DNA of 64,000 nt. It comes from Microbacterium terricola. Its GTDB lineage: Bacteria; Actinomycetota; Actinomycetes; Actinomycetales; Microbacteriaceae. Made by a program: the position numbers and the translations under genes. Below, in pieces: positions 1 to 64,000 of the stretch; the stretch's first letter is position 1; every line of letters starts with the position of its first letter. Where the stretch lies: contig NZ_AP027141.1 in the NCBI RefSeq assembly GCF_027943945.1, positions 558,001 to 622,000 on the forward strand. Direction: 5' to 3'. The notes beneath the pieces are model-generated. The model saw nothing but the letters and a program-made list of their open reading frames with translations, did no database searches and was not told the DNA's origin.

Positions 1-1047
1 TCGGTGGGCGGTCTCGCGCCGGGCACGTACAGCATCCGCTTCGGAGCGCACGGATTCGACGGGCCGGCCGGAGGTGACTCGTACTACGCCCCCGAGTGGC
101 TCGGCGGACAGGTCGTGCGAGCCGAGGCGACCACCTTCACGGTGACCGCCGGTGGGGACGTGGCCGTCGCTGCCGGTCAGCTGGGGCGCGCCGGCGTCAT
201 CTCGGGCAACATCAGCGGGGTGCCGGAGGCCGGGACGACGGTATGGCTGGACGATGCGCTGCTCCGGCTGTACACCACCGCGGGAGTCGAGGTGGCGAGC
301 GGCTTCGCCACCGACGGCGAGCTCGGCCGGTACTCCGTGCCCGTCAAGCCGGGCACCTACAAGATCTGCGTGGGGAACGACTCATACAAGGGGACACCGC
401 TTGCGGGCGGCTGCCGGATCACGAGCACCACGCTGGCGGGCACGCCCGCAGGCGGTTCGGCACTGACCGTCGCGGCCGGCGCGGACCTGAAAGACACGGA
501 TCTCCGGCTCGGCGTTGCCCCGCCCCCGGCGCTGACGTCGAAGACGCCGACGATCTCGGGGACCCCGGTCGTCGGAGCGACACTGACGGCGAAGCCGGGA
601 GCCTGGACCCCCGGCACCGCCTTCACCTACCAGTGGTACGCGAACGGCACCGCGATCACTGCCGCGAAGGCGTCGACGCTCAAGCTCGCAGCCGCGCAGA
701 AGGGCAAGCAGATCACCGTCAAGGTGACCGGCAAGAAGTCGGGCTTCACCTCGGTGGCGAAGACGAGCGCGAAGACGCTGAAGGTGGCGGTGGTCGCGAC
801 GCCGACGATCTCGGGCACCGCGAAGGTCGGGAAGACGCTGACGGCGAAGCCGGGGACGTGGACGGCGAAGACGACCTTCACGTACCAGTGGTACGCGTCA
901 GGCAAGGCGATCAGCAAGGCCACGAAGTCGACCTTCAAGCTCACGAGCGCGCAGAAGGGCAAGACGATCACGGTGAAGGTGACCGGGAAGCTGTCGGGCT
1001 ATCCGACGGTGTCGAAGACCTCGAAGGCCACCGCCAAGGTCGGCTGA
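1..1047 (+). CDS. Secreted repeat protein, 3' part (5' end outside window)
   Basis: The reading frame is open from the first base, so this is the C-terminal part (about 348 codons) of a longer protein. The visible part starts inside a carboxypeptidase-regulatory/CnaB-like beta-sandwich (GLAPGTYSIRF, then a second unit with YSVPVKPGTYKICV). It ends with two Ig-like repeats of about 85 residues, each with the pattern PTISGTxxVGxTLTAKPGxW, TYQWYAxGxAI, KGKxITVKVTGKxSG. The C-terminal half is rich in Lys, Thr and Ser and has no sortase motif or membrane anchor. By analogy with such repeat proteins it is probably exported and acts at the cell surface; no enzymatic residues are seen. The last 300 bp are almost identical to the end of the next gene, so the two are tandem paralogues. 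Confidence 0.8.
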   Translation, partial: SVGGLAPGTYSIRFGAHGFDGPAGGDSYYAPEWLGGQVVRAEATTFTVTAGGDVAVAAGQLGRAGVISGNISGVPEAGTTVWLDDALLRLYTTAGVEVASGFATDGELGRYSVPVKPGTYKICVGNDSYKGTPLAGGCRITSTTLAGTPAGGSALTVAAGADLKDTDLRLGVAPPPALTSKTPTISGTPVVGATLTAKPGAWTPGTAFTYQWYANGTAITAAKASTLKLAAAQKGKQITVKVTGKKSGFTSVAKTSAKTLKVAVVATPTISGTAKVGKTLTAKPGTWTAKTTFTYQWYASGKAISKATKSTFKLTSAQKGKTITVKVTGKLSGYPTVSKTSKATAKVG

Positions 1048-1058
1048 CCGGCATCCCC
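754..1058 (+). repeat. Near-identical direct repeat, copy 1 (3' end of first surface protein gene)
   Basis: This stretch aligns with 2493-2797 at a constant offset of 1739 bp. I count seven mismatches over about 305 bp. It covers the last Ig-like module, the stop codon and about ten bases beyond it. Upstream of 754 the two genes are much less alike. This is consistent with recent duplication or gene conversion of the 3' end. Confidence 0.9.
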
Positions 1059-1062
1059 TCTC

Positions 1063-1088
1063 CGCGCCGCGCGTCGCGTGTCGGCGCG
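1063..1088 (+). terminator. Weak GC hairpin after first surface protein gene
   Basis: Seven-base arms (CGCGCCG at 1063-1069 and CGGCGCG at 1082-1088) with a 12-nt loop lie 15 bp after the stop codon. There is no T-tract. It may stabilise or end the transcript. The rest of the 173-bp gap to the next gene holds nothing I can assign. Confidence 0.35.
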
Positions 1089-1220
1089 AAGAGTGGACCG
1101 TTCGCGTGATGTCTCCGTGCTAGGAAGGAGCCAGCGCCACGACCTCGTGACGCCGGCTCGCAGCCACGGCTCGGGCCCTGGGAGTTCGTCACCCGCTGGG
1201 GCGGGTACTTGGGGAGTTTC

Positions 1221-2786
1221 ATGCGTGTCGTTTCGCGCGCTCGGACGGCGGCGCTCGCCGTCGCCGCAGCGCTTGTCCTGTCGTTGTTCACCTTCGTCCT
1301 GCCGCAGGCCGCGCACGCCGCCGGAACCGCGAGCATCACCGGGACGGTGAGCGCCGAGTCCGGGGGCGCCGCTATCGCGAACTCGAGCGTGACGCTCTAC
1401 AAGCGATCGGGCTCCGGCACATCTGCCTATTGGTCGTACCAGAAGTCGGTGCGGACGGACAGCGCAGGGGCGTACGCCTTCACCGCGCTGGATGCCGGCT
1501 CCTACACCCTCGAGATCACGGCACCGAGCGGGCAGAACTACGTCGACGAGTGGTGGAACGACAAGGCGACGCGCGACAGTGCGACGGCGATCTCGGCGAC
1601 CTCGACGGCCATCGGCGCGAATGTCGCGCTCGCAACGGGCGCGACGGTCACCGGAAAGGTGACGACGGGCGGCGCGAACCTCCAGGGCGCGTACGTGCAG
1701 ATCTTCGAGCCCGACCAGCCCACGGGCTACTACCGGTGGAAGGGCGTGTCCGGAGCGGTCGCGCAGACTGACGCATCAGGGAACTTCTCGGTCAACGGGC
1801 TGCGCGCCGGCACCTACACCGCCGCCTTCTTCGGCAGCGAGGAATCCGGTCTCAGCCACTCGTTCTACGGCGGCACCGACAACATCACGCTCGCCGGCTC
1901 CTTCACCGTGGGCAAGGGTACGACCCGCTCGGGCATCAACGGATCGCTCGTCGCGGGCGCGAGCGTCTCGGGCAAGGTCACCGACTCCGCGGGCGAGCCG
2001 CTCGTGAACAGCTACGCGTACGTCGCGCGCAAGATCACGGTCGACGGCAGTCCGTTCTGGGAGTACTACAACACGTCCGTCGATGACAGCGGCGTCTACG
2101 CGGTGTCCGGCCTGCCCGCGGGCACGTGGGCGGTCCGCATCGTCGGCCCGTCGGGCGGTGGCTACTCCGACGTGTATTACGGCGGCGGCACCTCGTTCAC
2201 CACCGCGAAGACTTTCGCCCTCACGGCCGGACAGGCGAAGACCGGCGTCAACGCCGTCCTCACCAAGAAGCTCTCGGCCGGCACTCCCACGATCACCGGG
2301 ACCGCGGTCTCGGGCTCGAAGCTGGCCGCCAAGCCGGGCACCTGGTCCACCGGCACCACGTTCTCGTACCAGTGGTACGCGAACGGGGTGACGATCTCCG
2401 GGGCGACGAAGTCGACGCTGACGCTCGGCTCCGCCCAGCGCGGCAAGCAGATCACCGTGACCGTGACGGGCATCAAGCCGGGGTACGGAGTCGTGGCGAA
2501 GACGAGCGCGAAGACGCTGAAGGTGGCGGTGGTCGCGACGCCGACGATCTCGGGCACCGCGAAGGTCGGGAAGACGCTGACGGCGAAGCCCGGCACGTGG
2601 ACGGCGAAGACGACCTTCACGTACCAGTGGTACGCGTCAGGCAAGGCGATCAGCAAGGCCACGAAGTCGACCTTCAAGCTCACGAGTGCGCAGAAGGGCA
2701 AGACGATCACGGTGAAGGTGACCGGGAAGCTGTCGGGCTACCCCAAGGTGGCGAAGACCTCGAAGGCCACCGCCAAGGTCGGCTGA
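1221..2786 (+). CDS. Secreted protein with three CnaB-like and two Ig-like repeats
   Basis: This is a 521-residue protein starting at the ATG at 1221, preceded by GGGGAG; an in-frame TTG at 1209 is less likely. Residues 1-33 are a Sec signal peptide: basic start MRVVSRARTA, a hydrophobic stretch, and a probable cleavage after AHA. Three carboxypeptidase-regulatory/CnaB-like beta-sandwiches follow, roughly residues 36-120, 125-230 and 232-345. Each ends in a G-x-Y-x-x-x-x-L-x-A-G-T/S-Y/W pattern (AGAYAFTALDAGSYTL, SGVYAVSGLPAGTWAV). Two Ig-like repeats of about 85 residues close the protein. No LPXTG, SLH domain or transmembrane anchor is seen. It is probably an exported adhesive or structural protein, and a tandem paralogue of the upstream gene. 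Its function is unknown. Confidence 0.85.
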   Translation: MRVVSRARTAALAVAAALVLSLFTFVLPQAAHAAGTASITGTVSAESGGAAIANSSVTLYKRSGSGTSAYWSYQKSVRTDSAGAYAFTALDAGSYTLEITAPSGQNYVDEWWNDKATRDSATAISATSTAIGANVALATGATVTGKVTTGGANLQGAYVQIFEPDQPTGYYRWKGVSGAVAQTDASGNFSVNGLRAGTYTAAFFGSEESGLSHSFYGGTDNITLAGSFTVGKGTTRSGINGSLVAGASVSGKVTDSAGEPLVNSYAYVARKITVDGSPFWEYYNTSVDDSGVYAVSGLPAGTWAVRIVGPSGGGYSDVYYGGGTSFTTAKTFALTAGQAKTGVNAVLTKKLSAGTPTITGTAVSGSKLAAKPGTWSTGTTFSYQWYANGVTISGATKSTLTLGSAQRGKQITVTVTGIKPGYGVVAKTSAKTLKVAVVATPTISGTAKVGKTLTAKPGTWTAKTTFTYQWYASGKAISKATKSTFKLTSAQKGKTITVKVTGKLSGYPKVAKTSKATAKVG

Positions 2787-2797
2787 CCGGCATCCCC
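2493..2797 (+). repeat. Near-identical direct repeat, copy 2 (3' end of second surface protein gene)
   Basis: Partner of 754-1058. The mismatches include a short cluster just before the C-terminus (codons for YPKVAK here against YPTVSK there). The rest is conserved even at silent positions, which argues for recent conversion rather than selection on protein sequence alone. Confidence 0.9.
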
Positions 2798-2801
2798 CAG
2801 T

Positions 2802-2874
2802 CCGCGGGAAACCACTCCTGCACCGAGACGTCGTGCCACGCGTGATGTCTCGGACGAGGAGTGGTTTCCCGCGG
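2802..2874 (+). terminator. Long inverted repeat (28-bp arms) after second surface protein gene
   Basis: The left arm at 2802-2829 and right arm at 2847-2874 are complementary except for a central 3-nt internal loop; the spacer is 17 nt. The arms begin CCGCGGGAAACCACTCCT and end with its complement. It lies 15 bp after a stop codon and about 50 bp before the next gene. There is no T-run, so it is a strong transcript-end hairpin or RNA-stability element rather than a classical intrinsic terminator. Confidence 0.65.
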
Positions 2875-2910
2875 GGATGCCGGTGGGTTCAGGGGTGCGG
2901 CGCGGCGACG

Positions 2911-2916
2911 TAGGCT
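2911..2916 (+). promoter_or_regulatory. -10 box TAGGCT of a probably leaderless promoter
   Basis: TAGGCT ends exactly 6 nt before the ATG at 2923, and no Shine-Dalgarno sequence precedes the ATG. The same geometry recurs at other genes in this window. Confidence 0.55.
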
Positions 2917-2922
2917 GGCCGA

Positions 2923-3981
2923 ATGGCAATGTTCTCGCGGCGCAAGAAGGATGACTCGGCTGAGGTCGAGCCCGCCACGACGAGCGCGCCCACCCCGTCC
3001 GGCGAACCGGAGCCCGCACCCGCACCGACACCCGATCCGGCAGTCGAGGCAGAGCACGCCACGGAGAGAGGGCCCGCGCCCGCGAGCCCGGCGGTCGGCA
3101 TCTCGACGTCATCGTTCCGTGGCCTCGGGGTGCAGCAGCCTCCCGCGCGCCCGACATTCATGCCGCCGCCGGCCGAGGCGCCCGCGCCGTCCGAGACGGT
3201 GCCCGGGCTCAAGGACAATGTGCTGCTGCGGCACGCGCTGTCGGAGCTCACTGCGGAGTCGAAGCCGCAGGATCTCATCCACATCGGCCGTGCCCTCCTG
3301 CAGGGCCACCTGTTCCTCCGGGTGAAGGGCGACGCGCGCGCCCTGCTCGCCGCGGGCAAGGAGCTGCCGCTCGGTGTCGCGATCCTCAACGATCAGCAGT
3401 ATGTGCTCGCCTACGCGAGCGGCGCCGCGCTGCAGGCGAGCGTCACGGGCGACGGCGACGCCGACACCTCCGCGATGGGTCAGCCCGTCCTGACCGTGCT
3501 GAGGTACGTCATGGGCGGCACCTACGGCGGACTCATCATCGACCACGCGTCCGCTCCGCATCGCGCGATCCTGCCTCGACCGTTCATCGAGCGACTGCTC
3601 GCGAGCGTCGACCCCGAGCTGACCGTCAAGACCCTGCTCGCGGGCGAACGCACGCCGGAGACCGCGGCCGTCGTCGCCGCGGCCCTCGCCACCGCGCCGG
3701 TCTGGGTGGCGGTGAACACCGACGCGGATCAGCGCACCGGCATCGCCGAGACCCGGCTCCCGGACGGTCGTCGCTATCTCGAGCTGTACTCGCACCCGGT
3801 CGAGATCGCCGGCACCGCCCGTGGCGACCAGTCCGCCGCGCTCCCGGTCGAGAAGCTCGCGCATCTGCTGCGCACCGACGAGGAGATCACAGGCGTCATC
3901 GTCGATCCCGCCGGACCATGGATCCAGATCGAACGCGCCGACCTCGGCCCCGTCCTCGCGCAGGAGGGCACCGAGGGGTGA
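2923..3981 (+). CDS. SseB-family protein
   Basis: This is a 352-residue cytoplasmic protein. Residues 1-90 are a low-complexity, Pro/Ala/Glu-rich tail after a basic start (MAMFSRRKKDD). Residues from about 95 on resemble the SseB N-terminal-like domain: a helical start (LRHALSELTAESKPQDLIHIGRALL), then LFLRVKGDARALLAAGKELPLGVA, and a C-terminal second domain (APVWVAVNTD, LELYSHPVEIAG). SseB-like proteins are widespread in Actinobacteria without a type III secretion system, and their role is unknown. The gene appears monocistronic, with a leaderless-type start. There are no membrane segments. I am fairly sure of the family and do not assign a function. Confidence 0.65.
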   Translation: MAMFSRRKKDDSAEVEPATTSAPTPSGEPEPAPAPTPDPAVEAEHATERGPAPASPAVGISTSSFRGLGVQQPPARPTFMPPPAEAPAPSETVPGLKDNVLLRHALSELTAESKPQDLIHIGRALLQGHLFLRVKGDARALLAAGKELPLGVAILNDQQYVLAYASGAALQASVTGDGDADTSAMGQPVLTVLRYVMGGTYGGLIIDHASAPHRAILPRPFIERLLASVDPELTVKTLLAGERTPETAAVVAAALATAPVWVAVNTDADQRTGIAETRLPDGRRYLELYSHPVEIAGTARGDQSAALPVEKLAHLLRTDEEITGVIVDPAGPWIQIERADLGPVLAQEGTEG

Positions 3982-4001
3982 CGGATGCTGCGCCCCGCCC
4001 C

Positions 4002-4007
4002 TAGGGT
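4002..4007 (+). promoter_or_regulatory. -10 box TAGGGT of a probably leaderless promoter
   Basis: TAGGGT ends 6 nt before the ATG at 4014; no Shine-Dalgarno site is visible. Confidence 0.55.
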
Positions 4008-4013
4008 CGGAGC

Positions 4014-5057
4014 ATGGCCAGCGAGCGCATCACCCTGACCGTCCCGGGCGCGGACGGCGATCGCGAAGTCGGGCTGTCCAGCCCCAACCGCGTGCTGTGG
4101 CCCCAGCTCGGCATCACCAAGCACGAGCTCGCCGAGTACTTCCTCGCCGTCTCCGGTCCCTTCCTCTCCGCGAACGGCCACCGGCCCGTGTCGCTCGAGC
4201 GGTTCCCCGAGTCGATCGAGGGCGAGCGCTTCTTCTCGAAGAACCCCCCGAAGGGCACGCCCGACTACGTCGACTCGGTCATCTGCACCTACAACAGCGG
4301 GCGAAAGCATCCGCAGATCGTCTTCAACGAGCCGGCCGCGATCGTGTGGGCCGCGCAGATGAACACTGTCGTGTTCCACCCCTGGGCCTCCCTCGCCGCG
4401 AACACCGACAACCCGGTCGAACTGCGCATCGACCTCGACCCACAGCCGGGCACCGACTTCACCGACGCGGCCGCCGTCGCCCCCGCACTGCGGGAGGTGC
4501 TGCAGGAGGCGGGGCTCGAGCCGTGGCTGAAGACGAGCGGTAACCGGGGCATCCACGTGTTCTGCCCGATTGAGCCGACCCACGAGTTCCTGGATGTGCG
4601 GCACGCGGTGATCGCCGCCGGCCGCGAGCTCGAGCGCCGCCTGCCCGACAAGGTGACCACGAACTGGTGGAAGGAAGAGCGGGGCGAGCGCATCTTCATC
4701 GACTTCAACCAGGCCAACCGTGACCGCACGATGGCGGGCGCCTACAGCCCCCGCGCGCTGCCGACGGCGACCGTGGCGACGCCGGTCACCTGGGACGAAC
4801 TGGCCGCCGGCGTCGACCCGACCGTCTTCACCGTGCGGACCGTGCCGCAGCGCCTCGCCGACATCGGCGACCCCTGGGCCGACCTGCAGGGCGCGCCAGG
4901 ACGCATCGACACGCTCCTGGAGTGGTGGCAGCGCGACTTGGACAACGGGCTCGGCGAGCTGCCGTTCCCGCCCGAGTTCCCCAAGATGCCGGGTGAGCCG
5001 CCGCGCGTGCAGCCCAGCCGCATCAACCCGGAGAACTGGCCGGCCGCCTCGGAGTGA
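4014..5057 (+). CDS. LigD-polymerase-like primase-polymerase (Prim-PolC/PolD type)
   Basis: This is a 347-residue member of the archaeo-eukaryotic primase superfamily, matching the polymerase domain of bacterial LigD. It shows the family's metal-binding motif RIDLDPQPG, the SGNRGIHVF motif that contacts nucleotide, and a third acidic motif IFIDFNQ. There is no ligase or nuclease domain. Its length and its position beside a stand-alone LigC ligase match the mycobacterial Prim-PolC/LigC pair (Rv3730c/Rv3731). Those fill short gaps with ribonucleotides in excision repair, rather than the fused LigD of end joining. Here the two genes are convergent, with only 2 bp between the stop codons. A role in classical end joining is possible, but no Ku gene is in the window. 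Confidence 0.85.
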   Translation: MASERITLTVPGADGDREVGLSSPNRVLWPQLGITKHELAEYFLAVSGPFLSANGHRPVSLERFPESIEGERFFSKNPPKGTPDYVDSVICTYNSGRKHPQIVFNEPAAIVWAAQMNTVVFHPWASLAANTDNPVELRIDLDPQPGTDFTDAAAVAPALREVLQEAGLEPWLKTSGNRGIHVFCPIEPTHEFLDVRHAVIAAGRELERRLPDKVTTNWWKEERGERIFIDFNQANRDRTMAGAYSPRALPTATVATPVTWDELAAGVDPTVFTVRTVPQRLADIGDPWADLQGAPGRIDTLLEWWQRDLDNGLGELPFPPEFPKMPGEPPRVQPSRINPENWPAASE

Positions 5058-5059
5058 CG

Positions 5060-6103
5060 TCAGTCGAGGACGTCGCCCAGGTCGTACGCCGACACCGTCT
5101 CGAGCTGCTCGTACGTGCACGAGGCCGGGTCTCGGTCGGGCCGCCAGCGGTCGAACTGCACGGTGTGGCGGAACCGCCAGCCCTCCAGCTGGTCGTAGCG
5201 CACCTCGAGCACGCGCTCGGGGCGCAGCTTGACGAACGACACGTCCTTCGACCCGCTGAACCGCGAGCGCTCGGTCTCGCCGGTCGCCGCCCCGCCCTCG
5301 GCGTCGCGGTCGACGAGCGGCTCGAGCTCGTCGATCAGCTCGAGACGCCGCTTGTCGCTCCATGCGGCGACCCCGCCGACCGGGACGAGCGCGCCGTCTG
5401 CCGCGTACAGCCCGACCAGGAGCGAGCCGACGCCCTGGCCTGATTTGTGGATGCGGTACCCGAGCGCGACGACGTCGGCCGTGCGCGCATGCTTGATCTT
5501 CAGCATCGTGCGCTTGCCGGGTGCGTACGGCTGGGCGAGCGGCTTGGCCACCACGCCGTCCAGCCCCGCACCCTCGAACTCGGCGAGCCAGCGCTCGGCG
5601 CGCGCGGGGTCGTCGGTGGTGCGGGTCACGTGCACGGGGTCGGGCAGGTCGCCGATCAGGTCGACGAGCTCGGCCCTGCGCACCGAGAACGGTTCGCCCT
5701 GCAGGTCGCGGTCGCCGCGGGCGAGCAGGTCGAACGCGATGAACATCGCGGGTGTCTCGACGCTCAGCCTCTCGACGCGTGAGGCGGCGGGGTGGATGCG
5801 CTGCGACAGCGCTTCCCAGTCCAGGCGCTGAGCGCCGACCTCGCCGCGGGGCACCACGATCTCGCCGTCGATCAGACACGGTTCGGGGAGGAGCCGGGTG
5901 AACGCCTCGACCAGCTCGGGGAAGTACCGCGTGAGCGGCTTGGCGCCCCGGCTGCCGATCTCGACGTTCTCGCCGTCCCAGGAGACCAGGCCCCGGAAGC
6001 CGTCCCATTTCGGCTCGAAGCTGAGCCCGCCGGGGGTCTTGGCCGGGTCGGGAATGGCGGGCACTGCCTTGGCGAGCATCGGTGCGGGGATCTCGTACGA
6101 CAT
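5060..6103 (-). CDS. ligC: ATP-dependent DNA ligase, LigC type
   Basis: This is a 347-residue ligase that seals nicks in DNA via a lysyl-AMP intermediate. The nucleotidyltransferase motif I is EPKWDGFRG, with the adenylated Lys at about residue 32. Motif III is seen as FIAFDLL, motif IV as GLDGVVAK and motif V as MLKIKHARTAD, followed by an OB-fold C-terminal domain with RPERVLEVRYDQ. The start is the ATG at 6103, giving MSYEIPAPML; longer upstream extensions of the frame lie inside the next gene. It begins 2 bp after the stop codon of the AI-2E-family gene, so the two are probably co-transcribed. It is convergent with the polymerase gene. Length and architecture fit LigC rather than LigB or LigD. 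Confidence 0.88.
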   Translation of the reverse strand: MSYEIPAPMLAKAVPAIPDPAKTPGGLSFEPKWDGFRGLVSWDGENVEIGSRGAKPLTRYFPELVEAFTRLLPEPCLIDGEIVVPRGEVGAQRLDWEALSQRIHPAASRVERLSVETPAMFIAFDLLARGDRDLQGEPFSVRRAELVDLIGDLPDPVHVTRTTDDPARAERWLAEFEGAGLDGVVAKPLAQPYAPGKRTMLKIKHARTADVVALGYRIHKSGQGVGSLLVGLYAADGALVPVGGVAAWSDKRRLELIDELEPLVDRDAEGGAATGETERSRFSGSKDVSFVKLRPERVLEVRYDQLEGWRFRHTVQFDRWRPDRDPASCTYEQLETVSAYDLGDVLD

Positions 6104-6105
6104 GG

Positions 6106-7260
6106 CTAGGCCTCGATCGGCGACTTGGGCCGCGCCCAGCGGGCGGGCAGGTCGGGGCCGTCCCACACCTGGATGACACCCCAGGCTGCTGCGGCGATGG
6201 GAACGGCGAGGATCGCGCCCACGATGCCGCCGAGCACCGTGCCGACGGTCAGGGCGACCAGGATCACGAACGCGTGCAGCTTCATCGATCGGCCCATCAG
6301 CACCGGCTGCAGGAAGTTGCCCTCCAGCTGGTTGACGAGCACGACCACGCCGACGACGAACAAGGCGTTGACCCAGCCGTTCGCGACGAGGGCGACGAGG
6401 GCGGCCAGGATGCCGGCGAGCGTCGCGCCGACGATGGGGATGAAGGCGAGCAGGAACACCAGGACGGAGAGGGGCACGGCCAGCGGGACCTGCAGGATGA
6501 GCAGACCGATCAGGATGCCCACGGCATCCACGAACGCGACCGTCGCCGTACCGCGCACGTACGAGCCCAGCACTCCGACCGTCTTGTCGCCGATCCGCCG
6601 GGCCCGCACATAGTGACCGCCATGGAACGGCCGCAGCAGGAACTCCCACATCTGCGGGCCGTCCTTGAGGAAGAAGAAGAGGATCGTCACCATCAGGACC
6701 AGTCCGGTGACGAAGTTCGCGACGGCGCTCACGCCCGCGAGCGCGCCGGAGCCGAACTGCGAGCTCGTGACGAAGTCCTTCAGCGTCTCGACCCACTCAT
6801 CGATCTGATCGGGCTGCACGAAGTCGAACGGCAACGTCCGCACCCAGGCGAGCAGATGCGCGAACCCCTCCTCGGCCTGGGTGGAGAGGTCATCCCACTG
6901 ATCGCGGACCGCCCAGACGATCAGCCATCCGAGCAGGCTGAGGATGACGACGATCGCGAGCAGGGTGATGACTGTCGCGAGCGCAGCCGGCGCCCCGCGG
7001 CGCCTCATCCACCGCATGACCGGCGCGAACGCGCACGAGAGGATGAGGGCGATCACGAGCGGGATGGTCACCAGGGTGAGCGACTGTATGACGAAGATGA
7101 TCCCCGCGGCGACCGCGACGACGACGATGAGCTGGATCGAGCGGATGCCGAGCCTGCCGAATCCGTCAGCCCACAGACTCCACGGCGGAGCGGTGGCGCG
7201 CAGCTCGGTCTGGGTGGATTCCAGCTGCACGCGCTGGGGATCGTTGCGGAAGAGGCCCAT
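6106..7260 (-). CDS. AI-2E family transporter (membrane permease)
   Basis: This is a 384-residue integral membrane protein with about eight hydrophobic segments. Two near the N-terminus (QLIVVVAVAAGIIFVIQS, LVIALILSCAFAPVMRW) are followed by a hydrophilic central region (about residues 150-190). A C-terminal block holds the family-typical stretch PIVGATLAGILAALVAL and a final LGGIVGAILAVPIAAAA. The family (PF01594) includes exporters of autoinducer-2 and sodium/proton antiporters; substrate cannot be read from sequence. The start at 7260 is supported by a TAGCCT box 6 nt upstream on the minus strand and by the hydrophilic first residues MGLFRNDPQRVQLE. It probably forms an operon with ligC, an association with no obvious functional logic. 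Confidence 0.85.
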   Translation of the reverse strand: MGLFRNDPQRVQLESTQTELRATAPPWSLWADGFGRLGIRSIQLIVVVAVAAGIIFVIQSLTLVTIPLVIALILSCAFAPVMRWMRRRGAPAALATVITLLAIVVILSLLGWLIVWAVRDQWDDLSTQAEEGFAHLLAWVRTLPFDFVQPDQIDEWVETLKDFVTSSQFGSGALAGVSAVANFVTGLVLMVTILFFFLKDGPQMWEFLLRPFHGGHYVRARRIGDKTVGVLGSYVRGTATVAFVDAVGILIGLLILQVPLAVPLSVLVFLLAFIPIVGATLAGILAALVALVANGWVNALFVVGVVVLVNQLEGNFLQPVLMGRSMKLHAFVILVALTVGTVLGGIVGAILAVPIAAAAWGVIQVWDGPDLPARWARPKSPIEA

Positions 7261-7266
7261 AGGCCG

Positions 7267-7272
7267 AGGCTA
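7267..7272 (-). promoter_or_regulatory. -10 box TAGCCT of a probably leaderless promoter
   Basis: On the minus strand TAGCCT ends 6 nt before the ATG at 7260, with no Shine-Dalgarno site. Confidence 0.55.
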
Positions 7273-7319
7273 ACCGCCCGCGGTGCGGGGCGGCATCCGG
7301 TCGGCCCCGAAGTCGCGGA

Positions 7320-7496
7320 TCAGTGCGCGCCGTGCAGATGGAACGGGTGGGCGATCCGGGTGCGCATCTCACGCGCCGACGGCATCGCGACGATGAGGCG
7401 CTCGATCGGCGACGCCGGGCGCTCCAGGCGCTGCGGTCGGGCTGCGGGATCGCGGTCGGCGGCGCGGATGCCGAGGTGATCGATGGTGTGGCTCAT
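7320..7496 (-). CDS. Small ORF of 58 residues ending near an HPFHLHG motif
   Basis: Minus-strand ATG at 7496 to TGA at 7320. The protein begins MSHTIDHLGIRAADRDP and ends TRIAHPFHLHGAH. Nearly every codon ends in G or C, as in the real genes here. It fills an otherwise gene-free gap between two minus-strand genes. HPFHLHG resembles the copper-ligand motif near the end of multicopper oxidases, but nothing upstream resembles that fold and the frame stops at once. It may be a genuine small protein or a remnant of a larger gene. No Shine-Dalgarno sequence is visible. I do not assign a function. Confidence 0.4.
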   Translation of the reverse strand: MSHTIDHLGIRAADRDPAARPQRLERPASPIERLIVAMPSAREMRTRIAHPFHLHGAH

Positions 7497-7551
7497 GTCT
7501 GTCAGGAGGCCGTGCCGCGGTCCCTGATACGCGGCCGGCGGCCGCGAAGGA

Positions 7552-8787
7552 TCAGACGAACGCGCTCATCCCGGTGATGTCGCGGCCGATAAGCAGTGCC
7601 TGCACGCTCTCGGTGCCCTCGTACGTGTGGATCGCCTCGATGTCGGTCATGTGCTGCATGACCCGGTACTCCAGGAGGATCCCGTTGCCGCCCAGCAGGT
7701 CGCGGGCGGTCGCGGCGATGCGGCGTGCCGCGCGCGTGTTGTGGAACTTCGCGAGCGACGCCTGGGTCGGGCGCAGGTCGCCGGCGGCTTCGAGGTCGGC
7801 CATCCAGCGGCAGTACAGCTGCATCGCGGTGAGGTCCTCGAGCATATGGGTGAGGCGCTCCTGCACCATCTGGAACTTGGCCAGCGGCTTGCCGAACTGC
7901 ACGCGCTGCTGCGCGTACGAGAGGGCGGCCTCGTAGCAGGCGGTCGCGTGCCCGAGCGCCGACCACGCGACGCCGGAGCGGGTCGAGTACAGGACGGTCG
8001 AGGCGTCCTTGAAGCTGTGCGCCCCCGGCAGCAGCGCGTCGGCGGGCAGGCGGACGCCGGTGAGCGTGATGTGCGCCTGGTGGATCGCGCGGAGCGAGGC
8101 CTTGCCCAGGATCGGGACGCCGCGGTACCCCTCCGTCTCCTGCGGGACGAGGAAGCAGCGCACGGCGCCGTGGTCGTCGGCGCCGGGGGAGTCGACCCGT
8201 GCCCACACGAACGTGACGCCGCCGGAGGAGCCGTTGCCGATCCACTTCTTGGCGCCGTCGACGACCCACGAGCCGTCAGCCTGGCGCGCGGCGCGCGTCT
8301 CCAGCGAGACGGAGTCGGAGCCGTGGTCGGGTTCGGTGAGGGCGAAGGCGGCGAGCTCCTCGCCGCGCGCGATCGGCAGCAGGTGCTGCGCCTTCTGCTC
8401 CTCGCTGCCGAACAGGGCGAGCGTGCGCAGTGCGAGGCCGCCCTGCACGGCGAGGATCGTGCCCATCGAGCCGTCGCCGCGCGAGATCTCCATATTGATC
8501 AGCCCGGCCGCGAGGGGCGACAGGGCGGTGAGGCCCTCATGCTGGATGCCGTCCGCGAAGAGGTCGAGCTCGCCCATCCGGCGGGCGAAGGCGAGGTTGT
8601 AGTCGCCGCGGTCCCAGTACTCGTCGACCTCGGGAACGACCTCGCCGGTGAAGATGCGGGCGCGGTCCCAGGCGTCGCGCTCGACGGGCGAGAGGTCGGC
8701 GAACACCGCGTAGTAGTCGGTGTCGAGCGGGGCCGCGGTGTCGTAGGAATCGACCTGCTGACCGGGCACGGGGATGAAATCGCTCAT
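7552..8787 (-). CDS. Acyl-CoA dehydrogenase (glutaryl-CoA dehydrogenase-like)
   Basis: This is a 411-residue FAD enzyme of the acyl-CoA dehydrogenase fold. It has an alpha-helical N-domain and a FAD/substrate middle domain (FALTEPDHGSDS; KKWIGNGSSGG). The C-terminal helical domain has QFGKPLAKFQMVQ and LLGGNGILLEY, and a catalytic-base motif IHTYEGT near residue 392. The full set is most like the glutaryl-CoA dehydrogenase subgroup, which oxidises and may decarboxylate short dicarboxylyl-CoA esters; substrate is not provable here. The start at 8787 (MSDFIPVPG) is preferred over an upstream in-frame start at 8850 that would lie beyond the probable -10 box. It is transcribed divergently from the SDR at 8941. 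Confidence 0.85.
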   Translation of the reverse strand: MSDFIPVPGQQVDSYDTAAPLDTDYYAVFADLSPVERDAWDRARIFTGEVVPEVDEYWDRGDYNLAFARRMGELDLFADGIQHEGLTALSPLAAGLINMEISRGDGSMGTILAVQGGLALRTLALFGSEEQKAQHLLPIARGEELAAFALTEPDHGSDSVSLETRAARQADGSWVVDGAKKWIGNGSSGGVTFVWARVDSPGADDHGAVRCFLVPQETEGYRGVPILGKASLRAIHQAHITLTGVRLPADALLPGAHSFKDASTVLYSTRSGVAWSALGHATACYEAALSYAQQRVQFGKPLAKFQMVQERLTHMLEDLTAMQLYCRWMADLEAAGDLRPTQASLAKFHNTRAARRIAATARDLLGGNGILLEYRVMQHMTDIEAIHTYEGTESVQALLIGRDITGMSAFV

Positions 8788-8827
8788 GGGATGCTGCCTT
8801 CGATCGTCGGCGTCGTCCGCCACGGCG

Positions 8828-8833
8828 ATTCTA
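8828..8833 (-). promoter_or_regulatory. -10 box TAGAAT for the acyl-CoA dehydrogenase gene
   Basis: On the minus strand TAGAAT lies about 40 bp before the ATG at 8787. It fits a sigma-A -10 element; no convincing -35 is seen. Confidence 0.45.
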
Positions 8834-8900
8834 GCGGAACTCAATCCCAACGCCAGTGGAACTGAGTGTCACACGATTCGGCGTGTTACTGTCGATCCCG

Positions 8901-8918
8901 AAACCGACCGTCCGGTAT
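8901..8918 (+). promoter_or_regulatory. TetR-type operator, copy a (AAACCGACCGTCCGGTAT)
   Basis: This 18-bp near-palindrome sits between a possible -10 (TACTGT at 8887-8892) and the Shine-Dalgarno site of the SDR gene. Its reverse complement differs from the site at 21038 by one base. ACCG-N6-CGGT half-sites are typical of TetR-family regulators of acyl-CoA metabolism. Repression of the 8941-12043 operon is inferred. Confidence 0.7.
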
Positions 8919-8940
8919 GTGCCAGCGCAAGGAGGCGCCC

Positions 8941-9714
8941 ATGCCCGTTCCCGATCCGTCCGCCGTGCCGTCCGGACCCGCGCGCTTCGCCGGCACCGTC
9001 TCGGTCATCACCGGGTCGAGCAGGGGCATCGGCTTCGCCATCGCCGAGCGCCTCGTGGCCGAGGGCGGCGCCGTCATCCTCACCGGTCGCAAGCAGGACG
9101 CACTGGATGCGGCGGTCGATCGCCTCGGGGATGCGGCGACCGCTGTCGCCGGTCGCGCCGACGACGCCGAGCACCGCGCCGCCGTCTTCGCTCACGTCGC
9201 CGAGCGGCACGGCCGGCTCGATCACCTGGTCAACAACACCGGGATCAACCCGGTGTACGGCCCGGTCGTCGACATCGACGCCGATGCCGCGCGGAAGATC
9301 CTCGAGGTGAACGTCGTCGCCACCCTGGACTGGACGCGCGCCGCGGTCGCCGCGGGTCTGCGCCGCTCGGTCGTCAACATCGCCTCGGTCGCCGGTCTCG
9401 GCGCCAGCCCCGGCATCGCGTTCTACGGAATCTCGAAGGCGGCGGTCATCAACCTGACGATGCAGCTCGCGTACGAGCTGGCCCCCGGCATCCGGGTCAA
9501 CGCGGTCGCCCCCGCGGTCATCAAGACGGCGTTCGCGCGCGCACTCTACGAAGGACACGAGGCCGAGGCCTCCGCCGCCTATCCGCTCGCGCGGCTCGGC
9601 GAGACGGCTGACGTCGCGGGGCCGGTGGCGTTCCTGCTCTCCGACGACGCCGCGTGGATCACCGGGCAGACCCTGCCGATCGACGGCGGCGCGGGCATCC
9701 GCCCGTTCCTCTGA
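8941..9714 (+). CDS. SDR family oxidoreductase
   Basis: This is a 257-residue short-chain dehydrogenase using NAD(P)H. It has the Rossmann glycine motif TGSSRGIG near residue 22, the structural motif as NNTG instead of the usual NNAG, a catalytic Ser in NIASVAG, and YxxxK as YGISK. The C-terminus ITGQTLPIDGG is typical of FabG-like enzymes. The start at 8941 is fixed by the Shine-Dalgarno AAGGAGG at 8929-8935, 5 nt upstream. It is the first gene of a run of four (SDR, TetR, quinone-oxidoreductase-like, SDR). By context it probably acts on 3-hydroxyacyl-CoA or a related alcohol. Confidence 0.8.
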   Translation: MPVPDPSAVPSGPARFAGTVSVITGSSRGIGFAIAERLVAEGGAVILTGRKQDALDAAVDRLGDAATAVAGRADDAEHRAAVFAHVAERHGRLDHLVNNTGINPVYGPVVDIDADAARKILEVNVVATLDWTRAAVAAGLRRSVVNIASVAGLGASPGIAFYGISKAAVINLTMQLAYELAPGIRVNAVAPAVIKTAFARALYEGHEAEASAAYPLARLGETADVAGPVAFLLSDDAAWITGQTLPIDGGAGIRPFL

Positions 9715-9733
9715 CCGGGTGAAAGATAAGAGC

Positions 9734-10324
9734 ATGAGGGATTCCCACGTCGCCGACGACGTCATGCGTGCCGCGGTCGACCTGTTCGCCACCCAGGGCT
9801 ACGCCAACACCAGCGTGCAGCAGATCGTCGCGGCGGCCGGTGTCACCAAGGGCGCGATGTACCACTACTTCGAGTCGAAGGACGATCTGCTCTTCGGCAT
9901 CTACGACTCGCTGCTGTCGCTGCAGAAGAACCGGCTCGACGAGATCGTGGGGCGCGGCGGCGAGGTAGATGAGGTGCTGCGAGCCGTCTGCATCGACGTG
10001 CTCGAGACGTCGATCGACTCGCTGCCGGAGGGCACGGTGTTCTTCCGGAGCGCGCACATGCTCTCGGCACCGCGCCAGCAGGAGGTCACCCGCCGCCGGC
10101 GGGAGTACCACGTCGAGTTCGCCGCGCTGATCGAGCGCGGCCAGCGCGAGGGGCGCTACCGCACCGACATCCCGGTCGCGATGCTCGTCGCGCACTTCTT
10201 CAGCGACGTGCACTACCTCTCGCACTGGTATTCGCCGGAGGGGCCGGAGAGCAAGTCGCTCGTCGCGAGCCAGCTGACCGAGCTGTTCCTGGTGAGTCTG
10301 AGGAGTCCGGATGCCGCTGCCTGA
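9734..10324 (+). CDS. TetR family transcriptional regulator
   Basis: This is a 196-residue regulator. The N-terminal helix-turn-helix is clear: VDLFATQGYANTSVQQIV then AGVTKGAMYHYFESKDDLL (about residues 12-52). The C-terminal ligand-binding domain ends VAHFFSDVHYLSHWYSPEG. The start at the ATG 9734 gives MRDSHVADDV; a GTG at 9719 only adds five residues. It lies 20 bp after the SDR stop codon, in the operon behind the operator at 8901. This makes it the prime candidate to bind the ATACCG-N6-CGGTWT sites and to sense an acyl-CoA, as PaaR/FadR-like TetRs do. The ligand is unknown. Confidence 0.82.
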   Translation: MRDSHVADDVMRAAVDLFATQGYANTSVQQIVAAAGVTKGAMYHYFESKDDLLFGIYDSLLSLQKNRLDEIVGRGGEVDEVLRAVCIDVLETSIDSLPEGTVFFRSAHMLSAPRQQEVTRRRREYHVEFAALIERGQREGRYRTDIPVAMLVAHFFSDVHYLSHWYSPEGPESKSLVASQLTELFLVSLRSPDAAA

Positions 10325-11312
10325 CACGATGCGCGCCTGGCGCGTGACCCGGCTCGGCGAGCCCGCCGATGCGCTCTCGCTCGACGACGTCCCGCTGCCC
10401 GCTCCCGCGGCGGGTGAGGTTCTCGTGGCGGTGCGCGCCGTCGCCGCGAACTTCCCCGACGTGCTGCTGTGCCGCGGCGAGTACCAGGTGAAGCCGGAGC
10501 TGCCCTTCACTCCCGGGATCGAGCTCGTCGGCGAGGTCGTCGCGCTCGGCGAGGGTGTCGCCGATCGGGCGATCGGCGACCGCGTCGTCGGCTCGAAGAT
10601 CGGCGTGCTGTCGGAGTACGCGGTGCTGCCCGCATCCGATGTCTGGACCGCGCCGGAGAGCCTCGGCGATGCCGAGGCCGCCGGGCTGACCGTGGCGTAC
10701 CAGACCGCATGGTTCGGCCTGCATCGCCGGGCGGCCCTGCAGGAGGGCGAATGGCTGCTCGTGCACGCCGCAGCCGGAGGTGTCGGGCTGGCGGCCGTGC
10801 ACCTCGGCGTCGCCGCGGGTGCCCGCGTGATCGGCGTCGTGGGCTCGGCGGCCAAGGCCGAGGTGGCCCGCGCCGCGGGCTGCGAGGTCGTGCTGGTGCG
10901 CGGCGCCGACGATCTCGTGGGCGGCGTCAAGGCCGCGACCGGCGGTCACGGCGCCGACGTGGTGTTCGATCCGGTGGGCGGGGCGGCGTTCGACGCCTCG
11001 ACCAAGTGCATCGCGTTCGAGGGGCGCATCGTGGTGGTCGGCTTCGCCGGCGGCACGATCCAGCAGCTGCCGGCCGGTCACGTGCTGGTCAAGAACTACT
11101 CGGTGCTCGGACTGCACTGGGGGATGTACCCGGGCATCCGGCCCGACCTGATCGACGTCGCGCGGGGTGAGCTCGCTCGGCTCGCCGATGCGGGCGCGCT
11201 CCAGCCGGTGGTCGACCATGTCGTCCCGTTCGAGCGCGCTCCTGAGGCGCTCACGGCTCTTGCCGGAGGCGCGACCGTGGGCCGGGTCGTCATCGTGCTC
11301 GCGGCGTCATGA
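10311..11312 (+). CDS. NADPH:quinone oxidoreductase-like MDR enzyme
   Basis: This is a 333-residue medium-chain dehydrogenase/reductase without zinc ligands. It has a GroES-like N-domain (PGIELVGEVVALGEGV) and a nucleotide-binding domain with VHAAAGGVGLAAVHLG near residue 150. The C-terminal region is GRIVVVGFAGGTIQQLP. The family reduces quinones, enones or enoyl-CoA using NADPH. It starts at the ATG 10311, 5 nt after AGGAG, and overlaps the end of the TetR gene by 14 nt, so translation is probably coupled. It overlaps the next SDR by 4 nt. Enoyl reduction within this operon is plausible but unproven. Confidence 0.78.
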   Translation: MPLPDTMRAWRVTRLGEPADALSLDDVPLPAPAAGEVLVAVRAVAANFPDVLLCRGEYQVKPELPFTPGIELVGEVVALGEGVADRAIGDRVVGSKIGVLSEYAVLPASDVWTAPESLGDAEAAGLTVAYQTAWFGLHRRAALQEGEWLLVHAAAGGVGLAAVHLGVAAGARVIGVVGSAAKAEVARAAGCEVVLVRGADDLVGGVKAATGGHGADVVFDPVGGAAFDASTKCIAFEGRIVVVGFAGGTIQQLPAGHVLVKNYSVLGLHWGMYPGIRPDLIDVARGELARLADAGALQPVVDHVVPFERAPEALTALAGGATVGRVVIVLAAS

Positions 11313-12043
11313 GCGATCTCGCCGGCCGGGTCTGCCTCGTCACCGGCGGGGCTCGCGGCATCGGCGAGGCGTACGTCCGCGCGCTGCACGCTGCGGGCGG
11401 GCGGGTGGTCGTGGCCGATCTGCTCGACGCCGAGGGCGCCGCGCTCGCCGACGAGCTCGGTGAGGGTGCGCGGTTCGTCCACCTCGACGTGACGGACGAG
11501 GAGCAGTGGGATGCCGCCGTCGCGGCGTCCCTGGCGGCGTTCGGGCGTCTGGACGTGCTGGTCAACAACGCGGGCATCGCCAACGCCGCGCCGATCGAGC
11601 ACCTCAGCACCGCCAAGTGGGACGCCGTGATCGCCGTCAACCTCACGGGCGTCTTCTTCGGGTGCCGGGCGGTCGTGCCGACCATGAAGGCGCAGGGGAG
11701 CGGCTCCATCATCAACATCTCGTCCGTGGAGGGGATGCGGGGGAGTCCCGGCCTGCACGGCTACACGGCGGCGAAGTTCGGCGTCCGCGGGCTCTCGCAG
11801 TCGCTCGCCGTCGAACTCGGGCCGTCCGGCATCCGCGTCAACTCGGTGCACCCCGGCTTCATCCGCACGCAGATGACCGATCGGATCGACCCCGCGCACC
11901 TCGACATCCCGCTCCGGCGAGCCGGAGTGCCCGCCGATGTCGCGGGCACCATCGTGTTCCTCGCCGGCGATGAGTCGGCGTTCACGAGCGGCGCCGAGTT
12001 CGTGGTCGACGGCGGCATGATCGCGGGGATTCCCCACAAGTAG
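11309..12043 (+). CDS. SDR family oxidoreductase (3-oxoacyl reductase-like)
   Basis: This is a 244-residue classical short-chain dehydrogenase. It has the glycine motif TGGARGIG near residue 12, NNAG near residue 87, the catalytic Ser in NISSVEG, YxxxK as YTAAK, and the C-terminal FTSGAEFVVDGGM. It resembles 3-alpha/20-beta-hydroxysteroid and hydroxyacyl dehydrogenases, and the natural substrate cannot be told. It overlaps the previous stop codon by ATGA and is the last gene of the operon. Hairpins follow at 12067 and 12089. Confidence 0.8.
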   Translation: MSDLAGRVCLVTGGARGIGEAYVRALHAAGGRVVVADLLDAEGAALADELGEGARFVHLDVTDEEQWDAAVAASLAAFGRLDVLVNNAGIANAAPIEHLSTAKWDAVIAVNLTGVFFGCRAVVPTMKAQGSGSIINISSVEGMRGSPGLHGYTAAKFGVRGLSQSLAVELGPSGIRVNSVHPGFIRTQMTDRIDPAHLDIPLRRAGVPADVAGTIVFLAGDESAFTSGAEFVVDGGMIAGIPHK

Positions 12044-12066
12044 CGGCGGCCGCCGCATCCGCTCGT

Positions 12067-12128
12067 CCCCCTTCGGGGGTTCTGCTCGCCTGTCGCGAAG
12101 TGCGCGTTCGCGCGCCGTTCGTGACAGG
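12067..12128 (+). terminator. Two hairpins after the SDR operon
   Basis: First comes a C-run/G-run stem with a TTCG loop at 12067-12079. Second is an 11-bp inverted repeat, CCTGTCGCGAA at 12089-12099 and TTCGTGACAGG at 12118-12128, with an 18-nt GC-rich spacer. The single mismatch in the second is a G-U pair in plus-strand RNA (12095 with 12122). No T-tract follows. They probably end or protect the upstream transcript. Confidence 0.55.
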
Positions 12129-12186
12129 TGAACGGGGGCCGGCTCGGGGCGGGCGAGGACGCCGAGGACACCCGTGCAACTGAAAC

Positions 12187-12216
12187 ATACCGCCTGGTCG
12201 GTTTCTTGGGTATAGT
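12187..12216 (+). promoter_or_regulatory. liv operon promoter with TetR-type operator, copy b
   Basis: Operator ATACCGCCTGGTCGGTTT occupies 12187-12204, over the expected -35 region. The -10 box TATAGT is at 12211-12216. The first liv ATG is at 12244. Binding here would block RNA polymerase, so repression is inferred. Confidence 0.7.
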
Positions 12217-12243
12217 GGGCGCACCCGACACGAAGAGGTGCCG

Positions 12244-12966
12244 ATGTCTCCCACTCCGTCCACTCCGCGGCTCGCCGTGGCCGATCTCACGGTGTCGTTC
12301 GGCGGCCTCACGGCGGTCGACGGTGTCGGCTTCGACGTCGCCTCCGGCGAGATCGTCGCGCTGATCGGCCCGAACGGGGCAGGCAAGACCACCGTGTTCA
12401 ACGCGGTGTGCGCCCTGGTCCGCCGGCGGGGATCCGTGCTGATCGACGGCGAACCCGCTCCCCACCGTCCCTCCGCGCTGACGGCACGCGGGGTGTCGCG
12501 CACACTCCAGGGACTCGGGCTGTTCGCCGGCATGACCGTCCGCGAGAACGTGCGGGTGCCCGTGGCGGGGCGTCGCGACGCGGGCGCACTCGTGCAGCGG
12601 CAGCTCGAGGAGCGCGGCCTCGCGGCGGTCGCCGACCTGCCGGTCGCCGCGCTCCCGTATCCCGACCGCAAGCGCGTCGCGCTCGCCCGTGCGCTCGTCA
12701 CCACGCCCCGCCTGCTGCTGCTGGACGAGCCGGCCGGCGGCCTCGGCGCTGACGACATCTCCGCCCTCGGCGACGTGATCCGCGCCGTCGCCGGCGCCGG
12801 CTGCGCGGTGCTGCTCGTCGAGCACCACGTCGACTTCGTGATGGGCCTGGCCGATCGCATCGTCGTGCTCGACTTCGGTCGCGTGATCGCCCGCGGCACG
12901 CCCGCCCAGGTGCGGACCGACCCGCGCGTCGAAGAGGCCTACCTCGGTGTGACGGTGTCGGCATGA
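12244..12966 (+). CDS. Liv-type ABC transporter ATP-binding protein (LivG-like)
   Basis: This is a 240-residue ATPase of a branched-chain amino-acid-type (HAAT) importer. Walker A is GPNGAGKTT, Walker B is LLLLDEPAGGL, and the H-loop is in LLVEHHVDF. The ABC signature is unusual: where LSYGQ or LSGGQ is expected it reads LPYPDRKRVALARAL. Either this site is catalytically atypical or the subunit pairs asymmetrically with the LivF-like partner. The ATG at 12244 follows AGAGG by 6 nt. It is the first gene of a five-gene operon (G, F, H, M, J order) with 1-4 nt overlaps. Given the neighbours, the cargo may be a carboxylate rather than an amino acid. Confidence 0.85.
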   Translation: MSPTPSTPRLAVADLTVSFGGLTAVDGVGFDVASGEIVALIGPNGAGKTTVFNAVCALVRRRGSVLIDGEPAPHRPSALTARGVSRTLQGLGLFAGMTVRENVRVPVAGRRDAGALVQRQLEERGLAAVADLPVAALPYPDRKRVALARALVTTPRLLLLDEPAGGLGADDISALGDVIRAVAGAGCAVLLVEHHVDFVMGLADRIVVLDFGRVIARGTPAQVRTDPRVEEAYLGVTVSA

Positions 12967-13733
12967 GCGGCCGGACCGCGACCGGCGCGCCCACCGCCAC
13001 GGGCGTGCCCACCGCCACCGGCGCCGCCCTCCAGATCGAGGGGCTCACGGTCGGCTACGGCGGGGCTCCGGTGCTGCACGGGGTCTCCATCGACCTGCAC
13101 CCGGGCGAGGTGGTCGCCCTCCTCGGCGCGAACGGCGCAGGCAAGACCACCCTGCTGCGTGCGCTCGCCGGGCTGGTGCATGTCGCATCCGGCACCGTGC
13201 GGCTCGACGGCACCGACCTCACCCGCACCCGCACCGAAGACCGCGCACGCCGCGGGCTCGCCCTCGTCCCGGACGGGCAGAGCGTCGTCGCCGAGCTCAC
13301 CGTCGACGAGAACCTGCGCCTCGGCGCCCTCTGGCGGCACCGCGGCCGGGCCCGCGAACAGGCCATCGCGGGCGTCTACGAGCTGTTCGAGCCGCTCGCG
13401 CGCCGCCGCGCGGCCGCGGGCCACCAGCTCTCGGGCGGCGAGCGGCAGATGCTCGCCCTCGGCCGTGCGCTCATCGCCGAGCCGACGCTCCTCGCCCTCG
13501 ACGAGCCGTCGCTCGGGCTCGCTCCGCTCGTCGTGGCCCAGCTGATGGCGACGCTCCGCGACGCGGCCGCGCGCCGCGGGCTCACCGTGCTGCTCGCCGA
13601 GCAGAACGTCACCAGCGCGCTGTCGATCGCCGATCGCGGGGTGGTCCTGGACCTCGGCCGTGTCGTCGCGGCGGCCGCAGCATCCGATCTCGCGGCCGAC
13701 GCCGCCCTCCGCCACGCCTACCTGGGATTCTGA
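12963..13733 (+). CDS. Liv-type ABC transporter ATP-binding protein (LivF-like)
   Basis: This is a 256-residue ATPase. About 22 residues of Thr/Gly/Ala repeats (ATGAPTATGVPTATG) precede the domain. Walker A is GANGAGKTT, the signature LSGGERQMLALGRAL is canonical, and Walker B is LLALDEPSLGLAP. It contains LVPDGQSVVAELTVDENL, which is typical of LivF. It overlaps the LivG-like gene by 4 nt (ATGA). It probably forms the ATPase pair with the LivG-like subunit on the cytoplasmic face. Confidence 0.88.
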   Translation: MSGRTATGAPTATGVPTATGAALQIEGLTVGYGGAPVLHGVSIDLHPGEVVALLGANGAGKTTLLRALAGLVHVASGTVRLDGTDLTRTRTEDRARRGLALVPDGQSVVAELTVDENLRLGALWRHRGRAREQAIAGVYELFEPLARRRAAAGHQLSGGERQMLALGRALIAEPTLLALDEPSLGLAPLVVAQLMATLRDAAARRGLTVLLAEQNVTSALSIADRGVVLDLGRVVAAAAASDLAADAALRHAYLGF

Positions 13734-14611
13734 TGGACCGCCTCGCCTTCCTCCTCGCCACCGGCCTCGCCCGCGGCGCGATCTTCGCCCTGTTCGCGCT
13801 GTCGCTCGTGCTGATCTGGCGCGCCGCCCGCATCATCAACTTCGCGCAGGGGGCCATGGCGCTCGTCGCGACCTACATCGCCTTCGCCGTGACGGGATTC
13901 ACCGGCTCGTACGCGGCCGGGCTCGCGACCGGAATCGTCGCAGGCGCGGTGGTCGGCTTCGCCGTCGAGCGCGGGGTGATGCGCTTCGCGCGGCACGAGA
14001 ACCCGCTCGCCGGCGTGATCGTCGCGATCGGGCTCGTGATGGTGCTGCAGTCGCTGCTCGGCATCCTGTTCGGCCAGGCGTACCGCCCGATGCGCGCGCC
14101 GTTCGACGAGAGCCCCCTCGTCGTCGCCGGCGTGCCGCTGCTCTCGCCGTACGACCTGTTCGTGCTGGTCGTCGCGCTCGCCGTGATGGCGGGGCTGGCG
14201 GTGCTGTTCACGCGGACCTCGCTCGGGCTGCAGCTGCGGGCATCCGCGTTCGCCCCCGAGGTCTCGCGGATCCTCGGCGTGCGCGTGACCCGCATGGTGA
14301 CGATCGGATGGATGCTGTCCGCCGCCGTCGCCGCACTCGCTGCGCTGCTGCTCGTGCCGACGGAGCTCGGCCTGAACCCGCACTCGACCGATGTGCTCTT
14401 CGTCTACGCGTTCGCCGTCGCCGTCGTGGGCGGACTCGACTCGCCCGTCGGTGCGCTGCTCGGCGGTCTCGTGGTCGGCGTCGTGATGACCCTCGTGACC
14501 GGGTACCTCGGCGCCACGGTCGCCCCCATCGGCGTGCTGGTGCTGCTCGTCGCGGTGCTCCTCGTGCGGCCCACCGGCATCTTCGCGATACGAGAGGCGC
14601 GCAGCGCATGA
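13733..14611 (+). CDS. Liv-type ABC transporter permease (LivH-like)
   Basis: This is a 292-residue integral membrane protein with about eight membrane helices. The N-terminus carries the LivH hallmark RIINFAQGAMALVATYIAF. The cytoplasmic coupling region is LGLQLRASAFAPEVSRILGV, and the end is VRPTGIF. It overlaps the previous stop by 1 nt. Together with the LivM-like protein it forms the membrane channel. Confidence 0.88.
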   Translation: MDRLAFLLATGLARGAIFALFALSLVLIWRAARIINFAQGAMALVATYIAFAVTGFTGSYAAGLATGIVAGAVVGFAVERGVMRFARHENPLAGVIVAIGLVMVLQSLLGILFGQAYRPMRAPFDESPLVVAGVPLLSPYDLFVLVVALAVMAGLAVLFTRTSLGLQLRASAFAPEVSRILGVRVTRMVTIGWMLSAAVAALAALLLVPTELGLNPHSTDVLFVYAFAVAVVGGLDSPVGALLGGLVVGVVMTLVTGYLGATVAPIGVLVLLVAVLLVRPTGIFAIREARSA

Positions 14612-15693
14612 CCCGGATCCTGCCCTCGCTGACCGGTGCGCCGCGCACCGTCACTTTCGGCGCCGTGCTGACGGTGCTCGCCCTCGGCGGGACGTTCCTG
14701 CTCGACCCGTACCGCAACTTCCAGCTCGCCACGATCGCGGCGACCTTCTGCGCGGCCGCCGGACTGACCCTGCTGATCGGCCTGAGCGGACAGCTCTCGC
14801 TGGGCCATGCCGCCCTGATGGCCGCCGGAGGCTACGGCTACGCCCTCGCGGCGAACGGGCTCGCCGGGTGGGGCGTCGACGGGGTGGCGCGGTTCGCGCT
14901 GGCTCTGCTCGCTGCGCTGCTCGTCTCCGGTCTGCTCGGACTGCTGCTCGGGCTCGCGGCGGCGCGCCTGCGCGGCCCGTACCTGGCGGGGCTGACCTTG
15001 GCCCTCGTGGTCGCGCTGCCCGCTGTGACGGCGGCGTTCGCGGGTGTGCTCGGCGGAGATCAGGGCCTGCAGGTCGCCTACGAAGGCGTGCCCGAGGCCC
15101 TCGAACTGCTCATCGCGATCGAGCAGTGGCAGGCGTGGGTGGCGATCCTCGTCGCCGGGGTCGTCGTCACGACGCTGGCGGTGCTGCGACGCGGCCGGCT
15201 CGGGCTGCGCATGCGGGCGGTGCGGGACGATGACACGGCCGCGCGCCTGAACGGCGTGCGCGCGGGACGCGTGAAGGTCACCGCGTTCACGGTGTCTGCG
15301 CTGTCCGCGGGGGCCGGTGGCGCGGTGCTCTGCGCCGTCACCCAGTCGGTCAGCCCCGGTGCGTACACCCTCGCCTTCTCGCTCCTGCTCGTGGTGGCGG
15401 TCGTCATCGGCGGGCTCGGCAGCATCGGGGGCGCCGCGATCGGCTCCGCGGTCATCGTGCTGCTGCCCTGGCTGATCGGCACGCTCGCGGCGGAGCTGCC
15501 CGTGCCCGCCGAGGTCGCCCAGCGCCTGTCCGGCAACCTCTCCGTGCTCGTGTTCGGCGCGCTCCTCATCGTGGTGATGCTCGCCTGGCCGTCGGGTCTC
15601 GCCGGGGTGCGCAGGCGCGCGCCCGCCGTCGCGGCGAGGCCGCAGCATCCGATTCCGTCCGTCCAGCAATCCACAACAGAAACAGAGAGGTGA
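14608..15693 (+). CDS. Liv-type ABC transporter permease (LivM-like)
   Basis: This is a 361-residue membrane protein with the LivM hallmark LTLLIGLSGQLSLGHAALMAAGGY near residue 50. The coupling-helix motif is MRAVRDDDTAARLNGV, followed by GGLGSIGGAAIGSAV. The start at 14608 overlaps the LivH-like stop by 4 nt. A much longer in-frame extension upstream is an artefact of the open frame inside livH. The tail after the last helix is Arg/Ala-rich. Confidence 0.88.
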   Translation: MTRILPSLTGAPRTVTFGAVLTVLALGGTFLLDPYRNFQLATIAATFCAAAGLTLLIGLSGQLSLGHAALMAAGGYGYALAANGLAGWGVDGVARFALALLAALLVSGLLGLLLGLAAARLRGPYLAGLTLALVVALPAVTAAFAGVLGGDQGLQVAYEGVPEALELLIAIEQWQAWVAILVAGVVVTTLAVLRRGRLGLRMRAVRDDDTAARLNGVRAGRVKVTAFTVSALSAGAGGAVLCAVTQSVSPGAYTLAFSLLLVVAVVIGGLGSIGGAAIGSAVIVLLPWLIGTLAAELPVPAEVAQRLSGNLSVLVFGALLIVVMLAWPSGLAGVRRRAPAVAARPQHPIPSVQQSTTETER

Positions 15694-15695
15694 CC

Positions 15696-16979
15696 ATGTC
15701 ACAGCAACACACCATTCGCCGCATCGTCGCGGCGGTCGGAGCCGGTGCCGTCGTCGTCGCGCTCGCGGGATGCTCCACGCCCGCGGCACCTGCCGCCGAG
15801 GAGCCGCCGCCCGGAGTCACCGACGACACGGTGACGATCGGCACGCACACGCCGCTGACCGGACCTGCAGCGGCGGGGTACTCGTCGATCTCAGCCGCCG
15901 CGTCGGCGTACTTCGCGTACCTCAACGACAAGGGCGGCGTGCACGGCCGCTCGATCGAGTACATCGTGAAGGACGACGGCTACAACCCCGCGAACACGCT
16001 CACCGTGGTGCGCGAGCTCGTGCAGGAGGACGACGTCTTCGCGATCCTGAACGGCCTAGGCACCCCGACGCACACCGCCGTGCTCGACTTCCTCAACGAG
16101 AACAAGGTGCCCGACCTGTTCGTGGCCTCCGGCTCGACCAGCTGGAACCAGCCCGAGGAGTACCCGTACACGTTCGGGTTCAACGCCGACTACGTCGTGG
16201 AGGGCGCCGCCCTCGCCGCACACGCGAAGGCGGAGCACCCCGGCAAGGCGGTATGCCTCCTCGGCCAGGACGACGACTTCGGCGACGAGATGATCGAGGG
16301 CGCCGAGCTGGCGCTCGGTGCCGACGGGCTCGCGCACATCGAGCGGTACTCGACCTCCAACCAGGACGTCACCGCGCAGATCGGCGCGCTCAAGGCAGCC
16401 GGCTGCGAGATCAACATCCTCGCCACCATCAACGGGTTCACGGCGCTCGCCCTCGGCACCGCCGCGCAGCTCGGGTGGTTCCCGCAGTGGTTCTCGTCGT
16501 CGTCCGGCGCGGACTACCCCACCCTGGTCGGATACCTCGGCGAGGAGGTCGGCCCGCAGCTGCTGCAGGGCTTCACCGGCACCAACTACCTGCCGGCGCT
16601 CGGCGGCGACGACGAGTGGGTGACGCTGTTCCGGGCGATCAACGACGAGTACGGCGAGGGCGCGGCCTTCGACGGCAACACCATCTACGGCATGAGCGTG
16701 GCGCACCTGTTCGCCGAGGCCCTCTACGCCGCGGGGGAGGACCCGACCAGGGAGTCGCTGCTGGACGCGGTGACCTCGGGTGACCTGGCCGGCAACGGCA
16801 TCCTGCCCCTGTCGTTCTCGGCCGACAGCCACGCCGCGTACACGGGCGTCGGCATCACGGTCGTCGACCAGGGCGTGCAGGACTACACCGGCCCGACCTA
16901 CGCGGTCGAGGACGGCGCGGTCGTCGAGGTCGAGCCGGCGCCGGTGCCGCTCGAGGGTGAGGGCGTCCCCGGCGCGTAG
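15696..16979 (+). CDS. Liv-type ABC transporter substrate-binding lipoprotein
   Basis: This is a 427-residue extracellular receptor, with a lipoprotein signal peptide whose lipobox is ALAGC (Cys about residue 26). The mature part is a periplasmic-binding-protein-like domain of the branched-chain amino acid/amide type (TVTIGTHTPLTGPAA; GLGTPTHTAVLDFLNENKVPDLFVASG; GQDDDFGDEMIEGAEL). The ATG at 15696 follows AGAGAGG by 5 nt; an in-frame GTG at 15690 is inside that site. It is the last gene of the liv operon and is followed by a strong terminator. This type also binds aromatic acids, urea or short fatty acids. The co-regulated catabolic genes suggest an acid substrate. Confidence 0.88.
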   Translation: MSQQHTIRRIVAAVGAGAVVVALAGCSTPAAPAAEEPPPGVTDDTVTIGTHTPLTGPAAAGYSSISAAASAYFAYLNDKGGVHGRSIEYIVKDDGYNPANTLTVVRELVQEDDVFAILNGLGTPTHTAVLDFLNENKVPDLFVASGSTSWNQPEEYPYTFGFNADYVVEGAALAAHAKAEHPGKAVCLLGQDDDFGDEMIEGAELALGADGLAHIERYSTSNQDVTAQIGALKAAGCEINILATINGFTALALGTAAQLGWFPQWFSSSSGADYPTLVGYLGEEVGPQLLQGFTGTNYLPALGGDDEWVTLFRAINDEYGEGAAFDGNTIYGMSVAHLFAEALYAAGEDPTRESLLDAVTSGDLAGNGILPLSFSADSHAAYTGVGITVVDQGVQDYTGPTYAVEDGAVVEVEPAPVPLEGEGVPGA

Positions 16980-16992
16980 CTGCCGGTTTTGG

Positions 16993-17029
16993 AGAGGGCC
17001 GGACCCTGGTGGGGGTCCGGCCCTCTTTG
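16993..17029 (+). terminator. Strong intrinsic terminator of the liv operon
   Basis: A perfect 14-bp stem (AGAGGGCCGGACCC at 16993-17006 with its complement at 17013-17026) has a 6-nt loop and runs into TTT. It lies 13 bp after the stop codon. Confidence 0.85.
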
Positions 17030-17031
17030 CC

Positions 17032-17106
17032 GTTCGCAACTCAGGCTCAACCGGTCTCCGGCGCGCCCGGAGCGCCCCGACGGCCCGTTCTGCCTGAGTT
17101 GTGAAC
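17032..17106 (+). repeat. Long inverted repeat between convergent genes
   Basis: Fifteen-base arms GTTCGCAACTCAGGC (17032-17046) and GCCTGAGTTGTGAAC (17092-17106) enclose a 45-nt GC-rich spacer that itself contains CTCCGG/CCGGAG. The only mismatch is a G-U pair in plus-strand RNA. It directly follows the liv terminator and faces the end of the minus-strand ligase gene. Confidence 0.7.
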
Positions 17107-17137
17107 GGGCGCGGGCGCGGGACCGGCGCGCGAGGCG

Positions 17138-18718
17138 TCAGGGAACGGGCGCGAAACGAGCTACCAGCTCGCGCTTGAGCACCTTGCCGCTGCCGCCGAG
17201 CGGCAGATCCGGGACGACGTGCACCACGCGCGGGTACTTGTACGCCGCGATGCGCTCCTTCGCGAACGCGATCACCTCGTCCGGGTCGAGGACGACCCCG
17301 TCGTGCGCCACCACGGCGGCGCAGACCTCCTGCCCCTTCACTTCGTCCGGTACGCCGAAGACCGCGGCCACCGCGATGCCGGGGTGCCGGGCGAGCACCG
17401 CCTCTACCTCGGTCGGGTACACGTTGTAGCCGCCGCGGACGATCATGTCCTTCTTGCGGTCCACGATCGTCAGCACGCCGTCGACGTACGTGCCGAGGTC
17501 GCCGGTGCGGAACCACCCTTCCACCACGGCCGCGGCGGAGGCCTCCGGCCGCCCGAGGTACCCCTTGAAGAGGTTGTGGCCGCGCACCACGATCTCGCCG
17601 AGCCCGTCGCCCGGCTCGATCAGCGCGATCGCCTCCTCGACCTCGGGATCGGCGATCGCCACGTCGACGCCCCAGAGGGTGCGCCCGACGCTCCCCGGCC
17701 GGATCGGCTCGCCCAGCGGGTTCGACGACACCGTCGGCGCGGTCTCGGTCAGCCCGTACCCTTCGTGCACCTCGGCGCCGTAGGCGGCCGAGAACGCCTC
17801 GAGCACCGCGACCGGCAGCGCGGCGCCGCCCGACACCGCGTACCGCAGCGGCGGCCGGGCCTCCGAGCGGCGGGCGGCCTCCAGCATCCCGACGTACATC
17901 GTCGGCACCGCCGTGAACACCGTCGCCCGCTGCGCGACCATCAGCGCGAGCGCCTCGTCCGGGTCGAACCGGGGGAGCAGTATCACGGAGGCGCCCACCC
18001 GGAACGCGATGTTCATCACCGCGGTCTGCCCGAACGTGTGGAACAGCGGAAGCCCGCCGAACACGACGTCGTCGGAGCGCAGGTCGAACGCGTCGATGAG
18101 CGTGCAGTGCACCTGCTCGACGATCGACAGGTGGCTGCCGACCGCGCCCTTCGGCGTGCCGGTCGTGCCGCTCGTGTACAGGATCGTGGCGGCATCCAGC
18201 GGCCCGACCGGCGTGTGCCGGACGAGCGGGACGGATGCTGCGGCCTCCGCCTCGAGCCGCGGCAGGTCGACGCCGGCATCGGCCGGGAGCAGCACCGTCA
18301 CGATCGGGACGCCCGCGCGCGCGGCCGCGGGAACGGCCTCGCCGAGGAGGGGAGCCGCGACGACGAGCAGGTCGGCGCCCGAATCGTCCAGCACGTAGGC
18401 GATCTCGTCGGCCTTGAACAGCAGGTGCACCGGCACGACGACGGCTCCGAGCGACAGCGCCGCGTAGTACACGCGGGCGAAGTCGGGCACGTTGGGCACC
18501 AGCATCGCGACCCGGTCCCCGCGGCCGATGCCACGGTCGCGCAGCGCGCCGGCATACGCGCGGGTCTGGTCCCAGAGGTCGCGGTAGCTGGTCGCGCCGC
18601 CCATGAAGTGCAGCGCGGCTCGGTCGGGGTGCCGCGTGGCGGCCTCGCTCAGGATGCCGGCGACCGAAAGTGTCGCGAAGCCGGCGCCGTCGACGGCGGG
18701 GTCTGGCTGGTGGGGCAT
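17138..18718 (-). CDS. AMP-forming acyl-CoA ligase (FadD-like)
   Basis: This is a 526-residue adenylate-forming enzyme that activates a carboxylic acid with ATP and CoA. The phosphate-binding motif is TILYTSGTTGTPKGAV near residue 170, the A5 motif is YGLTETAPTVS, and the hinge region is FRTGDLG and DRKKDMIVRGGYNVYP. The C-terminal catalytic Lys is in SGKVLKREL. The start at 18718 (MPHQPDPAVD) has AAGGAG 8 nt upstream; an alternative ATG at 18736 adds six residues. It is the third gene of an operon with the phosphotransferase-like kinase and the ACAD10/11-type dehydrogenase. Chain length is not readable; medium or branched acids are likely. Confidence 0.87.
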   Translation of the reverse strand: MPHQPDPAVDGAGFATLSVAGILSEAATRHPDRAALHFMGGATSYRDLWDQTRAYAGALRDRGIGRGDRVAMLVPNVPDFARVYYAALSLGAVVVPVHLLFKADEIAYVLDDSGADLLVVAAPLLGEAVPAAARAGVPIVTVLLPADAGVDLPRLEAEAAASVPLVRHTPVGPLDAATILYTSGTTGTPKGAVGSHLSIVEQVHCTLIDAFDLRSDDVVFGGLPLFHTFGQTAVMNIAFRVGASVILLPRFDPDEALALMVAQRATVFTAVPTMYVGMLEAARRSEARPPLRYAVSGGAALPVAVLEAFSAAYGAEVHEGYGLTETAPTVSSNPLGEPIRPGSVGRTLWGVDVAIADPEVEEAIALIEPGDGLGEIVVRGHNLFKGYLGRPEASAAAVVEGWFRTGDLGTYVDGVLTIVDRKKDMIVRGGYNVYPTEVEAVLARHPGIAVAAVFGVPDEVKGQEVCAAVVAHDGVVLDPDEVIAFAKERIAAYKYPRVVHVVPDLPLGGSGKVLKRELVARFAPVP

Positions 18719-18753
18719 CGGTGTCTCCTTCGACATCGGGCGGGGCGTTCGGG

Positions 18754-19956
18754 TCAGGCGCGCAGGACCGATCGGCCGAGGCTGGACAGGTGCACCTCGT
18801 CGGGACCGTCGGCGATGCGCAGCGACCGGATGCCGGCGTAGAGCTCGGCCAGCGGGGTGTCCGACGAGACCCCGGCTCCGCCGTGCACCTGGATCGCGCG
18901 GTCGATGATGGTCTGCACCGCGCGCGGCACGGCGATCTTGATCGCCTGGATCTCGGTCATCGCCTGCCGGTTGCCGACGGTGTCCATCAGCCAGGCGGTC
19001 TTCAGCACCAGCAGCCGCAGCGCCTCGAGTTGGATGCGCGCTTCGGCCGCCCACTCGCGGATCACCGGCTGCTCGGCGAGCGACCGTCCGAAGCCGTGCC
19101 GCTGGTTGGCCCGTGCGACCGTCAGCGCGAGGGCGCGCTCGCCCATGCCGATGGCTCGCATGCAGTGGTGGATGCGGCCGGGTCCGAGCCGCGCCTGCGC
19201 GATCGCGAAGCCCGCGCCTTCCGCGCCGATGAGGTTGGTCGCGGGCACCCGCACGTCCTCGAACGCGATCTCGGCGTGACCGCCGTGGTCGCGGTCGTCG
19301 TAGCCGAACACGGTGAGGGGGCGGACGATCCGGACGCCGGGTGTGTCGCGCGGCACCAGGACCATCGACTGCTGCCGGTGCCGGTCGGCGTCAGGGTCGG
19401 TCTTGCCCATCAGGATGAAGATCGCCGCATCCGGGTTCATCGCTCCGGTCGACCACCACTTGCGGCCGGTGATGACGTAGTCGTCGCCGTCGCGCCGGAT
19501 GCGGGTGCCGATGTTCGTGGCGTCGGAGGACGCCGCGTCGGGCTCGGTCATGCAGAACGCCGAGCGGATGTCGGCGCGCAGCAGGGGTCCGAGCCACTGC
19601 TCCTTCTGCTCGGGTGTGCCGAAATCGTTCAGCACCTCCATGTTCCCGGTGTCGGGGGCGGCGCAGTTGAACGCGGCCGGCGCGAGCCGGGGGCTCCAGC
19701 CGGTGACCTCGGCGACCGGCGCGTACTGCAGGTTGCTGAGACCCGCGCCCTGGTCGCCTGGCAGGAACAGGTTCCACAGGCCCTGCGCTCTGGCCCGCTC
19801 CTGCAGTTCTCGCACGATCGGGCGAGGGCTCCACTCGCCCGGCGCGGCGGCGAGCTGCTCCTCGAGGACGGGCTCGGCGGGCAGTACATGCTCGTCGAGG
19901 AATACGCGTGCGCGCGCCGTGATCTCACGGGCGGTGTCGTCGGGGGCGAAGTCCAT
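18754..19956 (-). CDS. Acyl-CoA dehydrogenase, ACAD10/11 type
   Basis: This is a 400-residue FAD enzyme. N-terminal helices are followed by the FAD motif SAFCMTEPDAASSDATN and GRKWWSTGAMNPDA, and by QVHGGAGVSSDTPLAELYA. Where classical enzymes have YEGTxE at the end, this one has the IADGPDEVH motif of the ACAD10/ACAD11 group. In that group, mammalian fusions and the bacterial LvaC partner of LvaA act after an APH-like kinase on 4-hydroxyacyl-CoA. The kinase gene is immediately upstream, overlapping by 1 nt, so the two products probably form one catalytic step. The CoA ligase follows downstream. Confidence 0.85.
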   Translation of the reverse strand: MDFAPDDTAREITARARVFLDEHVLPAEPVLEEQLAAAPGEWSPRPIVRELQERARAQGLWNLFLPGDQGAGLSNLQYAPVAEVTGWSPRLAPAAFNCAAPDTGNMEVLNDFGTPEQKEQWLGPLLRADIRSAFCMTEPDAASSDATNIGTRIRRDGDDYVITGRKWWSTGAMNPDAAIFILMGKTDPDADRHRQQSMVLVPRDTPGVRIVRPLTVFGYDDRDHGGHAEIAFEDVRVPATNLIGAEGAGFAIAQARLGPGRIHHCMRAIGMGERALALTVARANQRHGFGRSLAEQPVIREWAAEARIQLEALRLLVLKTAWLMDTVGNRQAMTEIQAIKIAVPRAVQTIIDRAIQVHGGAGVSSDTPLAELYAGIRSLRIADGPDEVHLSSLGRSVLRA

Positions 19957-20993
19957 CAGTGCACCTGCAGTCCCTTCTGGGCGAGCGGCTCGACGAGAGC
20001 GCCCATCCGGTCGAATCCCTCGCCGACGGTGTCGCCGGCCTGGAAGCGGAAGTGGATCCCCTCGAGGATCACCGCGAGCTTGTACGCCGCGAAGGCGCGG
20101 TACCAGCGCAGGTCGGGCACGGCGATGCGCGCGTGCTCGGCGTACGCGTCGACGAGCTCCGCGAAGCGCGGATAGCCCGCGGCGGGATCGACCGCGCTCG
20201 GCACGGCCCCCGCGAATCCGCCCGGCAGCTCGGCGATGTCCCAGTAGAGCGCGAAGATCCCCAGGTCGACGAGGGGGTCGCCGAGCGTCGCCATCTCCCA
20301 GTCGAGGATCGCCGAGATGTGCGGCTCATCGGCGTCGCCGACGACGAGGGCGTTGTCGAGCCGATAGTCGCCGTGCACGATGCCGGTGCGCGCGGTGTCG
20401 GGGGTGCCCGCGGAGAGGGAGGCCTGCAGCGCGTCGAGGGCGGGCGTCTCGCGCGAACGCGACGCGTCGAGCTGGCGGCGCCAGGTCGACAGCTGCCGGG
20501 TGAGGTACCCGTCCGGCCGCCCGAAGTCGCTCAGGCCGACCGCATCGGGGTCGACCGCGTGGAGCTCGGCCAGATGCCGCACGAGCTCGAACCCGAGAGC
20601 GCGCAGGCCCGCGGGCGTGTACGCGGCGTTCTGGGCCGGCCGGGCGAGCACCCGACCGGGGGCGCGCTCCATCAGGAAGAAGGTCGTGCCGGTGATCGCC
20701 GAGTCGGCGGTGTCATCGACCACGTCGACGGCGGCGGGCACGGGCACGGCACTGCCGGCGAGGGCGGAGATCACCCGATGCTCGCGCCGCATGTCATGTG
20801 CGCTCGAGAGCACGTGGCCGAGCGGAGGGCGGCGCAGGATCAGCGGCAGGCGCGCGCCTTCGACGGCGTAGGTGAGGTTGCTGCGCCCTCCGGCGATCAC
20901 GGTCGCGGACAGTGGTCCCGCGGCGAGATCGGGATGCGTCGCCTCCAGCCACCGTTGCAGGCCCGCGACATCCAGTCCCGGCACATCCGCCAT
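19956..20993 (-). CDS. APH-like phosphotransferase (LvaA/ACAD10-11 kinase-domain type)
   Basis: This is a 345-residue protein of the aminoglycoside-phosphotransferase/choline-kinase fold. The N-lobe has GGRSNLTYAV and LILRRPP (ATP Lys equivalent position). The catalytic loop is IVHGDYRLDNALV and the metal-binding motif is ILDWEMATLGDPLVDLG. This subfamily sits next to ACAD10/11-type dehydrogenases. In Pseudomonas LvaA and in mammalian ACAD10/11 the kinase phosphorylates the 4-hydroxyl of 4-hydroxyacyl-CoA. That role, not antibiotic resistance, is the best reading here. It is the first gene of the operon, and its promoter overlaps operator copy c. Confidence 0.83.
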   Translation of the reverse strand: MADVPGLDVAGLQRWLEATHPDLAAGPLSATVIAGGRSNLTYAVEGARLPLILRRPPLGHVLSSAHDMRREHRVISALAGSAVPVPAAVDVVDDTADSAITGTTFFLMERAPGRVLARPAQNAAYTPAGLRALGFELVRHLAELHAVDPDAVGLSDFGRPDGYLTRQLSTWRRQLDASRSRETPALDALQASLSAGTPDTARTGIVHGDYRLDNALVVGDADEPHISAILDWEMATLGDPLVDLGIFALYWDIAELPGGFAGAVPSAVDPAAGYPRFAELVDAYAEHARIAVPDLRWYRAFAAYKLAVILEGIHFRFQAGDTVGEGFDRMGALVEPLAQKGLQVH

Positions 20994-21034
20994 GGCCCCG
21001 CCTTCCCGGCCGCTGCACTGCGGCCTCTCCCGAC

Positions 21035-21055
21035 AGCATACCGGATGGTCGGTTT
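21035..21055 (-). promoter_or_regulatory. Kinase operon promoter with TetR-type operator, copy c
   Basis: Operator ATACCGGATGGTCGGTTT (plus-strand reading) lies at 21038-21055. On the minus strand its CGGTAT end runs into the -10 box TATGCT (complement of 21035-21040). The ATG is at 20993. The operator differs by one base from the reverse complement of copy a. Confidence 0.7.
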
Positions 21056-21066
21056 GTCGCGCCCCA

Positions 21067-21132
21067 CCCGTTTACGGTCACGACACGCCGCTTCGTCCGC
21101 GCCGCACGCGGCGTGTCCCGTCCGTAAACGGG
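21067..21132 (-). repeat. Nested inverted repeat between gene clusters
   Basis: Outer arms CCCGTTTACGG (21067-21077) and CCGTAAACGGG (21122-21132) are perfect. Inner arms GACACGCCGC (21082-21091) and GCGGCGTGTC (21108-21117) are also perfect, around a 16-nt loop. It lies 33 bp beyond the stop codon of the thioesterase gene (read on the minus strand). It probably ends the TetR-thioesterase transcript and insulates the kinase promoter. Confidence 0.7.
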
Positions 21133-21165
21133 ATGGAGCGGGGGCGGGGGCGGACGGGGCGGACC

Positions 21166-21576
21166 TCAGAGCAGATCGGACTCGATCGCGGAGCGGATGC
21201 CGTCCGGCACGGGCGTCGGGCGGCGGGTCACCGCATCCACGAACACATGCACGAACCGGCCCGTCGCGATCGGCTCAGGCTCGCCGGCGCGCAGGATGCC
21301 GAGGCTCCACGTGACGCTGGTGCTCCCGAGCCGCGCCACGCCGATGCCCACCTCGAGCGCCTCGGGGAAGCCGGCTGACGCCGCGAACTCGCATGATGAC
21401 GCCGCGCACAGCGCGATCGCCGGGCTTGAGAGCGGATCGAGGCCGCCCGTGCGGATCATCCAGGCGTTCACCGCGGTGTCCATGGCCGCGTAGTACACCG
21501 TGTTGTTGAGGTGGCCGTACTGGTCGTTGTCGTTCCACCGCGTCGCGAACGGCTCCCGCACCCGATACGCCGTCAT
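21166..21576 (-). CDS. Acyl-CoA thioesterase (4-hydroxybenzoyl-CoA thioesterase/YbgC-like)
   Basis: This is a 136-residue hot-dog-fold protein. The N-terminal signature TRWNDNDQYGHLNNTVYY carries the catalytic Asp of the 4HBT family. FVHVFVDAVTRRPTPVP near the end is also typical. It would hydrolyse acyl-CoA to free acid and CoA, which could relieve CoA sequestration during catabolism. The start at 21576 (MTAYRVREP) overlaps the TetR stop codon by 1 nt, so it is translated with that regulator. Confidence 0.82.
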   Translation of the reverse strand: MTAYRVREPFATRWNDNDQYGHLNNTVYYAAMDTAVNAWMIRTGGLDPLSSPAIALCAASSCEFAASAGFPEALEVGIGVARLGSTSVTWSLGILRAGEPEPIATGRFVHVFVDAVTRRPTPVPDGIRSAIESDLL

Positions 21577-22223
21577 CAGCCGTCCACGCGCAGCAGGAGC
21601 CGGAACGCGACGCGGGCGCGCTCGGCGCTGGGCGTGTCGCCGGAGATCAGGTCGGCGTAGGTGAACGACTCCGACATCCGCACGAGCAGGTACGCGAGCC
21701 CCGGCGGATCGATCGCCCCGCCGAGGGGCGTAGCGCCCAGCTCGCGGCGCACGAGCCAGTCCGCGGTCGCGACGTAGCGCCGCTGGATCGGGCTCTCCTT
21801 GGTCGTGAGCAGTCGCAGCGCGCGCGCCGGCTCGCGGCGCAGGAACTGTCGGAAGTAGTCGGCGGTGATGAGGTCGTCGACGAAGTGGGTGAGGATGCCG
21901 GCGACCCGCGCGCCGCCCGAGCCGTCGGCCGTCGCGTGCTCGGCCTGCACCAGCGTGGGCACGGCGAGCGACCAGAGCACCTCGCTCAGCAGCGCGTCGC
22001 GGTTGCCGACCCAGCGGAAGAGCGACGTGCGGTCGACTCCGAGCGTGCCGGCCAGGCTCCCCATGTCGATGCGCCTGCCCGCGATGAAGGCCTCGCGGGC
22101 GAGGTCGAAGGCGCGCGCGGCGTCGGGGTGCGCGCCGTCGGCGAGTCGCTCGGACAGCCATGAGGGGGCAGTCGTCAGGCCGACGGTCGCGATCGACTGC
22201 GGCGGGGCCGCGGTGGTGGTCAT
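21576..22223 (-). CDS. TetR family transcriptional regulator
   Basis: This is a 215-residue regulator. The helix-turn-helix is at about residues 40-80 (AREAFIAGRRIDMGSLAGTLGVDRTSLFRWVGNRDALL). The ligand-binding domain has ADYFRQFLRREPARALRLL and a helical end VRMSESFTYADLISGD. It is divergent from the acyl-CoA dehydrogenase at 22327. The shared gap holds a perfect 20-bp palindrome that is its likely operator. That palindrome is different from the ACCG-type sites, so this regulator probably governs a separate sub-regulon. Confidence 0.8.
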   Translation of the reverse strand: MTTTAAPPQSIATVGLTTAPSWLSERLADGAHPDAARAFDLAREAFIAGRRIDMGSLAGTLGVDRTSLFRWVGNRDALLSEVLWSLAVPTLVQAEHATADGSGGARVAGILTHFVDDLITADYFRQFLRREPARALRLLTTKESPIQRRYVATADWLVRRELGATPLGGAIDPPGLAYLLVRMSESFTYADLISGDTPSAERARVAFRLLLRVDG

Positions 22224-22255
22224 GCCGGAACTCTACTCGGCGGCGTTCGCCATCG

Positions 22256-22289
22256 TGCAACATTCTGCAGAATGTTGTGCAACGTTCTG
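22256..22289 (+). promoter_or_regulatory. Double operator for the divergent TetR / acyl-CoA dehydrogenase pair
   Basis: Perfect palindrome CAACATTCTGCAGAATGTTG is at 22258-22277. The 12-mer TGCAACATTCTG (22256-22267) recurs as TGCAACGTTCTG at 22278-22289, exactly 22 bp or two helical turns away. It lies 34 bp from the TetR start and 38 bp from the dehydrogenase start. Confidence 0.72.
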
Positions 22290-22326
22290 AAAAGTGATGC
22301 ATACTCGGATCGACGAAGGAGAGACG

Positions 22327-23595
22327 ATGACGTTCACCCTCAGTGCCCCCGACCGGGTCGAGACCGCGCCGGCCGAGCTGCTCGACGCGGACTTCTACGC
22401 GTTCCAGCACCAACTCACCGCGACCGAGCAGCGTGCGCTCGCCGGCATCCGGCGCTTCCTCGATACAGAGGTGCGGCCGTTCGCCGACGACCACTGGGAA
22501 CGCGCGGAGAGTCCCAGGCACCTCTTCCCCCGCTTCGCAGAGCTCGGGCTGTTCGGCAATGCGTTCCCGGAGACCGCGCTGTTCGAGAACAGCAGCGTCT
22601 TCCGCGGGTGGGTGGCGATGGAGATCTCGCGTGCGGACCCGTCGACCGCGACCTTCATCGGCGTGCACTCCGGACTCGCGATGACCTCGATCGCCGTGGG
22701 CGGGTCGCCCGCGCAGAAGGCGGAGTGGATGCCGCGGCTCGCTGCCGGCGAGCTGGTCGCCGCGTTCGGGCTCACCGAACCAGGCCACGGCTCCGACACC
22801 GCGCGCGGACTCGAGACGACGGCGGAGCGCCGCATCCGCCAAGACGGCACGGACGAATGGGTGCTCAACGGGTCGAAGCGCTGGATCGGCAACGGCGCCT
22901 TCGCCGACCTCGTGGTGATCTGGGCGCGCGACGTCGCCGATGACCAGGTCAAGGGCTTCCTCGTGCGTACGCCGACGCCCGGGTTCGTCGGCACGAAGAT
23001 CGAGCGCAAGCAGTCACTGCGGGCCGTCGAGAACGCCGACATCGTGCTGCAGGACGTCGTGGTGCCCGAGAGCGACCGGCTGCCGAAGATCCACGGCTTC
23101 CGCGATGTCGCGGTCGTGCTCCGCCTGACCAGGGCGGACGTCGCCTGGCAGGCGCTCGGCGTTGGGGTCGGCGCGTATGAGGCCGCGCTCGCGTACGCGA
23201 AAGCGCGGGTGCAGTTCGGCAAGCCGATCGCGTCGTTCCAGCTCGTGCAGCAGAAGCTCGCCGACGCGCTGGCCGGCATCACGGCCTCGATCGCCCTGTG
23301 CATGCGCGTCTCGCAGATGCAGGACGAGGGCACGCAGCGCGACCATCACTCCGCGATGGCGAAGGCGTTCGTGAGCGCCCGCATGCGCGAGACCGTGGCG
23401 CTGTGCCGCGAGATCTGCGGAGGCAACGGCATCCAGCTCGGCAGCGAAGCGCAGTACGACGGGCAGATCGTGCCCGGCTACAGCGTGGCCCGCTACTTCG
23501 CGGACGCCGAGGCGGTGTTCACGTTCGAGGGCACCTTCGACATGAACTCGCTGATCGTCGGCCGCGCGATCACCGGCATCGCGGCGTTCGTCTGA
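22327..23595 (+). CDS. Acyl-CoA dehydrogenase (glutaryl-CoA dehydrogenase-like)
   Basis: This is a 422-residue FAD enzyme. It has the middle-domain motif FGLTEPGHGSDTARG and SKRWIGNGAFADLVV, then QFGKPIASFQLVQ and ICGGNGIQLGSE. The catalytic-base motif is TFEGTFDMNSLIVGRAI near the end. It is related to the dehydrogenase at 7552 but clearly diverged. The start at 22327 follows GAAGGAGAG; the frame extends upstream to 22294, inside the operator, which is unlikely. The thiolase follows after 35 bp in the same operon. This suggests that its enoyl-CoA product is later cleaved thiolytically. Confidence 0.86.
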   Translation: MTFTLSAPDRVETAPAELLDADFYAFQHQLTATEQRALAGIRRFLDTEVRPFADDHWERAESPRHLFPRFAELGLFGNAFPETALFENSSVFRGWVAMEISRADPSTATFIGVHSGLAMTSIAVGGSPAQKAEWMPRLAAGELVAAFGLTEPGHGSDTARGLETTAERRIRQDGTDEWVLNGSKRWIGNGAFADLVVIWARDVADDQVKGFLVRTPTPGFVGTKIERKQSLRAVENADIVLQDVVVPESDRLPKIHGFRDVAVVLRLTRADVAWQALGVGVGAYEAALAYAKARVQFGKPIASFQLVQQKLADALAGITASIALCMRVSQMQDEGTQRDHHSAMAKAFVSARMRETVALCREICGGNGIQLGSEAQYDGQIVPGYSVARYFADAEAVFTFEGTFDMNSLIVGRAITGIAAFV

Positions 23596-23630
23596 GCGCC
23601 AGCATCCCCTCGATACGACGGAGGACCACC

Positions 23631-24854
23631 ATGACCGAGGCGTACATCGTCGCCACCGCCCGCTCGCCGATCGGACGCGCCCGCAAGGGGACGCTCGCGG
23701 GGATCCGCCCCGACGACCTCGCGGCCCAGATGGTGCAGGCCGCCCTCGATCGGGTGCCGGGGCTCGACCCGGCGCGCATCGACGATCTGCTGATGGGATG
23801 CGGTCAGCCCGCCGGCGAGCAGGGCATGAACATCGCTCGGATCGTCGCGGTGCTGCTGGGCCTCGACGGTGTGCCGGGTACGACCGTCAACCGGTACTGC
23901 TCGTCCTCGCTCCAGACCACGCGGATGGCGTTCCACGCGATCAAGGCGGGCGAGGGCGACATCTTCGTGTCGGCGGGCGTCGAGTCGGTGTCGCGGTACA
24001 CGCAGGGCTCGGCGGACGTCATGCCGGGCATCTCGAACGAGAACCCCCGTTTCGCCGGGGCGATCGCCCGCACGGCGCGGCGCGCGGAGCAGGGGGCGGC
24101 CGGATGGGCCGACCCCCGCGAGGACGGAGCGCTCCCCGACCCCTACATCGCGATGGGGCAGACGGCCGAGAACGTCGCGGCTGTCCGCGGCGTGACGCGC
24201 GAGCAGCAGGACGCGTTCGCCGCCCGCTCGCAGCAGCGTGCCGAAGCGGCCATCGCGTCCGGATTCTGGGCGCGCGACATCACACCCGTGACGCTCGGCG
24301 ACGGCACGGTGGTCTCGGCCGACGACGGCCCGCGGCCGGGCGTGACGGTGGAGGCGCTGGCCGGGCTCGACCCGGTCTTCCGGCCAGACGGCACGGTCAC
24401 GGCCGGCAACTGCTGCCCGCTGAACGACGGCGCCGCCGCGCTGGTGATCGTGTCGGGCGCCGTCGTGGACGAGCTCGGGCTCAGCCCGCTCGCGCGCATC
24501 GTGTCGACCGCGGTCAGCGGGTTGTCGCCCGAGACGATGGGTCTCGGGCCGGTCGCCGCGTCGCGCGACGCGCTGCACCGCGCAGGGCTCGGCATCGACG
24601 ACATCGACCTGGTCGAGATCAACGAGGCGTTCGCGGCGCAGGTCATCCCCTCGGCACGCGACCTCGGCATCGACGACGACCGACTCAACGTGCACGGCGG
24701 GGCGATCGCCGTCGGGCATCCGTTCGGCATGACCGGCGCGCGCATCACCTCGACCCTCATCAACGGCCTGGATGCGGCCGGGGGCCGCTACGGCCTGGAG
24801 ACGATGTGCGTGGGGGGCGGCCAGGGGATGGCCATGGTGCTGGAGCGGGTCTGA
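23631..24854 (+). CDS. Acetyl-CoA C-acyltransferase (thiolase)
   Basis: This is a 407-residue degradative thiolase that cleaves 3-oxoacyl-CoA with CoA. The nucleophilic Cys is in TVNRYCSSSLQT near residue 90. The active-site His is in VGHPFGMTGARI and the second Cys in MCVGGGQGMAMVLE. The N-terminus EAYIVATARSPIGRARKGTL is typical of the family. The ATG at 23631 follows GGAGGA. It is convergent with the MaoC gene, 12 bp away. Confidence 0.9.
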   Translation: MTEAYIVATARSPIGRARKGTLAGIRPDDLAAQMVQAALDRVPGLDPARIDDLLMGCGQPAGEQGMNIARIVAVLLGLDGVPGTTVNRYCSSSLQTTRMAFHAIKAGEGDIFVSAGVESVSRYTQGSADVMPGISNENPRFAGAIARTARRAEQGAAGWADPREDGALPDPYIAMGQTAENVAAVRGVTREQQDAFAARSQQRAEAAIASGFWARDITPVTLGDGTVVSADDGPRPGVTVEALAGLDPVFRPDGTVTAGNCCPLNDGAAALVIVSGAVVDELGLSPLARIVSTAVSGLSPETMGLGPVAASRDALHRAGLGIDDIDLVEINEAFAAQVIPSARDLGIDDDRLNVHGGAIAVGHPFGMTGARITSTLINGLDAAGGRYGLETMCVGGGQGMAMVLERV

Positions 24855-24866
24855 CCCACCTGCGGA

Positions 24867-25322
24867 TCAGGCGGGGAAGAACAGGGCCAGGGTCTCCGCG
24901 ACGAGCGCGGGTCGCGAGGCGCCCTCGAGCTCGACCGTGGTGGTCATCCCGACCCGGTACCCCTGCGCGGTCTCCTCGACCGACGCGATCTCGGTGTGCG
25001 CCCGCACGCGCGAGCCGGCGGGCACGGGCTGGAGGAACCGGACCTTGTCGAGGCCGTAGTTGACCACCATCGCGGTGCCGTCGACCTCGAGCAGCCCCGC
25101 CGTCAGGTGCGGCAGCAGCGACAGGGTGAGGTACCCGTGCGCGATGGTCGCGCCGAACGGACCGGCAGCGGCCCGTTCGGCGTCGACGTGGATCCACTGG
25201 CGGTCCTCGGTGGTCTCGGCGAACGCCGTGATGCGCTCCTGCCCGACCTCGAGCCAGTCGCCGGTCGCAGACTGTCCGATCGCATCGGCGAGGGCGGCAG
25301 GAGAGGCGATCACGATGCTCAT
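24867..25322 (-). CDS. MaoC family enoyl-CoA hydratase
   Basis: This is a 151-residue hot-dog-fold hydratase. The hydratase-2 region is FAETTEDRQWIHVD (catalytic Asp/His), followed by GATIAHGYLTLSLLP. The C-terminal half has VNYGLDKVRFLQPVPAGSRVR. It hydrates trans-2-enoyl-CoA to (R)-3-hydroxyacyl-CoA. Its ATG overlaps the stop of the upstream SDR by 4 nt; it is the last gene of the ADH-SDR-MaoC operon. Confidence 0.85.
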   Translation of the reverse strand: MSIVIASPAALADAIGQSATGDWLEVGQERITAFAETTEDRQWIHVDAERAAAGPFGATIAHGYLTLSLLPHLTAGLLEVDGTAMVVNYGLDKVRFLQPVPAGSRVRAHTEIASVEETAQGYRVGMTTTVELEGASRPALVAETLALFFPA

Positions 25323-26068
25323 GCGCGGGGTCCTCCGGCCACGTAGAGCACCTGTCCGGAGACGAAGCCGGCCTCCTCCGAGCAGAAGAACGACGCGGCG
25401 GCGGCGATGTCGTCCGGCTGACCGGCACGAGCGACCGGGATCTCCTTCGCGGCGTGGGCGACGAAGTCGTCGAACCCGACACCGATGCGCTCTGCCGTCG
25501 CCCGGGTCATGTCGGTGACGATGAAACCAGGGGCGATCGCGTTTGCGGTGACGCCGTACCGGCCCAGCTCGATCGCGAGCGTCTTCGTCAGGCCCTGCAT
25601 GCCGGCCTTGGCGGCGGAGTAGTTCGCCTGCCCGCGATTGCCGAGGGCCGAGGTGCTGGAGAGGTTGACGATCCGCCCCCAGCCCGCGGCGACTTGATGC
25701 GCCTGCACCGCGCGGCTCATCAGGAATGCGCCGCGCAGATGCACGTTCATCACGGCATCCCAGTCGTCCTCGGTCATCTTGAACAGCAGGTTGTCGCGGA
25801 GGATGCCGGCGTTGTTGACGAGGATCGTCGGGGCGCCGAGCTCGTCCACGACGCGCTGGACGGCGGCCTCGACGGCCGACGCGTCGGAGACGTCGGCACC
25901 GACGGCGATCGCGGTGCCGCCCGCATCGGCGATCGCGGCGACGGTGTCGGCGCAGTGCGCGGCGTCGAGGTCGAGCACGGCGACGGCGTGGCCGTCGGCC
26001 GCGAGCCTGCGGGCGGTCGCGGCGCCGATGCCGCGGCCCGCTCCGGTGACGATGGCGGTCCTGGTCAT
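25319..26068 (-). CDS. FabG-like 3-oxoacyl reductase / hydroxyacyl-CoA dehydrogenase (SDR)
   Basis: This is a 249-residue SDR. It has the glycine motif TGAGRGIG near residue 8, the NNAG motif in LVNNAGILRDNLLFKMTEDD, a catalytic Ser in NLSSTSALG, and YxxxK as YSAAK. The C-terminus is FVSGQVLYVAGG. ILRDNLLFKM is typical of FabG-type enzymes. Beside a MaoC (R)-hydratase it probably oxidises (R)-3-hydroxyacyl-CoA to the 3-oxo form for the thiolase. The start at 26068 is supported by GAGAGG 6 nt upstream; the frame extends further but into the gap and next gene. Confidence 0.85.
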   Translation of the reverse strand: MTRTAIVTGAGRGIGAATARRLAADGHAVAVLDLDAAHCADTVAAIADAGGTAIAVGADVSDASAVEAAVQRVVDELGAPTILVNNAGILRDNLLFKMTEDDWDAVMNVHLRGAFLMSRAVQAHQVAAGWGRIVNLSSTSALGNRGQANYSAAKAGMQGLTKTLAIELGRYGVTANAIAPGFIVTDMTRATAERIGVGFDDFVAHAAKEIPVARAGQPDDIAAAASFFCSEEAGFVSGQVLYVAGGPRA

Positions 26069-26085
26069 GGGGTTCCTCTCGGTGG

Positions 26086-27192
26086 TCAGAAGGTGATGAG
26101 CTGGCGCAGCTCGCCGCCGGCGGCGAGACGGTCCATCGCGGCGTCGATGTCGTCGAGCCGGATGCGCGATGACACCAGGCGCTCCAGCGGCAGCCGGCCC
26201 GCGCGCCACAGGTCGACGTAGCGGGGGATGTCGCGGCTGGGCACGGCGGAGCCCAGATAGCTGCCGACGATCGTGCGCGCCTCGGCGGTGAGGGTGAGCG
26301 GTGACACCGCCGCGCGGGCGTCGGGCGCGGGCAGCCCGACCGTGACCGTGGTGCCCCCCGGCGCGGTCAGTGCGAGCGCGGTCTCGAAGGCGCGGGCGGC
26401 ACCCGCCGCCTCGATCACCAGGGGAGCGCGGATGCTGCGCTCCACCGCCTCCGCGGGGCTCAGCGCCTCCGCGGCGCCGAGGCTGCGGGCGAGGTCGAGC
26501 TTGGCGTCGAGCGCGTCGACGCCCACGACCTCGTGCCCGAGCGCTGCGGCGACGAGCAGCGCCGCCATGCCGACGCCGCCGAGTCCGACGACGACGACCG
26601 GATCACCGGGTGCGGGGCGTCCGGCGTTGATGACGGCACCGCCGCCGGTCAGCACCGCGCAGCCGAGGAGCGCGGCGATCTCCGCGGGCACATCCGCCGG
26701 CACCGGGACCACCGAGGTGCGGCTCACCACGGCGTGGGTGGCGAACGCGCTCACGCCCAGATGGTGGTGCACGTCCTGCCCGGCTTCGCCGCGGTGCAGG
26801 CGGATTCCGCCGCCGACGAGCGTGCCGGCGCCGTTGGCCGCGCTCCCGGGTACGCAGGGCAGCCGGCCGTCGGTGCGGCACCCGTCGCACGTGCCGCACC
26901 GCGGCAGGAAGGTCATCACGACGCGGGTGCCCACGTCGAGGTCGGCGACGTCGGGCCCGACCGCTTCCACGATCCCGGCCGCCTCATGCCCGAGCAGCAT
27001 CGGGGTGGGTCGCTCGCGGTTGCCGTCGACGACGCTGAGGTCGGAATGGCAGACGCCGGCAGACTCGATCCGGACCAGCACTTCGCCGGCGCCCGGCGGG
27101 TCGAGATCGAGCGGACCGACCGTGAACGGACGCGACTGCGCGTAGGGCGCGCTGGCGCCCGTGCGCTCGAGCACGGCTCCGATGATGCGCAT
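26086..27192 (-). CDS. Zinc-dependent alcohol dehydrogenase (class III-like MDR)
   Basis: This is a 368-residue medium-chain dehydrogenase with both zinc sites. Catalytic ligands are Cys in SAGVCHSDLSV and His/Glu in GHEAAGIVE. Structural-zinc cysteines are in PRCGTCDGCRTDGRLPC. The nucleotide-binding motif is VVGLGGVGMAALLVA. It oxidises an alcohol with NAD. MRIIGAVLERTG at 27192 follows AAGGAGG. It is the first gene of the operon with the SDR and MaoC genes and is divergent from the serine hydrolase through a shared promoter. The substrate may be an acyclic alcohol feeding the acyl-CoA pathway. Confidence 0.85.
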   Translation of the reverse strand: MRIIGAVLERTGASAPYAQSRPFTVGPLDLDPPGAGEVLVRIESAGVCHSDLSVVDGNRERPTPMLLGHEAAGIVEAVGPDVADLDVGTRVVMTFLPRCGTCDGCRTDGRLPCVPGSAANGAGTLVGGGIRLHRGEAGQDVHHHLGVSAFATHAVVSRTSVVPVPADVPAEIAALLGCAVLTGGGAVINAGRPAPGDPVVVVGLGGVGMAALLVAAALGHEVVGVDALDAKLDLARSLGAAEALSPAEAVERSIRAPLVIEAAGAARAFETALALTAPGGTTVTVGLPAPDARAAVSPLTLTAEARTIVGSYLGSAVPSRDIPRYVDLWRAGRLPLERLVSSRIRLDDIDAAMDRLAAGGELRQLITF

Positions 27193-27232
27193 CCGGCCTC
27201 CTTCGTCGGGCGTCGTCGCACCGGCAGTGACC

Positions 27233-27256
27233 AGCATACCGACTGTGCGGTATGCT
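27233..27256 (+). promoter_or_regulatory. Bidirectional promoter with TetR-type operator, copy d
   Basis: Perfect 9-bp arms AGCATACCG (27233-27241) and CGGTATGCT (27248-27256) surround a 6-bp core. Each arm contains a -10 box TATGCT on its own strand. One bound dimer at 27236-27253 could shut both the alcohol dehydrogenase (minus) and serine hydrolase (plus) promoters. Confidence 0.75.
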
Positions 27257-27307
27257 CTCGAATCGAGCCTCGACGATGAGGCGCGCGACCCCGCAGAGGA
27301 GCACTCG

Positions 27308-28465
27308 ATGACGAGCATCCCGACCACTGAGATCCCCCTCGACGGCAGTGCCGAGGATCGCTTCGCGGGCGTGCGCGAGGAGTTCGCACGTCGGTTCGCC
27401 ACAGGGGAGGAGCTCGGCGCCTCGCTCGTCGTGCTCGTCGACGGCCGGCCGGCGGTCGACCTGTGGGGCGGCTGGAGCGACCAGGATCGGACGCGCCCAT
27501 GGGAGCGCGACACGCTCACGAACGTCTGGTCGATCTCCAAGACGGTCTCGACCCTGGCCGCGCTCGTGCTGATCGATCGGGGGCAGCTCGATCCTGAGCG
27601 ACCGGTCGCCGATTACTGGCCGGAGTTCGCCGCCGCCGGCAAGGAGGGCGTGCTCGTCAAGCACGTCCTGATGCACACGTCCGGGGTGTCGGGGTGGGCG
27701 CAGCCCGTGACCGCCGCCGACATCCTCGACGTGGAGGGTGCCGCGGCCCGCCTCGCGGCGCAGCCCGCCTGGTGGCCGGCGGGCGCAGCATCCGGCTATC
27801 ACCTCCTCGACTACGGCCACCTCGTCGGCGAGATCGTGCGCAGGGTCAGCGGCAGGTCGCTCGGCGCGTTCGTGGCCGACGAGCTGACCGGCCCGCTCGG
27901 CGCGGACTTCTGGCTGGGACTGCCCGACAGCGAGGAGCACCGCGTCAGCGATGTCGTCCCGCCGCCGCCGTCGCAGATCGACCTGTCGGCGCTTCCTCCC
28001 GATTCGCCCGCCTTCAAGACGTTCACCGGGCCCCCGCTCGAGGCGGAGCTCACCTGGACCAGGCCGTGGCGGGCCGCCGGGATCGGCGGGGCGGGCGGCC
28101 AGGGCAACGCCCGCTCGGTCGCGCGGCTGAACGCGCTCATCGCGGGTCGCGGCGAGGTGGACGGCGTCCGTCTGCTCTCTCCGGACACCGTCGGGCGGGT
28201 CTTCGCAGAGCACACCGACGGCATCGATCTGGTCCTCGGCATGCCCCTGCGGTTCGGGCTCGGCTATGCCGTCCCGCACCCGGCCAGCACACCGTACCTG
28301 CCGGAGGGCGCCGTCGCGTTCTGGGGCGGATGGGGCGGGTCGCTCGTCGTCGCCGACGCAGACCGCGGGCTCACCATCGCCTACGTCATGAACAAGATGT
28401 CGTCGGGCATCATCGGGTCGGACCGGTCGCGCGCCTACGCCGAGGCGGTCTACGCCGCGCTCTGA
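27308..28465 (+). CDS. Serine hydrolase (beta-lactamase/family VIII esterase)
   Basis: This is a 385-residue protein of the serine beta-lactamase-like fold, also seen in family VIII carboxylesterases. The nucleophile motif S-x-x-K is SISK in NVWSISKTVS near residue 80. The Tyr-containing second motif is YHLLDYGH. The third KTG-like box appears replaced by WGGWGGS. There is no signal peptide, so an intracellular esterase is more likely than a beta-lactamase. The ATG at 27308 follows AGAGGAG. Sharing operator d suggests it releases an acid or alcohol from an ester that the neighbouring dehydrogenase then uses. Confidence 0.8.
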   Translation: MTSIPTTEIPLDGSAEDRFAGVREEFARRFATGEELGASLVVLVDGRPAVDLWGGWSDQDRTRPWERDTLTNVWSISKTVSTLAALVLIDRGQLDPERPVADYWPEFAAAGKEGVLVKHVLMHTSGVSGWAQPVTAADILDVEGAAARLAAQPAWWPAGAASGYHLLDYGHLVGEIVRRVSGRSLGAFVADELTGPLGADFWLGLPDSEEHRVSDVVPPPPSQIDLSALPPDSPAFKTFTGPPLEAELTWTRPWRAAGIGGAGGQGNARSVARLNALIAGRGEVDGVRLLSPDTVGRVFAEHTDGIDLVLGMPLRFGLGYAVPHPASTPYLPEGAVAFWGGWGGSLVVADADRGLTIAYVMNKMSSGIIGSDRSRAYAEAVYAAL

Positions 28466-28473
28466 GGGTGCCG

Positions 28474-29160
28474 TCAGTCGTCGAGGCGGGCCTGCACGCG
28501 GCGGGCGACCTCCGCGACGGGCATCCGGCGCGGGAACACCGCCACCACGACATCGTCCGGTGCGGTGGTGCCGTCGTCGGGCAGGACGCCGAAGCGTCGC
28601 CGCACGTCGTCGAGGGCGGCGCGGAGCACCGAGACCGGCACCTTCCGCTGACCGCGGAGCAGCTGGCGCAGCACGTGGTTGTGCACCGCGGTCACCAGCG
28701 CGGCGAACCCGACGGCGTCGAGCGGATCGATGCCGGGCAGCGACCCCCGCAGATAGTCGTCGAACAGCCGCTCGTAGCGGAACACGGTGACGATCTCGCG
28801 CTCGCGCAGCACCGGCACCTCACGCACGACGGCGTAGCGACGGCGGGCGAGCTCCGGGTCGGCGGCGAAGTGGGTGTAGACCAGCTCGGACGCCTCGCAC
28901 ACGGCGGCCCACGGGTCGGCGTGCGACTGGGCGAGGTAGTCGCGGAGGCGCTCGAGCTGCACCTCATGATCGGCGAACACCACGTCGTCCTTGCCGCCGA
29001 ACTGGCGGAAGAACGTCGAGCGCGAGATGCCCGCGGCCCGTGCGATCTGATCGACCGACGTCGCCTCGAACCCCTGCGTCGCGAACAGCTCGAGGGCGGC
29101 ACCGATCACGGCCGCGCGGGATGCGGCCGGGGAGGTGAGGCTGGCAGCGGTGTCGGACAT
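28474..29160 (-). CDS. TetR family transcriptional regulator
   Basis: This is a 228-residue regulator. The helix-turn-helix is ALELFATQGFEATSVDQIARAAGISRSTFFRQFGGKDDVV at about residues 20-60. The C-terminal domain carries RREIVTVFRYERLFDDYL-like helices and a long Asp-rich end. It is convergent with the serine hydrolase, with an 8-bp gap. A TAGGCT box lies 9 nt before its ATG. It could be the repressor of the ACCG-type regulon instead of the TetR at 9734; sequence alone does not decide. Confidence 0.8.
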   Translation of the reverse strand: MSDTAASLTSPAASRAAVIGAALELFATQGFEATSVDQIARAAGISRSTFFRQFGGKDDVVFADHEVQLERLRDYLAQSHADPWAAVCEASELVYTHFAADPELARRRYAVVREVPVLREREIVTVFRYERLFDDYLRGSLPGIDPLDAVGFAALVTAVHNHVLRQLLRGQRKVPVSVLRAALDDVRRRFGVLPDDGTTAPDDVVVAVFPRRMPVAEVARRVQARLDD

Positions 29161-29486
29161 CTCGGGGAGAGCCTAGTGGTCGGGTCGGCCCAGGTCACCG
29201 CGCCCGCCGCCGTGTTCGACAGCGCGCATCGTCGAGCCCGATCGCCGACCACACCCTGTGCTGCCGAGCCCACCGCCTGCGCACGGTGCCGACGCAGCCG
29301 GCTCGGCAATTCCGGGTGGGGTCGGCGGTGGCTGGCGGGCGAGGGCCGCGCATCCTGACCGGAACCATCCTGCGGTCATGGGCTCACAGACTCGGGTAGT
29401 AGGCTTTCAGACTGGTCGAGATATCTCGACATCAAGACGTTTTTCACGTCATCCCACCTCATCGCCCCAGCGGAGGACTGCGAACT
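29161..29486. other. Gene-free 326-bp gap between TetR and sucC
   Basis: It contains the TAGGCT box of the TetR gene (minus strand, 29170-29175) and a 9-bp inverted repeat TGCCGAGCC/GGCTCGGCA (29262-29270 and 29300-29308). The sucC promoter and palindromes lie at 29400-29440. Open frames crossing it have no coding character. I see nothing else in it. Confidence 0.6.
29400..29440 (+). promoter_or_regulatory. sucC promoter with overlapping palindromes (MarR-like)
   Basis: The -10 box TAGGCT is at 29400-29405, about 82 bp before the start codon. Just downstream, at the expected transcription start, is the perfect 16-bp palindrome GTCGAGATATCTCGAC (29415-29430). It overlaps a second imperfect one, TCTCGACATCAAGA (29424-29437). 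Such TCTYGA half-sites resemble MarR-family operators. The regulator is not in the window. Confidence 0.55.
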
Positions 29487-31578
<2,092 letters not shown>

Positions 31579-31594
31579 GCGGCCGGAGACACGA

Positions 31595-31630
31595 ACGAAG
31601 GGGCGGATGCTGCAGCATCCGCCCCTTCGT
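31595..31630. terminator. Perfect 36-bp palindromic terminator between sucD and tautomerase gene
   Basis: Arms of 18 bp (ACGAAGGGGCGGATGCTG and its exact complement) meet with no spacer and are followed by CGTTT. It lies 16 bp after the sucD stop codon and 11 bp from the convergent gene end. It can serve both strands. Confidence 0.85.
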
Positions 31631-31641
31631 CGTTTCACGCG

Positions 31642-31866
31642 TCAGGCGCCGCCGAACCGCGACACCACCGCCGAGCGCGAGTCGTCCTCGCTCGCGAGCA
31701 CTCCGCCGTTGGCGACGAAGTCGGCCGCGACCTCCTCGAACATGATGCGCACGTCCTGCTGACGGGCGCCGAGCGCCTCGACGGCGGCCTGCGTCACCTG
31801 GGCGGCGAAGTCACGGCGCTGGTCGACGGTGCGTCCTGGCAGCAGTTCGACTCGGATGTTGGGCAT
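31642..31866 (-). CDS. 4-oxalocrotonate tautomerase family enzyme
   Basis: This is a 74-residue protein. After removal of Met the N-terminal Pro of MPNIRVELLPGRT would be the catalytic base of the tautomerase superfamily. The helix RRDFAAQVTQAAVEALG and VRIMFEEVAADFVANGG fit the fold; the family is usually 60-75 residues. It probably ketonises an enol intermediate. It lies 10 bp downstream of the IclR gene, likely in the same transcript, which suggests a link to sugar-acid catabolism. Confidence 0.8.
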   Translation of the reverse strand: MPNIRVELLPGRTVDQRRDFAAQVTQAAVEALGARQQDVRIMFEEVAADFVANGGVLASEDDSRSAVVSRFGGA

Positions 31867-31876
31867 GGCGGTCCTC

Positions 31877-32668
31877 CTAGATCGCGTGGGAACGTCGGCC
31901 GCCGAACTGGCGGCTCAGGGTGTCACGGGCGGTGAGCAGCAGGTCGACGATCGTCTGCTCCTTCTCCTCGTCGAGGCGGGCGACGGGCACCGAGCAGCTG
32001 ATCGCGTCCTTCGCGGGCGACTGGAACGGCAGCGTGACGGCGAAGCACCGCATCCCGATCCCGGCCTCCTGCGCGTCGATCGCGTACCCCTGCTCGCGCA
32101 CCTCGGCGAGATGGTCGATCAGCTCGTCGCGGGTCGTGATGGTGAACGGCGTGGTTCCCGCGAGCGTGGCGGGCAGCAGGCTGCGCACGGTGTCATCCGG
32201 CAGCTCGGCGAGCATCGCCTTGCCGAGCGCGGTGGCGTGCGCCGGCAGTCGGCGGCCGATCGCCGAGAACATGCGCAGCGGGTGCACCGACTCGCGCTTG
32301 GCCATATAGACCACATCAGGCGCCTCGAGCCGCGCGAGGTGCACGGTCTCTCCCGTCGCCGCGGCGAGGGAGTCCATCGTGTCGGAGGTGCGGATCACCA
32401 CCGGGTCCTGGTCGACGTAGGACGAGCCGATCAGCAGCGCGCTCATCCCGAGGCGGTAGTGGGATCGGCTGGCGTCGGCCTCCACCCAGCCGCGATGCTC
32501 GAGGGTGCGCAGGATGCTGTGCAGGCTGCTCTTCGGGATGCCCAGGCGCGTCGCCATCTCGGCAAGACCCGCTCCTCCCGAGGCCAGGCTCTCCAGGATC
32601 TCCAGCGTGCGGTCCGCGGACTTCACCGGCACGAAGTCGACCTCGTCCTCTGGAATCGGCTCGACCAT
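31877..32668 (-). CDS. IclR family regulator (KdgR-like)
   Basis: This is a 263-residue regulator. The winged helix-turn-helix is at about residues 15-75 (SADRTLEILESLASGGAGLAEMATRLGIPKSSLHSILRTLEHRGWV). The ligand-binding domain has ALGKAMLAELPDD and an effector-pocket region RCFAVTLPFQSPAKDAISCSVPV. The start at 32668 (MVEPIPEDE) follows AGAGGGG; upstream in-frame starts lack a ribosome site. It is divergent from the kdgK operon, so it most likely controls that operon in response to 2-keto-3-deoxygluconate or a related acid. Confidence 0.83.
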   Translation of the reverse strand: MVEPIPEDEVDFVPVKSADRTLEILESLASGGAGLAEMATRLGIPKSSLHSILRTLEHRGWVEADASRSHYRLGMSALLIGSSYVDQDPVVIRTSDTMDSLAAATGETVHLARLEAPDVVYMAKRESVHPLRMFSAIGRRLPAHATALGKAMLAELPDDTVRSLLPATLAGTTPFTITTRDELIDHLAEVREQGYAIDAQEAGIGMRCFAVTLPFQSPAKDAISCSVPVARLDEEKEQTIVDLLLTARDTLSRQFGGRRSHAI

Positions 32669-32779
32669 CTGCACCCCTCTCACGTTCATGTACTCGAACG
32701 AGATTCTCATACTTGACTCGCTGTTGACCATACCCTAGCGTCATCCGTACAAGTCAGAGAACACCGTTCAAGGATGTAG
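32669..32779 (+). promoter_or_regulatory. kdgK operon promoter and IclR intergenic region
   Basis: A -35 box TTGACT (32713-32718) and -10 box TAGCGT (32736-32741) are 17 bp apart and read toward kdgK. The inverted repeat CGTTCAT/TCGAACG (32683-32689 and 32694-32700) near the IclR start is a candidate operator. Confidence 0.6.
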
Positions 32780-33712
32780 ATGGATCTCCTCACTCTCGGC
32801 GAAGCACTGATCTGCTTCGACAGCGGCGACGACACGCTCGACGCGACCGGCGTCGTGCGCAAGTACGTCGTGGGCGCAGAGAGCAACGTCGCGATCGGCC
32901 TCGCCCGCCTCGGGCACTCCTCCGCCTACGTCGGACGGGTGGGCCGCGATTCGCTGGGCACCGAGATCGCTCGCACCCTGCGCGGCGAGGGTGTCGATGT
33001 GACCCACATCACCCGGCACGCCGGCGCGGCCACCGGCATCCTCCTCAAGGAGCGCCTGCGCAACGGCCGCACGGAGATCACGTACCACCGGGCCGGCTCC
33101 GCAGGCTCCGGGCTCTCCGTCGACGACCTGCCCGCCGACTTCGCGGGCGTGCGTCGGCTGCACGTCACCGGCATCACCCTCCACCTGAGCGCCGCCGCGC
33201 GCGCCGCCGTGCTCGAGGCGATGCGCCGGGCGCAGGCGGCGGGATGCCGGGTCAGCCTCGACGCCAACTTCCGCCGCAAGCTCGCGACGCGCGACGAACT
33301 CGCCGGCGCGTTCGCCGAGGCTGCCGCCCTCGCCGATGACGTGCTCCTCGGCCGCGCCGAGGCCGCCCTGTGCGCAGGGTCGGACGACGACGCCGCCGTC
33401 GAGGCGTTCGCGCGAGGACTCGGGGTGGAGACGGTCGTCGTCAAGGGACGTCAGGGCGGCGCACGCGCCTACGCCGGCGGCACGGTGGTCGAATCGACGG
33501 CTCTGCCGACGACCGTCGTCGACCCGGTCGGAGCGGGCGACGGGTTCGCCGTCGGCTACCTGCACGCGCTCCTGCACGGAGGCTCACTGCGCGACGCCCT
33601 CGAGATGGGCGGCCGGGTGTCGGCAAAAGTCATCGGCCGGCGCGGCGACTATCACGGGCTCCCGTTCCCCGAGGACCTCGATGCGCACACCACCGCGGGG
33701 GTGACCCGATGA
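32780..33712 (+). CDS. kdgK: 2-dehydro-3-deoxygluconokinase (PfkB family)
   Basis: This is a 310-residue ribokinase-family sugar kinase that phosphorylates 2-keto-3-deoxygluconate at O6. The substrate region is VVGAESNVAIGLARLGHSSAYVGRVGRDSLG. The C-terminal PfkB signature DPVGAGDGFAVGYLHAL carries the catalytic Asp. The next genes (eda, kduI, kduD) fix the substrate: the set converts 5-keto-4-deoxyuronate to KDG, KDPG, and then pyruvate plus glyceraldehyde-3-phosphate. It overlaps eda by 4 nt. Confidence 0.87.
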   Translation: MDLLTLGEALICFDSGDDTLDATGVVRKYVVGAESNVAIGLARLGHSSAYVGRVGRDSLGTEIARTLRGEGVDVTHITRHAGAATGILLKERLRNGRTEITYHRAGSAGSGLSVDDLPADFAGVRRLHVTGITLHLSAAARAAVLEAMRRAQAAGCRVSLDANFRRKLATRDELAGAFAEAAALADDVLLGRAEAALCAGSDDDAAVEAFARGLGVETVVVKGRQGGARAYAGGTVVESTALPTTVVDPVGAGDGFAVGYLHALLHGGSLRDALEMGGRVSAKVIGRRGDYHGLPFPEDLDAHTTAGVTR

Positions 33713-34344
33713 CCGCGTGGGATGCCGCGATCGCCGCAAGCCCGATCATCGGCGTGGTGCGCCACAGCGACGACGTGATCGCCGAGCGCATCGCCCGCGC
33801 CGCCGTCGACGGGGGCATCGGGATCATCGAGATCACCTTCACCGTCCCGTCGGCGCCGCAGCTCATCGCGCGGCTGCGCCAGGAGCTGCCCGGCATCGTG
33901 ATCGGCGCCGGCACCGTGCTCACCGCCGCCGATGTCGACGCCGCGACGGCCGCAGGCGCCGACTTCCTCGTCTCGCCGATCGCCGATGCGGAGGTGATGC
34001 GCGCGGCCGCGGCCCGCAGCATCCGCTTCATCGCCGGAGCGGCCACACCGACCGAGGTCGCCGCCGCCTGGCGCGGGGGAGCCCAGGCCGTCAAGATCTT
34101 CCCCGCCGCGACCCTCGGCCCCGGTTTCGTCTCCGCGGTCCGCGACGTCCTCCCCGGCGTCCCCCTCATCCCCACCGGCGGCATCCGTCCCGCCGATGTC
34201 GGCGCCTGGCTCTCCGCCGGGGCGACCGCCGTCGGCATCGCCGGCTCGCTCACCTCGGCATGGCAGGAGGGCGGCGCCGACGGCGTCCGTGCCGCTGCTG
34301 CCACCGCCGTCACCGCTTCCGCACCGATCAGGAGTACCCGATGA
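33709..34344 (+). CDS. eda: KDPG aldolase (bifunctional KHG/KDPG aldolase)
   Basis: This is a 211-residue class I aldolase splitting 2-keto-3-deoxy-6-phosphogluconate to pyruvate and glyceraldehyde-3-phosphate. The general acid Glu is in GIIEITFTV and the Schiff-base Lys in GAQAVKIFPAATLGP. The end-of-barrel motif is IPTGGIRPADVGAWLSAG. Its ATG overlaps the kdgK stop codon by 4 nt. Confidence 0.9.
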   Translation: MTAWDAAIAASPIIGVVRHSDDVIAERIARAAVDGGIGIIEITFTVPSAPQLIARLRQELPGIVIGAGTVLTAADVDAATAAGADFLVSPIADAEVMRAAAARSIRFIAGAATPTEVAAAWRGGAQAVKIFPAATLGPGFVSAVRDVLPGVPLIPTGGIRPADVGAWLSAGATAVGIAGSLTSAWQEGGADGVRAAAATAVTASAPIRSTR

Positions 34345-35159
34345 ACCGCGACCGACACGCGACCGACCCGGCCTCGGCCCGCACCGCAACCACCCAGGAG
34401 CTGCGCGACCGCTACCTGATCGACGAGCTGTTCGCCGACGGCGAGGTGCGCACCGTGCACACCGCGGAGGACCGGATGCTGGTCGCCGGGGTCGTGCCGG
34501 GCGACGACGACCTGGTGCTCGGCGACATCGCGGCGCTCGGCGACGGCGGCCTCGACCGCCGCGAGTTCGGCGTCATCAACCTCGGCACACCGGGCGAGGT
34601 GCTCGTCGACGGCGAGCCGTACGCCCTCGACCACCGCGACGGCCTGTACGCCGGCCGCGGCAGCCGCCTCGCCTTCCGCGGCCGCGGCGCGCGCTTCTAC
34701 GTCGTCACCGCGCTCGCGCACACGACCCACCCGACGGTGCACATCCCGTTCGCCGCCTCCGCGCCGCTCGAGCTCGGCACCGAGGACGGCGGCGGCCGCC
34801 GCGCGCTGCACCGGTACGTCTGGGGTGACGGCGACGTGGCGTCGTGCCAGCTGCAGTTCGGCGTCACCGTGCTGCACCCCGGCGCCGTGTGGAACACGTT
34901 CCCGCCGCACCTGCACGAGCGGCGCACCGAGATCTACCTGTACTTCGAGCTCGACGAAGCCGCCCGCGTCGTGCACCTGATGGGCGAGCCCGAGCACACC
35001 CGCCACCTCATCGTCCGCAACGAGGAGGCCGTGATCGCCCCCCGGTGGTCGATCCACTCCGGAGCCGGCACCGGCCGCTACTCGTTCGTGTGGGCGATGG
35101 CCGGCGACAACCGCGACTACGGCGACCTCGCTCCCGTCCCCGTCGAGCAGCTCCGATGA
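34341..35159 (+). CDS. kduI: 5-dehydro-4-deoxy-D-glucuronate isomerase
   Basis: This is a 272-residue cupin-fold isomerase (4-deoxy-L-threo-5-hexosulose uronate ketol-isomerase). The probable zinc ligands are in PPHLHERRTEIYLYFEL (HxH with a following Glu) and a later His in WSIHSGAGT. The N-terminus ELRDRYLIDELFADGEV is typical. It acts after unsaturated uronides are cleaved from pectin or other uronans. It overlaps both neighbours by 4 nt. Confidence 0.9.
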   Translation: MNRDRHATDPASARTATTQELRDRYLIDELFADGEVRTVHTAEDRMLVAGVVPGDDDLVLGDIAALGDGGLDRREFGVINLGTPGEVLVDGEPYALDHRDGLYAGRGSRLAFRGRGARFYVVTALAHTTHPTVHIPFAASAPLELGTEDGGGRRALHRYVWGDGDVASCQLQFGVTVLHPGAVWNTFPPHLHERRTEIYLYFELDEAARVVHLMGEPEHTRHLIVRNEEAVIAPRWSIHSGAGTGRYSFVWAMAGDNRDYGDLAPVPVEQLR

Positions 35160-35917
35160 GCGCCGCAGATCTTTTCTCGCTCAGCGGGCGCACCGCGCTC
35201 GTCACGGGCGCCGGGCGCGGCATCGGCCGTGAGATCGCGCGTGCGCTCGCCGACGCGGGCGCCGACCTGGTGCTCGTGGGGCGGGCGGAGTCGCTCGCAT
35301 CCGCCGCGGACGAGCTCGCGGCCACCGGCCGGCGGGTCGACGTCGTGACCGCCGATCTCGGCGACGCCGCTGCGCTGCCGGCCCGGATGGACGAGGTCGC
35401 CGGGTCGCACGCCGTCGACATCCTGGTCAACTGCGCCGGCATCATCCGCCGCGGCGCCTTCCTCGACGCACCCGACGCCGACTGGCACGAGGTCCTCACC
35501 GTGAACCTCGAGGCCCCCCGCATCCTGAGCCGCGCGTTCGCCGCCGGGATGCTGGAACGCGGGCGCGGCAAGATCATCAACATCGCGAGCCTGCTGTCGT
35601 TCCAGGGTGGCAAGGAGGTCGCCGGATACACGGCGAGCAAGCACGCGCTCGTCGGCCTCACCCACGCGCTCGCGAACGAATGGGCGGGCCGCGGCGTCCA
35701 GGTCAACGCGATCGCCCCCGGCTACATCGCCACCGACAACACCGCCGCGCTCCGCAGCGATCCCACCCGCGACGCCGAGATCCTCTCGCGCATCCCGGCG
35801 GGTCGCTGGGGCACGCCGAGCGACCTCGCGGGCGCCGCGATCTTCCTGGCCTCACCCGCCTCCGACTACGTCACCGGACACACCCTCGTCGTCGACGGGG
35901 GATGGATGTCGCGGTGA
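35156..35917 (+). CDS. kduD: 2-dehydro-3-deoxy-D-gluconate 5-dehydrogenase (SDR)
   Basis: This is a 253-residue SDR with the glycine motif TGAGRGIG, the structural motif as NCAG, a catalytic Ser in NIASLLSFQGG and YxxxK as YTASK. LLSFQGGKEVAGYTASKH and GYIATDNTAALR are typical of KduD. It reduces 2,5-diketo-3-deoxygluconate, the KduI product, to KDG. It overlaps kduI by 4 nt. Confidence 0.9.
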   Translation: MSAADLFSLSGRTALVTGAGRGIGREIARALADAGADLVLVGRAESLASAADELAATGRRVDVVTADLGDAAALPARMDEVAGSHAVDILVNCAGIIRRGAFLDAPDADWHEVLTVNLEAPRILSRAFAAGMLERGRGKIINIASLLSFQGGKEVAGYTASKHALVGLTHALANEWAGRGVQVNAIAPGYIATDNTAALRSDPTRDAEILSRIPAGRWGTPSDLAGAAIFLASPASDYVTGHTLVVDGGWMSR

Positions 35918-35967
35918 CCCACGACCACCCACCACGGATCCCGACCAAGAACAGGAGTTACCGCACC

Positions 35968-37068
35968 ATGAGCAACACAGCTGCACGCGGGCGCATCGTC
36001 GCGCTCGCCATCGCCGGCATCGCCGCGCTCGCACTCTCCGGCTGCGCCGGACAGAGCGAGACCCCCGGGGAAGCACCCGCCGCCGAGGGCGGCACCTGCG
36101 CCCCCGAGGACATCCAGCTCATCGGCCAGGTCCGCAACGAGACCAACCCGTACGAGAAGGCCTGGCTCGACGGCGGCGACGCGTTCGCTGAGTCGGTCGG
36201 CCTCACCCAGACCCGCCTCACCTACGACGGCGAGTCGCCCAAGCAGCAGGAGCAGCTCCGCCAGGCGCTGAGCACCGGCAACCCCGAGTGCATGGTGCTC
36301 AACGTGCTGCCCAACGGCGACTCGGACACGACGCCGATCGTCAAGGAGGTCGACAACGCCGGCGCGTACCTCGTGACGCACTGGAACAAGCCGGCCGACC
36401 TGAACCCGTGGGACGGGCACGACACCTGGATCTCCCACATCACGTTCGACGGCAAGGATGCCGGGCGCCAGATCGCCGACGCGATGTTCGAGGCGATGGG
36501 CGGCTCGGGCGGCATCATCGCGCTGCAGGGCATCCTGGACACGGCCGCGGCCAAGGACCGCTTCATCGGTCTGCAGGACGCGCTCGCCGAGAACCCGGAC
36601 GTCGAGCTGCTCGACGAGCAGGCTGCCGACTTCGACCGCACCACCGCGTTCAACATCACCAAGACGCTGATCACCAAGCACGGTGACGCGATCAAGGGCG
36701 TGTGGGCGGCGAACGACGACATGGCGCTCGGAGCGCTCCAGGCTCTGGAGGCGGCCGGCATGGACGGCGTCGCCGTGGTCGGCATCGACGCGGTTCCCGA
36801 GGCGGTCCAGGCTGTCGCAGACGGCACGATGACCGCGACGGTCTCGGTCGACGGCCCGTGGCAGGGCGGCATCGGCCTCGCGATGGGCTACTGCGCACTG
36901 ACCGGCGAGCTCGACGTCGCCGAGCTCAGCAACGAGCAGCGCGCCTTCTTCGCGAAGCAGACGCTCATCAACGCCGACAACGCAGAAGAGAACCTCACCC
37001 CGACGGCGAACCTCGACGACTTCGCCTGCGACAACCTCTTCGACCGCGTCACCGGACCGGTGAGCTGA
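35968..37068 (+). CDS. Sugar ABC transporter substrate-binding lipoprotein (ribose type)
   Basis: This is a 366-residue receptor with a lipoprotein signal peptide; the lipobox is ALSGC, Cys about residue 26. The mature part is a type I periplasmic-binding-protein fold as in RbsB (QLIGQVRNETNPYEKAW; GVWAANDDMALGALQALEAAG; VVGIDAVPEAVQAV). The ATG at 35968 follows CAGGAG by 10 nt. It is in the same operon as kduI/kduD, so a uronate or unsaturated uronide is the likely ligand. Confidence 0.87.
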   Translation: MSNTAARGRIVALAIAGIAALALSGCAGQSETPGEAPAAEGGTCAPEDIQLIGQVRNETNPYEKAWLDGGDAFAESVGLTQTRLTYDGESPKQQEQLRQALSTGNPECMVLNVLPNGDSDTTPIVKEVDNAGAYLVTHWNKPADLNPWDGHDTWISHITFDGKDAGRQIADAMFEAMGGSGGIIALQGILDTAAAKDRFIGLQDALAENPDVELLDEQAADFDRTTAFNITKTLITKHGDAIKGVWAANDDMALGALQALEAAGMDGVAVVGIDAVPEAVQAVADGTMTATVSVDGPWQGGIGLAMGYCALTGELDVAELSNEQRAFFAKQTLINADNAEENLTPTANLDDFACDNLFDRVTGPVS

Positions 37069-38087
37069 TGAGTGCGCCCGCCCGGATCGGGCCCGCACCG
37101 CTCGAGACCGGGCGGGCGACCCCTCGCCGCCGCCACAGCACGCTGCTCGCCGACTTCGGCCCGCTCAGCGCGCTCGTCCTCCTCTGCATCGTCTTCTCGG
37201 TGCTGAGCCCGCAGTTCCGCACCTGGGGCAACCTCCGCAACGTGCTCGACTCCGCGGCGGTCCTCGCCGTCATCGCGGTCGGTCTCACGTTCGTGCTGCT
37301 GCTCGGTGCGATCGACCTCTCCATCGAGGGGGTGATGGCGACCGCGGCGATCAGTACAGCGCTTCTGGTGGCCAACACCCGCAACGACATCGATCTCGGC
37401 TTCCTGGGGATCGTCGCAGCCGTGGCCCTCGGCGCCTGCTTCGGGCTCGCCAGCGGTCTGCTCTCGACCGGCCTGAAGATCCCCTCCTTCATGACCACCC
37501 TGGGCATCTCGGCCATCGGCATCGGCGTGGCGACGGTCCTCTTCGCCGGCGTGCAGCCGACCGTCACCGACCCGGTGGTGGCGGAGTGGGCGTCCGGCCA
37601 GTGGTTCGGGCTGACCCGGCTCACGTTCGTCGCCGTCGCGGTGATCGTGATCGGGCTCCTCATCCAGCGGTACACCCGGCTGGGCCGGTACGCCAGGGCG
37701 ATCGGCGGGGCCGAAGAGCTCGCGGTCCTGTCGGGGATGCCGGTGCGTCGCTACAAGACGCTGGCCTTCACATTCGCGGGCGCCGTCTACGGCCTCGCCG
37801 GCGTCATGGTGACCGTGCAGCTCGGCTCGGGCATCGTGCAGGCCGGGGTCGGCCTGAACTTCGCCGCCATCACCGCGGCCGTCGTCGGCGGCACCCTCCT
37901 CTCCGGCGGCCGCGGCGGTGTGCTGCAGTCCGTCGTCGGGGTCCTCATCGTCACGGTGCTCGCCAACGGCCTCGTGCTCATCGGCGTCAGCCCCTATGTC
38001 CAGCGCGCCGTCCAGGGCGTGATCGTCGTCGTCGCGGTCGTCATCACGGCATGGCCGCTGCGCGAGCGTCTGCGAGTCGTGAAATGA
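37068..38087 (+). CDS. Sugar ABC transporter permease 1 (RbsC-like)
   Basis: This is a 339-residue membrane protein with about eight to ten helices. RbsC-type motifs are VGLTFVLLLGAIDLSIEGVM, LKIPSFMTTLGISAIGIG, GRYARAIGGAEELAVLSGMPV and VVGGTLLSGGRGGV. It overlaps the receptor stop by 1 nt. A second, different permease gene follows the ATPase, so the channel is probably a heterodimer. Confidence 0.88.
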   Translation: MSAPARIGPAPLETGRATPRRRHSTLLADFGPLSALVLLCIVFSVLSPQFRTWGNLRNVLDSAAVLAVIAVGLTFVLLLGAIDLSIEGVMATAAISTALLVANTRNDIDLGFLGIVAAVALGACFGLASGLLSTGLKIPSFMTTLGISAIGIGVATVLFAGVQPTVTDPVVAEWASGQWFGLTRLTFVAVAVIVIGLLIQRYTRLGRYARAIGGAEELAVLSGMPVRRYKTLAFTFAGAVYGLAGVMVTVQLGSGIVQAGVGLNFAAITAAVVGGTLLSGGRGGVLQSVVGVLIVTVLANGLVLIGVSPYVQRAVQGVIVVVAVVITAWPLRERLRVVK

Positions 38088-39613
38088 CCACAGCATCCTC
38101 CGTCCCCGTCCTCGCCGTCCGCGAGCTGCGCAAGCGGTTCGCCGAGACCCGCGCCCTCGACGGCGTCAGCTTCGACGTCAGGGCTCACGAGGTCGTCGGG
38201 CTCATCGGCGAGAACGGTGCAGGCAAGTCGACCCTGCTGAAGACCCTCATCGGCCTGGTGCAGCCGGACTCCGGCTCGATCGAGATGCGCGGAGAGCCTG
38301 TTCGGATGCGCGGCATCGCCCAGGCGGGCGCCGCCGGCATCGGCATGGTCTTCCAGGAGCAGTCGCTCATCCCGAACCTCACGGTCGCCGAGAACATCCT
38401 GCTCGCTGCCGAGGGACCTGCGGTCGTGGGCGGCCTGTACCGGTGGCGCGAGCTGAACCGCCGCGCGCAGGTGCAGCTCGACAAGATCGGCTCCAAGATC
38501 CGGCCCGAGACAATCACAGAGGAGCTCAGCTTCGCCGACCGCCAGATGGTCGAGATCGCCAAGGTGCTGGCCACCGAGGAGCGCACGAACGCCGAGCCCG
38601 TCGTCCTGCTGGACGAGCCGACCTCGGTGCTCGACCGCGACGAGACCGAGGTGCTGTTCGCGCAGATCGAGCGACTGCGCGCACGGGCCTCCGTCGTGTT
38701 CGTGTCGCACCGCCTCGACGAGGTGCTGCGGGTGTCCGACCGCGTCTTCGTGCTGCGCAACGGCCAGACCGTCGCGGAGTGCATCCCCGGAGAGGTGGAC
38801 GAGGAGACCCTGCGCAGGCTCATGATCGGCCGCGACCTCGAGGGAAGCCACTACAGCGAGGAGCTGCAGGCGCCTGCGCGCGAGGAGGTGCTGCTGTCGG
38901 TCCGCGACCTGTCGGTGCGCGGAGTCTGCGAGCAGGTCGGCTTCGACGTGCACGCGGGCGAGGTGCTCGGCATCGCAGGGGTGCAGGGGTCAGGCCGCGA
39001 AGAGCTCTGCCGGAGCCTCTTCGGCGCGCTGGCCACCCGCACCGGACGCGTCACGATCAACGGCGCGCGGGCCCGGCTGCGCTCGCCCAGGGCGGCGATC
39101 GCCGCCGAGGTGGGGTTCGTGCCGGCTGAGCGCCGCAAGGAGGGCATGGTCGCCTCCATGTCGGTCGCCGAGAACATCACGCTGCCGCACATCGAGAAGG
39201 TCTGCGCCGGCCCTGTCCTGCTGCGGGGGCGCGAGCGGGCGATCGCCGACGAGTGGATCGAGCGTCTCAGCATCCGCACCCCCGGTTCGTCTGCGCCGCT
39301 CGGGTCGCTCTCCGGCGGCAATCAGCAGAAGGCGGTCCTCGCGCGCTGGATGGTCTCGGACTCGCTGCGACTGCTGATCCTCGACCACCCGACCCGCGGA
39401 CTCGACGTCGGCGCGAAGGGCGAGGTCTACCGGCTGATCCGCGAGCTGACCGCCGCCGGTGTGGCGGTCGTCCTGATGGCAGACAGTCTCGAAGAGCTGA
39501 TCGCGATGAGTCACCGCGTGCTGGTGATGCGCGACGGGCGGGTGGTCGACGTGCTCGACGCACCCCTCGGCGCGAAGCCCGCGCCGGTCGAAGTGCTGGA
39601 GCGGATGATCTGA
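38084..39613 (+). CDS. Sugar ABC transporter ATP-binding protein (RbsA-like, two NBDs)
   Basis: This is a 509-residue fusion of two ATPase domains. NBD1 has Walker A GENGAGKST, signature LSFADRQMVEIAKVLA and Walker B VVLLDEPTSVLD. NBD2 has a degenerate Walker A (GVQGSGREELCRSLFG), signature LSGGNQQKAVLARWMV and Walker B LLILDHPTRGLDVGAKGEV, with His replacing the catalytic Glu. So only one site is fully canonical, as is usual for this group. It overlaps permease 1 by 4 nt and permease 2 by 1 nt. Confidence 0.9.
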   Translation: MTTASSVPVLAVRELRKRFAETRALDGVSFDVRAHEVVGLIGENGAGKSTLLKTLIGLVQPDSGSIEMRGEPVRMRGIAQAGAAGIGMVFQEQSLIPNLTVAENILLAAEGPAVVGGLYRWRELNRRAQVQLDKIGSKIRPETITEELSFADRQMVEIAKVLATEERTNAEPVVLLDEPTSVLDRDETEVLFAQIERLRARASVVFVSHRLDEVLRVSDRVFVLRNGQTVAECIPGEVDEETLRRLMIGRDLEGSHYSEELQAPAREEVLLSVRDLSVRGVCEQVGFDVHAGEVLGIAGVQGSGREELCRSLFGALATRTGRVTINGARARLRSPRAAIAAEVGFVPAERRKEGMVASMSVAENITLPHIEKVCAGPVLLRGRERAIADEWIERLSIRTPGSSAPLGSLSGGNQQKAVLARWMVSDSLRLLILDHPTRGLDVGAKGEVYRLIRELTAAGVAVVLMADSLEELIAMSHRVLVMRDGRVVDVLDAPLGAKPAPVEVLERMI

Positions 39614-40614
39614 TGACCATTACCGAGAAGACCGGGTCATGGGCGCTCGTCGCGAACGCCACTCGCACCACGAGTGCGACACGTCGGCGGATGCTGCTGA
39701 CCATCATGCCGATCGTGGTGCTGGCGGCCCTCGTGGCTGCCATCTCGATCGCGAACCCCAACTTCCTGCGCCCCGCGAGCGTGTGGACGGCGCTGGATTC
39801 CGCCGTGCCGCTGATGATCCTCGCCTCCGGAGCGATGCTGGTGATCCTCTGCGGCGGCATCGACCTGTCCATCGCCGCCCTCGCCTCGATGGCGTCCGTG
39901 CTGGTCGCGCTGTGGATTCCCGGACTCGGCGGCTGGGCTGTGCCCGCCGTCGTGGTGGTCTGCGCGCTCGCCGGCGCCCTGCAGGGAGCGATCCACGTGA
40001 TCGCGCAGGTGCCGTCGTTCCTCGTCACGCTCGGCGGCCTGGCCGTCTGGTCGGGCATCGCGCTGGTGGCGTCCGGTGCCGCGACGATCGGCGTGCAGGG
40101 CACCACTCTGGACTGGACGTTCACCCGGATCGGCGACCTGCGCATCCCCAGCGCCGTGATCATCGCGGCCGTGCTCGTCACCGCCTTCGCTCTCGTGCTG
40201 CAGTTCACGCCCGCGCGCCGCTGGCTCATCGCGATCGGCAGCTCGGAGCCCGCCGCGCTGCTGGCCGGCGTCCCCGCCGTGCAGGCCAAGGTCGCGGTGT
40301 TCACGATCTCGGGCGCGTGCGCCGGCTTCGCGGGCGTCATGCTCGTGGGCCGCACCTTCAGCGGGGCGCCCAGCCTCGCTGATTCCCTTCTTCTGCCGGT
40401 GGTCGCCGCCATCGTGGTGGGTGGAACGGCGATCACCGGCGGATTCGGCGGCATCGGCCGTACCGTCGTAGGAGTGCTCATCATCACCGTGCTGCGCGTC
40501 GGGCTCTCCGTCGCAGGTGTGGACCCGTCGTATGAGCAGATCTTCTACGGCGTGCTCGTCATCGCCGCGGTCGCCCTCACCATCGACCGATCGAAACTCC
40601 CGTTCGTCAAATGA
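39613..40614 (+). CDS. Sugar ABC transporter permease 2 (RbsC-like)
   Basis: This is a 333-residue membrane protein of the same family as permease 1 but clearly divergent: ASGAMLVILCGGIDLSIAALASM, VIAQVPSFLVTLGGLAVWSGI, SSEPAALLAGVPAVQAKV and VGGTAITGGFGGIGRTV. It ends in LPFVK. Order in the operon is receptor, permease, ATPase, permease. Confidence 0.88.
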   Translation: MTITEKTGSWALVANATRTTSATRRRMLLTIMPIVVLAALVAAISIANPNFLRPASVWTALDSAVPLMILASGAMLVILCGGIDLSIAALASMASVLVALWIPGLGGWAVPAVVVVCALAGALQGAIHVIAQVPSFLVTLGGLAVWSGIALVASGAATIGVQGTTLDWTFTRIGDLRIPSAVIIAAVLVTAFALVLQFTPARRWLIAIGSSEPAALLAGVPAVQAKVAVFTISGACAGFAGVMLVGRTFSGAPSLADSLLLPVVAAIVVGGTAITGGFGGIGRTVVGVLIITVLRVGLSVAGVDPSYEQIFYGVLVIAAVALTIDRSKLPFVK

Positions 40615-40664
40615 AGCTCGCCAGTGAGGCTCGTCGTACGACGCCCTCACGTGAAAGGACCACC

Positions 40665-42149
40665 ATGACCACCGCCGCCCTCCTGCCCAGCGTCGCCGCA
40701 TTCATCGGCTCGCCCCAGAGGCTCCTCATCGACGGGGAGTGGCGGGATGCCGCCGACGGGCGCACGTTCGCGACGATCGACCCCGCCACCGAGGAGACGA
40801 TCACCCAGGTCGCGCAGGCCGGGGCCGAAGACGTGAACCGCGCGGTCGCCGCGGCCCGTCGGGCATTCGAGCACGGGTCGGCCTGGAGCCGGTTCACGCC
40901 GCGTCAGCGCGGACGGCTCCTGTGGAAGATCGCCGACCTGCTCGAGGAGAACGCCGACGAGTTCGCGCAGCTGGAGGCGCTCGACGGCGGCAAGCCCTTC
41001 GCCGGCGCCCGTGACGGCGACGTGGCCACGGCCGCCGAGCTGTTCCGCTACTTCGCCGGCTGGACGAACAAGATCGAGGGCACGACGATCCCGATGTCCA
41101 GCGAGACGGCGCAGTTCCACGCGTACACCGTCCGCGAGCCGATCGGCGTGGTGGCGGGCATCGTCCCGTGGAACTTCCCCCTGACCATGGCCGCGTTCAA
41201 GATCATCCCCGCGATCACGGTCGGCAACACCGTGGTCCTCAAGCCGGCCGAGCAGACGCCGCTGAGCGCGCTGCGCCTGGGCGAGCTGATGCTGGAGGCC
41301 GGCCTGCCCGGCGGAGTCGTCAACGTGCTCCCCGGCTTCGGCGACACGGGCGCGGCGCTGGTCGACCACCCCGACGTCGACAAGGTGGCCTTCACCGGCT
41401 CCACGGCGGTGGGCAAGAAGATCGCGGCCGCCGCCAGCCGCAACCTCAAGAAGGTCTCGCTCGAGCTCGGCGGCAAGGCGCCGAACATCGTCTTCGACGA
41501 CGCCGATCTCGCCAAGGCCATCCCCGGGTCCGCGCACGCGGCGTTCTTCAACCAGGGCCAGTGCTGCGTGAACGGCTCCCGCCTCTACGTGCAGCGCGGC
41601 GTGTTCGACGAGGTCGTCGCCGGCATCGCCGAGATCGCCAAGGGCATCCGCGTCGGCAGCGCCTTCGACGAGAGCACCGACATGGGCCCGCTCATCTCGG
41701 ACGAGCAGTTCGAGAAGGTGACCGGCTATCTCGCGGCCGGTGTCGCCGAGGGCGCGACGGTCGCCGAGGGCGGCGTGCGCGTCGGAGACCGCGGCTACTT
41801 CGTGCGGCCCACCGTGTTCACCGACGTGAGCGAGCAGATGTCGATCCAGACCGACGAGATCTTCGGCCCGGTGGTGACCGCCGTGCCGTTCGACACCGAG
41901 GAGCAGGCGATCCAGGCGGCGAACAACACCCGATACGGCCTCGCTGCCGGCGTGTGGTCGCGCGACATCGGCACCGCCCACCGGGTCGGCGGGCGGCTGC
42001 GTGCAGGCACCGTGTGGCTGAACTCGTGGCACGCGGACGATGTCACGCTGCCCCGCGGCGGCTACAAGGAGTCCGGCTGGGGTCGCGAGCTCGGTTCGTT
42101 CGGGGTCGAGGACTACACGGAGCTGAAGACGATCATCGCCGAGCTCTGA
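40665..42149 (+). CDS. Aldehyde dehydrogenase family protein
   Basis: This is a 494-residue NAD(P)-dependent aldehyde dehydrogenase. The cofactor motif is GIVPWNFPLTM and FTGSTAVGKKI. The catalytic Glu is in LELGGKAPNIV and the catalytic Cys in FFNQGQCCVNGSR (two adjacent Cys). EIFGPVV and YGLAAGVWSRD follow. The ATG at 40665 has GAAAGGA 5 nt upstream. It lies 50 bp after the importer genes, probably in their operon. Oxidation of a sugar-derived semialdehyde or glyceraldehyde is plausible; the closest named groups are betaine/phenylacetaldehyde-type, so specificity is open. Confidence 0.85.
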   Translation: MTTAALLPSVAAFIGSPQRLLIDGEWRDAADGRTFATIDPATEETITQVAQAGAEDVNRAVAAARRAFEHGSAWSRFTPRQRGRLLWKIADLLEENADEFAQLEALDGGKPFAGARDGDVATAAELFRYFAGWTNKIEGTTIPMSSETAQFHAYTVREPIGVVAGIVPWNFPLTMAAFKIIPAITVGNTVVLKPAEQTPLSALRLGELMLEAGLPGGVVNVLPGFGDTGAALVDHPDVDKVAFTGSTAVGKKIAAAASRNLKKVSLELGGKAPNIVFDDADLAKAIPGSAHAAFFNQGQCCVNGSRLYVQRGVFDEVVAGIAEIAKGIRVGSAFDESTDMGPLISDEQFEKVTGYLAAGVAEGATVAEGGVRVGDRGYFVRPTVFTDVSEQMSIQTDEIFGPVVTAVPFDTEEQAIQAANNTRYGLAAGVWSRDIGTAHRVGGRLRAGTVWLNSWHADDVTLPRGGYKESGWGRELGSFGVEDYTELKTIIAEL

Positions 42150-42190
42150 CGCGTCCGCGGCTTCCGCCGATCGTCCGCCAGAATGTCCCC

Positions 42191-43762
42191 ATGCCCCCTG
42201 CGATTCTTCGGCGTGCCCGCCTCCGACGAGCACTCGCCGCGACCGTCACGGCGGCCCTGATCGTCGTGGCGGGGGTCGTCGGCACCGCCGCCCCCGCCCA
42301 GGCGGCGACCTCCGGCTGGCTGTCGACCTCGGGGTCGCGGGTGGTCACCTCGTCCGGGTCCGCGTACACGATCAAGGCGACGGCCTGGTTCGGGATGGAG
42401 ACCCCGAACTGCACCCCGCACGGGCTCTGGTCGATCTCGCTCGATTCGGGGCTCGCCCGGATCGCAGCGATGGGCTTCAACACGATCCGGCTCCCGTTCT
42501 CCAACGAGTGCCTGGCGGCGAAGAGCTCGAACTCGATCAACGCGCAGGTCAATCCGAAGCTGGTGTCGCTGACCCCGCTGAAGCTCATGGATACGGTGAT
42601 CGCGCGGGCCAAGGCGCACGGGCTCAACGTCATCCTCGACCGGCACCGCCCGGACTCCGGCTCGCAGTCCGAGCTCTGGTACACCGACAGGTACAGCGAG
42701 AAGCGGTGGATCAGCGACTGGACCATGCTCGCCAAGCGCTACCGGACGAACTCCACCGTGATCGGGTTCGACCTGCACAACGAGCCGCACGGCGCCGCCT
42801 GCTGGGGCTGCGGCGACGCGAAGCGCGACTGGCGTGCCGCAGCCACCAGGGCGGGCAACGCGGTGCTCGCCGTGAACCCGAGGCTGCTCATCATCGTCGA
42901 GGGCGTCGAGCGCGAATCCGACGGCACGAGCACCTGGTGGGGCGGGGGCCTCCGCGGCGTCCGCACGAAGCCCGTCACCCTCGCGGTGAACAACCGGGTC
43001 GTCTACTCACCGCACGACTACCCGGCCACCGTCTACCCGCAGTCGTGGTTCAGCGCATCGAACTACCCCGCCAATCTGCCCGCGATCTGGGAGAGGAACT
43101 GGGGCTACATCCAGACGAAGGGCATCGCGCCGGTGCTCCTCGGCGAGTTCGGCACGAAGTACGAGACCAGCAGCGACAGGAAGTGGCTGAAGACCCTCGT
43201 GCGCTACCTGGACGCGCGGCGCATGGGATTCATGTACTGGTCGTTCAACCCGAACAGCGGCGACACCGGGGGCCTCGTCAAGGACGACTGGGTCACGCCG
43301 CAGAAGAGCAAGCTCGCCGTGCTCGCCCCGATCCTCGGAGAGTCGGCGACGCCGAAGCCCGCTCCCACCGCCAGTTCCACGCCGAAGCCCACCCCGACGA
43401 AGAGCTCGACGCCGACGCCCGCGCCCTCCCCATCCGCATCCTCCGCCAATGCGGCCGGCCTGCGGGTGACGTACGTGACGCAGAGCGCGTGGGCCGACGG
43501 CTATGTCGCCCAGATCGCCGTGACGGGCGTCAAGAAGGCGGCGAAGTCGTGGAGCGTCAGCTGGCGGTCGCCCGGCATCACCGGGATCGTGAACAGCTGG
43601 GGACTCTCGTGCTCGATCGCGTCGTCCGTGGTGACGTGCAGGGGATCGGACTGGGCTGCGCTGGTCGCCGCCGGTCAGACCGTGAACGTGGGCCTGCAGG
43701 CCGCCGCGTCCAGCGCACCCGCGAACCCGGTGATCACGGTCCGGTCGAAGCTCGCCTCCTGA
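42191..43762 (+). CDS. Secreted GH5 glycoside hydrolase with C-terminal CBM-like domain
   Basis: This is a 523-residue modular enzyme. Residues 1-37 are a Sec signal peptide (basic RRARLRRAL, hydrophobic core, cleavage near AQA). The GH5 (beta/alpha)8 domain covers about residues 40-390. The acid/base Glu is in IGFDLHNEPHG and the nucleophile Glu in VLLGEFGTKYET. YSPHDYPATVY and FMYWSFNPNSGDTGGL are typical of cellulase-like GH5. A Pro/Thr/Ser linker (PKPTPTKSSTPTPAPSPS) leads to about 100 residues resembling a family 2 carbohydrate-binding module, with two Cys. It probably cleaves beta-1,4-glucan outside the cell. A -10-like CAGAAT lies 6 nt before the ATG, and no Shine-Dalgarno site is seen. 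Confidence 0.85.
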   Translation: MPPAILRRARLRRALAATVTAALIVVAGVVGTAAPAQAATSGWLSTSGSRVVTSSGSAYTIKATAWFGMETPNCTPHGLWSISLDSGLARIAAMGFNTIRLPFSNECLAAKSSNSINAQVNPKLVSLTPLKLMDTVIARAKAHGLNVILDRHRPDSGSQSELWYTDRYSEKRWISDWTMLAKRYRTNSTVIGFDLHNEPHGAACWGCGDAKRDWRAAATRAGNAVLAVNPRLLIIVEGVERESDGTSTWWGGGLRGVRTKPVTLAVNNRVVYSPHDYPATVYPQSWFSASNYPANLPAIWERNWGYIQTKGIAPVLLGEFGTKYETSSDRKWLKTLVRYLDARRMGFMYWSFNPNSGDTGGLVKDDWVTPQKSKLAVLAPILGESATPKPAPTASSTPKPTPTKSSTPTPAPSPSASSANAAGLRVTYVTQSAWADGYVAQIAVTGVKKAAKSWSVSWRSPGITGIVNSWGLSCSIASSVVTCRGSDWAALVAAGQTVNVGLQAAASSAPANPVITVRSKLAS

Positions 43763-43770
43763 CGCGGCGG

Positions 43771-43776
43771 TAGCGT
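43771..43776 (+). promoter_or_regulatory. -10 box TAGCGT of a probably leaderless promoter
   Basis: TAGCGT ends 6 nt before the ATG at 43783; there is no Shine-Dalgarno site. Confidence 0.55.
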
Positions 43777-43782
43777 GGGCTC

Positions 43783-44223
43783 ATGCCATTGACCGGAGAG
43801 TACAAGCCGTCCACCTCGGAGTGGGCGCGCACGCAGGCCGAGAAGTACGAGGCGACGGGCGGGGCGGAGGCGAATCTGCTCCGCGGCGTGCCGATCATCG
43901 TCCTGACCACCGTCGGGGCCAAGAGCGGGGCACTGCGCAAGACGGCGCTGATGCGGGTCGAGCACGACGGCAGCTACCTCGTCGTCGCGTCGAAGGGCGG
44001 CGCCCCCGACGAGCCGGCCTGGGGCGGCAACATCCGCCGGCACCCGCACGTCGAGCTGCAGGACGGCGCCGACAAGCGCGACTACCAGGCGCGCGAGCTG
44101 TCCGGCGACGAGCGCGAGCTGTGGTGGGAGCGCGCCGTCGCGGTCTGGCCCGACTACGCCAACTACCAGACCAAGACCGACCGTCTCATCGCGGTCTTCC
44201 TCCTCGAACCCGTCGCCGGCTGA
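43783..44223 (+). CDS. Deazaflavin (F420)-dependent nitroreductase family protein (DDN-like)
   Basis: This is a 146-residue split-barrel protein of the DDN/nitroreductase family. Family hallmarks are [20 protein letters not shown] and [18 protein letters not shown]420H2 would be the hydride donor, and quinone reduction is a suggested role in mycobacteria. It is convergent with the NCS2 permease gene, with 3 bp between stop codons and no hairpin. Confidence 0.82.
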
Positions 44224-44226
44224 GGC

Positions 44227-45678
44227 TCAGCCGAGCATCGTCTCGATCGGGCCGCGGGCGAAGTAGACCACGAAGCCCGCGGCCACGATCCAGAGCAGCG
44301 GGCTGATCTGCCGCGCCTTGCCCGAGAGTGAGCGGATCACGGCCCAGGAGATGAACCCTGCGCCGATGCCGTTCGCGATCGAGTAGGTCAGCGGCATCAC
44401 CGTGATGGTGAGGAACACCGGGATCAGCGCCGACATCTCGGTGAGGTCGATGTGGCGGATCTGCGCCATCATCAGCGCACCGACGATCACGAGCGCGGCC
44501 GCAGCGATCTCGGTCGGGACGATCGAGGTGAGCGGGGTGAAGAACATCGCGAGCAGGAACAGTCCACCGGTGACGATGTTCGCCAGTCCCGTGCGAGCGC
44601 CCTCGCCGATGCCGGCACCCGATTCGATGAAGACGGTGTTCGACGACGAGGACGTCGCGCCGCCTGCGACGGCGCCGATGCCCTCGACGATGAGCGCGGA
44701 GCGCAGTCGCGGGAAGTCGCCCTTGGCGTCGGCCAGCCCCGCCTCGCGCGACAGGCCGGTCATGGTGCCCATGGCGTCGAAGAAGTTCGTGAACACGAGG
44801 GTGAAGATGAGCATCAGTGCGGCGAGGGCGCCGATGCGGCCGAAGCTGCCGATCAGATCGACCTGACCGACCAGGCTGAGGTCGGGGATGCTGACCCAGC
44901 TCGACGGCAGCGCGGGCACGGCGAGCGACCAGCCGTTCGGGTTGACGGTGTCTCCGGAGAACTTGGGGCCGAGGTGCCAGATCGCCTCGACGATGATCGC
45001 GATGAGCGTGCCCGTCACCAGGCCGATCAGCAGCGCGCCCTTGACCTTGCGGGCCATCAGGACGCCGGTGAGCAGCAGGGTGACCACGAACAGCAGGGTC
45101 GGCACGGTGGCGATCGAGCCGGAGATGCCGAGGCCGACCGGGGGAGAGCTCGCACCGGTCGCGGTGACGAAGCCGCTGTCGACGAACCCGATGAAGGCGA
45201 TGAACAGGCCGATGCCGACGGTGATCGCGGTCTTCAGCTGCAGCGGCACCGCGTCGAAGATCATGCGGCGCAGACCGGTGGCCGCCAGCAGCACGATGAT
45301 GAGGCCGTTGATGACGACGAGGCCCATCGCCTCCGGCCAGGTCACCTGCCCGACGACCGAGACCGCGAGGAACGAGTTGATGCCGAGCCCGGCCGCGAAG
45401 GCGAACGGCAGCCGCGTGACCACGCCGAAGAGGATCGTCATCGCACCGGCGGTGAGCGCCGTGACGGCGGCGACCTGCGCGAACCCGAGGGTGTTCCCCG
45501 CGACGTCGGTGCCGCTGGAGAGGATGATCGGGTTGAGGATCACGATGTAGGCCATCGCGACGAAGGTCACGACACCGCCGCGCACCTCGGCTCCGACCGT
45601 CGATCCTCTCCTGCTGATCTCGAAGAAGCGGTCAAGGCCGTTCTTCGGCGGGGCGACGGTTGTCTCGGTGCTGGTCAT
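44227..45678 (-). CDS. NCS2 family permease (AzgA-like purine transporter)
   Basis: This is a 483-residue membrane protein with 12-14 helices. LDRFFEISRRGSTVGAEVRGG, the hallmark FAFAAGLGINSFLA and TVFIESGAGIGEGARTGLANIVTGG place it in the adenine/guanine/hypoxanthine branch of NCS2. It imports purine bases with protons. The start at 45678 (MTSTETTVAP) follows GGAGGA; ten further in-frame residues upstream lack a ribosome site. Position near purN/purH may be coincidental. Confidence 0.87.
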   Translation of the reverse strand: MTSTETTVAPPKNGLDRFFEISRRGSTVGAEVRGGVVTFVAMAYIVILNPIILSSGTDVAGNTLGFAQVAAVTALTAGAMTILFGVVTRLPFAFAAGLGINSFLAVSVVGQVTWPEAMGLVVINGLIIVLLAATGLRRMIFDAVPLQLKTAITVGIGLFIAFIGFVDSGFVTATGASSPPVGLGISGSIATVPTLLFVVTLLLTGVLMARKVKGALLIGLVTGTLIAIIVEAIWHLGPKFSGDTVNPNGWSLAVPALPSSWVSIPDLSLVGQVDLIGSFGRIGALAALMLIFTLVFTNFFDAMGTMTGLSREAGLADAKGDFPRLRSALIVEGIGAVAGGATSSSSNTVFIESGAGIGEGARTGLANIVTGGLFLLAMFFTPLTSIVPTEIAAAALVIVGALMMAQIRHIDLTEMSALIPVFLTITVMPLTYSIANGIGAGFISWAVIRSLSGKARQISPLLWIVAAGFVVYFARGPIETMLG

Positions 45679-45755
45679 GATTCCTCCGCAGACGACGTTA
45701 GCGGCCAACCGCGCCCTCGCGCGCGCGCCGGGAAGGATCGTGCCGCCGCGCTGGG

Positions 45756-45761
45756 TAGGGT
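45756..45761 (+). promoter_or_regulatory. -10 box TAGGGT before the DUF6350 gene
   Basis: TAGGGT ends 9 nt before the ATG at 45771, without a Shine-Dalgarno site. Confidence 0.45.
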
Positions 45762-45770
45762 CGATGGCGC

Positions 45771-47246
45771 ATGCATCGCCTGACCGTCGCCCTCCTCGTC
45801 GCCATCGACGCCGCCATCGCTGCGGCCGTCGGTCTCGCGGTGTTCCTCGCGCCGCTCACCCTGCTGTGGGTCTTCGTCCTCGGCGCCGACCCGGGGGATC
45901 TCTGGCCGACCGCCGGCACGCTGTGGCAGTTCGCCCACCTCGTGCCCCTGACGGTCACTCTGCCCGACGCGTACCTGGCGGCGACAGGCATCGACGCGAA
46001 GGCGGCATCCTTCGTCCTCTCGCTGGCGCCGCTCGCGCTCACGGCCTTCACCGCGATCTTCGCCGCCCGCTCCGGTGTGCGGGCCTCGCGCGCGGAGGCG
46101 TGGCTCACCGGCGTCGTCGTGGGCGGCGGCGTCTTCGCCGTGCTCGCCTGGCTCGTGGGGGCGACGAGTGCCAACGACCTCGCGACCGTGGTGCCCTGGC
46201 AGGCGGTGCTGCTGCCCGCCCTCGTGTTCGCGCTGCCCTCGCTCGGTGCGGCGATCATCACCGAGTGGCGTGAGGCCGGCGCCGGACCCGTCGCCGCCCT
46301 GCGCGACCGCATCGAGTCCTCGGCCGGGGGCTGGGGTGCGTTGCCCGGTCTCGTCGCCCGGGGGGCGGCCGTCGCGATCGTCGGCCTGATCGGCCTGGGC
46401 GCCGCCGTCGTCGCCATCGGGCTCGTGCTGCGCGCCGACCAGGTCGTCACGCTCTTCGAGGCGGGGAACGTGGACGCGCTCGGAGCGATCCTGCTCACGC
46501 TCGCTCAGCTCGCCTATCTGCCGACGCTCGTGATCTGGGGGCTCGCGTTCGCCGCAGGACCTGGATTCGCCGTCGGCCCCGGCACCGCGGTCTCGCCCGC
46601 GGGCACGCAGGTCGGCGTCGTGCCGGGCGTGCCGCTGCTGGGCGCCATCCCGGAGTCCACCTCCACCTGGCTGCTGCTGCTGGCGCTCGTGCCGGTCGCC
46701 CTCGGCGCGTTCGCCGGCTGGATCGCCCGGTCGCGCACGGCGCGGGCTGCCGGAGGCGAGGCCGTCGCGCCCCGCGTCGTGATCGCCGCGGGCATCGCGC
46801 TCACCGCCGCCGCTGCCGCAGCCCTGCTCTCGCTGCTGGCCTCCGGGTCGATCGGACCGGGAAACCTCGCGCAGGTCGGCCCCGACGCCGGCGCGGTGGC
46901 GCTCGCCGTCGGCGTCGAGGTCGCGATCGGCGCAGGCATCCTGCTGCTGTCCCCGCGCTCGCACTCGGGCGACGACCTCGTGCCGCTCACCGCCGACCCC
47001 GTGCCCCAGGTGGAGGCCGACGGCGAGACCGGGGCCGGCGAGCGTCGCATCGAGGACTACTTCCTCATCGCCGACGACGACGATCGCGTTCCGGCGCCCG
47101 ACCCGCAGGATTCGACGGATGCTGCGGCCGACCCCGACGCGACAGTCGACCTGTCCGCCGAGCTCGGCTTCCCGCCCGAGGACGACCCCGACCGGACGCT
47201 CGATCTGGGCCCCCGCGGGGACCCGCCCCGACCGCCGGTAGACTAG
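45771..47246 (+). CDS. DUF6350 family integral membrane protein
   Basis: This is a 491-residue protein with about ten membrane segments (for example [37 protein letters not shown]) and an acidic cytoplasmic tail of about 100 residues rich in Asp and Pro. In Actinobacteria this family characteristically sits just upstream of purN-purH, as here. Its function is unknown. It starts at the ATG 45771; an upstream ATG at 45764 is out of frame. Confidence 0.75.
47239..47244 (+). promoter_or_regulatory. -10 box TAGACT of a probably leaderless purN promoter
   Basis: TAGACT ends 6 nt before the GTG at 47251. It lies over the end of the upstream gene, so purN may be transcribed independently. Confidence 0.5.
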
Positions 47247-47250
47247 CCGC

Positions 47251-47844
47251 GTGCTCACGGTCGCCGTCCTCATCTCGGGCACGGGGTCGAACCTGCGCGC
47301 TCTGCTCGACGCGGCATCCGCGCCCGACTTCCCCGCGCGCGTCGTCGTCGTCGGTGCCGACCGGGAGGCCGATGGCCTCGCCCACGCCGAGGAGTTCGGC
47401 ATCCCGTCGTTCACGGTCCCGTTCACCCGATTCGCCAGTCGCGAGGAATGGGGCGAGGAGCTCGCCGCGCAGCTGCGCATCTGGCAGCCCGACCTCGTCG
47501 TCCTGAGCGGGCTGATGCGGCTCCTGCCGTCGGCGCTCGTCGATGCGTGGGCGCCGCACCTCATCAACACCCACCCCGCCTACCTGCCCGAGTTCCCCGG
47601 CGCACACGGCGTGCGCGACGCGCTCGCCGCCGGTGCGACCGAGTCCGGCGCGAGCGTCATCGTCGTCGACAACGGCGTGGACTCCGGTCCGATCCTCGCC
47701 CAGGAGCGCGTGCCCGTGCTCGGCGGCGACACCGAGCACACCCTGCACGAGCGCATCAAGCCCGTCGAGCGCCGTCTGCTGATCGACGTCGTCCGCCGCA
47801 TCGCGACCGGCGAGCTCGATCTCGCTGCGGCCGCAGCATCCTGA
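47251..47844 (+). CDS. purN: Phosphoribosylglycinamide formyltransferase
   Basis: This is a 197-residue enzyme of purine synthesis that transfers formyl from 10-formyl-tetrahydrofolate to GAR. It has the phosphate-binding N-terminus [15 protein letters not shown], the catalytic motif [21 protein letters not shown] (Asn and His), and an Asp in [18 protein letters not shown]. It starts at GTG 47251 with no Shine-Dalgarno site. purH follows after 30 bp. Confidence 0.95.
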
Positions 47845-47874
47845 TCCCGCCCCATCCCACACAGGAGAATCGCC

Positions 47875-49482
47875 ATGGCCGGTCCGAGCCACGACCCGTC
47901 CCTCTACCGCGAACGCGACATCGTCCCGATCCGTCGCGCTCTCGTCTCGGTCAGTGACAAGACCGACCTGCTCACGCTGGCGGCCGCGCTCGCCGATGCG
48001 GGGGTCGAGATCGTCTCCACCGGCGGCTCCGCCGCCCTGCTGCGCGACGCCGGCTACGCGGTCAGCGACGTATCGGCCGTCACCGGGTTCCCGGAGTCGC
48101 TCGACGGGCGCGTGAAGACCCTGCACCCCGGGGTGCACGCCGGCCTGCTCGCCGATCTGCGCCTCGAGGACCACGAGCGGCAGCTCGCCGCCCTCGACAT
48201 CCGGCCGTTCGAGCTCGTCGTCGTCAACCTCTACCCGTTCGTCGAGACCGTGGCCTCCGGCGCCGAAGGCGACGACGTGGTCGAGCAGATCGACATCGGC
48301 GGCCCTGCCATGGTGCGCGCGTCGGCCAAGAACCACGCGAACGTCGCGATCGTCGTCTCGCCCGAGTCATACCCCGCGGTGATCGCCGCGGTCGCCGCCG
48401 GCGGCACCTCGCTCTCGCAGCGCCGCGAGCTCGCCGCGCGCGCGTTCGCGCACACCGCCGCGTACGACCGCGCCGTCGCCGAGTGGTTCAGCGAGGCGAC
48501 GCTCGCCTCACAGGAGGACCTTCCCCAGCACCTGACGATCAAGGCCGAGCGCCTCGCGACCCTCCGCTACGGCGAGAACTCGCACCAGCGCGCCGCGATC
48601 TACACGCGCACCGGCGGGCACGGCATCGCCCAGGCCACCCAGCTGCAGGGCAAGGAGATGTCGTACAACAACTACGTCGACGCCGACGCTGCCCTCCGCG
48701 CCGCGTTCGACCTGGTCAAGCCGGCCGTCGCGATCATCAAGCACGCGAACCCGTGCGGCATCGCGGTCGGCGCCCCGCAGGCGCTCGACCCGATCGCCTC
48801 CGCGCACCTGCGCGCGCACGAGTGCGACCCGGTGTCCGCCTTCGGCGGCGTGATCGCCGCCAACCGGACCGTCACGCTGAAGATGGCCGAGAACCTGCGC
48901 GACATCTTCACCGAGGTGATCGTCGCGCCCGACTTCGAGCCGGCCGCTCTCGAGGTGTTCGCGCTGAAGAAGAACCTCCGCGTGCTCAAGCTGCCCACGG
49001 ACTGGCAGCAGGAGGGCATGGACGTGCGCCTCGTGTCCGGCGGCCTGCTCCTGCAGGACGCCGACCGTTTCCCGAGCGAGATCGAGTCGCTCGTCGACTC
49101 CTGGCAGCTGGTCACGGGCGAGCGTCCCGCCGACGAGGAGCTGTCGAACCTGTCGTTCGCGTGGAAGACCTGCCGTGCGGTGAAGTCGAACGCGATCGTG
49201 CTCGCCAAGGGCTCGGCGACCGTCGGTATCGGCATGGGCCAGGTCAACCGCGTCGACTCGTGCCGCCTCGCGGTCGAGCGCGCCGGCGACCGGGCCAAGG
49301 GCTCGGTGGCGGCCTCCGACGCGTTCTTCCCGTTCGCCGACGGACCGCAGGTGCTGCTCGACGCGGGCATCACCACGATCATCCAGCCCGGTGGATCGGT
49401 GCGCGACCAGGAGGTCATCGACGCCGCCCGCGCCGCGGGCGTGACGATGTACTTCACCGGCGAGCGCCACTTCTTCCACTGA
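47875..49482 (+). CDS. purH: Bifunctional AICAR formyltransferase/IMP cyclohydrolase
   Basis: This is a 535-residue enzyme catalysing the last two steps of IMP synthesis. The N-terminal MGS-like cyclohydrolase domain (to about residue 210) has [29 protein letters not shown] and [15 protein letters not shown]. The C-terminal transformylase domain has [35 protein letters not shown] and FPFADGP. The ATG at 47875 follows ACAGGAG. Confidence 0.96.
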
Positions 49483-49498
49483 CCGGAGGCTGATCCGG

Positions 49499-49529
49499 CT
49501 GTCTCCCGTGCACGGTCTGCGGGAGGCAG
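49499..49529 (+). terminator. Hairpin after purH
   Basis: A ten-base stem CTGTCTCCCG (49499-49508) with CGGGAGGCAG (49520-49529) has an 11-nt loop. The only non-Watson-Crick position is a U-G pair in plus-strand RNA. It lies 16 bp after the stop codon and has no T-run. Confidence 0.55.
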
Positions 49530-49613
49530 AGTGAACGCCTCGTGCGCGAATACACCCGTTCCGCGGCAGATGCAAGCGGGTGGGCATCCGCGCGCATCGG
49601 GGTCAGGGTGATT

Positions 49614-49627
49614 CTGAACCGGTTTAG
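49614..49627 (+). promoter_or_regulatory. LacI-type operator (CTGAACCGGTTTAG)
   Basis: Near-palindrome centred on the CG typical of LacI/GalR operators, 24 bp before the LacI start codon. It suggests autoregulation and control of the downstream importer operon. Confidence 0.65.
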
Positions 49628-49651
49628 TCCACCGGGGACGAAAGAGCTCCC

Positions 49652-50701
49652 ATGTCCGACGCGCCCCGCCCGACGATCGCCGACGTCGCTCGGCGAGCGG
49701 GCGTCAGCAAGGGCCTGGTGTCGTTCGCCCTGAACGATCGACCCGGGGTCTCGCCGGACAGCCGGGAGCGCATCCTCGAGGCCGCCCGAGAACTGGGCTG
49801 GACGCCGAGTCTGCGCGGGCGTTCGCTGAGCACAGGACGATCGTTCGCCTGCGGTCTGGTCATCGGCCGCAGCCCTGACGTCATCGCCGCCGACCCGTTC
49901 TTCCACTCGTTCATCGCCGGCCTCGAGGACGTCTTCTCGACGTCGGGGCAGATCCTCGTGCTCGCCGCGGCGACGCCCGGGCGCCACGAGACCGAGACCT
50001 ATCGCGGACTCGCCTCGGACCGGCGGGTCGACGGGTTCGTCATCACCGACCTGCGCGCGGACGACGAGCGGATCGCCCTCGTGGAGTCGCTCCGGCTGAC
50101 GGCGGTCACCCTCGGCCATCCCGACATCGAGAGCCCGTTCTCATCGGTGTCCGTCGAGGACGGAGCGGGCATCCGGAGTGCCGTCGCGCACCTCGCGGAG
50201 CTCGGGCATCGGCGGATCGCCCACGTCGCCGGTCCGCAGACGATGCTGCATGCGCGCCGCCGCGCCGACGCCTTCACGCAGGCCGCCGCCGCCGCGTCCG
50301 TCGAGCACGTCGTCGTGACCACCGACTTCAGCGCGGCCGAAGGGGCGGAGGCGACCAGGACCCTCCTCGCATCCGACGAGCCGCCGACGGCGATCGTCTA
50401 CTCCAACGACCACATGGCGATGGCCGGCCTCGGCGTCGCACAGCGCCTCGGGATCCGCGTTCCGCTCGACCTGTCGATCACCGGCTTCGACGACACCGAA
50501 CTGGGCCGTCACCTCCACCCGGCACTCACCTCGGTCGCGACCGACGCGAGGGAGTGGGGAACGGTCACCGCCCGCACCCTGCTCGACGCGCTCGCCGGCG
50601 CCGACCCCATCCATGTCGAGCTCTCCGAGCCCGCTCTCATCGTCCGCGAGTCCACCGGACCCGCACCCCACCCACACCCCCGCGGCGGAAGCCGCGACTG
50701 A
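49652..50701 (+). CDS. LacI family transcriptional regulator
   Basis: This is a 349-residue repressor. The helix-turn-helix is TIADVARRAGVSKGLVSFALNDRPGVSPDSRERIL (residues 8-42), with the hinge helix LRGRSLSTGRS. The sugar-binding domain has VDGFVITDLRADDER, HRRIAHVAGP, AIVYSNDHMAMAGL and SITGFDDTELGRHLHPALTSV. It is 13 bp upstream of the binding-protein gene and preceded by its own probable operator. The effector is likely an oligosaccharide or mannoside imported by the next genes. Confidence 0.88.
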   Translation: MSDAPRPTIADVARRAGVSKGLVSFALNDRPGVSPDSRERILEAARELGWTPSLRGRSLSTGRSFACGLVIGRSPDVIAADPFFHSFIAGLEDVFSTSGQILVLAAATPGRHETETYRGLASDRRVDGFVITDLRADDERIALVESLRLTAVTLGHPDIESPFSSVSVEDGAGIRSAVAHLAELGHRRIAHVAGPQTMLHARRRADAFTQAAAAASVEHVVVTTDFSAAEGAEATRTLLASDEPPTAIVYSNDHMAMAGLGVAQRLGIRVPLDLSITGFDDTELGRHLHPALTSVATDAREWGTVTARTLLDALAGADPIHVELSEPALIVRESTGPAPHPHPRGGSRD

Positions 50702-50714
50702 ACAAGGAGCGAAC

Positions 50715-52001
50715 ATGCGACGACGCATACTCATCGCGACGACAGCGGCCGCTGCCGCCCTGGCCCTCACCGCCTGCGGGGGCGGCGGGGGCGGAAGCAC
50801 CGCCGCCGGCTTGGACAAGCGTGGCGACATCACCATCTGGTACTCGAACAACGAGGCGGAGATCGCCTGGGGCAAGCAGATGGTCGAAGCCTGGAACGCG
50901 GAGAACCCCGACGAGCAGATCAAGGCTCAGGAGATCCCGGCCGGCGCATCGAGCGAAGAGGTCATCGGTGCCGCGATCACCGCCGGCAACGCACCGTGCC
51001 TCGTCTTCAACACGTCGCCGGCAGCCGTACCCGGCTTCCAGAAGCAGGGCGGACTGGTGAACCTGTCCGAGTTCGAGGATGGCGACGACTACATCACCGA
51101 GCGCAGCGGCGACCTCGCCGAGCAGTACCGCTCGGAAGACGGCGGCCTCTATCAGATGCCGTGGAAGTCGAACCCCGTCATGATCTTCTACAACAAGGCG
51201 ATGTTCAAGGAAGCCGGCCTCGACCCGGAGAACCCGTCCCTGTCGACGTATGACGAATTCCTCGAGTCCGCTCGGGCGATCAAGGAGTCGGGCGCGGCGA
51301 CCTTCGCGATCAACCCGGCGCCGACGAGCGAGTTCTTCCAGTCGTGGTTCGACTTCTACCCGCTGTACGCGGCGCAGACCGGTGGGACGCTGCTCGTCGA
51401 GGACGGCAAGGCGACCTTCGACTCGGAGGACGGCAAGGCCGTCGCCGACTTCTGGCGCACCCTGTACGACGAAGAGCTCGCGGGCCAGGAGCAGTACCAG
51501 GGCGACGCCTTCGCCGACGGGTACTCCGCGATGGCGATCGTCGGCCCGTGGGCGATCTCGGTATACGGCGACGCCGTCGAGTGGGGCGCGGTTCCCGTGC
51601 CGACGCAGGACGGCACCGCAGCAGAGGACACCTGGACCTTCAGCGACGCCAAGAACGTCGGCCTCTTCACCGCCTGCGAGAACAAGGCGACGGCGTGGGA
51701 CGTCCTCAAGTTCGCCACCAGCGAGGAGCAGGACGGGATCTGGCTCGAAGAGACCGGACAGATGCCGCTGCGGCAGAACCTGACCGAGACCTACCCGGAC
51801 TACTTCGAGGCGAACCCCGCCTACGAGCAGTTCGGCGATCAGGCCTCGCGCACCGTCGAAGTGCCGAACGTCCAGAACTCGGTCGAGATCTGGCAGAAGT
51901 TCCGCGACGGCTACTCCGAGTCGGTGATCTTCGATGAGAAGGATGTCGACGCCTTCCTCACCGACACCGCCGCCGAGATCGACGAGCTCGCGGGCGAGTG
52001 A
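50715..52001 (+). CDS. Sugar ABC transporter substrate-binding lipoprotein (MalE-like)
   Basis: This is a 428-residue extracellular solute-binding protein, family 1. Its lipoprotein signal has lipobox ALTAC (Cys about residue 21), followed by a Gly-rich tether. The mature domain has DITIWYSNNEAEIAWGKQMVEAWN, LYQMPWKSNPVMIFYNKAMFKEAGL and AMAIVGPWAISVYGDAVEWG. The ATG at 50715 follows AAGGAG. It captures an oligosaccharide for the two permeases behind it. No ATPase gene is nearby, so a shared MsiK-like ATPase elsewhere is likely. Confidence 0.9.
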   Translation: MRRRILIATTAAAAALALTACGGGGGGSTAAGLDKRGDITIWYSNNEAEIAWGKQMVEAWNAENPDEQIKAQEIPAGASSEEVIGAAITAGNAPCLVFNTSPAAVPGFQKQGGLVNLSEFEDGDDYITERSGDLAEQYRSEDGGLYQMPWKSNPVMIFYNKAMFKEAGLDPENPSLSTYDEFLESARAIKESGAATFAINPAPTSEFFQSWFDFYPLYAAQTGGTLLVEDGKATFDSEDGKAVADFWRTLYDEELAGQEQYQGDAFADGYSAMAIVGPWAISVYGDAVEWGAVPVPTQDGTAAEDTWTFSDAKNVGLFTACENKATAWDVLKFATSEEQDGIWLEETGQMPLRQNLTETYPDYFEANPAYEQFGDQASRTVEVPNVQNSVEIWQKFRDGYSESVIFDEKDVDAFLTDTAAEIDELAGE

Positions 52002-52002
52002 C

Positions 52003-52986
52003 ATGACCACGGATCTCGCGGGCACGGCGGGGCGGACCGGGGGCGACCCCGGTCCGGCCCCCACGCCCGCTCCCCCCGCAGGCGAGGCGCCCCCGGCGAG
52101 GAAGCGGCGCCGTCTCCTCGGCAGGCACCCGCTCGGGCTCCTGCTCGCAGCGCCCTACATCGTGTTCGTGCTCGTGGTGTTCGCGTATCCCGTCGTGTTC
52201 GCGGTGTGGATCTCGTTCCACGACTACTTCTTCGCGGCCCCGGGAGCGGTCGTGGACCGCCCGTTCGTCGGGTTCGACAACTACGTCGACGTGCTCACGG
52301 ACTCCGACGTCTGGCAGTCGTTCCGCAACGTGGCGGTCTTCCTCATCATCAACGTGCCGCTGACGGTGGTCCTGTCGATCGTCCTGGCGACGGCGCTCGA
52401 CCGGGTGGTGCATGCCCGCACGTTCTTCCGGGTGAGCTACTACGTGCCGTTCGTCACAGCATCCGTCGCCGTGGTCGCCGTCTGGCTCTTCCTCTTCTCA
52501 CGGGACGGGCTGGTCAACACCGTGCTCGGGCCGCTCGCTCCGGATCCGTCCTGGCTCGTCAACCCCCTGCTCGCGATGCCGACGATCGCCTTCTTCGTCA
52601 CCTGGAAGGGCCTGGGCTTCTACATCCTGCTCTACCTGGCCGCACTTCAGAACGTGCCGAAGGAGCTCTACGAGTCGGCGGCGATGGACGGCGGCGGGCG
52701 CGTGCGTCAGTTCTTCTCCGTGACCGTGCCAGGTGTGCGCACCGCGACGTTCCTCGTCCTGCTGCTGTCGACGATCACCGGCGCGAACCTCTTCACCGAG
52801 CCGTATCTGCTCACCGGAGGCGGCGGTCCCAACGGCGCGTCCACCTCGCCCGTGCTGCTGATGTACCAGCGGGGGATCGAGCAGCAGAACCCCGGGGTGG
52901 CTGCGGCCATCGGAGTGATCCTCATCATCGGGGTGCTCCTGCTCGCCTGGATCCAGCGTCGCCTGGTCGGAAGGGATGAGTCATGA
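52003..52986 (+). CDS. Sugar ABC transporter permease (MalF-like)
   Basis: This is a 327-residue membrane protein with six helices after a Pro/Ala-rich cytoplasmic start of about 40 residues. The EAA loop that contacts the ATPase is YESAAMDGGGRVRQFFSVTVPGVR. The start at 52003 is 1 bp after the receptor stop codon; it overlaps the next gene by 4 nt. Confidence 0.9.
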   Translation: MTTDLAGTAGRTGGDPGPAPTPAPPAGEAPPARKRRRLLGRHPLGLLLAAPYIVFVLVVFAYPVVFAVWISFHDYFFAAPGAVVDRPFVGFDNYVDVLTDSDVWQSFRNVAVFLIINVPLTVVLSIVLATALDRVVHARTFFRVSYYVPFVTASVAVVAVWLFLFSRDGLVNTVLGPLAPDPSWLVNPLLAMPTIAFFVTWKGLGFYILLYLAALQNVPKELYESAAMDGGGRVRQFFSVTVPGVRTATFLVLLLSTITGANLFTEPYLLTGGGGPNGASTSPVLLMYQRGIEQQNPGVAAAIGVILIIGVLLLAWIQRRLVGRDES

Positions 52987-53822
52987 AGCGCGCACTCGGA
53001 AGCAGCGCCGCGCTCTATGTCGTGCTGAGCCTCGGTGCCCTCGCCTTCCTCTTCCCCTTCTACTACATGGTCGTCGGCTCGCTGCAGACTGATGTCGACA
53101 CGACGCTCGCGGGCGCGTTCCCGAACCCCGCCAACATCACGGTCGAGAACTACGTCGCCATCAATGAGCGGATCAATCTCGTTCAGGGGCTCGTGAACTC
53201 CGGCATCTTCACCGGCGGTGTGCTCCTGGGCACGGTCGTCTTCGGCGTCCTCGCCGGATACGCGCTCGCGGTGCTGGAATGGCGCGGCCGCGGAACGACG
53301 TTCGCGATCCTCCTGCTCGTCCAGATCGTGCCGTTCCAGATGCTGATGATCCCGCTCTACGTGATGATCGCGCGGGACTTCGGCCTCTCGGACAACTACC
53401 TGGGGATGATCCTGCCCTTCCTGATCAGCTCCACCGCGGTGCTGATCTTCCGGCAGTACTTCCTACAGCTGCCCAAGGACCTCTTCTCGGCCGCCCGCAT
53501 CGACGGCGCGGGGGAGTTCCGGCTGCTGTGGAGCGTCGCGCTGCCGCTTGTGCGACCGGCGCTGCTGACCGCGGTGCTGCTCACGTTCATCGGTCCGTGG
53601 AACGAGTTCCTCTGGCCGTTCCTCATCACCAAGGAGGCCTCGATGCAGCCCCTGGCTGTCTCCCTCGCGAACTTCATCTCCAACGTGGCCGCCTCCACGG
53701 CGAACCCGTTCGGAGCGATGATGGCGGGCGCTGTCGTGCTGGCGGTCCCCGCGGTCACCCTGTTCGTCGTGTTCCAGCGCTACTTCAAGTCGAACGACCT
53801 CGGATCCGGGGTGAAGGGCTGA
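52983..53822 (+). CDS. Sugar ABC transporter permease (MalG-like)
   Basis: This is a 279-residue membrane protein with six helices and the EAA loop FSAARIDGAGEFRLLWSVALPLVRPA. The N-terminus LGALAFLFPFYYMVVGSLQT and a C-terminal VTLFVVFQRYFKSNDLGSGVKG are typical of MalG-type carbohydrate permeases. Confidence 0.9.
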   Translation: MKRALGSSAALYVVLSLGALAFLFPFYYMVVGSLQTDVDTTLAGAFPNPANITVENYVAINERINLVQGLVNSGIFTGGVLLGTVVFGVLAGYALAVLEWRGRGTTFAILLLVQIVPFQMLMIPLYVMIARDFGLSDNYLGMILPFLISSTAVLIFRQYFLQLPKDLFSAARIDGAGEFRLLWSVALPLVRPALLTAVLLTFIGPWNEFLWPFLITKEASMQPLAVSLANFISNVAASTANPFGAMMAGAVVLAVPAVTLFVVFQRYFKSNDLGSGVKG

Positions 53823-53824
53823 TC

Positions 53825-54898
53825 ATGGTCGACTCCATCCCCTACCGCCTCACCCGCATGGGCGTCATCATGACGCCCGACCCCGAGGACCCGAACGAAG
53901 CCGAAGGCGTGCTCAACCCTGGTTCGGGCCGCGGACCGGACGGCGAGCTGTACCTGCTCCCGCGCCTCGTCGCCGGCGGCAACGTGTCGCGCGTCGGTCT
54001 CGCCAAGGTGCTCGTCGACGACGGCGTCCCGGTGGGCGTCGAACGCGTGGGCGTCGTGCTCGAGCCCGACCGCGGCTGGGAGCGCGGTGTCGGCAATGCC
54101 GGCGTCGAAGACCCGCGCACGACGTGGATCGACGTGCTCGGGCTGCACGTCATGACCTACGTCGCCTACGGTCCGCTCGGGCCGCGCACCGCCGTCGCGG
54201 TGTCGACCGACCTGCGCGAGTGGCAGCGTCTGGGGCCGGCGCTGTTCCGGTACGACGACGCCCTCGACATGGACCTCAACCTCTTCCACAACAAGGACAC
54301 GTCGTTCTTCCCCGAGCCGGTGACAGCTCCGGACGGCACCCGGTCGCTCGCGGTGCTGCATCGGCCGATGTGGGACCTCGACGAGACCAAGGCAGGGCAG
54401 GGCATCCGCGTGCCCGCCGGAGTCACCGACCAGCGTCAGTCGATCTGGATCAGCTACGTGCCGCTCGACGCGGTCGAGTCCGACCTCGGCGCCCTGACCC
54501 TCTGGGGCCAGCACCGTTTCGTCGCCGGCCCGGAGTTCGCGTTCGAAGAGCTCAAGATCGGCGGCGGTCCGCCGCCGCGGCGGGTGCCGGAGGGGTGGCT
54601 CGTGATGCATCACGGGGTCACCGGGGTGCTCGAAGATGCGTTCGCCCCGCAGCAGCGCGTCAACTACGCCGCCGGGGTCCTCATCCTCGACGCCGACGAC
54701 CCTTCCCGCGTCGTCGCACGCACCGCCGAGCCCCTGCTGGCACCGGAAACCGACGACGAGCGCAGCGGCATCGTGCCGAACGTCGTCTTCCCCACCGCGA
54801 TCGAGGAGGTCGAAGGCCGGCTCTTCGTCTTCTACGGGATGGCCGACTCGAAGATCGGCGTCGCCCTGCTCGAACGCACAGACCCGCCTGACACCTGA
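53825..54898 (+). CDS. GH130-family glycosidase/phosphorylase
   Basis: This is a 357-residue cytoplasmic five-bladed beta-propeller of GH130. Family motifs are GVEDPRTTWID, FHNKDTSFFPEP, LHRPMWD, LVMHHGVTGVL and GRLFVFYGMADSKIGVA. GH130 enzymes are beta-mannoside phosphorylases or beta-1,2-mannosidases; the sequence alone does not separate these. The gene follows the MalG-like gene by 2 bp, so it probably processes the imported sugar inside the cell. This points to a beta-mannoside as transporter cargo. Confidence 0.85.
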   Translation: MVDSIPYRLTRMGVIMTPDPEDPNEAEGVLNPGSGRGPDGELYLLPRLVAGGNVSRVGLAKVLVDDGVPVGVERVGVVLEPDRGWERGVGNAGVEDPRTTWIDVLGLHVMTYVAYGPLGPRTAVAVSTDLREWQRLGPALFRYDDALDMDLNLFHNKDTSFFPEPVTAPDGTRSLAVLHRPMWDLDETKAGQGIRVPAGVTDQRQSIWISYVPLDAVESDLGALTLWGQHRFVAGPEFAFEELKIGGGPPPRRVPEGWLVMHHGVTGVLEDAFAPQQRVNYAAGVLILDADDPSRVVARTAEPLLAPETDDERSGIVPNVVFPTAIEEVEGRLFVFYGMADSKIGVALLERTDPPDT

Positions 54899-54921
54899 AC
54901 CGCACGATCGGAGAACCGACG

Positions 54922-56970
54922 ATGAACCTTTCCGCACGGCGGGGCGTTCGCGCCGCCGCCGCACTCGGCGCCGCCGCGACGCTCGTCCTGACGCTGGTCG
55001 CACCCGCGTCAGCTCAGGCGTCCACGGGGATCCCGGCCGCCACGCAGGTGCAGGCTCCGACGCCGGACCCGCTCACCAACCTGGCGCACCTCGACTTCCT
55101 GCTCGACGAGGCGACGCCCGCCGAGGATGTCGCAGGGCACACGACGTATCGCCTGGCCGACGAGCCGACTCTCGTGATGCCGTGGACGTACGCCGACGCC
55201 CGACCGGGCGGCACGTTCGAGCGCGTGGGCGGGGGAGGGTTCAACGAGGAGACCGGCTACTGGAACCAGGGCGCGTACAACGCCGACGACATCGCACGCG
55301 CCGCCGTGGTCTATCTGCGGCACTGGCACCAGACGGGGGCGGATTCGAGCCGCGCCTCGGCGTACGAGATGCTGCGGTCGATTACCTACCTGCAGACGAC
55401 CGAGGGTGACAACGCCGGCAATGTCGTCCTCTGGATGCAGCCGGACGGAACGCTGACTCCCTCGGCCGTGCCGGCCGAGCTGCCGGATCCGTCGGACTCG
55501 GGCCCCAGCTACTGGCTGGCCCGCACGATCTGGGCGCTCGGCGAGGGCTACGCGGCCTTCGAGGACGACGACCCCGCCTTCGCCGCCTTCCTCGAGGACC
55601 GGCTCGCTCTCGCGATCGACGCCGTGGAGCGTCAGGTGCTCGTCCGCTACGGCGAATGGGCCGAATCCGACGGCATGCGCGTTCCGGCATGGCTCATCGT
55701 GAACGGAGCGGATGCCTCGGCCGAGGCAGTGCTCGGACTCGCGGCGCGCGTGCGCGCCGTTCCGACCGATGCCGACGCCACGGCCGCCCTCCGGCAGCTC
55801 GCCGAGGGCATCGCGGCGATGAGCGCCGGCGGTCCCGGCTCCTGGCCCTACGGTGCGGTGCTGCCGTGGGCGGAGTCGCGGAGCATGTGGCACGCCTGGG
55901 GCTCCCAGATGCCGGCGGCGCTCGCCGAGGCATCCGTCGTGCTCGACGATCCGTCGCTGGCGGAGCCCGCCGTGCGCGATGCGGCCGTCTTCACGCCGAC
56001 TCTGCTCACCGCGGGCGGCCCCGACAACGGCTGGTTCCCGACGCCCGCCGACCGCGTGCAGATCGCCTACGGCGCGGACGCGCGGGTGCAGTCGCTGCTG
56101 GCGGTGGCAGACGCGACCGGCTCGAGAGGGTTCGCGCAGCTCGCGGCCATGCAGGCTGCCTGGTTCTTCGGGGCCAACCACGCCGGTGCCGCGATGTACG
56201 ACCCCGCGACCGGGATCGCCTTCGACGGCCTCCAGCCGAACGGCGACGTCAACCCGAACAGCGGTGCCGAGAGCACGATCCACGCGCTGCTCACGATGCT
56301 CGCGCTCGACGCGCGCCCGGCTGTCGCCGCACGCACGCTCGCGAGCACCGAGGTCGTCGACCGCGACGGGCTCCGGGTGGTCGAAGCGGAGTCCGCGGTG
56401 CGCACCAGGGGCACGGTGACTGCTCCGACCCCCTGGACGGGCGAATCGCTGTGGTCGGGCGGCGGCCTGCTGCTGGAGGCCGGCGACAGGGCGGTGTTCG
56501 ACATCGGCCGCGCCCGCACGGCGCGCACGGTCGAGCCGGTCGTCTGGTCGGCGCCCGGAACGGCGAGCAGATCGACGTGGACGGCCGACCGGGGGTGGAT
56601 CGGCCGACTCGCCGAGGACGCGCCGCCGCAGGGCATCTCACCGGTCCCGGGGGTCCTCCTGCCCCATGAGCTCGACCGGCTCGTCCCGGCGAACCGTCGC
56701 ACGGTCGCGGTGACCGTGACGCGCGGTTCGCTCGAACTCGACGCGCTGCTGATCCGCCCGAAGGTCTCGCGCCTGGTCCTCGGCGGGGAGACGCGCACAG
56801 AGCTCGTGCACTCCGCATCGGCGAAGCCCACCTCCGTCCGGGTGGGTGGAGACCGGTCGACGACGATCCGCATCTACGACGTCGAAGGCACGCTCGTCCG
56901 CGAAATGCCGCGCCGCGGAGCGGGCACCATCGTGCTTCCGGCCGGAGGATTCGCGATCGCGACCGGCTGA
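54922..56970 (+). CDS. Secreted protein of unknown function, probably alpha/alpha-barrel carbohydrate-active
   Basis: This is a 682-residue protein. Residues 1-34 are a Sec signal peptide (cleavage near AQA). About residues 50-470 are helical with repeated aromatic motifs ([77 protein letters not shown]). These are reminiscent of (alpha/alpha)6-barrel glycosidases. The C-terminal 200 residues are beta-rich ([28 protein letters not shown]), like a carbohydrate-binding module. I do not recognise an established GH family. It is 23 bp after the GH130 gene in the same operon, so it may release the oligosaccharide that the importer takes up. Confidence 0.7.
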
Positions 56971-56976
56971 GCCACT

Positions 56977-57006
56977 CCCCGCCGCGCCCACGAGGGCGCG
57001 GCGGGG
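56977..57006 (+). terminator. Terminator hairpin of the LacI/GH130 operon
   Basis: A perfect 13-bp stem (CCCCGCCGCGCCC at 56977-56989, complement at 56994-57006) has an ACGA loop, 6 bp after the stop codon. No T-tract. Confidence 0.8.
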
Positions 57007-57073
57007 TGACACACGTGTCGGCGAGGCTCACGGTCGTGTCCGATTTCCGCGAGCCGCACGCCGTCGCGCGTGC

Positions 57074-57079
57074 CAGGCT
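57074..57079 (+). promoter_or_regulatory. Possible -10 box CAGGCT before the Ada-AlkA gene
   Basis: CAGGCT ends 7 nt before the ATG at 57087. It resembles the TANNNT boxes elsewhere except for the first base. Confidence 0.35.
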
Positions 57080-57086
57080 TGAGGTC

Positions 57087-58622
57087 ATGAGCACCACCGC
57101 GATGACCTTCGACGAGCGCTACCGCGCGATCGACTCGCGCGATTCCCGCTTCGACGGGCAGTTCGTCACCGCGGTGCGCTCGACGGGCATCTACTGCCGC
57201 CCGAGCTGCCCCGCGCGCACGCCCAAGCCGGCCAACGTCACGTTCTACGCGACATCGGCAGCGGCGCACGAGGCGGGCTACCGCGCGTGCAAGCGCTGCC
57301 TGCCCGAGGCGGCGCCCGGATCGCCCGAGTGGAATATGCGCGGCGACACCGCAGGACGCGCGATGCGGCTGATCGCCGACGGGGTGGTCGAGCGCGAGGG
57401 CGTACCGGGGCTCGCTGCGCACCTGGGGTACTCGCCTCGCCACCTCACCCGCCTGCTCACCGCTGAGCTCGGTGCAGGACCGCTCGCCCTCAGCCGGGCG
57501 CAGCGCGCGCACACCGCCAGGATGCTGCTCGTGGGCACCGACCTGCCCGCTGCCGACGTCGCCTTCTCGGCCGGCTTCGCCAGCATCCGGCAGTTCAACG
57601 ACACCGTCCGCGAGGTGTTCGGGATGACGCCGCTCGCGCTGCGCGCACGACGCCCGTCGGCAGCGGCCGGGAGCGGGGGAGCCGGCGTCGGCGCCCCCTC
57701 CGGGCTCATCGACCTCGTGCTGCCCCACCGCGGTCCGCTGGACGCGGACGGGCTCTTCGCCTGGATGGCCGCCCGAGCCCTGCCCGGCGTCGAGACGGCG
57801 ACTCCCACCTCGTTCTCCCGGGCGCTGCGCCTGGCGGGCGGCCCCGCGTGGTTCGAGCTGCGCCTCGACGTGACCGGCCGCGTGCGCATGCGCGCGCGCC
57901 TGACCCACCTCGGCGACCTTCCCTCGCTCGTGGCGCGTTCCCGCCGGCTCTTCGACCTGGATGCCGACCCGATCGCCGTCGACGAGGCGCTGACGCGGCA
58001 GCCCGAGCTCGCTCCGCTCGTCGCCGTGGTGCCCGGCATCCGCGTCCCGGGCGCGGCCGACCCGCACGAGATGCTCATCCGCGGGATGGTCGGGCAGCAG
58101 ATCACGGTCGTCGCCGCGCGCACGGCGCTCACGCGGCTGGCCGACGCCCTCGGCGACGAGGTCGACGGGTTCGGGGGAGACACCCGGCTGTTCCCGACCA
58201 TGTCCGCCATCGCCGAACGCGGGCACGAGGTGCTGCGCGGACCCGCCGCGCGCATCCGCGCCATCACCGGCGCCGCCGCCGCGCTCGCCGACGGCTCGCT
58301 GACCCTCACCAGCGGCGACGACGGCGTCGAGCAGCGCGCCGCTCTGCTGCAGATGCCCGGCATCGGCCCCTGGACCGCCGACTACGTCCGCATGCGCGTG
58401 CTCGGCGACCCCGACGTCACGCTCCCCGGCGATGTCGCCGTGCGAGCCGGCGCGGCTGCTGCCGGCATCCCCGCCGAGCCCCGGTCGTTCGACGCGTGGG
58501 CCGCCCGCACCGCCCCGTGGCGCTCCTACCTCACCGCCCACCTGTGGCGCGCGGCGCCTGTGCGGCCGAGCCGCGCCGCCGACCGACCGCTCGCACCCGA
58601 TTCGAGGGAGACCACGACATGA
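57087..58622 (+). CDS. Ada zinc domain / AraC HTH / AlkA glycosylase fusion
   Basis: This is a 511-residue DNA-alkylation protein. Residues about 10-80 are the Ada zinc domain with all four cysteines (YCRPSCPAR and [10 protein letters not shown]), one of which accepts methyl from DNA phosphotriesters. Residues about 90-190 are an AraC-type helix-turn-helix ([44 protein letters not shown]). Residues about 205-500 are a 3-methyladenine-DNA glycosylase of AlkA type, with the HhH motif [24 protein letters not shown] and its catalytic Asp. The protein could thus sense, regulate and excise. The ATG at 57087 gives [12 protein letters not shown]. It overlaps the methyltransferase gene by 4 nt. Confidence 0.9.
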
Positions 58623-59110
58623 CCGCCACCATCCAGACCATCGGCACCCCCGACGGCCCGTTCACGATCCTCGCCGACGACGCGGGACGCGTGCTCGCGT
58701 CCGGCTGGACCGCCGACCCCGACGCGATCCTGGCCCGCATCCGCACCCGGCCGGACGACGTCCGCGAAGGGGAGACGGATGCTGCCGCCGCCGCCCTCGC
58801 CTACTACGCCGGAGACCTCGGCGCCATCGACGCCGTCGCCGTCGCGCAGCCCGGGACGCCGATGCAGCAGGCCGGGTGGGCCGCGCTGCGGCGCATCGGA
58901 CCCGGTCGACCGCTGACCTACTCCGAGTTCGCCGCAGCCCTCGGGCAGCCGCGGGCCGTGCGGGCCGCAGCATCCATCTGCGCCCGCAACGCGCCCGCCC
59001 TGTTCGTGCCGTGCCACCGCGTCCTGCGCGGCGACGGCTCGCTCGGCGGGTTCGCGTGGGGCGTCGAGGTCAAGCAGAGCCTGCTCGCCCGGGAGCGCGC
59101 CGCCGTCTGA
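58619..59110 (+). CDS. ogt: Methylated-DNA--protein-cysteine S-methyltransferase
   Basis: This is a 163-residue suicide repair protein for O6-methylguanine. The active-site motif is [21 protein letters not shown], with the Arg-finger region [28 protein letters not shown]. The N-terminal domain is short, as in Ogt. Its ATG overlaps the Ada-AlkA stop codon by 4 nt, so the adaptive-response functions are distributed over two coupled genes. Confidence 0.93.
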
Positions 59111-59121
59111 TCACGGGGCAT

Positions 59122-59175
59122 TTGCACTCAGCAAACACTCAGGCATATTCTGGAGGGCTGCCGCCGCGCGGCGGC
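59122..59175 (+). promoter_or_regulatory. Promoter and leader hairpin before the ABC exporter operon
   Basis: TTGCAC (59122-59127) and TATTCT (59146-59151) form a -35/-10 pair with an 18-bp spacer. Transcription would start near 59158. The perfect GC palindrome GCCGCCGCGCGGCGGC (59160-59175) then forms the 5' end of the RNA. Confidence 0.6.
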
Positions 59176-59204
59176 ACCCCATTCACCGATCCGAGGAGGA
59201 CGCC

Positions 59205-59285
59205 ATGTACAAGGCCAACGTCATCGCCGAACAGGCTGCCGTCCTCCCCGCTTTCGGACCCGGCCTGCCGAGCCGAGGGAACTGA
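59205..59285 (+). CDS. 26-codon upstream ORF (leader peptide candidate)
   Basis: ATG at 59205 has a near-perfect Shine-Dalgarno (GAGGAGG, 59193-59199) 5 nt upstream. The peptide starts MYKANVIAEQ and ends LPSRGN, then TGA at 59283. It lies between a good promoter and the ABC exporter start at 59407, with 121 bp of GC-rich leader behind it that contains a GCGGAG/CTCCGC hairpin. The layout matches upstream ORFs that control drug-efflux genes through ribosome stalling or attenuation. A ribosomal-peptide precursor exported by the next genes is an alternative. Confidence 0.55.
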   Translation: MYKANVIAEQAAVLPAFGPGLPSRGN

Positions 59286-59406
59286 CCCGCGGAGCACTCC
59301 TCCGCCGCGGCATATCCACGCCGCCTCGCACGTTCCCCTCTCGTGAGGCCCCTACGCGTTCGCGCGCCCCCACGCTCTCCGTCGCCTCGACACACCCCCA
59401 AGGATC

Positions 59407-61230
59407 ATGACCTCCACCGCAGAACATCCACGGTCCGACCTCTCGACCCTCCGCGCGCTGGGGCGGCTGCTGCCGTTCGCGCGCCCTGTGCTGCCGCGCC
59501 TCATCCTCGGCGCGGTCAGCGCCCTGTTCGCGAGCCTGCTCGCCCTCACGATCCCGCTGATCCTCGAGGGCATCGTCGCGGGCCCGATCGCCTCCGGCGA
59601 CATCCGCCAGATCATCTGGGGCTCTGCCCTCGTGCTGGCCCTGGGCCTCGGCGAGGCGCTCATGGTGTACCTGCGCCGCTGGTTCGTCCTCGGACCGGCC
59701 ACCAAGGTCGAGTACGACCTGCGCACGACCTTCTATGCGCGCCTGCAGAGGCTGCCGGTCTCGTTCCACGACAAGTGGCAGTCCGGACAGCTGCTCAGCC
59801 GGATGATGCAGGACATCAGCATGCTGCGCCGCTGGATGGCCTTCGGCATCGTGCTGCTCGTCGTCAACGTGATCACGATCGTCGTCGGCTCCGCCCTGCT
59901 CTTCCAGTGGCACTGGCTGCTCGGCGCGATCTTCCTGGCGACCTCCGCTCCGCTCTGGTACGCCGGCTACCGCTTCGAGAAGACGTACGGCACGCTCGCG
60001 CGCCAGAGCCAGGACCAGGCCGGAGACCTCGCCACCTCCGTCGAGGAGAGCGTGCACGGCATCCGCGTCCTCAAGGCGTTCGGTCGCGGCAAGCACGCGC
60101 TCCAGAAGTTCACCCGTCAGGCGGAGACGCTCCGGCAGACGGAGCTGCGCAAGGCCGGCGCGGTCGGCCTGATCTGGTTCTGGCTCGTGCTGCTCCCCGA
60201 CATCGCGTTCGCGCTGTGCCTCGGCGCCGGCATCTACCTCGTCCAGCTCGGGCAGCTGCAGACCGCGGAGCTGATCGCCTTCTTCGCGATGGCCACGGTC
60301 CTGCGCTGGCCGATGGAGTCGATCGGCTTCCTGTTCTCGTTCATGCTCGACGCCCGCACCGCGACGGACCGCATCTTCGAGGTGTTCGACGAGGAGAACA
60401 CGATCGTCGATCCCGACAGCCCCGAGACCATCGTCCGGCCCCGTGGCGAGCTCGCCTTCGAAGGCGTGCACTTCCGCTACCCGGACGCCGCAGCCAAGGA
60501 GCGCGATCTGCTCGACGGCATCGACCTCGTGCTGCGCCCGGGCGAGACCATGGCGCTCGTCGGTCTCACCGGATCGGGCAAGACCACGCTCACCACGCTC
60601 CCCGCACGCCTCTACGACGTGACCGAGGGGCGCGTCACGGTGGACGGCATCGACATCCGCGATCTGGAGCTGTCCGAACTGCGCAGGCACGTCGGCATGG
60701 CGTTCGAGGATGCCACGCTGTTCTCCCAGACGGTGCGCGACAACGTCCTGCTCGGCCGCGAGGACCTCGAGCCGGGAAGCGCCGAGGCGGAGGCCGTCCT
60801 CCGTGAGGCGCTCCAGGTGGCGCAGGCCGCCTTCGTGGACGAGCTGCCCGACGGCGTCGACACCGTGATCGGCGAGGAGGGGCTCAGCCTCTCCGGCGGC
60901 CAGCGCCAGCGTCTCGCGCTCGCCCGCGCCGTGGCGGCGAGGCCCGCCGTGCTGGTGCTCGATGACCCCCTGTCCGCGCTCGACGTGGACACCGAGGCCC
61001 TCGTCGAGGACGCGCTGCGCGAGGTGCTGCACGAGACGACGGCCCTCGTCGTCGCGCACCGCCCGTCGACCGTGATGCTCGCCGACCGCGTGGCGCTGCT
61101 CGAAGCGGGCCGCATCACGGCGGTCGGACGCCACTCCGACCTGCTGCACGAGAGCGACCACTACCGACACGTGATCTCGAGCCTCGAGGTCGAAGAAGCC
61201 CGCCTGCGGGAGAGGGAGGTGAACCTGTGA
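59407..61230 (+). CDS. Heterodimeric ABC exporter, subunit 1 (degenerate ATP site)
   Basis: This is a 607-residue type IV exporter half: six membrane helices (about residues 25-310) and a C-terminal ATPase. Walker A is [11 protein letters not shown], the signature [15 protein letters not shown] is canonical, but Walker B reads [12 protein letters not shown] with Asp in place of the catalytic Glu. In heterodimeric exporters this defines the degenerate site. Partner deviations at 61227 fall in the same composite site. It is the first structural gene after the upstream ORF; AAGGA is only 2 nt before the ATG. Drugs, lipids or peptides are possible cargo. Confidence 0.88.
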
Positions 61231-63044
61231 GCACCACCACCGTCACCGGAACCAGCGGAGAAGACCGCTCCGACTACACGCGCCTCGAGAGCAAGGCCAT
61301 CCGCAAGCGCTCGCTGCGCCTGCTCGGCTCGCTCATCACGCCCGTGCGCTCCCAGCTGGTGCTCGCCGCCGTGGTCATCGTCGTCTCGACGGCCTTCCGG
61401 GTGGCGGGCCCCGCGCTGATCGCCTACGGGCTCAACACCGCGCTTCCCGCCGTCATCGACGACATGAACTGGATGCCGACCATCCTGGTGGTGGCCGTCT
61501 ACCTGATCACCGGGATCGCCGGCGCGGCGCTCATCGGCTGGTACGTCGTGGTCGCCGCGCGCCTGACGCAGATGGTGATGCTCGACCTGCGCAAGCGCAT
61601 CTTCCTGCACACGCAGCGGCTGAGCCTCGAGTTCCATGAGTCCTACACGTCCGGCCGGATCATCTCGCGCCAGACGAGCGATCTCGACACGATCCGCGAG
61701 CTGCTCGACGGGGGCCTGAACGAGCTCGTCTCCGGCATCCTGTACGGCGCGTTCACGCTCGTCGCCCTATTCCTCATCGACTGGCAGTCCGGCCTGATCG
61801 TCGTGTTCATGGGCATCCCGCTGGCGCTGCTCATGCGCTGGTTCTACGTCCGCTCGCAGGTCGCCTACCGGGAGTCGCGGGTCATCAGCGCCAAGGTCAT
61901 CGTGAAGTTCGTCGAGACGATGACGGGCATCCGCGCGGTCAAGGCGTTCCGCAAGGAAGTCCGCAACGATGACGAGTTCGGCGGTGTGGCCAGCGACTAT
62001 CGCGACGTCAACATGCGGACGATCCGGCTCTTCGGCACGTTCGAACCGGGGCTCATCGCGATCTCCGCCGTGGCCGTCTCGCTGGTCCTCCTGTGGGGCG
62101 CGATCCGGGTCGTGGACGGAGCGCTGCTCATCGGAACGCTCCTCGCCGCCGTGATCTACGTGCGCAACTTCTTCTCGCCGCTGCAGGAGGTCGCGTTCTT
62201 CCTGAACTCGTACCAGTCCGCGACGGCGGCGCTCGAGAAGGTGTCGGGCGTGCTGGAGGAGGAGCTGACGGTTCCCGACCCCGCGAAGCCGGTCGACCTG
62301 TGGACCGCGCGCGGTCACGTCAGGTTCGAGGACGTGCGCTTCGGGTACTCGGACGACCGGATCATCCTGCCGGACTTCTCGCTCGACATCCCCGCCGGCC
62401 AGACGATCGCACTGGTCGGCACCACGGGCGCCGGGAAGTCGACGCTGGCGAAGCTGGTCTCGCGCTTCTACGACCCCACGAAGGGCCGCGTCACCCTCGA
62501 CGACGTCGACCTGCGCTCGCTGCACCCGAAGGACCTGCGCCGCGCGATCGTGATGGTGACGCAGGAGGCCTACCTGTTCAGCGGCACGGTCGCCGACAAC
62601 ATCGCCTTCGGCAAGCCGGACGCGACGCTCGACGAGATCATCGCCGCTGCGCGCGCGGTCGGAGCGCACGAGTTCATCGAGGCGCTGCCCGACGGCTATG
62701 GCACCGACGTGAACAAGCGCGGCGGCCGGGTGTCGGCAGGTCAGCGCCAGCTGATCTCCTTCGCGCGGGCGTTCCTCGCCGACCCCGCCGTGCTGATCCT
62801 CGACGAGGCCACCGCCTCCCTCGACATCCCGAGCGAGCGGCAGATCCAGGACGCCCTGCAGACGCTGCTGGCCGACCGCACGGCGATCATCATCGCGCAC
62901 CGCCTCTCGACGGTCGCGATCGCCGACCGCGTGCTGGTGATGGAGCACGGCCGCATCATCGAGGACGACACCCCGGAGGCCCTCATCGCGGGTACGGGCA
63001 AGTTCGCCCAGCTGCACGCCGCCTGGCGCGCGTCGCTGGTCTGA
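61227..63044 (+). CDS. Heterodimeric ABC exporter, subunit 2
   Basis: This is a 605-residue exporter half with six membrane helices and an ATPase domain. Walker A is [11 protein letters not shown] and Walker B is [12 protein letters not shown], with the canonical Glu. The signature is [16 protein letters not shown], that is SAGQ instead of SGGQ. It starts at GTG 61227, overlapping the previous stop by 4 nt, after GGAGG. Subunit 2 supplies the intact Walker motifs of the active site and the altered signature of the degenerate site. Confidence 0.88.
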
Positions 63045-63048
63045 CCCC

Positions 63049-63091
63049 TGAGACACCCCGCCGACGCGTCTCGCGTCGGCGGGGTGTCTCA
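63049..63091. terminator. Perfect bidirectional hairpin terminator
   Basis: 20-bp arms (TGAGACACCCCGCCGACGCG at 63049-63068, complement at 63072-63091) with a 3-nt loop lie between two convergent genes, 4 bp and 8 bp from their stop codons. Confidence 0.88.
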
Positions 63092-63099
63092 CGCGGGCG

Positions 63100-64000
63100 T
63101 CACGCTCCGAGCTGGGCAGACGCGAGACGCGCGTAGAGCCCGCCCGCGGCCATCAGCTCGGCGTGCGTGCCGGTCTGCACGACACGCCCACGCTCGACCA
63201 CGACGATGAGATCCGCCCCGCGCACCGTGGACAGGCGATGCGCGACGATCAGCGTCGTGCGTCCGCGGCGAGCACGGTCGAGCGCCTCGGTGATCCGCGC
63301 CTCCGACTCGGCGTCCAGGGCGCTGGTGGCCTCGTCCAGCACCAGGATGCGGGGATCGCGGATGAGAGCGCGCGCGATCGCGAGGCGCTGGCGCTGTCCG
63401 CCGGAGAGCCGCGACCCGCGCTCCCCGACCAGGGTGTCCAGGCCGTCAGGCGAACCCGAGACGATGTCGAGGGCGTTCGCCTCGGCGAGGGCCGCGAAGA
63501 CGTCGACATCGGTGACGTCGGTGGTGCCGTACGCGACGTTCTCGCGCACCGATCCAGCCAGCAGCACGGTCTCCTGCGGGACGATCGAGACGAATCTGCG
63601 CAGCGACCGCAGATCGAGTCCGGCGAGGTCGCGCCCGTCGACGCGCACGACGCCTGATGCCGGTCGGACGAATCCCAGCACGGCGTTCAGGATCGTCGAC
63701 TTGCCCGAGCCGGACGGTCCGACGAACGCGACGGTCTGCCCTGCCGTGATCTCGAGGTCGATGCCGTCGAGGGCGGGGTGCTCATCGTCGGCGTACGTCA
63801 CGACGACGCCGTCGAGGCTCACGTCGCCCCGGAGCCTCGTCACCTCGTCCTTGCCGCGGCTGTCCTCGATGTCGAGCTCCTCCGCGACCTCAGCGATCGA
63901 CCGCATCGCGTCCATCCCGCGCGTGAAGATCGGCGCCGCATTCATCAGCATCACGATCGCGTTGGTCAGCATGCCGAAGTACGTGCTGAGCAGCACGACC
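63100..64000 (-). CDS. ABC exporter (fused TMD-NBD), C-terminal part, truncated by window end
   Basis: The frame stays open to the window edge, so the N-terminal membrane domain lies beyond 64000. About 300 residues are visible: the end of the last membrane helix, then an ATPase with Walker A FVGPSGSGKST, signature [15 protein letters not shown] and Walker B ILVLDEATSALD, all canonical. It is convergent with the heterodimeric exporter operon and may be a homodimeric multidrug/lipid exporter or one half of another pair. Confidence 0.85.
   Translation of the reverse strand, partial: VVLLSTYFGMLTNAIVMLMNAAPIFTRGMDAMRSIAEVAEELDIEDSRGKDEVTRLRGDVSLDGVVVTYADDEHPALDGIDLEITAGQTVAFVGPSGSGKSTILNAVLGFVRPASGVVRVDGRDLAGLDLRSLRRFVSIVPQETVLLAGSVRENVAYGTTDVTDVDVFAALAEANALDIVSGSPDGLDTLVGERGSRLSGGQRQRLAIARALIRDPRILVLDEATSALDAESEARITEALDRARRGRTTLIVAHRLSTVRGADLIVVVERGRVVQTGTHAELMAAGGLYARLASAQLGA

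Follow-up and report, generated by a model that had tools for sequence, protein, structure and literature searches.

The window analyzed here, 64,000 nucleotides of Microbacterium terricola DNA (contig NZ_AP027141.1, positions 558,001 to 622,000), contains a gene cluster in which an importer, an acyl-CoA ligase, a kinase, dehydrogenases and TetR-type regulators are encoded alongside four copies of an 18-bp inverted repeat, designated operators a to d (Table 1). An earlier note on this DNA overlooked one of the TetR genes, TetR2, which lies within the cluster and has a box of its own.

Table 1. Operators, genes and a candidate TetR2 box in the cluster, by position in the window
Feature	Position	Strand	Remarks
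Operator a	8901..8918	+	AAACCGACCGTCCGGTAT; SDR1 start codon 22 bp further on; -10-like TACTGT immediately 5' (8887-8892)
SDR1, short-chain dehydrogenase	8941..9714	+	Heads regulator operon; Pfam adh_short_C2
TetR1, putative repressor	9734..10324	+	TetR_N and TetR_C_24
Oxidoreductase, MDR-type (zinc-binding dehydrogenase family)	10311..11312	+	
SDR2	11309..12043	+	
Operator b	12187..12204	-	AAACCGACCAGGCGGTAT on - strand; precedes livF; -10-like TATAGT at 12211-12216
ABC importer operon, LivFGHMK-type	12244..16979	+	Two ATPases, two permeases, binding protein
Acyl-CoA ligase (AMP-binding)	17138..18757	-	Start codon uncertain
ACAD1, ACAD10/11-type acyl-CoA dehydrogenase	18754..19956	-	RLGPGRIHHCMR and catalytic Asp
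APH-type kinase	19956..20993	-	Related to ACAD11 kinase domain
Operator c	21038..21055	-	AAACCGACCATCCGGTAT on - strand, runs into TATGCT; precedes kinase-ACAD-ligase operon
Thioesterase (TE), 4HBT-type	21166..21576	-	
TetR2, third TetR-like regulator	21576..22223	-	TetR_C_36
TetR2 box, candidate	22256..22277	.	TGCAACATTCTGCAGAATGTTG; TetR2/ACAD2 divergent region
ACAD2, ordinary acyl-CoA dehydrogenase	22327..23595	+	Control by TetR2 predicted
Acetyl-CoA C-acyltransferase (thiolase)	23631..24854	+	
MaoC-like dehydratase	24867..25322	-	Pfam MaoC_dehydratas, E 8.6e-23
SDR3	25319..26068	-	
ADH, zinc alcohol dehydrogenase	26086..27192	-	
Operator d	27236..27253	.	Palindrome; both strands read CGGTATGCT outwards; flanked by the diverging ADH and serine hydrolase genes
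Serine hydrolase (SerHyd), beta-lactamase/esterase family	27308..28465	+	PF00144
TetR3	28474..29160	-	Disfavored as regulator of operators a to d

A pattern scan of the window with ATACCG-N6-CGGTWT detected all four operators described in the earlier note with 0 mismatches, on the minus strand for a, the plus strand for b and c and both strands for d, and the reverse complement of a differed from c by one base, as that note had stated. When up to 2 mismatches were allowed, 16 strand-counted matches were present in the window versus a mean of 2.2 and a maximum of 7 in 100 shuffles. A scan of the 3.25-Mb genome found the exact pattern at four places, all of them operators a to d. Seven more places were found at 1 mismatch and none with a reversed control. 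The ACCG-N6-CGGT core by itself was present at 295 places in the genome (reversed control, 48) and was rejected as a diagnostic feature; it is the longer WACCGACYRNNCGGTATG form that confers specificity. An Rfam search of positions 8000 to 30000 gave no match.

The position of the operators relative to -10-like hexamers was examined in related loci having a site. The TATGCT reported earlier to lie in register at operators c and d was correctly identified and was conserved, being present in 7 of 9 APH promoters. A TANNNT hexamer overlapped the gene-side half of the operator in all nine of these promoters, in 7/7 serine hydrolase promoters and in 4/6 ADH promoters. For SDR1, the TANNNT lay 5' of the operator in 27 of 29 loci, and a hexamer was found at the same offset from the operator in 18 of 22 livF promoters. 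These results indicated a fixed register for each promoter class, which is the arrangement expected for repression. A generic sigma-70 scan detected no promoter at the four sites (one match elsewhere, with 0.4 expected), and hence the -10 reading rests on conservation across loci. No convincing -35 element was seen on inspection of operator c.

Across 31 loci, sites with up to 2 mismatches were concentrated at the heads of the same units, occurring before SDR1 in 24/29, LivF in 21/22, APH in 9/12, ADH in 5/5 and SerHyd in 6/7, with the other five SDR1 promoters requiring 3 mismatches for a site. No sites were detected at this threshold before MDR, SDR2, LivG, LivH, LivM, LivK, the ligase, TE, ACAD2, thiolase or MaoC genes, and exceptional positions were limited to TetR1 (2/31), ACAD1 (1/20), TetR2 (1/8) and SDR3 (1/7). 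The inverted repeat was conserved 5' of TetR1's own operon in related loci, and in three genomes all four sites recurred before the same genes. The claim that one operator is common to four promoters of a single catabolic regulon has therefore gained strong support from these comparisons, and it is very probable that a single repressor, encoded among these units, binds at operators a to d.

The TetR encoded at 9734, which the earlier note had favored, was a TetR_C_24-type regulator with matches to PF00440 (TetR_N; E 5.9e-18) and PF17932 (TetR_C_24; E 1.9e-21). Its best solved-structure match was PDB 3dcf (E 6.6e-24), listed as a TetR/AcrR-family regulator without a function, which we take to be Thermobifida fusca Tfu_2799. 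The strict 18-mer was present in 7 of 120 family genomes, and these were exactly the genomes with a TetR1 ortholog of at least 58% identity (7/7 with such an ortholog and 0/113 without; reversed control, 0/120). The Fisher test for this co-occurrence gave a P value of 1.7e-11, uncorrected for relatedness. The helix-turn-helix stretch was nearly invariant among the seven orthologs. A wider set of 80 named TetR1-family loci yielded a site at 2 mismatches in 70 (reversed motif, 0/80), some of the 10 siteless loci being short contigs, and 45 of 54 loci in a distant subset, whose TetR1 was ~45 to 52% identical, also had a site. Loci of TetR paralogs had no site at 2 mismatches (0/23), in comparison to 4/7 size-matched ortholog loci, and a single match at 3 mismatches (1/23). 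These observations point to TetR1 as the regulator.

The candidacy of TetR3, placed second in the earlier note, could draw on the position of its gene, adjacent to the operator d-linked serine hydrolase gene, and on one named locus in which a 74% TetR3 relative adjoins TetR1. However, that locus had no site at 2 mismatches, though one was present before SDR1 at 3, and the best TetR3 ortholog (73% identity) was found in a same-genus genome lacking the motif. Furthermore, the other six motif-bearing family genomes had no TetR3 match at an E value of ≤1e-30, and the motif was absent from the 200 bp 5' of TetR3 in 2/2 loci, making regulation of operators a to d by this protein highly improbable. 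There is similarly very little chance that TetR2 is the regulator, even with its gene at the center of the cluster and a presence in four of the seven motif genomes: the other three had no TetR2 match at an E value of ≤1e-20, and TetR2 was also detected in six genomes without the motif. The association between TetR2 and the motif was weaker (P = 8e-4), as expected if TetR2 sits in the same cluster. The divergent region of TetR2 has its own palindrome, which was detected in 5 of 120 genomes, all TetR2 positive, and TetR2 would bind this box, TGCAACATTCTGCAGAATGTTG, and not operators a to d.

A further explanation accepts binding of operators a to d by TetR1 but holds that other TetRs of the cell, having the same type of operator, share the sites or the regulon. 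TetR1 had 19 matches in its own genome at an E value of ≤0.001, and so another TetR may be capable of cross-binding. At the class level, the strict motif was found in 31 of 246 genomes (reversed control, 1/246); among the 30 loci listed, nothing within ~1.5 kb matched TetR1, the kinase or ACAD1 in 16, and 3 adjoined a TetR that was only 35 to 37% identical. This occurrence beside other TetRs and other genes outside the family indicated that the operator type is probably common to related TetRs, and in the same genome a near match, GTACCGTCCAGCCGGTAT, lay outside the cluster between what appeared, from the translations, to be divergent MFS and TetR genes. Against such sharing, the genome has no further exact site. 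Of the four off-cluster places with 1 to 2 mismatches to the longer motif, two were in coding sequence (a PLP-decarboxylase-like and a Gfo/Idh-like ORF) and one was ~90 bp 5' of rpsD, as judged from translations, and no regulon member was apparent from the contexts of the four. For the seven one-mismatch places, context was read for one, at 1677438. Sharing with other TetRs is rather unlikely.

The probable function of the regulon was indicated by the kinase and the adjacent dehydrogenase. ACAD1 matched ACAD11 with an E value of 1e-138, compared to ~1e-40 for ordinary ACADs, and its RLGPGRIHHCMR and ADGPDEVHLS stretches aligned with the HCMR motif, upstream Arg and catalytic Asp of ACAD11 (8v3u), which are among the diagnostic residues named in PMC12440821; this identifies ACAD1 as an ACAD10/11 (LvaC)-type enzyme. 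The HGDYRLDN stretch of the APH-type kinase aligned with HGDFKLDN of ACAD11, with the catalytic Asp and Asn (D220 and N225 in ACAD11) retained, as in an LvaA-type kinase. As both proteins carry ACAD10/11-specific residues, the regulon most likely degrades 4-hydroxyacyl-CoA through phosphorylation and then phosphate elimination. A general fatty-acid regulon could also account for the ordinary ACAD, the thiolase, the MaoC-like dehydratase and the dehydrogenases. This alternative is improbable given the matches to ACAD11, which for the dehydrogenase far exceeded those to ordinary ACADs, and the retention of phosphate-handling residues. Moreover, ACAD1 (38 loci) and APH (37 loci) were the cluster genes most often retained beside TetR1 in the 54 distant loci, and no other gene had a site before it as often as APH (within 350 bp in 28 loci).

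Overall, the reading in which we are confident is that TetR1 would repress four units through operators a to d as a probable regulon for 4-hydroxyacyl-CoA breakdown, with TetR2 presumably wired separately. The comparisons support one operator common to the units, TetR1 as its regulator, the unit-head placement and the kinase/ACAD type; TetR1 binding, repression, the inducer and the exact substrate are inferred. A TetR1 dimer would occupy WACCGACY-N3-CGGTATG, an inverted repeat of ~18 bp, and obstruct RNA polymerase in four control regions. These belong to the SDR1-TetR1-MDR-SDR2 operon, which includes the TetR1 gene itself, to the Liv-type importer, to the kinase-ACAD-ligase operon and to the divergent pair ADH(-SDR3-MaoC)/serine hydrolase. 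The products would take up and activate an acid, yielding a 4-hydroxyacyl-CoA whose 4-OH would be phosphorylated by the APH-type kinase, and the ACAD10/11-type dehydrogenase would eliminate the phosphate, leaving a 2-enoyl-CoA that enters beta-oxidation. If MbdR is taken as a model, the ligand releasing TetR1 would be a CoA thioester formed along the pathway. Uptake and degradation of a 4-hydroxy or 4-keto acid would be switched on jointly. TetR2, acting via its different palindrome, is predicted to control the divergent TetR2/ACAD2 unit.

PMC4424350 describes MbdR of Azoarcus sp. CIB as a TetR-type protein that represses a CoA-thioester catabolic cluster for anaerobic 3-methylbenzoate degradation, with an 18-bp ATACN10GTAT operator over the -10, -35 or start site of several promoters of one cluster, its own included. 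Operators a to d resemble that of MbdR, with d fitting ATACN10GTAT exactly and a, b and c pairing ATAC at one end with GTTT at the opposite end. The MbdR structure, 4uds, matched TetR1 (E 1.1e-11), and searches of the cluster proteins against Pfam and NCBIfam did not show the 3-methylbenzoyl-CoA pathway gene set. PaaR of Burkholderia cenocepacia, a TetR-type repressor of phenylacetate genes, has an inverted repeat, ACCGACCGGTCGGT, between the -10 and -35 of catabolic operons (PMC2770484). Operators a to d resemble this repeat but do not match it exactly, having 2, 2, 3 and 3 mismatches to it, and no paa genes were recognized among the cluster proteins scanned. The likeness to MbdR and PaaR operators suggests that several CoA-thioester pathways have come to reuse one common type of TetR operator. 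The earlier note lacked both these precedents and the recognition of the kinase and dehydrogenase as an ACAD10/11-type pair. This type of operator/repressor arrangement is a familiar one. No earlier report of a TetR controlling a 4-hydroxy-acid pathway, or of the longer operator, was found in the literature searched, which included few subscription papers and was judged mostly by title or abstract start. More tentatively, TetR1 may found a widespread actinobacterial group of dedicated 4-hydroxy- or 4-phosphoacyl-CoA sensors, acting as ligand-controlled repressors of the ACAD10/11 pathway, with an independent TetR2 running the ordinary beta-oxidation step of this cluster.

These assignments provide a candidate regulator and operator for an ACAD10/11-type 4-hydroxy-acid pathway in Actinobacteria and specifically predict one repressor for four control regions; confirmation of the inducer would offer a small-molecule sensor for 4-hydroxy- or 4-oxo-acids. 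In the known bacterial case, the lva operon of Pseudomonas putida, CoA ligation, a kinase and an ACAD convert 4-hydroxyacyl-CoA via a 4-phospho intermediate (PMC10164729, PMC11342911 and PMC12440821). The ligase, kinase and ACAD of the present cluster would act in the same way. The diagnostic residues of its kinase and ACAD1 are also present in mammalian ACAD10/ACAD11, where kinase and ACAD are fused in one protein rather than encoded by two adjacent genes as here (PMC12440821 and PMC11342911). The regulation of lva is quite different, being under the divergently encoded activator LvaR, which has a sigma54 interaction domain, whereas a TetR repressor, a Liv-type importer and several operons are predicted here. 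No LvaR-like sigma54-interacting activator was detected among the subset of ORFs scanned with Pfam between 4.0 and 35.2 kb, and the regulators found among them were three TetRs and one IclR.

A pattern search of the window recovered the four putative operators (sites a to d) at the positions assigned in the earlier note. The pattern proposed there, ATACCG-N6-CGGTWT, had exact matches at only these four places in the whole genome (3,251,508 bases) and 7 additional matches with one mismatch, while the reversed pattern, used as a control, did not occur in this genome. The inner ACCG-N6-CGGT alone was present 295 times, versus 48 times for its reversed control, and hence specificity resides in the longer form. 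A near match, GTACCGTCCAGCCGGTAT, at G000:C1:1677438-1677455 of the same genome (locus L143, about 1539-1556) lies between apparently divergent genes for an MFS transporter and a TetR protein and may be an operator for the latter.

Putative operators, genes and other elements of the window. Gene content is from Pfam, NCBIfam and ORF lists; sites are in a common orientation.
Feature	Coordinates	Strand	Sequence
Site a, before SDR1		+	AAACCGACCGTCCGGTATGTG
Site b, before livF		-	AAACCGACCAGGCGGTATGTT
Site c, before APH kinase		-	AAACCGACCATCCGGTATGCT
Site d, between ADH and serine hydrolase			ATACCGACTGTGCGGTATGCT
SDR1, TetR1, MDR, SDR2	TetR1: 9734-10324	+	
TGCAAC ahead of livF operator	12175-12180		TGCAAC
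livF leader	12226-12246		GACACGAAGAGGTGCCG
LivFGHMK		+	
Ligase, ACAD1, APH kinase		-	
Thioesterase, TetR2	TetR2: 21576-22223	-	
TetR2 box	22256-22277		TGCAACATTCTGCAGAATGTTG
ACAD2, thiolase		+	
MaoC-like, SDR3, ADH		-	
Serine hydrolase		+	
TetR3	28474-29160	-	

The regulator was sought among the three TetR proteins encoded here, with 120 Microbacteriaceae (family) genomes. TetR1 orthologs (58-77% identity, E of 1.3e-70 or better) were detected in 7/120, the own genome and 6 relatives, and the next best genome had 29% identity (E of 4.5e-25). An independent search of the same genomes with a strict motif, WACCGACYRNNCGGTATG, whose 4 matches in the own genome are sites a to d, detected the same 7 genomes and none of the 120 with the reversed control (Fisher p of 1.7e-11, kinship ignored). 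This distribution agrees with the preference of the earlier note for TetR1. The second choice of that note, TetR3, fitted poorly: of 8 genomes with TetR3 at E ≤ 1e-30, 7 lacked the motif, which was present in the own genome only, and a same-genus genome with a 73% identical TetR3 ortholog had no strict motif. TetR2, absent from the earlier account, was detected at E ≤ 1e-20 in 10 genomes, of which 6 had no motif; the other 4 belong to the 7 motif genomes, leaving 3 of these without a TetR2 match at this threshold. Thus, as judged from genome distribution, only TetR1 fits as the candidate regulator of the four sites.

TetR2 matched a TetR_C_36 C-terminal domain (Pfam, E of 2.1e-39), with no TetR_N match in Pfam at E of 0.01 and no family assigned by NCBIfam. 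The TetR2/ACAD2 divergent region contains a palindrome that differs from the four operators and is kept in three relatives (G079, G025 and G102). A pattern built from these three and the own genome, allowing one mismatch, was found in 5/120 family genomes, all of them among the 10 TetR2-positive ones; in the fifth, G087, the box was directly upstream of TetR2.

Placement of the TetR1-associated sites was conserved in relatives. In G079, G102 and G025 all four sites were again upstream of orthologous genes, the SDR1 site having 3 mismatches in G102 and G025. TetR1 was kept in G076, G114 and G080 with fewer or rearranged sites, G080 having one more directly upstream of APH. Family loci encoding TetR paralogs had a site in 0/23 at 2 mismatches and 1/23 at 3, compared to 4/7 and 7/7, respectively, for TetR1-ortholog loci of equal size. 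A scan of named genomes produced at least 80 loci, every one encoding a TetR1 relative; among the 80 listed, 70 had a site with ≤2 mismatches and none had the reversed motif. These loci were picked for having TetR1; the unbiased test is therefore the one on 120 genomes. Among the 80 listed, 54 were more distant; 45 of these had a site, 37 had APH and 38 had ACAD1, and a site was ≤350 bp upstream of APH in 28 and of TetR1 in 14.

The closer set comprised 31 loci, 7 from family genomes and 24 named ones from the 80 listed (L050 and L064 were left out, as their contigs are equal in length to those of G102 and G114; two M. yannicii strains were both included). Sites with ≤2 mismatches and ≤200 bp before the gene preceded SDR1 in 24/29, LivF in 21/22, APH in 9/12, ADH in 5/5 and the serine hydrolase in 6/7. 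Counts were minor for TetR1 (2/31), ACAD1 (1/20), TetR2 (1/8) and SDR3 (1/7), and no site preceded MDR, SDR2, LivG, LivH, LivM, LivK, the ligase, thioesterase, ACAD2, thiolase or MaoC. In the three loci with a site-less APH (G076, L060 and L061), APH is downstream of other same-direction cluster genes, as expected if sites mark the heads of units. The APH kinase gene of G076 (L037:3345-4363) matched as two pieces in different frames and may be frameshifted in the genome or in the assembly.

At the class level, the strict motif was present in 31/246 genomes (reversed control, 1/246). Thirty loci were listed, one per genome. Cluster genes adjoined the motif at 11 of these 30: 5 were family loci, 3 others encoded a TetR1 relative (45-48% identity) and 3 a kinase-ACAD pair. 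At another 16 of the 30, the nearest 1.5 kb or so contained no match to TetR1, the kinase or ACAD1; in a scan of 20 nearby ORFs, neighbors at some of these loci included an AMP ligase, SDRs, MaoC, a flavin monooxygenase and transport genes, among others. Such neighborhoods indicate that the operator type is probably common to related regulators, and the motif in a distant genome is no proof of a TetR1 regulon. At 3 of the 30 (L151, L152 and L153, from another family) the motif was beside a TetR 35-37% identical to TetR1, which suggests use of this operator by a wider group of TetR proteins.

ACAD1 matched ACAD11 at E of 1e-138, versus ~1e-40 for ordinary ACADs, and retains RLGPGRIHHCMR and the catalytic Asp, residues tied to the 4-phospho group and catalysis in the passages drawn on from PMC12440821. 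The APH protein matched the ACAD11 kinase domain (E of about 1e-40) with catalytic Asp and Asn retained. These types, together with a ligase, importer, dehydratase, dehydrogenases and thiolase, suggest a regulon whose products would import a substrate, activate it with CoA, phosphorylate it at position 4, eliminate the phosphate and carry out beta-oxidation. Candidate substrates would be levulinate, 4-hydroxyvalerate or a longer 4-hydroxy acid, or else a gamma-lactone that the serine hydrolase would open.

Binding, repression and an inducer at these sites are predicted from sequence, and the kind of regulation is not new. In the passages drawn on from the cited papers, two repressors have operators close to the putative one here: MbdR, whose target ATACN10GTAT is bound at several promoters within a single CoA-thioester cluster and whose release is brought about by the first CoA intermediate (PMC4424350), and Burkholderia PaaR, which represses paa promoters bearing ACCGACCGGTCGGT (PMC2770484). 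The lva pathway, as described in the corresponding passages, has the same chemistry as that proposed here but an activator with a sigma54 interaction domain (PMC10164729). The literature searched showed no pairing of such a repressor type with an ACAD10/11 pathway.

A consensus scan detected no promoter at the four sites. In loci having a site with ≤3 mismatches, a TANNNT hexamer overlapped the operator half that faces the gene in 9/9 APH, 7/7 serine hydrolase and 4/6 ADH promoters. For livF it started 7 bases past the scanned 18-mer in 18/22 loci (background, 0.005 per position) and for SDR1 8-17 bases upstream in 27/29 (1.6 expected). The operator therefore covers a -10-like element or abuts it on either side, fixed per promoter, and this conserved position would suit repression by occlusion. 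The livF leader, identical in 18/22 loci of several families, is conserved beyond the need of a ribosome-binding site; it had no Rfam match, and with its flank it forms an inverted repeat, CGRCAC-N6-GTGYCG, that is imperfect and has no other match in the own genome at 0-1 mismatches. The TGCAAC 5-6 bp ahead of the livF operator is similar to half of the TetR2 box, and TGCAAC was found ≤16 bp from this operator in 9/22 loci.
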